From positions 1 to 28,257 of the IMG/VR virus record IMGVR_UViG_3300021594_000240: a stretch of DNA of 28,257 nucleotides; one strand, written 5' to 3'. The first letter of the stretch is position 1. Every line of letters begins with the position of its first letter. This document shows positions 1-28,257 of the stretch, one piece after another. This DNA is from a virus. The notes under the pieces are model-generated. The model was not told the DNA's origin, searched no databases, and was given only the letters and a program-made list of their open reading frames with translations. The translations under genes and the position numbers were made by a program.

Positions 1-1
1 T

Positions 2-334
2 CAAGTCATGCGTGTATTAGCGGGCATGACAAAAGGTTGGCGCAACCACCCCGCCGTTCTTATGTGGAGAGATTACGAGGGCGCGTTGTATGAGTACGGC
101 CGATTAGTTTGTGTCGAGTGGCGCGAACGTGGCTTCAATGATTCCCTATTGGAAGCCTTCCCCAAAGATAAGGTAGTATTACCACCATGGCTAGGTTACG
201 ACGAGTTCCACACTTCGCACCAAGCCAACTTAGTCAGGAAATTACCCGAGCATTATCGTAAGTACTTTCCCGAAGTAGATGAACACTTGCCCTACTATTG
301 GCCTACAAAGGAGACAACATGGCTAGAAAAATAG
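2..334 (+). CDS. Pyrimidine dimer DNA glycosylase family protein, 5' end outside window
   Basis: The visible 110 residues match the C-terminal part of the Pyr_excise (T4 DenV-like) family as found in actinobacteria and their phages. The telling stretch is the GWRNHPAVLMWRDYEGAL motif followed by YGRLVCVEWRERGF. Family members begin with about 30 more residues (a TFLP...LD..RLGKQR segment). The reading frame stays open to the left edge and gives Gln-Val before the first visible Met, so that Met is very likely internal and the gene starts upstream. The family removes UV-induced pyrimidine dimers as a glycosylase/AP lyase, but the catalytic N-terminus cannot be seen here. It leads a short rightward cluster and overlaps the next gene by 16 bases. 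DNA repair is inferred from family resemblance only. Confidence 0.7.
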   Translation, partial: QVMRVLAGMTKGWRNHPAVLMWRDYEGALYEYGRLVCVEWRERGFNDSLLEAFPKDKVVLPPWLGYDEFHTSHQANLVRKLPEHYRKYFPEVDEHLPYYWPTKETTWLEK

Positions 335-624
335 AAAGAACCTTCAAAGCAACGTTGATGAAAAATACCGTAAAAGGTGGCGCGTGGAAGGTTACATACA
401 CAATTACCGAAAGCCGTAGCAACGGTTTAGGCGGATATGATGAAATTGAAATTGATAACAACGTTACTGCGTGGGCTAATGCGAGCGCGGGAAAGAGATA
501 TATTAAAGAAAGAGTTCAGCAACTTACGCCAAGAAAGAGCGTAAAGCTCACTGTGGCCAATGAAGATGAGAACGGCAAACCGATTAAACTTCAAGGTACT
601 TTAATATATAAGCAGGATATTTAA
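319..624 (+). CDS. Hypothetical protein, 101 aa
   Basis: I do not recognise this protein. It starts MARKIERTFKAT and is rich in alternating beta-type segments (AWKVTYTITES, DEIEIDNNVTAW, SVKLTVANED, IKLQGTLIYK), suggesting a small beta-rich domain with a basic helix in the middle. I chose the ATG at 319 over one seven codons earlier because a strong Shine-Dalgarno sequence, AAAGGAG, lies five bases ahead of it. The gene overlaps the end of the glycosylase gene and runs directly into the next small gene, so translation is probably coupled. Confidence 0.7.
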   Translation: MARKIERTFKATLMKNTVKGGAWKVTYTITESRSNGLGGYDEIEIDNNVTAWANASAGKRYIKERVQQLTPRKSVKLTVANEDENGKPIKLQGTLIYKQDI

Positions 625-720
625 ATGAGTAATCCAATTATCCCTGAACCTCTGTGGGATAGGCCGATGCCCAATATACCTGACGAAGAGATTTACGAAG
701 ACGACGACGATGAAGATTAG
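625..720 (+). CDS. Small acidic-tailed protein, 31 aa
   Basis: The ATG follows the previous stop codon without a gap. The product has a proline-rich first half (NPIIPEPLWDRPMPNIPD) and ends in a run of Asp and Glu (EEIYEDDDDED). I know no family for it. The upstream GCAGGAT can act as a ribosome site. Its tail overlaps the start of the next gene. Being in the tight rightward cluster is the main reason to believe it is expressed; similarly short acidic proteins are common in phages. Confidence 0.5.
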   Translation: MSNPIIPEPLWDRPMPNIPDEEIYEDDDDED

Positions 721-859
721 AGATGAAGTTATGGCGTTGTTTCTGCGTAGGAGAGCCGACAAAGCGTTTAAATTAGCCACTTGCTACACCTGCAATAGAA
801 CAATGCTTGTAACCAAAGAGAACCTTAGGGTGTATAACTACTGTTCCTCATGTAAATAG
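710..859 (+). CDS. Small zinc-finger protein, 49 aa
   Basis: A basic N-terminal helix (MALFLRRRADKAFK) is followed by two CxxC pairs, CYTC at residues 25-28 and CSSC at residues 45-48, near the very C-terminus. This is the layout of a small treble-clef or ribbon zinc site. It overlaps the previous gene by 11 bases in another frame and is the last gene of the rightward cluster before the terminator. Binding of nucleic acid or a protein partner is plausible, but the sequence does not say which. Confidence 0.6.
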   Translation: MKIRDEVMALFLRRRADKAFKLATCYTCNRTMLVTKENLRVYNYCSSCK

Positions 860-904
860 TCTTTTATCCAAAGCGTTTAGGGTCAGCCTCTACCCCTTAA
901 CGCA

Positions 905-942
905 AGAAAGGCCACCTAGTTTCGGGTCTAGGTGGCCTTTCT
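905..942. terminator. Bidirectional rho-independent terminator
   Basis: A perfect 15-bp inverted repeat (AGAAAGGCCACCTAG / CTAGGTGGCCTTTCT) encloses an 8-base loop. The arms end in T-rich tracts in both directions. It sits between the convergent rightward cluster (last stop at 859) and the end of the long leftward block (stop at 1061), so it probably ends both. The rest of the roughly 200-base gap shows nothing I can name. Confidence 0.85.
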
Positions 943-1060
943 GCTTAGTGCCCTGTTAAAGAGCGCCAAATATCTACGCTTATCCTGTTTGCTATGTATA
1001 GGGCAAATAGATTTAAAATAAGTTGCGGTAGTACTCCGTTAGTCTTTTTCTTTATTGGTG

Positions 1061-1489
1061 TTAAGACGGCCATTTTACGTTTCCATTAACTACGAATACT
1101 AACCCTAGAGAGTCTCCCTTGGATAGATAAACTTCGTTGATTCCTGTTTGCGCCCAACCCCACTCGTTAAATAAAGGTAGAACGCTGTGTCTTTTAATTA
1201 GAATAGCCCAATATGCTTCTGCTGGTGGCATGTCTTTGCATAGCTCCATCGAGGCATCTGGTCTGCCATTCACTCTACATACGACTGCATTTCCATATTT
1301 TTCGGTGCCTTCTATTTTATAATCCGCATTTTTTAATAGAACTAGGGCATTTGTATTGTCTGCCGCGGATATACAGCTCGAGCTCACCTGGTTGACGTTG
1401 TCATCTACATAAAGATTTATGCAGTTATCAGGCTTATTAACATAGAATAAGCCACCTACAATTAAAGCGATTCCCGCAAGAAACTTCAT
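1061..1489 (-). CDS. Exported protein resembling actinobacterial transcobalamin-like (DUF4430-type) proteins
   Basis: Residues 1-20 (MKFLAGIALIVGGLFYVNKP) form a short lysine-led hydrophobic segment, fitting a signal peptide or membrane anchor. The rest should lie outside the membrane. The remainder resembles secreted actinobacterial proteins with the order CV.A....AL..AGY.I.G...YG.AVVCR.NG.P...C..PP...YWA....W...G...L..GDSLG. Here this is seen as LVLLKNADYKIEG, AVVCRVNGRPD, CKDMPPAEAYWAI, GWAQTG and LSKGDSLGLVF. From memory, those relatives carry DUF4430, related to the C-terminal domain of transcobalamin, and often sit near putative cobalamin transport genes. Four cysteines could form two disulfides. 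The ATG overlaps the reductase stop as ATGA; an upstream TTG is possible, but the overlap start with GAGG ahead fits better. B12 binding is inference. Confidence 0.5.
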   Translation of the reverse strand: MKFLAGIALIVGGLFYVNKPDNCINLYVDDNVNQVSSSCISAADNTNALVLLKNADYKIEGTEKYGNAVVCRVNGRPDASMELCKDMPPAEAYWAILIKRHSVLPLFNEWGWAQTGINEVYLSKGDSLGLVFVVNGNVKWPS

Positions 1490-3513
1490 GCTTGTGGCAC
1501 CTCGCAATAATCATTTGAGCAATACTTCTCACCAATTGCGTCCGCGGCCATACCAGCATAGACATCTGTGAAGTCAATAGGCAGTAATTTGAAAGTGTAC
1601 TTTTCGTATTCTGCTTCTGTTATCTGTGTATATGGCATTTGCGGGTAAGTCTCGTTCCCCATGGGTAAGAAGGAAACGGTTTTGAGTTGCCCGTCAAACA
1701 TGTGTAGAACTGTTCCTACGGCGTCTTTTTCAGTATTTGAATTAAAGGATACTGTAACGCTAACGCTGTTGTCTGACCAATGGCGCTGTGCAGTTGCCGC
1801 CAGTGACATCTTTTCGTAGATTGATACATCTTTTTCTGACCTTAGAGCATCTGATTTAATAGGGAAGTAGACAACGCTAGTAGTCTTAGGAGATTCCGAG
1901 GCCTTTTCTACTTTATAACCTGACGCTTTAAATAAAGGTAGCATTGGGTCTTCGTTGCTGAAACGAATAGCTCGCAAGAAGTATTGGCCGCCAGGAGTCC
2001 AGTGAACTCCAGGAGATTCTCCCGCTAATATAGAAACCGTGCCAGAAGGCTTGACTGTGGTTGTTTTAATTGATTCTCGAATGCCAAGCCACTCAGAGTA
2101 AACGCGGTCATAGTCCTGAATGACGGAATAACCCTCGTCCATCCACTCACGTAATACGGGAAGCCCTACGCGGTCTGCAAAATTAGCCACACCAGACATA
2201 GAGGTTCCAATACGACGATTGCGTTGCATGATTGCGTTAGTTTCTTCCCAGTGGGTAGGCAACAACGTAACAGTCTTAGCGTATAGGTAAGCAAACTTTA
2301 AAGTACGAAGATAATCTTCTTTAGATTCATGGCGGTTGAGATAGGTCTCTACCAAAGTACAGCACTCAAAGGATTCCAAAGATTGCTCAGCGCATGGATT
2401 GTAGCCCGCGGCTCTCCAGTCCTTGTTGTTGGCAGGGTCAGCCAAACGACCGTACTTGCGAGTAACATCCATCCAGATAACACCAGGCTCACCGTTCAAA
2501 GAAATGCCTGAAACTATGTGTTCTAAATTAGAACCAACGGATACTTCTACAGAGTTGTTGGACATCCAGGCCCAGCCAGGAGCTGCGGCATCGTACGAGT
2601 TACGTTCAGGGTATTTAGCGGGGTTCTTTAAATTAAGAAACTCTTGGTCATCAAGTCTTCCCATCAACAGCTCAGCTGAACGTCTCACATTGCCAGAGAC
2701 TACGCAAACTCCAATTAGATTACCCAAATCGGCAATATCTACTCTTGTTAATTTAGAACCCGCCCTCTTTTTATTAAAGATGCGGCGAATATGATTGTGA
2801 AGCTTCTCAAGCGGCTCATGACCTGCAGCTGTGCCGCCAAAGGTTTTGATAGGGGTACCTGCTGGTCTTATCAGGGAGTAATCAAATACATAAATGGACT
2901 GTTCTGGTTTTAAGTAGGAGTTAATAAGCAGGCTAACTGACTCCACCCATCCCTCCCTGGTATCAGGAATCTGGATTGTTACCTCTGGGAGTTTTGGTTC
3001 ATAAATTAAAAAGTCTTTGTCCGCACCCTTGTCATCAAAGCCGACTCCAACGCCCAACATTGATGCTTCCATGAGGAAAGCAAATGGTTTAGCGGGGTCT
3101 AACTTAGTCATGCTAGAGGTAGACACGAAAGCACAGTTCTGTAAAGCCGCGGAGTTCTTGAGCTCATTCACCAGCGGAGTTCCCATAACCCACAGCCCAC
3201 GTCCAGGCGGGGTCCACTTTAAATTAAATAGGCGGTCAAACGCTTCTTTGGCGGAAGACTGCGCCTTGGCGTCATTCCATGGAAGGCGGCTAGTTTTAGC
3301 GTGGTCCTTCTGAAGTGAGTACATGCCCTCGATTACTCGTTGGCAAACATCTACCCAAGTCTCTTTGGTGCCGTCCTCTTTTAGTCGGGAGTAGGTGCGA
3401 AGGAAAGTAATCTCTCCTACCGAGTTACCTGCCGCATCTTTATAACCCCAAGGTACTTTCTTACTGCGATAGTCCTTTAGGAAATCTTCTGCTAGTCGGA
3501 AACTCAGTGCCAT
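1486..3513 (-). CDS. nrdJ: Adenosylcobalamin-dependent ribonucleoside-triphosphate reductase (class II)
   Basis: This 675-residue enzyme reduces ribonucleoside triphosphates to dNTPs using a radical generated from adenosylcobalamin. It matches the monomeric Lactobacillus leichmannii type. Visible are QNCAFVS with Cys127 (one of the reducing pair), NPCAEQSLES with radical Cys374 and Glu376, a partner cysteine at FECC (384/385), KPSGTVSILAGESPGVHW, and the C-terminal relay pair Cys665/Cys670 in YCSNDYC. Length is slightly below that of L. leichmannii (about 740). No class I small subunit, class III activase or NrdI is seen. The start has a good GGGAGA ribosome site eight bases ahead. It is translationally coupled to the exported protein downstream. 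It needs adenosylcobalamin, which the adenosyltransferase near 22.5-23.1 kb could supply. I see no B12 riboswitch in the 111 bases upstream. Confidence 0.95.
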   Translation of the reverse strand: MALSFRLAEDFLKDYRSKKVPWGYKDAAGNSVGEITFLRTYSRLKEDGTKETWVDVCQRVIEGMYSLQKDHAKTSRLPWNDAKAQSSAKEAFDRLFNLKWTPPGRGLWVMGTPLVNELKNSAALQNCAFVSTSSMTKLDPAKPFAFLMEASMLGVGVGFDDKGADKDFLIYEPKLPEVTIQIPDTREGWVESVSLLINSYLKPEQSIYVFDYSLIRPAGTPIKTFGGTAAGHEPLEKLHNHIRRIFNKKRAGSKLTRVDIADLGNLIGVCVVSGNVRRSAELLMGRLDDQEFLNLKNPAKYPERNSYDAAAPGWAWMSNNSVEVSVGSNLEHIVSGISLNGEPGVIWMDVTRKYGRLADPANNKDWRAAGYNPCAEQSLESFECCTLVETYLNRHESKEDYLRTLKFAYLYAKTVTLLPTHWEETNAIMQRNRRIGTSMSGVANFADRVGLPVLREWMDEGYSVIQDYDRVYSEWLGIRESIKTTTVKPSGTVSILAGESPGVHWTPGGQYFLRAIRFSNEDPMLPLFKASGYKVEKASESPKTTSVVYFPIKSDALRSEKDVSIYEKMSLAATAQRHWSDNSVSVTVSFNSNTEKDAVGTVLHMFDGQLKTVSFLPMGNETYPQMPYTQITEAEYEKYTFKLLPIDFTDVYAGMAADAIGEKYCSNDYCEVPQA

Positions 3514-3624
3514 ATTTTTTTCTCCCTTATCTAAAAAGTTAATTCTACTAGTGCGTTACAGTGCTTGGGAAACTATGCTGTTTCAGGGTCTTGCATGGTT
3601 CTCTTATATGATAATAAGAAAGCC

Positions 3625-5091
3625 TTACTCTTCGATGGCACCCTTGATTATTTGAGTGGTTTGCTCCTCATTTAACCCGCCATTTGGCAACTCTCTAAGT
3701 GCTTGAGCCTTGTCTCCGAAGATAGAACTTAGCACACCAGCGCTGCCTTGTCGCTCTACCGTCATGCGAATAAACTCACGAGAATCGTCCAATTCTTTTG
3801 TTGTTTTGATTAATTTAAACAGGCGGTCTATCTCCTGAGAAACGTTAGGGTCAGCATATCCACCATTCATTTCTTCAGCAAAACGCATAAAAGCAACTCT
3901 TTGGCCCTGCATTTCTATAACAGCATTAATTAAAGCCTTAAGTTGTTCTTTACTCTTTACCTCTACTGGTAACTTAAAAGCACACATAGATTGAGGTTTA
4001 AAAGCGGGGCAGTTAGCGGCTACAAAACAGGTGTCACATGCCCTAAGTGAAGTGCTATGGGATGAAACTGTGGTGACATCTTTAATGACGCCATCGGCAT
4101 CAATTTCACTCTTTGTATCAAATCCAAAGACGGGAAGATTGGCGTATTCGTCAGCATTTCGTGGTTCAAGTTTCCGTGTATGAATACCCTTATTATCATA
4201 TACGGCAGGTGGGGTTTCCCCACTTTGCTCCACTTCTCTCCCCTCACTATTATCATATAACAGCGGGTCATCTGGGCTATTGGTCATCTTGTTCATCCTT
4301 ATCTCGAACTGCTCATAAGACCACACCGCTAACTTACAGACTTCCTGCGGGTCATCCTCGATTATCTTATCAATGTCCAAGCCAGCCTTTTCGTAGATTG
4401 CCTTGTACCTTGGGCGTGCTTGTTCCTTCATCTTCTTTGGATAACGAACTAGTCTAGTGCCATCCCAAATGATTGTTTCACCGTGCATCATCGGTGAAAG
4501 CCACGATAAGGTGCTGGCACTTTCAAATATAATAGAACGCAGGTTGTCAGGTTTGGCACACCCTAATGCATGCCACCTGGTCCCTTCCCGCTTGCTGTGT
4601 AGGCGGGTAGCGCTGGCAAGTCTGCTATCTATCTCAATAGCGTCTCCTGGGATAGCGATGTCCAAATAGTAGTCAACTAGCCTTTGAAGCCCATTTAAAT
4701 CGGTCTGTGGTTGCCATACAGGAATGAACTTACCTGGTGGTAGCTCGGACCATACCTTCTGTCTGTGGCTCTCTACCCAAGCTGGGTCAATGGTGGGGCT
4801 GTTAATCTCAAATACGGTATTGAGCCTATCTATATTAACGGCTACGAAATGTTCGTACCCTGCGGCAAACTCTTCGAGCTCATCAGCTGACAGCTTCAGG
4901 GTTTTAGGTAAGCCTGGGTGTACATAAATATAGAAATCTTTATTAAAGTAATTTTCTAATAGATACTCTTTGGTCTTAGGTAGACCGCGGCACACCAGGC
5001 GATGGTAGCTGACGCCAACGTGGTTGGCGGTTGTCTCTTCAAGAATTACTCTATTTGAAGGTACCTCAGCGCCTAAATAGACAATTTTCAC
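3625..5091 (-). CDS. Unknown phage protein: possible TGT/DpdA-like barrel plus four-cysteine zinc site
   Basis: The first 270 residues have a pattern I associate with phage proteins related to tRNA-guanine transglycosylase: MKIVYLGAEVPSNRVILEE and VSYHRL near the start, YIYVHPG at 54-60, KFIPVWQP at 121-128, then TRWHALGCAKPDNL and STLSWLSPMMHGETIIWDG at 171-211. TGT-like enzymes swap guanine for a 7-deazaguanine, in tRNA or (DpdA) in DNA; I cannot place the catalytic aspartate with certainty. A linker follows, then a cysteine cluster at 352, 355, 361 and 370 (CDTC, C, C), and a helical C-terminus. It begins with GTG, sharing GTGA with the stop of the zinc-ribbon gene before it. No deazaguanine synthesis genes are in the window. 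Family assignment is tentative; a conserved actinophage protein of unknown function is the safe reading. Confidence 0.4.
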   Translation of the reverse strand: MKIVYLGAEVPSNRVILEETTANHVGVSYHRLVCRGLPKTKEYLLENYFNKDFYIYVHPGLPKTLKLSADELEEFAAGYEHFVAVNIDRLNTVFEINSPTIDPAWVESHRQKVWSELPPGKFIPVWQPQTDLNGLQRLVDYYLDIAIPGDAIEIDSRLASATRLHSKREGTRWHALGCAKPDNLRSIIFESASTLSWLSPMMHGETIIWDGTRLVRYPKKMKEQARPRYKAIYEKAGLDIDKIIEDDPQEVCKLAVWSYEQFEIRMNKMTNSPDDPLLYDNSEGREVEQSGETPPAVYDNKGIHTRKLEPRNADEYANLPVFGFDTKSEIDADGVIKDVTTVSSHSTSLRACDTCFVAANCPAFKPQSMCAFKLPVEVKSKEQLKALINAVIEMQGQRVAFMRFAEEMNGGYADPNVSQEIDRLFKLIKTTKELDDSREFIRMTVERQGSAGVLSSIFGDKAQALRELPNGGLNEEQTTQIIKGAIEE

Positions 5092-5201
5092 TTACGCTTG
5101 CTCCAGGTGATTCCACACTTGGAGCATAAATATGCTTCTCCGCTAACGTAATCTAATACATTACCATCGCATCCACGAGGGCAGGTTATCTTTTCACTCA
5201 T
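5088..5201 (-). CDS. Small zinc-ribbon protein, 37 aa
   Basis: The 37-residue product has two cysteine pairs, CPRGC at 7-11 and CSKC at 26-29, separated by a beta-hairpin-like stretch. It ends WSKRK and is the classic minimal zinc ribbon. Its ATG overlaps the stop of the upstream HAD-like gene (ATGA), and its stop overlaps the GTG start of the downstream gene, so it is embedded in a coupled translational chain. The role is unknown; such ribbons usually bind nucleic acid or proteins. Confidence 0.75.
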   Translation of the reverse strand: MSEKITCPRGCDGNVLDYVSGEAYLCSKCGITWSKRK

Positions 5202-5656
5202 AGCCGTGGGTCCTCCTTGAAGGCATCCTGTTGTTTTTCAATCTCTTCTACGATTTCAGACCAGGCTTTGACACCCTTACGGCTGTCAGGCCTGAACTCT
5301 TCTCTTATGTACAACGGCTGTAAAAATACCAAAGTCGTCATACCAATTTCAAGTAACTGGGTCACTAATTCTGGGTCGGATGTTATTACATACTCTACAG
5401 GGCCCTGAGACCTTACCCACTCAACCTGTCTTAGTTTTGGGTTATCGCCAATGGAAGGAACTTTTTTGTAATCAATTAAATCATCAAAGTTATTGATACG
5501 CTGTTGGCGTAGCCAATGGTCGTCTTTATCTACGTCTTCACATAGAACAAGAACGCGATGTTTTTCTTTTAAACTTCTGTACAGCGCCATACCATTTGGG
5601 ATGGGGGCGCTTTTATCATTTCTTAGTACGCCGTCTAAAAATACTAATATTGCCAC
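5198..5656 (-). CDS. Degenerate HAD-like protein
   Basis: The N-terminus ILVFLDGVLR lines up with HAD motif I, normally DxDGVL. The nucleophile position (residue 6) is Phe, while the second aspartate (Asp8) is kept. Further family-like features are a PIPNGMALYRSL helix, the strand RVLVLCED (motif II region), WLRQQRINNFDDLI, and later YVITSDPELVTQLLEIGMTTLVFLQP. The loss of the nucleophile suggests it is not a phosphatase; a structural or nucleotide-binding role is possible. It starts with GTG and is coupled to the zinc-ribbon gene downstream. Similar proteins occur in other actinophages, from memory. Fold confidence is moderate and function is unknown. Confidence 0.6.
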   Translation of the reverse strand: MAILVFLDGVLRNDKSAPIPNGMALYRSLKEKHRVLVLCEDVDKDDHWLRQQRINNFDDLIDYKKVPSIGDNPKLRQVEWVRSQGPVEYVITSDPELVTQLLEIGMTTLVFLQPLYIREEFRPDSRKGVKAWSEIVEEIEKQQDAFKEDPRL

Positions 5657-5668
5657 AGATAGACCCTA

Positions 5669-6598
5669 TCACTTGTAGTGTGTAGCCGCTCTCCTTATCA
5701 GAGTGCTAGTCGATGGCAATTCCATGCCATACGTTTGTGCTTCAAACTCTTTTTTGGTTTTTGCTGAAATTTCTTTTAGTTGCTTTAACGCTTGTACAAC
5801 TCCAGATGCTTTTCCAGCTTGCCAACGATAATTATATACATCAGCGTATCCTTGTCCAGAGGCGCTAAATGCGTATTTGCGGCCATGGTGGATATCTTCA
5901 AATAAAGCAGCGCCCTGTTCTACCGCAAGCTTTAATGCAGCTTCCGCATTGCGCCTTGCAACATCAGTTGTTGCTGCCCCTACTGTTGTTAAGGCGTCAG
6001 AATATCTAGACAAAATGTCAACTGCCATAGACTTATCCTGTTCTACCTTTCTATTCCATATTTGATTCTGCGGAACTCCGCGAACCTCTGGCATCACAGT
6101 CCAATCATCGTTTGTCAAGCTATAGGCTGCATACGGTTTTATGGAACGGATGTCAGACTGTACATTAACATAGAATGTCAATTCAAATACATCTAGAAAA
6201 TTTGATGTCGCCTGGTGGAGGGTTTGGAATCCCTCGTTAAACATCTGGGAAATCTCTTTATCGCTAAGCCCTTTGTATTTAGGATTAGACTGTCTAAACA
6301 TTAAATAGTTAATTCCAATTAAACAATCAAGGTCCGCTGGTTTGCGAGCTGCTGACCACTGGTAGCTTACAGCTGAGCCAGCTAGCCAAACATGTGCGTA
6401 GGCCTCTGGGTTATAAAAGCTCTGCTTTAAATGGTCAAATAGGATTCTTAAAATTAAAGAACGGATATGAGGAACAATCTTGCCGTTCCTAAACAACCTA
6501 GGGTCAAGCCCAGCTCCAGGGGTGCTGAAGTATGAGGTTTCTGACGGCGTTAGGGCAACTGGTTGTGCTTGCCGTACAAGCGCGTCGTAATAACTCAT
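5669..6598 (-). CDS. Pol-beta-type nucleotidyltransferase
   Basis: The signature of the superfamily is clear: LAGSAVSYQW (Gly74-Ser75) followed at the right distance by ADLDCLIGI, with Asp89 and Asp91 as the metal-binding pair. The family moves nucleotides onto RNA, proteins or small molecules. The substrate here cannot be read from sequence. A glycine- and aromatic-rich middle (HHGRKYAFSASGQGYADVYNYRW) and a lysine-rich helical C-terminus follow. The start is ATG, twelve bases before the next leftward gene begins to end. Neighbours are unknown genes, so context does not define the role. tRNA end repair, antibiotic-type transfer and toxin-type transfer all remain open. Confidence 0.7.
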   Translation of the reverse strand: MSYYDALVRQAQPVALTPSETSYFSTPGAGLDPRLFRNGKIVPHIRSLILRILFDHLKQSFYNPEAYAHVWLAGSAVSYQWSAARKPADLDCLIGINYLMFRQSNPKYKGLSDKEISQMFNEGFQTLHQATSNFLDVFELTFYVNVQSDIRSIKPYAAYSLTNDDWTVMPEVRGVPQNQIWNRKVEQDKSMAVDILSRYSDALTTVGAATTDVARRNAEAALKLAVEQGAALFEDIHHGRKYAFSASGQGYADVYNYRWQAGKASGVVQALKQLKEISAKTKKEFEAQTYGMELPSTSTLIRRAATHYK

Positions 6599-6605
6599 TT
6601 AGGTA

Positions 6606-6824
6606 TTATAGTTCTTTTTCCCGCCGCTCTTTGTGCATAACATCCGTATCGAGGTTGAATTTGCTTGGATGTTCCGCTTTATCTGTCTTTATTGGTGTCA
6701 TATAGCCACATTGACTATGAGCATTAATAAATTGTTGTGCCCACATCATGACCATTGACTCATTCTCTTCAACTTCTGCTTGAAAAGATGCCACGCATAC
6801 GCATGTCATTTCTACGAACGCCAT
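6606..6824 (-). CDS. Hypothetical protein, 72 aa
   Basis: Not recognised. The product begins MAFVEMTCVCVASFQ, with two close cysteines, and continues with a helix (VEENESMVMMWAQQFINAHSQCGY) and a charged tail. The ATG is preceded by a purine-rich AAGGGGG ribosome site. A gap of 61 bases separates it from the gene before; it contains an AT-rich stretch with a possible -10 box (TATACT), but no convincing -35. Confidence 0.6.
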   Translation of the reverse strand: MAFVEMTCVCVASFQAEVEENESMVMMWAQQFINAHSQCGYMTPIKTDKAEHPSKFNLDTDVMHKERREKEL

Positions 6825-6885
6825 AGGACCCGCCCCCTTGTAGTGTATTTACAGTATACTCCTGCGGTACAGGCTAAATACGGGC

Positions 6886-7170
6886 TTACTGTTCGTCAGA
6901 AATCAGCGGTTTGATTAAATCTAGGACCTGATAGGCAATTGCCGACTGGTTCATGCTGTCCACAATGTCCTGACACCCGTGTTTGATGTCGTCTAGGGTT
7001 GCCTGACGGTCAACGGTTAGGGTGGTTGCTAGGTCTGCTGTAGCGTACCAATCACCAGTAGGCTTTTTTACAATAATAAAGGCAGTGATACCGCCGTTTT
7101 CTTCTGTTGGCTGGTTTTCTGCAATACCTTCTGGAATAACTACTGCGTCTTCTACTACTTCTTCGCTCAT
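6886..7170 (-). CDS. Hypothetical protein, 94 aa, acidic N-terminus
   Basis: Not recognised. Residues 1-27 are acidic and probably disordered. Residues 28-94 look like a small alpha/beta domain, with strand ITAFIIVKKPTGDWYATAD, then TLDDIKHGCQDIVDSMNQ and a final amphipathic helix AYQVLDLIKPLI. The ATG overlaps the stop of the cysteine-rich gene upstream (ATGA). Conserved genes of this size are common in the same neighbourhood of actinophages, but I cannot name a function. Confidence 0.65.
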   Translation of the reverse strand: MSEEVVEDAVVIPEGIAENQPTEENGGITAFIIVKKPTGDWYATADLATTLTVDRQATLDDIKHGCQDIVDSMNQSAIAYQVLDLIKPLISDEQ

Positions 7171-7727
7171 TTATATAGTCCTTTGCTTTCGTTGAACTTC
7201 TTCATGTTGTATGACTTAACAGGGCAGAAATCACACAAGTGCATCTTTGGCATCTTACTTGAATCAAGCCCAGCTTCCCTGCGGTCTTTTGCTGTGTCTG
7301 GTTTTAACAATTTCTTGTCTGACTTGTAGTCAGAACACTGACCTTGTGGACGATTATGTTCCGCATAACAACGCATGGCGTCTGAGGAGTAATTATCCTT
7401 GGTGTCATAGAAGTTTGTACCAAATACATCTAAGCCTGGTGAACCTTTTTGGAATTGTTCAGTAATTTGTCGTTTTCCATCTGGGTGTTGCCAAATAACT
7501 AAATCAGCATCAGCCAGGGTGCCCTTGTGGGAAGGTCCGTGTTTTTCCACTACAGCATTTAAGAATGGATTACGGTTTTGGTCATGACCTGGTCTATCTG
7601 TAAATGGGAATCGGTCATCGTATGGAATTTCTTCTACCGACTTGCATGTAAAACAGGCAAGCAGAAGAACTTTTGGCCGCTTATCAGGCGGAGTATCTTT
7701 ATTTAGATAGGAAAGGTCAAGTACCAT
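7167..7727 (-). CDS. Cysteine-rich protein of unknown function, 186 aa
   Basis: The protein carries three cysteine groups: CFTC near residue 25, CYAEHNRPQGQC in the middle and CDFCPVK near the C-terminus. This suggests one or two metal sites. The segment DADLVIWQHPDGKRQITEQF has a strand-plus-loop look. Its basic C-terminus follows the last CxxC. I recognise the general pattern from actinophage genomes, but no enzyme family. It is coupled by ATGA to the gene after it. Confidence 0.6.
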   Translation of the reverse strand: MVLDLSYLNKDTPPDKRPKVLLLACFTCKSVEEIPYDDRFPFTDRPGHDQNRNPFLNAVVEKHGPSHKGTLADADLVIWQHPDGKRQITEQFQKGSPGLDVFGTNFYDTKDNYSSDAMRCYAEHNRPQGQCSDYKSDKKLLKPDTAKDRREAGLDSSKMPKMHLCDFCPVKSYNMKKFNESKGLYK

Positions 7728-7758
7728 GTGGTCAGCCTACCACACACTTTCAAATTGT

Positions 7759-8205
7759 CTACTTACCCCTGGCTTTTTTTATTTGGGCGTTTCTTGCCGC
7801 AATAGCCTCTGGAGTATCTTTACGTTTAGCTGAGCGTACTTGGTCTACGTTCAGCGCCGTGGCTACTGCCTTGACTGGGCTCGATGCTGTTGATTTTTTT
7901 GAGGGACCCATAGCATCACTAATAAGCCTATGCTGTAGATGGCTTTTCATGGGTGCTTTTTCGTGTGGCTTTCTTGTTGCCGCTTTTGGTACAGAAAACA
8001 TGCCTCCGCTATGTATGGCAAGCCCTTCTACGTAATTAGGGTGCTCTTTATCTGCGGAGGCGCTCAGTAATGCCCTGTGAGACGGTGACTCTTTATCAAA
8101 TTTGATGTATTGGTGTTCTTTGGGATTCATAGCAGGAACTGCCGATATCTTTATTTCACCTTTTTCATCTCTTGTTCCAGAGAACTGTAGCTCGCTAGGG
8201 TTCAC
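7759..8205 (-). CDS. Hypothetical basic protein, 148 aa
   Basis: Not recognised. The N-terminal half is mixed (LQFSGTRDEKGEIKISAVP, HQYIKFDKESPSHRALLSA). The C-terminal half is Lys/Arg/Ala-rich and probably disordered (RKPHEKAPMKSHLQHR, SAKRKDTPEAIAARNAQIKKARGK). It starts with GTG sharing GTGA with the preceding stop. It is the last of a run of seven small genes joined end to end and may bind DNA or be a minor virion component; the sequence alone does not decide. Confidence 0.6.
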   Translation of the reverse strand: MNPSELQFSGTRDEKGEIKISAVPAMNPKEHQYIKFDKESPSHRALLSASADKEHPNYVEGLAIHSGGMFSVPKAATRKPHEKAPMKSHLQHRLISDAMGPSKKSTASSPVKAVATALNVDQVRSAKRKDTPEAIAARNAQIKKARGK

Positions 8206-8393
8206 TTCTTATTCCTTAATTTATTAACTGCAGCCATGCCGCCTTTATCAAATGCGGCTTCTTCTGCTTGATGGGCTTCTTGACGTGCTCGTGCTGCATA
8301 AAAATCATCTGGACTTACATGTGCGCCCATACCAATAGGTGTAGGCCATGGCCCACCTTGTCTTTTAGTATCGTTGTCTCGGCGCTGTGGCAT
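8202..8393 (-). CDS. Hypothetical protein, 63 aa
   Basis: Not recognised. A polar, Pro/Gly-containing N-terminus (GGPWPTPIGMGAHVSPDDF) leads into an alanine-rich charged helix (YAARARQEAHQAEEAAFDKG) and a basic end. Its start overlaps the stop of the gene before as TAATG. It is part of the seven-gene run of short, low-complexity proteins. Confidence 0.6.
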   Translation of the reverse strand: MPQRRDNDTKRQGGPWPTPIGMGAHVSPDDFYAARARQEAHQAEEAAFDKGGMAAVNKLRNKK

Positions 8394-8662
8394 TATTTTT
8401 TAACTTCTACGTGTCCGCCAGAGTCACGTGGTGTTTGACGTTCTTTTGAAGGCGAGCGCTTTTCTCCAGTAGAACTTGTGTAAACAGCTTCTGGGTCACC
8501 TGCAGCGTAGCGACGACGTTGTGCTTGCTCTGGGCTATCACTGTTAACTTTTACGGAAGCGCGAAGTAACCCAAGCATTGTGTCTTTGTGCGCTTTAATC
8601 GATGACTCCGTTGCCTTTGATTGGCGACGTGCATCCATTTCTCTACGGATGCCTTTAATCAT
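8393..8662 (-). CDS. Hypothetical basic protein, 89 aa
   Basis: Not recognised. The protein is strongly basic and largely polar: a helix-forming N-terminus (IKGIRREMDARRQSKATESS) followed by a disordered Ser/Pro/Arg tail. It shares one base with the stop of the gene before (TAATG). The composition is that of a nucleic-acid-binding or internal virion protein; this is inference. Confidence 0.6.
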   Translation of the reverse strand: MIKGIRREMDARRQSKATESSIKAHKDTMLGLLRASVKVNSDSPEQAQRRRYAAGDPEAVYTSSTGEKRSPSKERQTPRDSGGHVEVKK

Positions 8663-8871
8663 TAGTTACCCGCTGGGTTTACTTTAGAAGTCTCTTCTGA
8701 ATTAATAAATCCATAGTTCATATATGGATGTAGGTCTGCACGATTCTGTACTACAAGCTGGTCACCCATGCCTGGTTGAACTGTGGTATTTGGACGACGC
8801 TTACGATATTTGCCGTCTGTTGCGCCCTCGTTCATGTCACCATTGAGGGAACGTGATTGATTAACTGCCAT
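8662..8871 (-). CDS. Hypothetical protein, 69 aa
   Basis: Not recognised. It is a polar, probably unstructured protein (KYRKRRPNTTVQPGMGDQLV, then DLHPYMNYGFINSEE). It starts at an ATG that overlaps the previous stop by one base (TAATG). Membership in the overlapping run and maintenance of an open frame support it as a real gene. Confidence 0.55.
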   Translation of the reverse strand: MAVNQSRSLNGDMNEGATDGKYRKRRPNTTVQPGMGDQLVVQNRADLHPYMNYGFINSEETSKVNPAGN

Positions 8872-9080
8872 TATGCCATCCGTCCTTTAACTAGTCTTGA
8901 TGCCTTACGTCTAGTACAACTTGGGCACAGACTCTGGTCTTTCAACGATTGTACTGGGTTCATTGAAATACCACATGCCTTACAGGCCTTAGTGCCGTTA
9001 TAAATGGTCTCCAAACTGACGTCTGTAGCCCCAGCCATGCCTTCGCCAGTGCTGTCTGTAAATAATCCTGGGTCTTTCAT
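8871..9080 (-). CDS. Zinc-ribbon protein, 69 aa
   Basis: Two cysteine pairs, CKAC and CPSC, about 18 residues apart in the C-terminal half, form a zinc ribbon, followed by the basic tail TRRKASRLVKGRMA. The N-terminal half is acidic and flexible. The 4-base overlap with the preceding gene and one-base overlap with the next indicate coupled translation. Nucleic-acid or protein binding is likely, but the partner is unknown. Confidence 0.65.
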   Translation of the reverse strand: MKDPGLFTDSTGEGMAGATDVSLETIYNGTKACKACGISMNPVQSLKDQSLCPSCTRRKASRLVKGRMA

Positions 9081-9469
9081 ACCGAACCTCCTAGGGTGTT
9101 GCGGCTAGTAGATTGTGGAGTGTTAGGTGTGTTGGAGAAGTCTGACTCCACACGCTGACCTGCTTGGTTTCCACTTCTACCTGGTAGGTCAATAATATCT
9201 TCAATACCTATTTCTTCTGTAACAAATCCGTATCTGTCAGGGAATAGATTAACTTGTGGAAGGTTAGGACGCACATACTCTTGAATTTCTTCGCTAGTCA
9301 TAGTCCAAGTGGCAAGCGCTTGATTAAGTAAGCGGTCTTGGTTAGATTGAAAAGGTCCTAGATAATCTTGTGGGGGAAACGCAGCTTCTATTGGCGTGTG
9401 ATAAGGCTTGCGGCCATCATCTTGCCATGGCTTGCGACCATAGGTACCGTCTGCGTATTTACCTGGCAT
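9077..9469 (-). CDS. Hypothetical protein, 130 aa
   Basis: Not recognised. The N-terminus GKYADGTYGRKPWQDDGRKPY is rich in Gly, Tyr and Lys. A central helical region (SNQDRLLNQALATWTMTSEEIQEYV) could fold as a small domain. The C-terminus is Ser/Thr/Asn-rich and likely disordered. A GGAAGT ribosome site lies in the end of the upstream gene. It may be a minor structural protein; this is only a guess from composition. Confidence 0.6.
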   Translation of the reverse strand: MPGKYADGTYGRKPWQDDGRKPYHTPIEAAFPPQDYLGPFQSNQDRLLNQALATWTMTSEEIQEYVRPNLPQVNLFPDRYGFVTEEIGIEDIIDLPGRSGNQAGQRVESDFSNTPNTPQSTSRNTLGGSV

Positions 9470-9472
9470 CTT

Positions 9473-10012
9473 TTACTTCCACTGTGGACGCATACGAGAC
9501 ATTTGCTCTACGCGTACCTTGTTAATGTTGTATGGGGAATCGCTTCTTACTGATGGGCCAGCCTTACCGTCATTTGGTAAGTGTGGTGCTGGAACTAGTG
9601 TTGTTACTTCTACGTTTCTCTTTATACGATAAACGTTTCCGTCTTTAACAGCTTTCATTTGACGCTCAATACCACGCATGTTATCTAAACCTGCAGGGTA
9701 ATAGTAATCAGACTGGTCAATGCGCTCACCGCGGTGAACACCGCGTTGGTATGAGCGCTGACCTATTCTAACTTTAAGTGAGTCTGATACTCGCTCTGAC
9801 TGACCGTTAGGACGGCCACGGTCATCGCGACGTGTACGTATCGTTCCTAAGTAACCGTCTGGATACTCAGCTTGTGGTACACGACCAACGCCAAGGCGCA
9901 GGAAGTCGAGCTCTGAACGAGCGACAGGGGTTCCACCTCCACCATAATTGGTGTAGGTGCCCTGCATGCCAGCAGCGCCTAAGTTTTGCGTATTTTGATG
10001 TGGTGCACCCAT
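9473..10012 (-). CDS. Hypothetical basic protein, 179 aa
   Basis: Not recognised. The protein is Gly-, Arg- and Tyr-rich (TYTNYGGGGTPVAR, RTRRDDRGRPNGQSERVSD, GQRSYQRGVHRGERIDQSDY) and ends SRMRPQWK. It has little predicted secondary structure and would bind nucleic acid by charge. It is the first of the run of seven small genes and begins 24 bases after the metallophosphoesterase stop with only a weak ribosome site. Confidence 0.6.
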   Translation of the reverse strand: MGAPHQNTQNLGAAGMQGTYTNYGGGGTPVARSELDFLRLGVGRVPQAEYPDGYLGTIRTRRDDRGRPNGQSERVSDSLKVRIGQRSYQRGVHRGERIDQSDYYYPAGLDNMRGIERQMKAVKDGNVYRIKRNVEVTTLVPAPHLPNDGKAGPSVRSDSPYNINKVRVEQMSRMRPQWK

Positions 10013-10035
10013 ACGTCAATGATACGCCTGTAAAA

Positions 10036-11058
10036 CTATAGGGTCGCTGTAAACTCTTTGCCTTCGTATACAGCCCAGCCGTCCATAATATGGATAGGTT
10101 GCAGGGTAAATGACTCATCTGCTCTAACCCAGCCAATCATGACTCCTTGTTGCCAATCTTCCCAGTGTTTTACTGGTCGACCGTTATCGTTAAGTCCAGA
10201 ACCATAGGAAGGAACTGCGCCATCGATACGGCATAGGCATCCAGGACTTGCAGACACACTGCGGATAGGACCATCTTGGTCATGCACAGTTTTGTACTGC
10301 ATTTCTTGTCTGTGGACGTGTCCAAACACTGTTGAGATGTGTGGGTTCTTATTTATATAAGCGCTGGCAGTTGAGCCACCTGAACGAACGGTGGTGCCAT
10401 GAATAGCACGAAGGTATTTGGTAACCCAATACTCTCCTGCTGGATAGGCGCCAATATATTCCACCTTAATATCATCTAAACGTAGAAGGTATGGGATGGA
10501 CATAACAGGCCAGTCTTCTGGCTTAGCTCCCGCTCTTTTAATACCTTTAGAAGCCATAGCATTTGCAACAACATATCGTTGCATGCGGCAGTCGTGATTA
10601 CCTTCAAGCATAACAATCTTTGCGTCAGGACATGTGGCACGCTGCTTTGCTAATAAATTATGGCCGTAATCAATTGCTGGTTGAACAGTGTGAGCAAACA
10701 TTTCTTCTTGTGCGTACTTGCCCATTGTTGGTAGGTCTAGGTAATCACCAAGATGAATAATTTCGTCAACACCATATTTATCTTCTAAATAAGCAAGTAA
10801 TTGGAAGTGTACGTCAATTGCTGCGTCATCATGGAATGGGTCTAGTGTCCCGTCTTCATACTTACGGTACCCAATCTGTGGGTCTGGCACGAACATAATT
10901 AAACGTGTGCCGTCTTTCTTCCCTTTACGTTCTTTATAAGTTGCTGGCTTAATTACTGTTGGTTTTGCTGGTTGTATTGGTGGCCAAGCCCAGTCACCAG
11001 TTGCTGTGGAAACTTCTAGAGCCTGGTCTAGTATGTCCCCTAACGATAGTTTTGTCAT
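10036..11058 (-). CDS. Calcineurin-like metallophosphoesterase
   Basis: The metal-site motifs appear in order: FVPDPQIG (Asp59, Gln61), HLGDYLD (Asp105), LEGNHDCR (Asn154-His155), IHGTT and FGHVHRQ. This is the fold of phosphodiesterases that cut nucleic acids, cyclic nucleotides or phosphoproteins. The first motif has Gln where most members have His (DxH), as in several phage members. The N-terminal 50 residues and C-terminal 60 residues are extra. It lies at the start of the leftward run after the regulatory gap, directly joined to the 99-residue gene before it. A nuclease or nucleotide phosphatase role is possible; the substrate is not evident. Confidence 0.85.
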   Translation of the reverse strand: MTKLSLGDILDQALEVSTATGDWAWPPIQPAKPTVIKPATYKERKGKKDGTRLIMFVPDPQIGYRKYEDGTLDPFHDDAAIDVHFQLLAYLEDKYGVDEIIHLGDYLDLPTMGKYAQEEMFAHTVQPAIDYGHNLLAKQRATCPDAKIVMLEGNHDCRMQRYVVANAMASKGIKRAGAKPEDWPVMSIPYLLRLDDIKVEYIGAYPAGEYWVTKYLRAIHGTTVRSGGSTASAYINKNPHISTVFGHVHRQEMQYKTVHDQDGPIRSVSASPGCLCRIDGAVPSYGSGLNDNGRPVKHWEDWQQGVMIGWVRADESFTLQPIHIMDGWAVYEGKEFTATL

Positions 11059-11357
11059 TAATTCAATTCTTTCTCTTGTTTAAAGCATGAGCACTTTTTC
11101 CTGAAGTGCATGTAGAAAGTGGTTTTTTCTAGTGGAATTTCTGGGTACACTTCTTTGATAGCAAAAAAGTAATTAGATATATCTACTAGAATTTTTGGAC
11201 CACTAAAAGCTTTATACATGCGGTCAACTGTATCTTTATCAATAGTTTCTAACCATCTACCGCAGATGCATAGACCTGCGCTTCTACGTCTTTTTGGATT
11301 TGCTTCTAACTCAGATAGCAAATCGCCAAGACTCTTTTTGTCCGATGTTTTCGGCAC
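11058..11357 (-). CDS. Hypothetical protein with cysteine pairs, 99 aa
   Basis: Not recognised. Features are a lysine-rich start (KTSDKKSLGDLLSELEANPKR), the pair CIC at residues 30-32 and CSC near residue 90, both followed by basic or aromatic residues, with a helical middle. Together these could hold a metal. It begins with GTG, supported by AAAGGAA ten bases ahead. It is the first gene after the promoter, repeat and hairpin region, so it would be the first to respond to that control. Phage small terminase-like or recruitment factors can look like this, but nothing proves it. Confidence 0.6.
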   Translation of the reverse strand: MPKTSDKKSLGDLLSELEANPKRRRSAGLCICGRWLETIDKDTVDRMYKAFSGPKILVDISNYFFAIKEVYPEIPLEKTTFYMHFRKKCSCFKQEKELN

Positions 11358-11432
11358 TACAAGTTCCTTTCATCCCGTCTTGCACTTCGACTTAAGCGTA
11401 TCATAAAGATTCGGTAAGTAAATGTAAAGTAA

Positions 11433-11459
11433 CCCCCTGCAAAAATATTTTGCAGGGGG
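11433..11459 (-). terminator. Strong hairpin terminator or attenuator
   Basis: A perfect 12-bp inverted repeat (CCCCCTGCAAAA / TTTTGCAGGGGG) closes a 3-base loop. On the leftward strand it is followed by a T-rich tract. It could simply end the Hsp20 transcript. It also lies only about 20-45 bases downstream of a candidate leftward promoter, in the leader of the next operon, so it may work as an attenuator. An extra C-rich stretch between promoter and hairpin could compete for the G-run. Confidence 0.75.
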
Positions 11460-11483
11460 CTTTGTACAAGAAGGGGGAGTCGT

Positions 11484-11512
11484 ACTATAACAGTCTTACT
11501 GTCATATTGCAA
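11484..11512 (-). promoter_or_regulatory. Candidate sigma70-type promoter, leftward
   Basis: Read on the minus strand, a -35 box TTGCAA (11512-11507) is separated by exactly 17 bases from a -10 box TATAGT (11489-11484). Transcription would start near 11477 and run through the hairpin at 11459-11433 toward the metallophosphoesterase operon. The -35 matches consensus at four of six positions and the -10 at five of six. The adjacent repeats lie immediately upstream, where an activator could bind. Confidence 0.5.
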
Positions 11513-11514
11513 GG

Positions 11515-11559
11515 TTGTTGTACAACAATGGACATCTATGTACAACCATGGACAACTAT
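11515..11559. repeat. Tandem 20-bp direct repeat with palindromic core (candidate operator)
   Basis: Two copies of TGTACAACAATGGACATCTA-like sequence stand head to tail with a 20-base period. The second copy (TGTACAACCATGGACAACTA) differs at three positions. The first copy overlaps a perfect 14-bp palindrome, TTGTTGTACAACAA (11515-11528). Another TTGTACAA palindrome lies at 11462-11469. The second copy runs over the stop codon of the Hsp20 gene. The position just upstream of the candidate promoter suggests a protein-binding site. Confidence 0.6.
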
Positions 11560-12056
11560 TCTATTTCAATAGTTTTAGCTTTCTTAGCCTCTGGGATAAT
11601 GCGCTCCAGGGCTATGGTTAGAAAACCGTCCTCCAGCTTTGCTCCTTTGACAACCACGTCGTCTGATACAGCGAAGCGTTGTAAGAAAGTGCGGCCAGCG
11701 ATGCCTTTGTAGGCATAGGTTGCGGAGTCATCATCAGCTCTTTCTCCGCTGACTGATATGACATTTTCTTTGTACTCTATATTAATTTCTGACCTTTTAA
11801 AGCCCGCAACGGCAATCTGAATCTCAGCTTTGTCATCGGGTAGGGTCACGATGTTGTAAGGCGGGTATGTTGATTTAACCCTGAGGTCCTCTAACTGTCT
11901 AAACATATCTAAATGTCTATCAAAACCAAAGGTCCACGGTTGCAACATACTATTTAATGTTGCAAATGGGTCCTGGGTTTGAGGAAAGATTTCCTTGTTA
12001 TAGTTTATTTTTGGGGCGTCGTTTCCGCGCCATTGAATTGGGTAGCCTGAAGCCAT
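11556..12056 (-). CDS. Small heat-shock protein, Hsp20/alpha-crystallin family
   Basis: A 166-residue chaperone that holds unfolding proteins as large oligomers. The alpha-crystallin domain occupies about residues 65-155: YPPYNIVTLPDDKAEIQIAVAGF, NIEYKENVISVSGER, YKGIAGRTFLQRFAVSD and GAKLEDGFLTIALER. The N-terminal FGFDRHLDMFRQL and the C-terminal IEIE (I-x-I type anchor) are typical of phage and bacterial IbpA-like proteins. It has its own strong AAAGGAG ribosome site and is preceded by a terminator and an AT-rich gap, so it is probably transcribed separately. Hsp20 genes are frequent in T4-like cyanophages; here it sits near another protein-quality gene, the HslV-like hydrolase. Confidence 0.92.
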   Translation of the reverse strand: MASGYPIQWRGNDAPKINYNKEIFPQTQDPFATLNSMLQPWTFGFDRHLDMFRQLEDLRVKSTYPPYNIVTLPDDKAEIQIAVAGFKRSEINIEYKENVISVSGERADDDSATYAYKGIAGRTFLQRFAVSDDVVVKGAKLEDGFLTIALERIIPEAKKAKTIEIE

Positions 12057-12099
12057 AATATATCTCCTTTAGACGATATAACTTTTTGTGACCCTCGTT

Positions 12100-12150
12100 G
12101 TTGAGCAGTCATCAGTAGTATATAACAATCTAAATTAAAATATATTCCTA
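12100..12150 (-). promoter_or_regulatory. AT-rich candidate promoter for Hsp20
   Basis: The gap between the hairpin at 12162-12177 and the Hsp20 gene is strongly AT-rich. On the minus strand it holds a TATACT box (12122-12117) about 60 bases ahead of the start codon. I see no convincing -35, so only the -10 part has support. The position between a terminator and a gene with its own good ribosome site makes a promoter here likely. Confidence 0.35.
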
Positions 12151-12161
12151 TAAATGCCAAA

Positions 12162-12177
12162 GGCCCCTTGCGGGGCC
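12162..12177 (-). terminator. Short GC-rich terminator hairpin
   Basis: A 6-bp GGCCCC/GGGGCC stem closes a 4-base loop. On the leftward strand TTTGGCATTT follows. It lies 16 bases beyond the stop of the 114-residue basic protein gene, where an operon end before Hsp20 would be expected. Confidence 0.65.
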
Positions 12178-12193
12178 CTTGCGCTATTTAGTT

Positions 12194-12538
12194 TTAATTG
12201 CCGTGCGACCCGCCGCCGTCCTGAAAGTTAGGACGCTGACGACGAACTGCTGGTGAGAACATACGGCCGTTTGCCTGTGTTGCTCCAGCTTCTGGTGCTA
12301 CGGTCTTCTGGAACTTTACGCGAATGCCATAACGTGCACCACCACGAGCAAGTTTGCCCATGATGTTTGAACGTGCTGGCTTTGGTTGCTTGTATGGGTC
12401 GCCAGCCTGAGCTCCACCTTTTTTAACAAGTGTGCCTTTTACAGGCTTTGCAACCTGAGGTTTAGCTCCTGCAGCGTTTTTTGGGTCAGTTGATGTAGGA
12501 CCCAATGGTGCTGGGTTCTTACTAGAATCTTTTTTCAT
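12194..12538 (-). CDS. Hypothetical basic low-complexity protein, 114 aa
   Basis: Not recognised. It is rich in Pro, Ala, Lys, Gly and Arg throughout (NPAPLGPTSTDPKNAAGAKP, KPVKGTLVKKGGAQAGD) and ends in a Gly/Asn/His tail. One central region (NIMGKLARGGARYGIRVKFQK) could fold or bind nucleic acid. It stands between two hairpins and has an AAGGAAAA ribosome site. Its composition resembles phage DNA-condensing or scaffold-like proteins; this is inference. Confidence 0.6.
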   Translation of the reverse strand: MKKDSSKNPAPLGPTSTDPKNAAGAKPQVAKPVKGTLVKKGGAQAGDPYKQPKPARSNIMGKLARGGARYGIRVKFQKTVAPEAGATQANGRMFSPAVRRQRPNFQDGGGSHGN

Positions 12539-12563
12539 TTATTTTCCTTTGGCCAAGGGTTTA

Positions 12564-12581
12564 AATAAGGGTAGCCTTATT
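12564..12581 (-). other. Short AT-rich hairpin between SpoVS and the basic protein gene
   Basis: AATAAGG and CCTTATT form a perfect 7-bp stem around a 4-base loop in the 60-base gap. With two GC pairs it is weak as a terminator. It may be a partial terminator or an RNA-processing site. Confidence 0.35.
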
Positions 12582-12598
12582 ACTGGATAAATACAGGG

Positions 12599-12877
12599 TT
12601 AACTTGCCTTTACTTCAAAGACAATTGCAGAAATCTGACCATCATGGCTCTCGATGCTTGAAAAGCCTGGAACGCAAATAAGGTCAAGACCGCGGGGAGC
12701 GGTATAACCGCGAGCAATAGCGATAGCCTTTACAGCTTGATTAACTGCGCCTGCACCAACAGCACGAATCTTGCAATTGCGTGTCTCATAGATACTGTGG
12801 GCGATTGCTGATGCCACAGCCTGTGGATTGGACCCAGCGCTAACACGCAGGATTTGTTCTTGGGGTTGTTCGGACAT
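12599..12877 (-). CDS. SpoVS-family protein
   Basis: The 92-residue product aligns over its whole length with the stage V sporulation protein S family: LRVSAGSNPQAVASAIAHSI, IRAVGAGAVNQAVKAIAIARGY, and APRGLDLICVPGF followed by a conserved C-terminal strand AIVFEVKAS. SpoVS is a small Alba-like protein that affects sporulation and septum formation in Bacillus; its molecular action is not well defined, though the fold suggests nucleic-acid binding. The signature GAGAVNQAVKA is intact. An acidic N-terminal extension of ten residues is extra. It has a GAGG ribosome site six bases before ATG. In a phage it may bind nucleic acid or interfere with host division; this is inference. Confidence 0.9.
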   Translation of the reverse strand: MSEQPQEQILRVSAGSNPQAVASAIAHSIYETRNCKIRAVGAGAVNQAVKAIAIARGYTAPRGLDLICVPGFSSIESHDGQISAIVFEVKAS

Positions 12878-12928
12878 GTGTACCTCGGTTTACGAATAGT
12901 GGGGCTCCCGTAAGTACAATTATGAAGT

Positions 12929-13150
12929 CTAAATTAGATTTGGTCTGTCTAAAGGGGTGGGCGCCCTGCCGTAGGTACCGCAGCTGCTGCACTCCATGTC
13001 CAAGAAATACTGGGCTATCTCATAGTCTTGAAAGGACGCTTTAATATTCCAAATACTGGATTGGCAAATAGGGCATTCATGAAGGACCTCGTCTGCGTAG
13101 TCCATAGACCCGCTGTAATCAGGCTTTAGTTCTCTAATGTTTCTTGTCAC
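12929..13150 (-). CDS. Zinc-ribbon protein, about 73 aa
   Basis: Two cysteine pairs, CPIC and CSSC, separated by about 23 residues in the middle of the protein define a zinc ribbon. An acidic segment (DYSGSMDYADEVLHE) comes before them and a proline-rich tail after. I favour the GTG at 13150, which has GGAA nine bases ahead, over a TTG five codons earlier without a ribosome site. With either start the gene overlaps the upstream gene. Function unknown. Confidence 0.6.
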   Translation of the reverse strand: MTRNIRELKPDYSGSMDYADEVLHECPICQSSIWNIKASFQDYEIAQYFLDMECSSCGTYGRAPTPLDRPNLI

Positions 13151-13355
13151 AGGCGATTGTTCCAAAATTAGATAGGACGTTATTGGCTATCTCTATGTAA
13201 ATATGAGCGTTCACTATAAGGTCCTCTGGATGGTGTAGCTCGCCTGCTTTTCCTGGCCAATTACTTTTTAAATAATCATGTAAACCAGGGGTCAGTTTGC
13301 TCATGAACTCATCGATTGTAAGGTATCCATGAGCTCTTAAATGTTTATTATCCAT
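13134..13355 (-). CDS. Hypothetical protein, 73 aa
   Basis: Not recognised. The product is mostly helical (LTIDEFMSKLTPGLHDYLKSN, EDLIVNAHIYIEIANNVLS), with a tryptophan/proline turn between the helices. It overlaps the end of the HslV-like gene by 8 bases and the start of the zinc-ribbon gene, so it belongs to the same coupled chain. Confidence 0.6.
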   Translation of the reverse strand: MDNKHLRAHGYLTIDEFMSKLTPGLHDYLKSNWPGKAGELHHPEDLIVNAHIYIEIANNVLSNFGTIACDKKH

Positions 13356-13905
13356 TGTCTTTCTTTTGCTCTAGGATTAAGAAGGGGCCTGAAGTATACA
13401 CATCTAAGTCTTCTGCTATCTGCAGCGCTTTTTCAATAGGCGCACCCGCATGAAGAGCTCCTAATGCATACCCTGAACCATTACCAACGCCGTAGAAACC
13501 TGTCTCTGCTTGACAGACTGATAGGTCTTCGCTGACATCAAATATCTCACCATTAACAGCAATTAAGAAATGAAAACGTTGTCCTTTGTCATTCTTTGGA
13601 CGCTCTTCATCAAAGTTATATCCATTGTTCTTTAAACAATCTCTTAAAGATGGAATTAATTTAGATATAACAAAGTGGTATGTGTCAGTCTTGTCTTTGG
13701 CGGTCATCTTTGGGGGTTTCCACAGATGCTGGGCAATATCACATGCTCCAACCTCACCTGCACCAGCTAACAACACGCCGTTTGCCAACTGAGATATCTT
13801 TACCATGTTCTTATGTCTGAAGATACGACCATCATCATCTGTTACTTGATTATCCGCACCTAAAACACACTTGTTTCTATGTTGTACGCCAACAATCGTT
13901 GTCAT
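13348..13905 (-). CDS. HslV/proteasome-like Ntn-hydrolase
   Basis: The N-terminus MTTIVGVQHRNKCVLGAD matches the mature HslV/proteasome beta-subunit start. After Met removal the nucleophile would be Thr1, and the conserved Asp17 falls exactly at GAD. The Lys33 equivalent is the lysine in MVKIS, with a two-residue insertion before it. Also seen are the strand GVLLAGAGEVGACDI, FHFLIAVNGEIFDVSEDL, the YGVGNGSGYALGALHAGAP loop and helix, and IAEDLDVYTSGPFLILEQ, all as in HslV. Length (185) is close to bacterial HslV. No HslU or other AAA unfoldase lies nearby, so it may act alone, use a host ATPase or serve as an assembly-processing protease. It directly follows the RuvC-like gene without a gap. 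Confidence 0.85.
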   Translation of the reverse strand: MTTIVGVQHRNKCVLGADNQVTDDDGRIFRHKNMVKISQLANGVLLAGAGEVGACDIAQHLWKPPKMTAKDKTDTYHFVISKLIPSLRDCLKNNGYNFDEERPKNDKGQRFHFLIAVNGEIFDVSEDLSVCQAETGFYGVGNGSGYALGALHAGAPIEKALQIAEDLDVYTSGPFLILEQKKDNG

Positions 13906-14463
13906 TTATCTTTCCCTAAAGTCCGCGCCTTGTAACTTATCATACACTTCTTTTTCGTAAGCCAATCCATGCATTCCCGCCACCAAGCGGGCTAACGCGT
14001 ATGAATCTGCGGCGTTATCGTCAGTAAATTCTACTCCCCACTTCTTATAGATGTAAAGGAGCATCTGGGCCTTTTGTACGCCTGTGCCCTTGCCTGTCAC
14101 ATACTTCTTTAAGCTTGTAGGGGGGACTAACATCGGATAGTACCCAGCATCCTTGCATACAAGCTTGACCATCCCACCCAGCTCACCTAGGTGAAACACC
14201 TTGCCCATACCCGCGTAAGCGTAATCTTCCATAGCAATATCATCTATGGGAAATGGGGAAGAATCTATTTGTTCTTTTAAAAATGCGCGAATCTCTGCAA
14301 GCCTGTCAATGCCTCTGAGTTCCGATTTAAAGACAGTTGTCTGATATGTCCCATTTGTTGAAAACAACGTGCAAGCAAAACCGCTGTAAGACTGGTCAAT
14401 ACCCATGTACAAACGGCTACTGCCTGGAACGGACAACTTACCTTCAAATTTTTTTATGGTCAT
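13906..14463 (-). CDS. RuvC-like Holliday junction resolvase
   Basis: The RNase H-type fold of RuvC is indicated by Asp23 in YMGIDQSYSGFACTL, Glu79 in IAMEDYAYAG, and the acidic pair Asp149/Asp153 in FTDDNAADSYALA. LVPPTSLKKYVTGKGTGVQKAQM is typical of phage RuvC-like proteins. It resolves branched DNA made in recombination or packaging. It overlaps the gene before it by four bases and sits downstream of RecA and two nuclease genes, forming one recombination block. Confidence 0.88.
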   Translation of the reverse strand: MTIKKFEGKLSVPGSSRLYMGIDQSYSGFACTLFSTNGTYQTTVFKSELRGIDRLAEIRAFLKEQIDSSPFPIDDIAMEDYAYAGMGKVFHLGELGGMVKLVCKDAGYYPMLVPPTSLKKYVTGKGTGVQKAQMLLYIYKKWGVEFTDDNAADSYALARLVAGMHGLAYEKEVYDKLQGADFRER

Positions 14464-14954
14464 GGGATAAATCTATTTCCAAATCCAGACCGACTGTTAG
14501 ACGTACGTCTTGTTAACTCCCTGCTAGTAAGCGAGTAGTACCGCTCTAAATTTTCTAACACTGTCTCTAACAGCTTACGATATGCGTGGGCATAGTTCTT
14601 GGCCTTTTCTAAAACTAATACGTGGTCATCTGTTGACACTGATGCCTTTAACATGACTGCTTTCTCTGTGGTTTTACCAGTAGTTTTAGTAAGCAACCCT
14701 CTGGCTACTTCTATCTCATAATCGTTAGTAGCCTCAAGCTCAGCTAAGGATGCACAAGCTACTTGAGTTCTAAGGAAGTTTAGATTCTCCATGTATTTGG
14801 CAGCCATAATCATCAAGTCTTGGTCATCAACAAGGGTGATATCTTCTGGAAATGCTGGCGGGTCAATGTTCATGTTTCTTTTTATTGGCAGTCCTTGTGC
14901 CTCTAGTTGTTGAAGAACCAACTCACTGATGCCCGTTGCTACTAGTTCACTCAT
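14460..14954 (-). CDS. Hypothetical helical protein between exonuclease and RuvC
   Basis: Not recognised. It is 164 residues long and mainly helical: DQDLMIMAAKYMENLNFLRTQ, LAELEATNDYEIEVARGLL and a long amphipathic helix AKNYAHAYRKLLETVLENLE. It ends in an Arg/Ser/Gly tail (ELTRRTSNSRSGFGNRF). The bundle-plus-basic-tail layout would suit a DNA-binding partner of the neighbouring exonuclease and resolvase, but only position supports this. Its start overlaps the exonuclease stop by 8 bases, and its stop overlaps the RuvC start by 4. Confidence 0.6.
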   Translation of the reverse strand: MSELVATGISELVLQQLEAQGLPIKRNMNIDPPAFPEDITLVDDQDLMIMAAKYMENLNFLRTQVACASLAELEATNDYEIEVARGLLTKTTGKTTEKAVMLKASVSTDDHVLVLEKAKNYAHAYRKLLETVLENLERYYSLTSRELTRRTSNSRSGFGNRFIP

Positions 14955-15798
14955 TGTAACCTCCGCACTTTGTACATCCGCCCCATTTATCTAAGTTACA
15001 TGGGGGAGGGGTGTTGTTATTGATAGCTTCGACAATCATAGCTGCTGCCTCAAACAAAGGGGCAATAGCAAAATCTGTTTTAGGTACAACAAACTCTTTT
15101 ACATCCTGTGTTGCTTTGTTCTCATATATAAGAACAGCTTCTCTTGGATAATTTTCATACTCTAATAACTCTGCAAGCTTCATATATATTTGAACTTGAG
15201 TTACGTGCTTAGCAAAAGGGGCTTTAATCTCTGGCCAAACCTTTTCCATAGTCCCAAACTCTGCGGCTAACTCTGGGTTTTCCCACCGTATAGTTCCAAA
15301 GCCAATTGACTTTACTTCTAACATGAGTGGGTCACCAAAGTTTGTAAGCCAACCATCAGCGTGACCAAAGATGCGAAGTGGTTCATAGAACAGCGGGACC
15401 TCTTTGTATTCTAATGGTCCCTCATGGCAATCGGAACCGCCCCAGAAATACTCATCACACTCTTTGCAGTACCACTTGCCATATAAGTTTCCCATTTCTT
15501 GAAACCAACGTTGCCACTTAGCATGGATGCCGTGACCTTCTGCAAATACTGATTGAAGTCGCAAGCTATTACGACGTGAACTTTCTAGTGGTTGGTGCCC
15601 TTTTAATTGAAAATAGGATGCTCTGTGGCACCACTCATCGCCTGCCATCTCTGATGGATGTAGGACATCTGTGCGTCTACTTTTGTCTGTTGGCTTAGAT
15701 AAAACGTAACGTTCTACTGAACCTAAGACGCGGGAAGGTTTTTTGCCTGCATCTAAAAATGATTTCAATGCCCCCGTTGGCTTGTACTTTTCTGTCAT
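14947..15798 (-). CDS. Cas4-like PD-(D/E)XK exonuclease with iron-sulfur cysteines
   Basis: The nuclease core is visible as GHGIHAKWQRW (about 88-98), FGHADGWL with Asp148, MLEVKS with Glu161/Lys163 and VTQVQIYM. The cysteine layout of Cas4/AddB-type nucleases is present: Cys57 (EWCHRASYF) early and Cys267, Cys275, Cys278 at the C-terminus (CNLDKWGGCTKC), expected to hold a 4Fe-4S cluster. A further group at 111, 114 and 124 (CKECDEYFWGGSDC) could bind zinc. Such enzymes resect DNA ends for RecA-type recombination, which fits the neighbours. No cas1, cas2 or repeats are present, so this is a replication or repair nuclease, not part of a CRISPR system. Confidence 0.88.
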   Translation of the reverse strand: MTEKYKPTGALKSFLDAGKKPSRVLGSVERYVLSKPTDKSRRTDVLHPSEMAGDEWCHRASYFQLKGHQPLESSRRNSLRLQSVFAEGHGIHAKWQRWFQEMGNLYGKWYCKECDEYFWGGSDCHEGPLEYKEVPLFYEPLRIFGHADGWLTNFGDPLMLEVKSIGFGTIRWENPELAAEFGTMEKVWPEIKAPFAKHVTQVQIYMKLAELLEYENYPREAVLIYENKATQDVKEFVVPKTDFAIAPLFEAAAMIVEAINNNTPPPCNLDKWGGCTKCGGYNE

Positions 15799-15810
15799 AC
15801 GGATACCGTA

Positions 15811-16128
15811 TCACACGTCTTCAGTAAGTATCCACTCCTCAAGTGACTTGCCCTGTTTTTTAGCTTTACGCTTAAGCGCGTTACGCTCACGATGCGACAT
15901 GCCGCCCCATATGCCGTGCTGTTCTTCCATAGCCTCTGCATAGAGCAAACAATCTTTACGCACGGGACACTCAGGTAACCCGTCTCGTCCAAAGCATACG
16001 CCTTTGGATACGGTTGCAATTTTTTTATACTTAGCTTTATCTCTGGGAGGAAACCAGAGCTCTGTGTCCATCCCCCGACACTTCGCTTGATGGCGCCAGC
16101 CCTCTAAGTGGCCGATGTCTTCGAACAA
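15811..16128 (-). CDS. WhiB-family iron-sulfur transcriptional regulator, atypical spacing
   Basis: Actinobacterial WhiB proteins bind a 4Fe-4S cluster with four cysteines and contact the main sigma factor. Here the cysteines are Cys17 (AKCRGMDTELWFPP), Cys45, Cys54 and Cys60 (CPVRKDCLLYA), and the HGIWGGMSHRER turn and basic tail are intact. The second and third cysteines are usually two residues apart; here eight residues lie between them (CFGRDGLPEC), an insertion in the cluster loop. The start is TTG with GGAG five bases ahead, overlapping the nuclease gene before it. Phage WhiB proteins in mycobacteria can modify host WhiB control; a similar role is inferred. This gene is strong evidence for an actinobacterial host. 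Confidence 0.9.
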   Translation of the reverse strand: MFEDIGHLEGWRHQAKCRGMDTELWFPPRDKAKYKKIATVSKGVCFGRDGLPECPVRKDCLLYAEAMEEQHGIWGGMSHRERNALKRKAKKQGKSLEEWILTEDV

Positions 16129-16445
16129 CTACACTCCTGAAGTTTCTGGCGTAGTTCTAGAAAATCATCCTCCAACAACATTACGTAGTTTTCATCGTTG
16201 AGACTGAAACCAAGTACAGGAGTGCGACTGTCAAGGATAGCTTCCTTAACAATCTTTTCTAGAACCGTGGCCTTGATAGTCACGGTGGCTTTGCCAGTCC
16301 ACTTGTGTTCTATTAACAAGTCCTTAGACCGAACATCACCCTTACGACTCCAAAACGCTCCGCTACCTGCGTTTCGTTTGCCATTTATTTTTTTGGCAAG
16401 TCGTTCCTCGTGTCTCTTCGACTCCTTCTGACCCTTACTCTTCAT
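16104..16445 (-). CDS. Hjc-like PD-(D/E)XK endonuclease
   Basis: The pattern GSGAFWSRKGDV followed by LLIEHKWTGK gives the Asp (GDV) and Glu-x-Lys (EHK) of a PD-(D/E)XK site, after a basic KKINGKRN helix. The rest is a short alpha/beta domain with LEKIVKEAILDSRTPVLGFSL. At 113 residues it matches small archaeal-type Holliday junction resolvases or phage structure-specific endonucleases. It sits between RecA and WhiB, which supports a recombination role. It could coexist with the RuvC-like enzyme as a second, differently specific nuclease. The exact DNA substrate is inferred. Confidence 0.7.
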   Translation of the reverse strand: MKSKGQKESKRHEERLAKKINGKRNAGSGAFWSRKGDVRSKDLLIEHKWTGKATVTIKATVLEKIVKEAILDSRTPVLGFSLNDENYVMLLEDDFLELRQKLQECSCSKTSAT

Positions 16446-17487
16446 CCTCGGCTACCAGTTTGGAGCCTTGTTTGATAGAAGCAAGAACGTCACTTTCGAG
16501 TGTCTCCTTTAAATCAACTTCTTCCCGTATAGAATCAAGCATAGCATCGGAGCCTTGCCACTGTCTATCCGCGTAACGGTAGTAGGCACCTGCTCTAGTT
16601 ATCACTTTATTGACAATTCCAATAGCTAAGATTTCCTTAGCAAAATCGATGTCTCCAGCCAATAAACCGTTGCCTTTTGCAAAATAAAAGTCAAAAGTAG
16701 CCACCTGGGATGGTGGGGCTGACTTGTTTTTTAATACTCGTACCTTAATGCCCTGACCTACACGGCGCTTATCTTGGCCAGTCCCTACCTCAATCCACTC
16801 ATCTCTGCGAACCTCGCAGCGGGTGAAGAAAGCGTAGTCCTTACCTAGCCCACCTGGGGTGGTGCGTGGGTCACCGTACATAACGCCAATTTTGGAGCGC
16901 CACTGGTTAATAACAATTCCTATGAATGGACGTTCTGGTTCCACCAAAGAACGTTTAGATGCTTTGCCCACTTTACGGAAGAACTTGTTAGTAAGAAGTG
17001 CTCCACGACCTACAGTAGATTCCTCCATCTCCTTATCGTCTTCTGTTGTAGGGACCAAGGCAGGTAAAGAATCAATAACAATACAATCGACCGCTTTACT
17101 TTCTGTAATCTGGATGACAGACTCATATGCTTCCTCCATAACATTTGTTGAAACTACATATACTCTGCTGGAATCTACTCCGCACATCTCTGCATAGCTA
17201 GGAACCCACTGCTCTGCTGCTACCCAAACAGTAGTAAAGTCGGGGTTTTTCTTTTGATTAGCCGCAATAGTCTTTAGTGCTATTGCTGTTTTTCCGTTGC
17301 TTGCTTCTCCAATAATTTCGTGCCATTGATTAACAGGCCAACCACCGCCTAAGGCAACATCTAAACTTACTGAACCACTTGTGTAACGCTGTGAGACATC
17401 AGTTCTAATCTCAGAACCAAGAATGATTGTGTCATCGCCATATTTTTTATTTATCTTTTGTAATACTTTTACTAATTCTGCATTCAT
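16435..17487 (-). CDS. recA: RecA-like recombinase
   Basis: A strand-exchange ATPase of 350 residues. Seen are YTSGSVSLDVALGGGWP, the Walker A loop GEASNGKT (60-67), the catalytic-type Glu92 in VAAEQWVPSY, and Walker B CIVIDSLPALVP (Asp139). The middle keeps the RecA features RGALLTNKFFRKV, GIVINQWR and TTPGGLGKDYAFF. The C-terminal region is acidic (LVAEDEE), as in RecA. It forms filaments on ssDNA and would work with the candidate SSB, Cas4-like and RuvC-like proteins here. It overlaps the proline-rich protein gene by one base (TAATG). Confidence 0.93.
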   Translation of the reverse strand: MNAELVKVLQKINKKYGDDTIILGSEIRTDVSQRYTSGSVSLDVALGGGWPVNQWHEIIGEASNGKTAIALKTIAANQKKNPDFTTVWVAAEQWVPSYAEMCGVDSSRVYVVSTNVMEEAYESVIQITESKAVDCIVIDSLPALVPTTEDDKEMEESTVGRGALLTNKFFRKVGKASKRSLVEPERPFIGIVINQWRSKIGVMYGDPRTTPGGLGKDYAFFTRCEVRRDEWIEVGTGQDKRRVGQGIKVRVLKNKSAPPSQVATFDFYFAKGNGLLAGDIDFAKEILAIGIVNKVITRAGAYYRYADRQWQGSDAMLDSIREEVDLKETLESDVLASIKQGSKLVAEDEE

Positions 17488-17825
17488 TAAATTTTCCCTA
17501 TGATTGTGGTTGGGTTATATCCGCCTGTATCTATCTGTCGTGCTGGTTGAGCTGGCCCTGCTCCTGCTTGACCAGTCGTTACTCCACGCACTCCAGTACC
17601 CGATTGTACTATTGGATACCCGCAATCGTAACAACGCTTTCTAGACTCAGGGGAACTACCGCATCCAGGGCAACGTTCTGCTGTAGGGGTTATCTGTTGG
17701 GAAGGTGGATACTGCGGTTGCTGTGGTTGTGCATAGGTTGCTGGCTGAGGCTGTACAACACCTTGTCTTTGAGGTTGCTGAGGTGCTGGAGCTCCTAGCT
17801 TTTGCGCCCACCAAGAACTACTCAT
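17487..17825 (-). CDS. Pro/Gln-rich protein with zinc ribbon
   Basis: The protein begins MSSSWWAQKLGAP and continues as a Pro/Gln-rich linker, then a zinc ribbon (CPGCG and CYDCG with an Arg/Lys loop between), and a Gly/Pro-rich tail with a final NPTTIIGKI. The start is the ATG at 17825; a TTG one codon earlier is less likely. It overlaps the gene before by 8 bases and RecA by one. Similar proteins sit near RecA in other actinophages, from memory. Its role is unknown; an adaptor that binds nucleic acid via the ribbon is possible. Confidence 0.65.
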   Translation of the reverse strand: MSSSWWAQKLGAPAPQQPQRQGVVQPQPATYAQPQQPQYPPSQQITPTAERCPGCGSSPESRKRCYDCGYPIVQSGTGVRGVTTGQAGAGPAQPARQIDTGGYNPTTIIGKI

Positions 17826-18300
17826 CAAAACCCTCCAACTTTTTAAACTCTAAACTGGTATTAGAAACATTCCCTGGTTGTATTAAACCAAGATTTACTC
17901 CTGAAGACAAGCCCCCTAAAAGGGAAGAAAAAGCAACCATTTTGTACATCATGTGCATCATGTCTTGCTCGCGTTCCATTTCCCTAACATTATCTGGGTC
18001 TCGTTTTTTAATCTCATCAAGTTGAACGCTGGTTATCACGTCAGCTGTCATCTCAGATACCATGTCTATAAATGGAAGTAGGTATTCTATTTGGTCTAAT
18101 CTCTTTTCGCTTTCATTAAACTCATGTTCATCTCCTTCTTCACTTACAGGAGTCATGCCTAATATTTTTGCAATAGTGTTTGGTTCTTCTGCTAAATCTG
18201 TATCATATAAAAACCAACGCATCAGGGTACCTATAGGTATCTCGTTATTAATAGTTTCAAATTCTATATTTAAGGGCTTCTTCTTTTTAAACGGCCACAT
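17818..18300 (-). CDS. Hypothetical acidic helical protein between Pol I and RecA
   Basis: Starts MWPFKKKKPLNIEFETINN at the ATG that shares one base with the polymerase stop (TAATG); an upstream alternative inside the polymerase gene is unlikely. After the basic N-terminus the protein is acidic and helical, with methionine-rich stretches (REMEREQDMMHMMYKMVAF) and a glycine-rich turn (SSLLGGLSSGVNLGLI). I do not know the family. The tight link to polymerase and RecA suggests a replication accessory, which is inference. Confidence 0.65.
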   Translation of the reverse strand: MWPFKKKKPLNIEFETINNEIPIGTLMRWFLYDTDLAEEPNTIAKILGMTPVSEEGDEHEFNESEKRLDQIEYLLPFIDMVSEMTADVITSVQLDEIKKRDPDNVREMEREQDMMHMMYKMVAFSSLLGGLSSGVNLGLIQPGNVSNTSLEFKKLEGFDE

Positions 18301-20273
18301 TATTTTGCCTCGCCCCATCTCTGAACTGTTGTAATGTCAGCAATAAGAGGAACCTCAAGAAGCTGTATACCTTCCATAGCTTCCCTAATTGCCGCTGCTG
18401 TCTCTTCAGCAAGACTGTTAGGTGTCAAGGTAACCAACTCATCATGCACGGTTAACAATATGCTGGCTTCCTTTGGAATAAGATTATGTGCTCTAATCAT
18501 AGCAAGCTTCATGATGTCTGCAGCAGAGCCTTGAATTCGTGTGTTGAACGCCTGTCTTTCTGCACTACCACGCTTTATAAAGTCGCTAGAGTTAATGTCT
18601 GGAATGTACCTTTTGCGACCCATGATGGTGGTCACGTACTTTTTAACCTTGGTAGCTCCTACGACCTTTATTCTATAGGAGTTAACAGCACTAAACTTAG
18701 AAGCAAAGTCTCCTAAAAGTGTTCTAGCCTCTGTGACTGAGCAACCAATAGACCTGGCAATCTTATCGGGGCCTACACCATACGCCATAGAAAGAACAAG
18801 GACCTTGCCTGCCTGACGATTAACCCCCATAACATCTCCTACAGTTGTATAGATGTCTTGACCTTCTAGGTAGTTTTTCATCATGGTCTTGTCTTTAGAC
18901 ATAGACGCAATGATACGAGGTTCAATCTGAGAGTAGTCAGCAACCACTAACTTATAGCCCTCTGGGGCATAAAATAGATTACGAATAGCTTTGCCGTTGT
19001 CGCTAGCAGACGGATTAGGTATGTTCTGTAGGTTTGGATTACGGCTAGAAAAACGGCCAGTCTCAGCCCCATGTTGAACAAAGTCAGCGTGCACGCGGCC
19101 ACTAACTAAAAGACTTTCTTTGTATTCTACTTTAGACTTGCCGCTGACAGTTCGTACAACATCGCCTCCAAGGTATGGCACAACGTATGTGCTAAGCAAT
19201 TTATTTAGGTCAGCGTACTCAAGCAAAGCATGAACCATCGGGTCTTTCTCACGATAGGGCTCTAAAGCTTCTGCTGATACTGAGTAGTCCATGTAGTCAA
19301 GGTCCTTGCCTTGCATCTCTTTTTCAAGACCTTTGTTGGTAAGAATTTTTGGTTTAAGACCTCTACCACCTGAAGACTTTGGGCTATACAAAAGGTATTG
19401 TTTTTCTTGATTAGAATTAATATTAAATACTCGACCTGCAACCTTGTATATCTGAGCGCGTGCCTTCTCAATGTCCTCCTCTAACCGTGTGTGCAGGGTG
19501 GTTAGGGCATCTGTATCAATAGGTGCGCCAGTAAGCTTCATGTGGCACAGAACCTCTAGAACATCCATCTCTAACTTCATGATGTTCTCTACGTCGGCTT
19601 CTTTAATTTTATCTCGTACCACCTTCCAAAGCATGAAGGTGTACTTAGCATCTAAGTATGCGTACTTAGCAACAGTACTAAAGGCGTGAATTTCTACTTG
19701 AGCTCCAACACCTTTTTCCATTTTGTAACCAAGCTCTCGCTCTAGACAATCATCAAGACCGCATCGGTTTTTATTACGGTTGTCATATATAAATGAGCCA
19801 ACCATGGTGTCGAAATAGGGAGCGGTAGGTATGGTTTTGTCAAAATACTTTGCTACTGAGCAAAGGTCAAAAACTAAATTGTGACCAATCTTTAACTTGT
19901 CACTAAAAAATAAAGGTTTTAAAGCAGCAAAGACTTCCGCTGGGTGTAGTTGTTCAGGAGCTTCGCCGAAAGTTTTAACAGCTTTGCGCTTGTCCCTAGA
20001 GTAATCGCTTTCCCTAGCCTGAAGGCCAGCTTGTACGCGCTTTTCTCCTTGCCCTGTAAGTGGGAAAACTTCAGATATAAATTCACCATGTGGGTGGCCC
20101 ATCGGGATAACATCCCCACGACCATAAGTCGCAAGACTAAGCCATAGTACTTGATTAACAACTGGAACTCCTCTTCTATCTCCTACTGTTTCTACGTCAA
20201 ATGCAAATGCGTCTTGTGTTAGGTAGTAATCAACGAGTTCTTTTAGTTGCTCAGTTGTCGTAATAATATTCAA
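18300..20273 (-). CDS. polA: DNA polymerase I (family A) with 3'-5' exonuclease
   Basis: A 657-residue replicative-type phage Pol I lacking the 5'-nuclease domain. Proofreading domain: FAFDVETVGD (Asp26, Glu28), KIGHNLVFDL and YAYLDAKYTF. Polymerase domain: TGRFSSRNPNLQNIP, motif A VVADYSQIEPR (Asp446), O-helix RQAGKVLVLSMAYG, and motif C VHDELV (about 609-614). The residue matching E. coli Phe762 is Leu494, a class known in viral polymerases. The start is TTG with GAGG eight bases ahead; no better ATG is near. An imperfect hairpin stands in the 81-base leader. It is preceded by the candidate ssDNA-binding protein gene and followed without a gap by an accessory gene and RecA. Confidence 0.96.
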   Translation of the reverse strand: MNIITTTEQLKELVDYYLTQDAFAFDVETVGDRRGVPVVNQVLWLSLATYGRGDVIPMGHPHGEFISEVFPLTGQGEKRVQAGLQARESDYSRDKRKAVKTFGEAPEQLHPAEVFAALKPLFFSDKLKIGHNLVFDLCSVAKYFDKTIPTAPYFDTMVGSFIYDNRNKNRCGLDDCLERELGYKMEKGVGAQVEIHAFSTVAKYAYLDAKYTFMLWKVVRDKIKEADVENIMKLEMDVLEVLCHMKLTGAPIDTDALTTLHTRLEEDIEKARAQIYKVAGRVFNINSNQEKQYLLYSPKSSGGRGLKPKILTNKGLEKEMQGKDLDYMDYSVSAEALEPYREKDPMVHALLEYADLNKLLSTYVVPYLGGDVVRTVSGKSKVEYKESLLVSGRVHADFVQHGAETGRFSSRNPNLQNIPNPSASDNGKAIRNLFYAPEGYKLVVADYSQIEPRIIASMSKDKTMMKNYLEGQDIYTTVGDVMGVNRQAGKVLVLSMAYGVGPDKIARSIGCSVTEARTLLGDFASKFSAVNSYRIKVVGATKVKKYVTTIMGRKRYIPDINSSDFIKRGSAERQAFNTRIQGSAADIMKLAMIRAHNLIPKEASILLTVHDELVTLTPNSLAEETAAAIREAMEGIQLLEVPLIADITTVQRWGEAK

Positions 20274-20299
20274 ATGATTACCTCGATTAATGTAGGTGT

Positions 20300-20343
20300 C
20301 TGGGAGCCAGCGACGAAAGGGGATTAAGTTTACTGGCCCCCAG
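20300..20343 (-). other. Imperfect stem-loop in the leader of the polymerase gene
   Basis: Two 9-base arms (CTGGGGGCC and GGCTCCCAG on the minus strand) pair with one G-T wobble around a 26-base loop. It lies in the 81-base gap between the candidate SSB and the polymerase. It may act as a weak terminator that lowers polymerase relative to SSB, or as a translational control element. There is no clear T-tract. Confidence 0.35.
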
Positions 20344-20354
20344 AACTCTAGTGA

Positions 20355-21017
20355 TTAAAGAAGAGAGTTTGCAATCTCTTCTAGTTCAGCCCATGTGTGT
20401 TCTTTGATTACAGAGCGTTCGAATGGCTTGACTTGTGCCACGCCTTCTTCGGCCATCTTCTCATCAATACCCCAGTCTTCCATGAGGTCACGAGGCTTTA
20501 CTGCGTTGAGGTGATACACAGTTTGTTGCATTTTGCCTGTACGGCTAATAGCCCAGTAGTTCTTAGTCAAAGGTCCTTGTGGGGAAAACTCTGCTGCGTA
20601 CAATGTCTTGTACAAACGTGGGCTTGCAATAAGCATCTGGCGAACAACGCCTGAAGGAGTAATCACTGCAATAGTGAACGCTCTTTTATCTTCTGGCTTG
20701 CTACCAAGCTTGGTGCATAGTGGGTCGTTAGGCCCAAGTGAAACATACGAACGCTTGCCAACAGTTTTCTGCTGTAGGAAGTGTTGCTTGTAGATTGCAA
20801 ATGGACCATTCTGGTCAATGAACTTAACAATTGTGAACTCACCGTCAACAAATTTAAATTCTGTTGGGTAGTCACCTGCGGTTGTTGACAGCTTTTCTGC
20901 TGCATCCCAACCAGACTGCACAGCATTTGTTGTTGCTGCTGCAGGACGTTCTTCGATGGTTGCGGTGTCGAACTCATCGTTTTGTGGAAGATATTCTTCC
21001 GTACGGTTTACTGCCAT
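20355..21017 (-). CDS. Probable phage single-stranded DNA-binding protein
   Basis: A 220-residue protein with a polar N-terminus, a beta-rich central domain (EFKFVDGEFTIVKFIDQNGPFAIY, KRSYVSLG, RAFTIAVITPSGVVRQML, KNYWAISRTGKMQQTVYHLN) and an acidic/helical end. The order resembles actinophage proteins proposed to bind ssDNA in the OB-fold manner. It lies directly ahead of Pol I, where SSB genes are often found. It does not match bacterial SSB by signature, so this rests on context plus composition. The ATG has AAAGGAA eleven bases ahead. Confidence 0.6.
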   Translation of the reverse strand: MAVNRTEEYLPQNDEFDTATIEERPAAATTNAVQSGWDAAEKLSTTAGDYPTEFKFVDGEFTIVKFIDQNGPFAIYKQHFLQQKTVGKRSYVSLGPNDPLCTKLGSKPEDKRAFTIAVITPSGVVRQMLIASPRLYKTLYAAEFSPQGPLTKNYWAISRTGKMQQTVYHLNAVKPRDLMEDWGIDEKMAEEGVAQVKPFERSVIKEHTWAELEEIANSLL

Positions 21018-21024
21018 AGTTTTT

Positions 21025-21498
21025 TTATTCCTTTGTTTCAGTTGTTTTAGAGTCTTCGACTTGGATATTCTTCCAAGCCTCAGCGATTGCGTTAGTCAAT
21101 TGCTGATTAGGCCACTGTATTCGCTTCACGTGCAAAACGCCAGCGGTCTTAAACAATTCTACCACGCAATCTATCTGAGCCTTTGAATATAGCCTACGAC
21201 CCTTGTGGTCTTCTCCATTTACATTCTTCTTTGTAGGAAGTCTGTAAGGTGATGGCGGTAGGTATCCTGTTTTTATCCATTGACGGATAGTAATTACGGG
21301 ACGTCCCAACGCTTGTGCGAGAGCGCCAATGGTGTAGAACTCCATGTCCTTGCCATTAGGCAGAGTCTTTTTGTAGGACTTTGATTCCCACGTGTCATCG
21401 ACTTCTACCTCGGGAGCTTTTGGTTCCCTGCGCTTTCGTTTACTGCCTGGATAATAACTATCCAAGTCAGAAAACATTTTATCTATTTCATCTGTCAT
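21025..21498 (-). CDS. MerR-like helix-turn-helix protein
   Basis: The centre of the protein reads FYTIGALAQALGRPVITIRQ, followed by WIKTGYLPPSPYRLP and RLYSKAQIDCVVELF. This is the winged helix of MerR/excisionase-type DNA binders. Residues 1-50 are basic and acidic mixed and probably flexible; the C-terminus is a charged helix without the long dimer coil of full MerR regulators. It lies 7 bases before the candidate SSB gene and one base after the small membrane gene. It may control phage promoters such as the one near 22.1 kb or recognise an origin; neither is shown. Confidence 0.75.
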   Translation of the reverse strand: MTDEIDKMFSDLDSYYPGSKRKRREPKAPEVEVDDTWESKSYKKTLPNGKDMEFYTIGALAQALGRPVITIRQWIKTGYLPPSPYRLPTKKNVNGEDHKGRRLYSKAQIDCVVELFKTAGVLHVKRIQWPNQQLTNAIAEAWKNIQVEDSKTTETKE

Positions 21499-21499
21499 A

Positions 21500-21628
21500 T
21501 TAAAGCAGCTTAAGTAGTATGTAAATCTGAAGGCACAAAACCATTATTGGTACAACAGTTCTTATAAGTTCCATTGTGTGGTTGTACTCGTCAAGTTTAC
21601 GTTCTAACCTATTTCTAGTTGTTGACAT
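21500..21628 (-). CDS. Small single-pass membrane protein, 42 aa
   Basis: The product has a basic, polar N-terminal half (TTRNRLERKLDEYNHTMELI) and one hydrophobic span at residues 23-42 (RTVVPIMVLCLQIYILLKLL) ending at the C-terminus. It should be a tail-anchored protein. Its ATG shares one base with the stop of the gene before (TAATG), and its stop is one base from the next start. Possible roles include a membrane anchor for replication or a small lysis or exclusion protein; nothing selects among them. Confidence 0.65.
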   Translation of the reverse strand: MSTTRNRLERKLDEYNHTMELIRTVVPIMVLCLQIYILLKLL

Positions 21629-22038
21629 TATTTCCCAACGATAAATGCATAGGTAACCTTTGAAGGAAACATAGTGTCAATGTCTTCTTCAGTAAGGTAG
21701 CCTTCATAAAAAGCAGCCATGATTGCAGCCTCATCAATTTGAGGAACCATCTTAACGCATTTATCTTTTAGACCTTTTTTAGTAAGAATGGTTTCTGCAA
21801 GGTCCATGTCTAAATTTTTAGAAACACGACGTTGCTTCATAATTTGAAGGTCGTCTTCTTCTGATGTATCTGTAGGAACGCTTAGTACAATATGACCGCG
21901 TTCATCTGTTGAACCAAACTCATCAATAGTTTTTGTAAGACGAGTTTTAAGTTCTGTCTGTCGCTTTGATAAAGTTTCTACTTCATCTTTTAAAGCAACG
22001 TACTGCTTGATATAAGCACGTACTGAGGTGACGTCCAT
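21628..22038 (-). CDS. Hypothetical coiled-coil protein, 136 aa
   Basis: Not recognised by family. Residues 1-45 form a probable coiled coil (RAYIKQYVALKDEVETLSKR, QTELKTRLTKTIDEF). A beta segment GHIVLSVPTDTS follows, then MKQRRVSKNLDMDLAETILTKKGL and an acidic helix (AAFYEGYLTEEDIDTMF) with a final beta strand. The ATG has AGGGG six bases ahead. It is the first gene after a candidate promoter and leads the operon running through MerR-like, SSB and Pol I. Confidence 0.65.
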   Translation of the reverse strand: MDVTSVRAYIKQYVALKDEVETLSKRQTELKTRLTKTIDEFGSTDERGHIVLSVPTDTSEEDDLQIMKQRRVSKNLDMDLAETILTKKGLKDKCVKMVPQIDEAAIMAAFYEGYLTEEDIDTMFPSKVTYAFIVGK

Positions 22039-22072
22039 GTAATCCCCTTTGGTTGTTGTTGTTTACATAGAC

Positions 22073-22102
22073 AACCTAATACAGGGGTGGGATACCTGTC
22101 AA
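22073..22102 (-). promoter_or_regulatory. Candidate promoter for the SSB-polymerase operon
   Basis: On the minus strand there is a perfect -35 box TTGACA (22102-22097), overlapping the stop codon of the 51-residue gene. An 18-base spacer leads to TAGGTT (22078-22073), which fits the actinobacterial TANNNT -10. A TATTAG box with a 15-base spacer is an alternative. The transcript would start about 30 bases ahead of the coiled-coil protein gene. Confidence 0.45.
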
Positions 22103-22254
22103 CTTATCTTTTTACGAGCCTCCGCGGCTGTATAACTGCGGAACCCAGTCTTACGTGGGTTCATGCTGCCAGGCTTCTTGTATCCAGAACCCTTGGGCAT
22201 TGTCTCCTGACGCCACTTAAGAGCAGCGGCAACCTTATCGTGGTGTTTTCCCAT
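22099..22254 (-). CDS. Small basic protein, 51 aa
   Basis: The product MGKHHDKVAAALKWRQETMP continues with a Lys/Gly/Pro-rich segment (GSGYKKPGSMNPRKTGFRSY) and a short helix. It is highly basic and likely binds nucleic acid or is a small virion or ribosome-associated protein; I know no family. The ATG directly follows the stop of the ribbon-helix-helix gene without a spare base, so the two are probably translated together. Confidence 0.6.
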   Translation of the reverse strand: MGKHHDKVAAALKWRQETMPKGSGYKKPGSMNPRKTGFRSYTAAEARKKIS

Positions 22255-22404
22255 TTAATTATCTTCTTTAATATAGTTTTCAAGGGCTTCGATAATAATG
22301 CTGGTCACTGTAACCTTCTCAGCTGCAGCTTTCTTTTGGACCGCTGTCCACAGCTGGTCTGATACGCGGATAGTACGCGTAGGGGTTTTAGGTGCGTTAG
22401 GCAT
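22255..22404 (-). CDS. Ribbon-helix-helix DNA-binding protein, 49 aa
   Basis: The sequence PTRTIRVSDQLWTAVQKKAA then EKVTVTSIIIEALENYIKED is a textbook ribbon-helix-helix (Arc/CopG-like) domain: a beta strand with alternating residues, helix 1, turn, helix 2. Such dimers bind short palindromes and often repress their own genes. A palindrome, TATAGT-N6-ACTATA, lies just ahead of the start. AAGG directly abuts the ATG, which is too close for a normal ribosome site, so the message may be leaderless or nearly so, as is common in actinobacteria. Confidence 0.8.
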   Translation of the reverse strand: MPNAPKTPTRTIRVSDQLWTAVQKKAAAEKVTVTSIIIEALENYIKEDN

Positions 22405-22407
22405 CCT

Positions 22408-22425
22408 TATAGTTTATTTACTATA
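22408..22425. promoter_or_regulatory. Palindromic candidate operator ahead of the ribbon-helix-helix gene
   Basis: TATAGT and ACTATA form a perfect 6-bp inverted repeat around a TTATTT centre, ending four bases before the start codon. On the minus strand TATAGT also looks like a -10 box, with a start site expected only a few bases before the ATG. Binding of the ribbon-helix-helix product here would block its own transcription; this is inferred from position. Confidence 0.4.
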
Positions 22426-22446
22426 TGGCTGTATGTACTGCTAAAG

Positions 22447-22519
22447 CTGGCAGACTAGGGGTCGAACCTAGAGTCTCCTGGTCCAGAGCCAGGCGTGTTG
22501 CCAGTTACACCATCTGCCA
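22447..22519 (-). tRNA. tRNA-Gln (anticodon CUG)
   Basis: A full cloverleaf of 73 bases can be drawn: acceptor TGGCAGA/TCTGCCA, D-stem GTGT/ACAC, anticodon stem CCTGG/CCAGG with loop CTCTGGA (anticodon CTG), T-stem CTAGG/CCTAG with loop TTCGACC, discriminator G. CCA is not encoded, so a host enzyme must add it. The gene lies over the last 21 codons and stop of the adenosyltransferase gene on the same strand. Confidence 0.95.
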
Positions 22520-23054
22520 ATAGTTTTACTTGCGGCTCCCACAGTATATCTTTACCACCATTCAGGTACCTAGCTAGGACAAACAGCAGGTCAGATAGCC
22601 TGTTGAGGTATTTAGCTATAAGAGGGTTGGTCTCCCTTTGGTTTACAGAATCCCAAACACAACGCTCTGCCCTACGAACTATTGTTCTAGATAGGTGTAG
22701 GTAGGAAGAAGCCTTGCTCCCTGAAGGTAGTACAAAAGATTCCAGTGGCTTTAACTGGTCGTTGTACAAATCTATATTAGTTTCAAGATAAGTAATGTGA
22801 GCGTCTGTAACCGACACTTTTGGCGAAGCAAGGTCGGCACCCAAATCAAACAAATCGTTCTGTATATTCTTTAACAAAGTGTAGACGTCTTCTTTATCTA
22901 CATAACACATGGCAATACCAATAGATGAGTTTGCTTCATCGACTGTGCCTATAGCATTAAAGATTAAATCTTCTTTTGGATGACGGTCATTGCCTGCGAG
23001 CGCAGACGTGCCTGCATCACCAGTCTTTGTATATATCCTAGTTAATCTAACCAC
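22455..23054 (-). CDS. PduO-type ATP:cob(I)alamin adenosyltransferase
   Basis: The enzyme transfers adenosyl from ATP to cob(I)alamin and yields adenosylcobalamin, the cofactor of the class II reductase near the other end of this window. Family motifs are clear: VRLTRIYTKTGDAGTSALAG (ATP loop), FNAIGTVDEANSSIGIA, FDLGADLASP, SGSKASSYLHLSRTIVRRAE and YLNRLSDLLFVLARY. The conserved fold ends near Trp171. The GTG start gives the canonical family N-terminus and stands one base after the discriminator base of tRNA-Gly, so no ribosome site exists outside that tRNA. Residues 179-199 and the TAG stop are read from tRNA-Gln sequence. This would be a nearly leaderless message after tRNA 3' processing, and stop-less after 5' processing of tRNA-Gln. 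Confidence 0.93.
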   Translation of the reverse strand: MVRLTRIYTKTGDAGTSALAGNDRHPKEDLIFNAIGTVDEANSSIGIAMCYVDKEDVYTLLKNIQNDLFDLGADLASPKVSVTDAHITYLETNIDLYNDQLKPLESFVLPSGSKASSYLHLSRTIVRRAERCVWDSVNQRETNPLIAKYLNRLSDLLFVLARYLNGGKDILWEPQVKLLADGVTGNTPGSGPGDSRFDP

Positions 23055-23055
23055 G

Positions 23056-23128
23056 AGCGGACGACGGGGCTCGAACCCGCGGCCTAGACCTTGGCAAGGT
23101 CTCGCGCTACCAACTGCGCCACGTCCGC
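23056..23128 (-). tRNA. tRNA-Gly (anticodon GCC)
   Basis: A 73-base cloverleaf: acceptor GCGGACG/CGTCCGC, D-stem GCGC/GCGC, anticodon stem AGACC/GGTCT with loop TTGCCAA (anticodon GCC), T-stem GCGGG/CCCGT with loop TTCGAGC, discriminator T, no encoded CCA. It lies 7 bases after tRNA-Asn. Its 3' end is one base ahead of the adenosyltransferase start codon. Confidence 0.96.
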
Positions 23129-23135
23129 AATACTG

Positions 23136-23208
23136 CTGTCTAGCCTGGGCTCGAACCAGGGACCTGGCGATTAACAGTCGCCTGCTCTGCCAACTGAGCT
23201 ACTAGACA
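23136..23208 (-). tRNA. tRNA-Asn (anticodon GUU)
   Basis: A 73-base cloverleaf: acceptor TGTCTAG/CTAGACA, D-stem GCTC/GAGC, anticodon stem GGCGA/TCGCC with loop CTGTTAA (anticodon GTT), T-stem CCTGG/CCAGG with loop TTCGAGC, discriminator G, no encoded CCA. The SNF2 helicase frame runs through almost all of it and stops at TAG in the 3' acceptor strand. Confidence 0.97.
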
Positions 23209-24660
23209 ATTGCTGCTTGTAAAAATAATAATATCCTGAATTACTATTGTCGGCCAAGTTGATGACGCTCTTTGTATGCGGCCATTCCTTTGCGTTGCAC
23301 TTCCCGAAGACCAAGGGAGGTCGTAATTGATAAGAAGATTAGCAGCAGGAAGGTCCACACCGTAACCCCCAGCGTCAGAACTAACCAGTACGCGTACGCT
23401 GGGATTATTATTGAAGTCAGTTTTGTTAAGTTCTTTAGTACGAGCATCTAATTTACCTGAGTACTTTCTGCACATGTCTTCGCCAAATGCTGCGACTATC
23501 TTATCAAGCATGTCAACATAGGTTGCAAAGACAACCACTTTGTTGTTGTCATCCTGTTCTAGGTGGTCTTTTACATACTGGATTAAGTAGTCTAGTTTTG
23601 GTGAAGAAACAATGCCATCTAGTGAACCGCTGTCCACAAGCTCTGCAATGTAAGCGGAGCCTTCTCCACCCATCTGTTTAAACTTAGCCGCACTTGTTTT
23701 TAATAACTCGGGGTGCGAGCAGAGCATTTTTAATGCGCCAATCTTAGACATAATTTTTCCACGCATCTCATCCTCAGGACCACCACGTCTAGACTCTAAC
23801 CCGTAGTGAGCCATGATGTTAAAGTTGCTGCCAAATAAATCTTGAGCTTCGTCTAAATCTGATAAAAGATTTTCTACTATGCGTGTATATAACTTAGAGG
23901 TCTTTCTATCAAAAAATATTTTTGCTGGTTCTTTGTGAATAGTGTCGGGAAGATAGGGGGCAACGTCTGGGTCTTTCTGTGCTTTACGTACAGAAGCCTC
24001 TTTCATCTTCTCATGTAAAGTCTTTAAGTTGCGATAATACTGCGGTGCGCCCCAAGAGTTTCTTACAATAAAAGCAGCATCAAAGATGTCAAACCTACCA
24101 AGTACGTTGGCGTCAACGAACTGCATAATGCTGTACAGCTCTTCAGGCTTGCCATTTTCAATAGGGGTACCAGTGAGCGCGAACCTGTAGGGGGAGTTGA
24201 CAAGTTTTTTAACTGCTCTGGAGCGTTTAGATTTAAAAGACTTGATTGCTGTGGCTTCGTCAAGGACGACAAATCCTCGCGGTAATTCTTTGACGTAGTC
24301 CCAGTCGTTAACAATCTGCTCGTAGTTAAGAATGATGTAATCAATACCTGTATTACGCCAGTCGATGGCTTCAGCGTACTGCTCTGCTCTTTGCTTCGGC
24401 GTTCCATCCACAACCAAAGAGTGTGAAGTTCCATTAGTAAATTTCTCAATCTGATTAGCCCATTGATATTTCAATGAGGATAAGCAAATTATAAGGCCTG
24501 GTTCTTTAATTTTGTTCTCATCCATAAGGCGCTCTATAGCGGCAATGGTTAGAACAGTTTTTCCCAACCCTAAGTCATAGGCGACAAGCATCCTGCCTCG
24601 TTGGCACATCCTGTCTACAGCCTCAGGTTGATAAGGCAGAAGGGTTCCTGTAAATGTCAC
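23140..24660 (-). CDS. SNF2-family DNA helicase, C-terminus read from tRNA-Asn
   Basis: An ATP-driven DNA translocase. Motifs in order: LLPYQPEAVDRM, Walker A YDLGLGKT, IICLSSLKYQW, the DEAT box (VVLDEATAIKS), ALTGTPIENG, then the second lobe with KVVVFATYVDMLDKI, SSDAGGYGVDLPAANLLINYD and motif VI QRNGRIQRASS. Relatives continue for some tens of residues after motif VI with a helical tail (an ED..E.R..E.L..K pattern). Here the frame goes from QDIII into FTSSN and then straight into tRNA-Asn at codon 485, ending at residue 506. The start is GTG sharing GTGA with the preceding stop. All catalytic motifs are intact, so activity is likely, but the natural tail is missing. Confidence 0.92.
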   Translation of the reverse strand: MTFTGTLLPYQPEAVDRMCQRGRMLVAYDLGLGKTVLTIAAIERLMDENKIKEPGLIICLSSLKYQWANQIEKFTNGTSHSLVVDGTPKQRAEQYAEAIDWRNTGIDYIILNYEQIVNDWDYVKELPRGFVVLDEATAIKSFKSKRSRAVKKLVNSPYRFALTGTPIENGKPEELYSIMQFVDANVLGRFDIFDAAFIVRNSWGAPQYYRNLKTLHEKMKEASVRKAQKDPDVAPYLPDTIHKEPAKIFFDRKTSKLYTRIVENLLSDLDEAQDLFGSNFNIMAHYGLESRRGGPEDEMRGKIMSKIGALKMLCSHPELLKTSAAKFKQMGGEGSAYIAELVDSGSLDGIVSSPKLDYLIQYVKDHLEQDDNNKVVVFATYVDMLDKIVAAFGEDMCRKYSGKLDARTKELNKTDFNNNPSVRVLVSSDAGGYGVDLPAANLLINYDLPWSSGSATQRNGRIQRASSTWPTIVIQDIIIFTSSNCLVAQLAEQATVNRQVPGSSPG

Positions 24661-24896
24661 AGAGGTATCTCGTTAACTCTATCTTTAGACCAATGGACAT
24701 AAGACCTAATATAGACAAGAGCGTAGGCAAGAGCAGAGAAGATAAAACCGTACTGGTCAGTAGTTAGCGCGTAACCAATCCACAAGACTTCGTTAAAAAG
24801 AAGCACTAGCCAGCCCCAGATAGTTTTACGTCCAACAAAATAGATTCCTCCGACACCTATAACGGCAAGGACCCAGGACCCATACTCCATAATCAT
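24657..24896 (-). CDS. Small multi-pass membrane protein, 79 aa
   Basis: Three hydrophobic stretches can be drawn: WVLAVIGVGGIYFVG, WGWLVLLFNEVLWIGYAL and GFIFSALAYALVYI, with aromatic residues at the borders and a charged tail (RSYVHWSKDRVNEIPL). Similar proteins occur in many actinophages; from memory they faintly resemble a segment of PnuC-type transporters, but no substrate residues can be named. It is coupled by ATGA to the kinase before and by GTGA to the helicase after. Confidence 0.7.
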   Translation of the reverse strand: MIMEYGSWVLAVIGVGGIYFVGRKTIWGWLVLLFNEVLWIGYALTTDQYGFIFSALAYALVYIRSYVHWSKDRVNEIPL

Positions 24897-25441
24897 ACGT
24901 ATGCTCTCATGCGAACATTAACTAATGCCCGCAGGTCTTCAATGGTGCCTGCGTTATAAAAAATTTGGTCTACTTTGTAGTCTTCCATCTCAGACTCTGA
25001 TACATGGTTATTGACTGGGCCGTATCCAGGTCTCTTTACCCTCCAAAGCTGGGAGTCTGGAAACATCTTTATAGCCTCTGCTTCATTTACAAAACGAACG
25101 TCTGTAATAACGACCTTGTCTCCTTCAGAAATTTTAGTTGGGCTAAGCGCCTGAGCTACCCAGAACAATTCTCCAAATTGATTACGAGCAGCAACTCCCA
25201 CGTTCTGTAAAAGTCTACGAACAGACTGATTTTGTTTAGCGTTTTCCCAACCATCTCTATCAACAACAGTACGTAGAAGAGTGTCTTCGTTAGCGACGTG
25301 ACCAATTACTGGGTTTACCTCATAGCAGAAATCACGTATAGGGTCAGCAAAAGCAACACGTTTAAATCCATATTGTTCTACAAGTATGTTTGCTAAAGTG
25401 TCTTTTCCTGATTGGGCGTAGCCAGTTAATCCAATAATCAT
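24893..25441 (-). CDS. Deoxynucleoside monophosphate kinase
   Basis: A P-loop kinase of 182 residues: GYAQSGKDT (7-15), FADPIRDF, RRLLQNVGVAARNQFGELFW, VVITDVRFVNEAEAI and a final RVKRPG...HVSE segment with a lid-type charged helix. The order matches T4 gp1-like phage dNMP kinases, which convert dNMPs (including those from host DNA) to dNDPs. It complements the reductase in feeding the polymerase. It is coupled by ATGA on both sides, to a phosphatase-like gene and a membrane protein gene. Confidence 0.88.
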   Translation of the reverse strand: MIIGLTGYAQSGKDTLANILVEQYGFKRVAFADPIRDFCYEVNPVIGHVANEDTLLRTVVDRDGWENAKQNQSVRRLLQNVGVAARNQFGELFWVAQALSPTKISEGDKVVITDVRFVNEAEAIKMFPDSQLWRVKRPGYGPVNNHVSESEMEDYKVDQIFYNAGTIEDLRALVNVRMRAYV

Positions 25442-25926
25442 GTTCCGTCCCAGTCTCCTATTTTTGTAGTTGGAATGCCGTATTCAGACCAAAGTCTAAT
25501 GACATTTGGGTTATCGTCAACTGCATGTTCAACATCCCAAAAAAGTCTGATGTGTTCTAATATGTCTTTTTTGACCTCATAGTCAGGTCTGTAGTCTTTA
25601 TTACCTCGCATGAACAAAGCTTGATGTGGGATGTTTGCCACATCTGCTAACCAGTACGAAGTGTGTGAACGCCACTCCTCTCGTCTAGCAGTTACTACAA
25701 GGATGTCTTTGTCTTTGGTAATAGCGGTCCAAACCATATCCACCACGTGTTCGTGGAAAGGAACGTGGATAGACTCTCTGTGAAACTTATCAAAATCTTT
25801 TTTAAAGTTATCGTTGTCGTCTTTGTTTACTATGTACTTTAATATTGAATCTACGTTAGCCAGTGTTCCATCTACGTCAACTATCCAAGCTGGTCTTTTC
25901 TTTATTCGACGTTTTCTTTTGACCAA
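25438..25926 (-). CDS. HAD-type phosphatase resembling polynucleotide kinase 3'-phosphatase
   Basis: Motif I is intact (AWIVDVDGTLANVD), followed by IHVPFHEHVVDMVW, motif II ILVVTARREEWR, a lysine region (YEVKKDILEHI) and the acidic motif AVDDNPNVIRLW. This set is characteristic of the phosphatase domain of T4 Pnkp-like proteins that remove 3'-phosphates from nucleic acids; no kinase domain is fused. I favour the TTG at 25926, with AGGAG eight bases ahead, over a GTG three codons earlier whose ribosome site would abut it. DNA or RNA end repair is likely; a nucleotidase role is the alternative. Confidence 0.8.
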   Translation of the reverse strand: MVKRKRRIKKRPAWIVDVDGTLANVDSILKYIVNKDDNDNFKKDFDKFHRESIHVPFHEHVVDMVWTAITKDKDILVVTARREEWRSHTSYWLADVANIPHQALFMRGNKDYRPDYEVKKDILEHIRLFWDVEHAVDDNPNVIRLWSEYGIPTTKIGDWDGT

Positions 25927-26030
25927 ATTTTCCACTCCTCTGCAAGCTCTGCAATATCAATTGATGGGTAGTGTCCCCATTCGTGCAGGTGCTCAATAAA
26001 ATCTTCATCAGCTATTAATAGGGGAAGCAT
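25902..26030 (-). CDS. Small acidic protein overlapping both neighbours, 42 aa
   Basis: MLPLLIADEDFIEHLHEWGH continues into IDIAELAEEWKIWSKENVE, two helices rich in Trp, Glu and Ile. The start lies inside the primase gene and the end inside the phosphatase gene, each in another frame (23 and 25 bases). GGAG is four bases before the ATG. The gene fills what would otherwise be an 80-base gap in a block with no gaps, and its composition looks protein-like. No family known. Confidence 0.6.
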   Translation of the reverse strand: MLPLLIADEDFIEHLHEWGHYPSIDIAELAEEWKIWSKENVE

Positions 26031-26964
26031 ACTCTCCATGTAAAGCCTTCTTTCCGTTTACCATGTGTCTTGCATTCTCTAAACCATAGACTATCTCAGA
26101 TTTGCTCATAGCACCAACGTCCTTCATGTCTGTTTGGTTGTAGTTAAAGAACCAAGCATCTACTCCATACTCCTGACATAAAATTAATAAGTTGACCGAT
26201 GACTCTTTTCCCGCCTGGTCATTGTCCATAGCAAAAATAAGCCTATCAGCTCCACGCATAATGTTGAATTGTTGCATAGAGACTATGGCGCCGTAGGTGC
26301 TCACTCCACCTGATATACCCACTGATGCAAGCCTTACTACATCTAAAGGTGACTCAACCACAATCATGTCTCCGCCCTTGTATTGCTTGTATCCAAACAA
26401 AGCGTTGCTCTTTGGAACACCGACTGGTTGATTTCTAAAAAACCTAGAGGTGTGGCCCTTCTCTTGCCAACCAAGAAGCTTGTGGGTGTGTGGGTCTCTT
26501 ATAACAGTAACCCAATTGCTATGGCGCTCACTCCAAAGAACTTCATACTCTTGCGCTGCTGGCAGTGTTAAGCCTCTTGCTTTAAGAGCATCAGCTGGCG
26601 GGTCGCCAAAAGCAGCCAGCATCGATTCGGTTATAAACGTTAACTCTTCAAAAACTTTCTTTGGTTTGATTGCTTTTTGTAAAGAAGCCGCAAGGTTAGT
26701 TGTCCCGTCATTAAGCCACTCTTTTGATTTTTCATAGTCCCATTTTTGAATATAGGAAACCAGGGACAACAGTCCGCCTTTGTAGTGGCATGAAAAACAG
26801 ATATGTGCACCAGTGTCTGAGTTAATCCACCACGATGGGTTACGGTCTTCGTGACCTGTTCTCTCAACGTGTGCAGGACAATAGCTTTGGATTTCTGAAC
26901 CTCTAGTGGATACGACTTCAAGTCCGAGCCTTTCTAAAGTATCTTCCATCTCTTCTAATGTCAT
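26008..26964 (-). CDS. DNA primase (DnaG type)
   Basis: An N-terminal zinc finger (Cys29-Pro-Ala-His32, Cys56-Phe-Ser-Cys59) precedes a Toprim catalytic domain with MIVVESPLDVVRL (Glu204) and RLIFAMDNDQAGKESS (Asp247, Asp249). The enzyme makes RNA primers for lagging-strand synthesis and is coupled by ATGA to the DnaB-like helicase gene before it, with which it should form the primosome. At 318 residues it is compact compared with bacterial DnaG and lacks a clear C-terminal helicase-binding domain. Confidence 0.92.
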   Translation of the reverse strand: MTLEEMEDTLERLGLEVVSTRGSEIQSYCPAHVERTGHEDRNPSWWINSDTGAHICFSCHYKGGLLSLVSYIQKWDYEKSKEWLNDGTTNLAASLQKAIKPKKVFEELTFITESMLAAFGDPPADALKARGLTLPAAQEYEVLWSERHSNWVTVIRDPHTHKLLGWQEKGHTSRFFRNQPVGVPKSNALFGYKQYKGGDMIVVESPLDVVRLASVGISGGVSTYGAIVSMQQFNIMRGADRLIFAMDNDQAGKESSVNLLILCQEYGVDAWFFNYNQTDMKDVGAMSKSEIVYGLENARHMVNGKKALHGEYASPINS

Positions 26965-28184
26965 AGGTCATCGCTTTCAAGCTCTCTAAACTGGCCCGTG
27001 TTCCAGTCCCACATAAGGGTAACTTCTCCACGTCCAGAGTTACGGCTGTCAAGAATCTTTAACACACGTGTGTCATCTACTGCTTCGTCTTCTCGTTGCA
27101 AACCAAAGATTACATCGGCGTCTTGGTGAAAAGAAGAAGAGTAACCAATTGAGTCAGCAGTTACTTGTCCCTTTTTCATCTTCCACTTCAAAGCCTGAGT
27201 CGAGATAACAATAGGCACTTTAAATCTTTGAGCCATACGTTTCAATGAACGGGTAATGTTAGTAATGGCTTGTGGAGTGTTTGCTTCTCCAGTCTGTTCA
27301 TCAATCATCAAGTAAGTACCATCAATAAATACAACGTCTGGGTGTAAAACCTGTATTTTGCTTGAGATACCTGTTACTGTCATACCCGCAGCTGAGTCAA
27401 CTAACCAAAACTTTTCTCGCATTTTTTCAATGCTGGCAAGCTTAGCTTTATAACGACCCTCTTCTTCTGGGGTTAATAAACCGTTGATAAGTCTAGAGTG
27501 AGATATACGTGCTCTCATAGCATCGTAACGAGTTAGTTGTTCATGGTTGCTCATCTCAAAAGATTGAAACATAACTCGGTTATCTTTCATGTGAACATTC
27601 TGAGCAATCTGCAAAGCAAGTGTTGACTTACCTGTTTTAGGTGGAGCAACAATAACAATTAACTGACCGTTTTGAAGCCCTCCTGTTGCTGAATCCATAG
27701 TATGGAACCCTGTTGCTACTCCAAGTAGTCCTGGGTTGTTCTTTCTGTATTCGTATTCGTCGTAACGCTTTTGCGCATCAATTGTTAAATCTAAATCGCT
27801 GGTGCCACTAAGTCCATCAGACTCTAATTGACTAAGACTTGATTGGATGGCAAGTAGTGCTGTTTCGTGGTCCTGTTGTTCTATGTGTTTGATAGCGGTG
27901 TCAACCATCTTTATGGTTGAAGCTCTACGACGCTCATCAACTACTGCATCTACAAGGTACTCAAGGCTATCTTGTACCTGAACTAATTTGTAGTTTGGAT
28001 AGTTAGAACTAATAACATCAAGGCTTGGAACTTCTCCGTAAGCAAAATAATGCTCGCGTACTAGCTTCCATACGTTTTTATTTTCTGGGTCTACAAACCA
28101 CTGGTCGTTCGCACCTTTATCAAACAGTACGGTGATAGACCTGTCCTGTAGTACTTTACTTAGTAATCGCGTTTCGTTATTCAT
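26961..28184 (-). CDS. dnaB: Replicative DNA helicase (DnaB type)
   Basis: A hexameric helicase of the RecA fold. An N-terminal helical domain (1-125) leads to GLLGVATGFHTMDSATGGLQ, Walker A APPKTGKST (180-188), FQSFEMSNHEQLTRYDAMRA, Walker B DVVFIDGTYLM, a VPIVISTQALKW sensor region and FGLQREDEAV near the end. All core motifs of phage DnaB/DnaC-type helicases are visible. It opens the fork for the polymerase and recruits the primase encoded directly after it. The ATG overlaps the stop of the gene before it. Confidence 0.95.
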   Translation of the reverse strand: MNNETRLLSKVLQDRSITVLFDKGANDQWFVDPENKNVWKLVREHYFAYGEVPSLDVISSNYPNYKLVQVQDSLEYLVDAVVDERRRASTIKMVDTAIKHIEQQDHETALLAIQSSLSQLESDGLSGTSDLDLTIDAQKRYDEYEYRKNNPGLLGVATGFHTMDSATGGLQNGQLIVIVAPPKTGKSTLALQIAQNVHMKDNRVMFQSFEMSNHEQLTRYDAMRARISHSRLINGLLTPEEEGRYKAKLASIEKMREKFWLVDSAAGMTVTGISSKIQVLHPDVVFIDGTYLMIDEQTGEANTPQAITNITRSLKRMAQRFKVPIVISTQALKWKMKKGQVTADSIGYSSSFHQDADVIFGLQREDEAVDDTRVLKILDSRNSGRGEVTLMWDWNTGQFRELESDDL

Positions 28185-28255
28185 AGTTCGTTTATGTTAC
28201 GTCCCCAGTGCCCGTACATTAGCATCCTTGATTGTATATCAACGACACCAACAAC
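28181..28255 (-). CDS. 3' end of an unidentified gene
   Basis: An open frame entering from the right edge ends with DIQSRMLMYGHWGRNINEL and a TGA that overlaps the helicase start as ATGA. This matches the coupling used by nearly all genes in this block. Only 24 residues are visible, so no function can be given. Confidence 0.55.
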   Translation of the reverse strand, partial: VVGVVDIQSRMLMYGHWGRNINEL

Positions 28256-28257
28256 CT

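Follow-up and report, generated by a model that had tools for sequence, protein, structure and literature searches.

The virus analysed here probably carries a gene module that captures vitamin B12, adenosylates it and spends the resulting adenosylcobalamin on dNTPs. This reading draws on the genes themselves, their conservation and linkage, the predicted fold of one small protein (X) and a riboswitch that precedes the host homologues of X. The source is a 28,257-base IMG/VR virus record, analysed over its full length and called the window below. Few organisms make B12, and the module points to viruses that provide for their own needs of this scarce vitamin. The features on which the argument turns are:

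902..944, minus strand: downstream of Y, a strong hairpin taken to be a terminator (folding a 56-nt stretch gives MFE -30.2 kcal/mol, z -6.67)
945..1073, minus strand: Y, 42 aa, hydrophobic middle, ends VDIWRSLTGH; shares 13 nt with the 3' end of X
1061..1489, minus strand: X, 142 aa, hydrophobic N-terminal segment and predicted transcobalamin-beta-domain-like fold
1486..3513, minus strand: nrdJ, monomeric class II (adenosylcobalamin-dependent) ribonucleoside-triphosphate reductase, 675 aa, assigned by profiles and cysteines
15811..16128, minus strand: WhiB-family regulator (PF02467, E 4.2e-17), a host clue to Actinomycetota
22446..22519, minus strand: tRNA-Gln(CTG), overlaps the 3' end of PduO
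22455..23054, minus strand: PduO-type ATP:cob(I)alamin adenosyltransferase, 199 aa, GTG start (PF01923, TIGR00636)
23055..23128, minus strand: tRNA-Gly(GCC), immediately upstream of PduO (Rfam end 23056)
23135..23208, minus strand: tRNA-Asn(GTT)

The initial annotation described a complete class II reductase with cysteines 127, 374, 665 and 670, and this holds. NrdJ exceeds the cut-off of the class II monomeric profile NCBIfam TIGR02505 RTPR (366.7 bits against 340.05) and those of Pfam PF17975 and PF21995, matches PHROG 367 (E 4.5e-142), and has a single PDB sequence match with E <= 0.001, the L. leichmannii RTPR 1l1l. All four cysteines are present (C665 and C670 fall outside the 1l1l alignment), as is C385, missing from the earlier list and the counterpart of the second finger-loop cysteine in 1l1l. 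Presumably they serve as the catalytic pair, thiyl cysteine and C-terminal pair assigned after the L. leichmannii enzyme. Judged from its sequence, NrdJ would use adenosylcobalamin for its reductase activity; between two window-like lineages its dN/dS is 0.048/0.690. The Thermus phage NrdJm has been demonstrated to be a B12-dependent NTP reductase, in a paper that points to B12 synthesis by the host of that virus and whose main text does not use the word adenosyltransferase (PMC6459318).

The second gene was said to encode a full PduO-type adenosyltransferase with its ATP loop and C-terminal motifs, and it does match that family from end to end: PduO scores 189.6 bits against PF01923 (cut-off 24), covering profile positions 1-171 of 171, and 172.5 bits against TIGR00636 (cut-off 108.45); both proteins clear the profiles against which they had been proposed for searching. 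The YTKTGD loop and the C-terminal NRLSDL motif, which I take to have their usual meaning in the PduO family, are invariant across 18 phage PduO sequences, and the closest solved sequences are the corrinoid adenosyltransferases 2g2d/6wgs. No PHROG family was matched. PduO is a candidate to adenosylate cob(I)alamin. Used as a single query against genome contigs, the window's PduO gave no confirmed relative; a PduO alignment as query recovered relatives, of which the best 80 of at least 587 were taken.

nrdJ and PduO are linked beyond chance. In the window they lie on the same strand, 18,941 nt apart, in agreement with the roughly 19 kb reported earlier; among the 31 viral records found with both genes, every pair shares one strand and 18 pairs are within 650 bp. 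PduO loci were taken as the best 80 of 278, and the 66 further loci of that set gave 45 records of at least 13.8 kb that were searched for NrdJ, with 21 shorter ones left out. Class II NrdJ is present in 26/45 of these PduO-bearing records, as against 1/12 arbitrary contigs of that size (Fisher p 0.0028), the control being 31 contigs drawn with one arbitrary 15-mer and unmatched for host or habitat (NrdJ in 1/31). PF02867 does not list the window's NrdJ and is weak for this type, so phrog_367 was used instead; as an RNR test PF02867 matched 0/19 NrdJ-less PduO records and 1/30 control contigs (L227 not among the 30). In these same 45 PduO records no class I reductase small subunit was found (0/45), which speaks against an equal frequency of the adenosyltransferase with class I reductases, the contrary case named by the initial annotation. 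Nor is it confined to nrdJ, as had been asked: 19/45 PduO records have no detected NrdJ, and while several of them stop close to PduO, G131 spans 60 kb and contains a terminase match. Close NrdJ relatives mostly lack PduO (present in 2/81 records); 4,410 NrdA-like records were counted. On the NrdJ tree, which has seven changes of each label with L172 and L250 left out where their state was unknown, X and PduO change together in 5/5 supported independent pairs, which is not significant (p 0.0625). The parent records of the short loci L172, L176 and L179 carry PduO.

The proposed pairing, linked as it is, was incomplete, since it overlooked X and Y. In the window nrdJ, X and Y follow in overlapping frames (the ATG of X and the stop of nrdJ share 4 nt within GCATGA) and are succeeded by the putative terminator, a hairpin that a pattern scanner for terminators did not list on this strand. 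I collected 207 viral relatives of X and used the best 80 with flanks of up to 10 kb; the seed sequences for X were taken next to nrdJ or PduO, so that the counts favour close relatives. These 80 loci, with 48 distinct X proteins, contain PduO in 66 cases (it is missing from 14), NrdJ in 37, both in 23 and neither in 0. One or both partners lie on the same strand as X in 80/80, the nearest within 300 nt in 79/80 and 6.1 kb away at L279. Downstream of X on the same strand, the Y motif with a stop codon right after it occurs in 78/80, and of its 142 matches over all loci examined one is separate from X, next to PduO where the contig ends; the motif is absent at L279, L291 and L124. The commonest gene order is nrdJ-X-Y-pduO, whereas the window's lineage instead has PduO within a tRNA cluster. 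The 4-nt overlap between nrdJ and X recurs in 15/37 nrdJ-X loci, five of them from the window's own group, and the X-Y-PduO trio also stands behind a very divergent NrdJ (L143). X had no match among 50,697 phage records, so no cultured case was seen. Neither the window nor 7 phage module loci showed a riboswitch.

By sequence, X stays below every Pfam, NCBIfam and PHROG cut-off, its matches being at chance level only. PF14478, which I take to be the Pfam transcobalamin-like C-terminal domain, does not appear among its matches with an E limit of either 1 or 10, and sequence-profile searches of the PDB returned chance-level matches with no transcobalamin; the identity of X thus rests on fold, linkage and riboswitch. 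The model (mean pLDDT 84.9, pTM 0.78) has transcobalamin, haptocorrin or the bacterial protein 3u7z, presumably a DUF4430 protein, as its top 16 Foldseek matches in the PDB. With VIA-align, 15 entries (3u7z and 14 vertebrate B12 carriers) reach Z 10.2-11.5; the next fold scores 6.5. X is therefore predicted to have the beta-domain fold of the transcobalamin family, its modelled shape resembling part of a human B12 carrier, and it may bind B12. It has four invariant cysteines, and its dN/dS between two window-like lineages is 0.119/0.707.

X homologues also occur in bacteria. They were found in 10/121 Nanopelagicaceae genomes, all 10 placed with the X profile (a sequence pattern recovered 5/10), and in none of the other 111, Planktophila versatilis included. 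In 10/10 of these loci, which have no Y motif, X is preceded at 79-110 nt by a cobalamin riboswitch on its own strand; in the two loci viewed the neighbours are otherwise unrelated to B12. In the PduO tree the phage rows cluster with Actinomycetota (SH-aLRT 96), and together with the WhiB-family regulator this is consistent with freshwater actinobacteria as the probable host of the window virus; the module's host would likely belong to the family Nanopelagicaceae. A class I reductase small subunit is over the cut-off in 6/121 Nanopelagicaceae genomes, and the reductase of Planktophila versatilis is of the B12-dependent dimeric type (class II). Four acI strains are described, in the relevant passage of PMC5301498, as having no B12 pathway and as carrying ECF modules behind cobalamin riboswitches.

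What is proposed here covers B12 binding, location, uptake role, the role of Y, enzyme activities, hand-over and host. The nrdJ-X-Y genes would act as one overlapping unit, with pduO added within the tRNA cluster. X, anchored or exported via its N-terminus, would hold cobalamin at the cell surface by its transcobalamin-beta-like domain and probably assist the host's own uptake system, with Y as a small membrane partner. PduO would adenosylate the captured cobalamin, and NrdJ would use the product in making dNTPs with which the phage replicates. This might spare the phage any dependence on adenosyltransferase from the host, as the initial annotation suggested. The host would be a freshwater actinobacterium unable to make B12 and mostly possessing only a B12-dependent reductase, and I propose that active B12 therefore limits DNA synthesis during infection. 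More tentatively, with the balance tipping slightly against it, X and Y may form a virus-encoded membrane device for B12 capture which, with PduO and NrdJ, turns the infected cell into a dedicated B12 sink.

Could X instead be an operon passenger beside nrdJ and PduO, with a fold common to bacterial surface proteins that hold other ligands? In the PDB profile searches X matches no B12 binder by sequence, it is a single domain of 142 aa whereas complete carriers among the PDB entries run to about 380-415 residues, and 3u7z, its bacterial counterpart by fold, bears the title of a putative metal-binding protein. Even so, I consider this improbable, given the proximity of X to a B12 gene in all but one of the 80 phage loci (best 80 of 207) and the cobalamin riboswitch before X in all 10 host loci, in the two viewed among neighbours otherwise unrelated to B12. 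Somewhat more plausible, though still unlikely, is that PduO, with X and Y, mainly feeds the host's B12-dependent reductase, adenosylcobalamin being raised for any class II reductase and the phage nrdJ being optional. X-Y-PduO does occur without a detected phage NrdJ in G130 and G131, both with a terminase match (the matched range holds stop codons), and the rarity of class I small subunits in the host family, like the P. versatilis reductase, fits this too; against it stand the NrdJ found in 26 of the 45 PduO records and the nrdJ stop that overlaps the X start in the window and elsewhere.

The position of PduO raises a further alternative, that it is host contamination (a bacterial gene in a viral bin) or a decaying ORF lost into the tRNA cluster. 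Its GTG start is one base from the last base of tRNA-Gly (Rfam end 23056), with no separate leader, and the tRNA-Gln gene contains the final 21 codons of the ORF, stop codon included; moreover, PduO has matches in 15 phage-collection records, of which the one inspected looks like a bacterial chromosome contig. This alternative is disfavoured and very improbable, because the arrangement is kept in 14/14 viral relatives from two lineages (82-99% identity), codons 1-178 have a dN/dS of 0.099/1.095 (about 0.09) between two window-like lineages, phage replication genes surround PduO in the window, and the records of G001 and G003 also contain a terminase match. As a side reading to the module, tRNA processing would set PduO expression in the window's lineage: an RNase Z cut after tRNA-Gly would leave a near-leaderless PduO mRNA starting C-GUG, and an RNase P cut at tRNA-Gln would remove the PduO stop codon.

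If the module works as proposed, it would give the virus an entire pathway of its own, in which the vitamin is captured, activated as a cofactor and passed to the enzyme that consumes it, and it would place a transcobalamin-like protein at work outside animals and tie viral replication to vitamin traffic. For the host protein under riboswitch control, which no family profile recognised here, it also suggests a function open to testing. The viral label cobA presumably denotes the CobA/BtuR type, a family other than PduO. Phages with this reductase are said, in the passage concerned, to need hosts that make B12 or that assimilate and modify a precursor (PMC10547690), a statement that a module to capture, activate and spend B12 would qualify. 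The initial annotation knew of no characterised phage example; the bare pairing of viral cobA/cobO with class II reductases has in fact been hinted at in print, in a review passage stating that cobA, cobO and cobS occur in cyanophage genomes beside remarks on class II reductases (PMC10452541) and in a list of wastewater virus genes with cobA (cob(I)alamin adenosyltransferase) and cobS/cobT (PMC11183165), and viral CobS is also in print (PMC8438041). In the titles and passages covered from the open PMC literature, no account of X, Y, a phage transcobalamin-like protein or this module was found.

Compared with published viral B12 genes, then, the adenosyltransferase labels and the tie to class II reductases are shared, whereas the relevant passages give those genes as annotation labels, with no X, Y or gene module (PMC11183165, PMC10452541, PMC8438041). 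The window's NrdJ belongs by profile and cysteines to the same monomeric class II family (RTPR/NrdJm) as the L. leichmannii enzyme 1l1l and the Thermus phage NrdJm. PduO shares the full-length profile and the N- and C-terminal motifs of its family (PF01923, TIGR00636; 2g2d/6wgs) but is phage-encoded, matches no PHROG family and is, in its lineage, flush with flanking tRNA genes. X is alike in predicted fold to the beta domain of transcobalamin, haptocorrin and intrinsic factor and to 3u7z (Z 10.2-11.5), but differs from the transcobalamin-type carriers in lacking the alpha domain of the vertebrate proteins, in an identity of 12-20% in aligned rows with no Pfam profile, and in its N-terminal hydrophobic segment and four invariant cysteines.

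The window, 28,257 bases of an IMG/VR virus record, encodes both enzymes that the initial annotation had paired, and two small genes, X and Y, which many relatives have in the gap separating nrdJ from pduO, lie here right behind nrdJ:

1486-3513, minus strand: NrdJ, 675 aa, monomeric adenosylcobalamin-dependent RTPR family, above the curated cut-off; PHROG 367
22455-23054, minus strand: PduO, 199 aa; PF01923, TIGR00636
1061-1489, minus strand: X, 142 aa; 4-nt overlap between its ATG and the nrdJ stop
945-1073, minus strand: Y, 42 aa; overlaps the X end by 13 nt

NrdJ can be aligned to L. leichmannii RTPR and has all the active-site cysteines claimed for it, as well as C385. Matches to TIGR00636 and to PF01923 across the whole profile confirm PduO as a full PduO-type adenosyltransferase, with 2g2d and 6wgs as its nearest PDB entries. 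Other genes serve phage replication and nucleotide functions (DNA polymerase A, RecA, a DnaB-type helicase, a Toprim/zinc-ribbon primase-like protein, an SNF2-type helicase and a deoxynucleotide monophosphate kinase). There is also a WhiB regulator, which points to an actinobacterium as the probable host. Directly upstream of nrdJ, 3625-5091 (minus) matches PHROG 887, a queuine tRNA-ribosyltransferase; 13348-13905 and 11556-12056 (minus) encode a proteasome-subunit-like protein (PF00227) and an HSP20 protein.

A viral-contig search with the window PduO retrieved 14 near relatives, which form two groups at 99% and 82-84% identity. Five of their records contain NrdJ, at a spacing of 18.8-19.2 kb; of the nine others, eight are no longer than 18 kb and the ninth (37.9 kb) stops short of the NrdJ site expected by extrapolation from those five. 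An alignment-based search confirmed 278 relatives, of which the best 80 included 66 new loci, and I surveyed the 45 of these on records no shorter than 13.8 kb. NrdJ was present in 26, once as a C-terminal fragment at the contig edge. Contigs chosen by an arbitrary 15-mer contained NrdJ in 1 of 31 cases, or 1 of 12 at the same minimum size, an enrichment of 26/45 versus 1/12 (Fisher p 0.0028). All 31 records holding both genes have them on the same strand, 18 of them within 650 bp, so the proposed pairing is real and recurrent. Nor does the adenosyltransferase occur equally often with class I reductases, whose small subunit was found in none of the 45 records; it is not confined to nrdJ phages either, given the 26 of 45.

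In the reverse direction, 81 records (the best 80 of at least 600 NrdJ relatives, plus the lake phage DSL-LC01) yielded PduO twice. One negative, L022, has the same NrdJ as the window and ends before the expected PduO position. The NrdJ of DSL-LC01 is the closest to the window's within the phage collection; a gene of this phage annotated as a cobalamin biosynthesis protein (OQ999401.1, 28313-30142) has no PF01923 match. A PduO match in CAKLQH020000002.1 (Acinetobacter phage MD-2021a) is flanked by btuB, trp genes and baeSR, and this record looks more like a bacterial chromosome than a phage.

The window pduO lies between two tRNA genes (22446-23128), its start adjoining tRNA-Gly and its stop within tRNA-Gln, an arrangement kept in relatives. 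The start is GTG in the window, one base past the Rfam end of tRNA-Gly, and in 14/14 relatives; tRNA-Gln overlaps the PduO end in 13 of these, L007 being cut off. The Pfam match stops at residue 164, ahead of the tRNA-Gln portion. At a distant PduO locus, L130, the ATG at 715 is flush with the end of tRNA-Asn (641-714); other loci inspected have different sequence ahead of the start.

The gene overlaps and a strong hairpin after Y (z -6.67) suggest that nrdJ-X-Y is a single transcription unit in the window, with pduO sited elsewhere. The genes are conserved by dN/dS, and their linkage is tight: among the best 80 of 207 viral X relatives, PduO accompanies X in 66, NrdJ in 37, both in 23 and neither in none. 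The closest partner is on the same strand in 80/80 and at most 300 nt away in 79, the exception being L279 (PduO 6.1 kb from X). These loci are not 80 independent cases because they hold 48 distinct X proteins. The window-like loci L228-L232 were counted as NrdJ only; the records of L229-L231 have PduO 18.8-18.9 kb off. A C-terminal motif of Y, immediately before the stop codon, follows X on the same strand in 78/80 loci (absent in L279 and L291), and of 142 hits to this motif across all loci scanned for it, 1 is away from X. L124 has the variant order nrdJ-pduO-X and no Y motif, and L143 has an X-Y-PduO trio behind a very divergent NrdJ. The corrected NrdJ tree offers five supported independent pairs, and in 5/5 of them X and PduO change jointly (p 0.0625). 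L124 also encodes a tmRNA (12893-13189; tag ANTSAYALAA) near its B12 genes, and L128 has one too.

X falls below every family cut-off in profile searches and has no match in 50,697 phage records. Modelled with AlphaFold on a 32-sequence alignment (mean pLDDT 84.9, pTM 0.78), X retrieved transcobalamin, haptocorrin and bacterial 3u7z as the top 16 Foldseek hits in the PDB, at probability 1.00; the best E, 6.2e-4, was the sole one below 0.001. In VIA-align, 14 vertebrate B12 carriers plus 3u7z, 15 entries in all, scored Z 10.2-11.5, and the next-best entry reached 6.5. The 32-row sequence alignment has 16 invariant columns; these include four cysteines and the tryptophan that follows a near-invariant tyrosine, a Tyr-Trp that I take to be the counterpart of a motif in the vertebrate carriers. 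The N-termini are strongly hydrophobic (15-residue mean at least 1.86 in 30/32; the other two measured only up to an early cysteine).

In a quick PduO tree of 124 rows, built without bootstrap, the 44 phage rows and 20 Actinomycetota rows form a group (SH-aLRT 96); one set of 15 phage rows is sister to 11 rows including Candidatus Planktophila versatilis (joint support 83; one of the 11, a MAG, is titled Bifidobacterium breve). The window PduO is a long branch within the larger group. X homologues occur in 10/121 genomes of the Nanopelagicaceae, the likely host family, and 10/10 loci have a same-strand cobalamin riboswitch (nine AdoCbl, one Cobalamin family) 79-110 nt upstream of the gene, so host X behaves as a B12-regulated gene. 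Its neighbours are not B12-related in the two loci whose genes were listed. This riboswitch-preceded host protein (loci L396-L405 and L406-L410) is without a family profile. PMC5301498 describes four acI strains that have no B12 pathway and in which cobalamin riboswitches precede ECF modules.

Infection would raise dNTP demand in a cell dependent on B12 import. X, presumably tethered outside the cell, may catch cobalamin and hand it on to host uptake, with Y as its putative small membrane partner; PduO would adenosylate the captured cobalamin and NrdJ would spend it, to the probable benefit of the phage. PduO also occurs without visible phage nrdJ, which makes supplying the class II reductase of the host itself a real alternative, or an additional use. 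PF02867 is present in 11/11 genomes whose PduO lies near the phage-Actinomycetota group, as a single copy in 10; the P. versatilis protein is a B12-dependent dimeric reductase, and genome G174 has two PF02867 proteins, one of them class I. A class I small subunit exceeds the cut-off in 6/121 Nanopelagicaceae genomes, many of which may be incomplete.

Class II reductases of phages are well documented (PMC6459318, PMC10547690) and viral CobS is on record (PMC8438041). In the open PMC texts searched, I found no phage transcobalamin-like protein, Y or such a module. Among the genes of wastewater viruses, PMC11183165 lists cobA, with the gloss cob(I)alamin adenosyltransferase, and a paragraph on class II reductases in PMC10452541 states that cobA, cobO and cobS occur in cyanophage genomes. 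A viral adenosyltransferase near a class II reductase has thus, as a bare idea, already been published as annotation.
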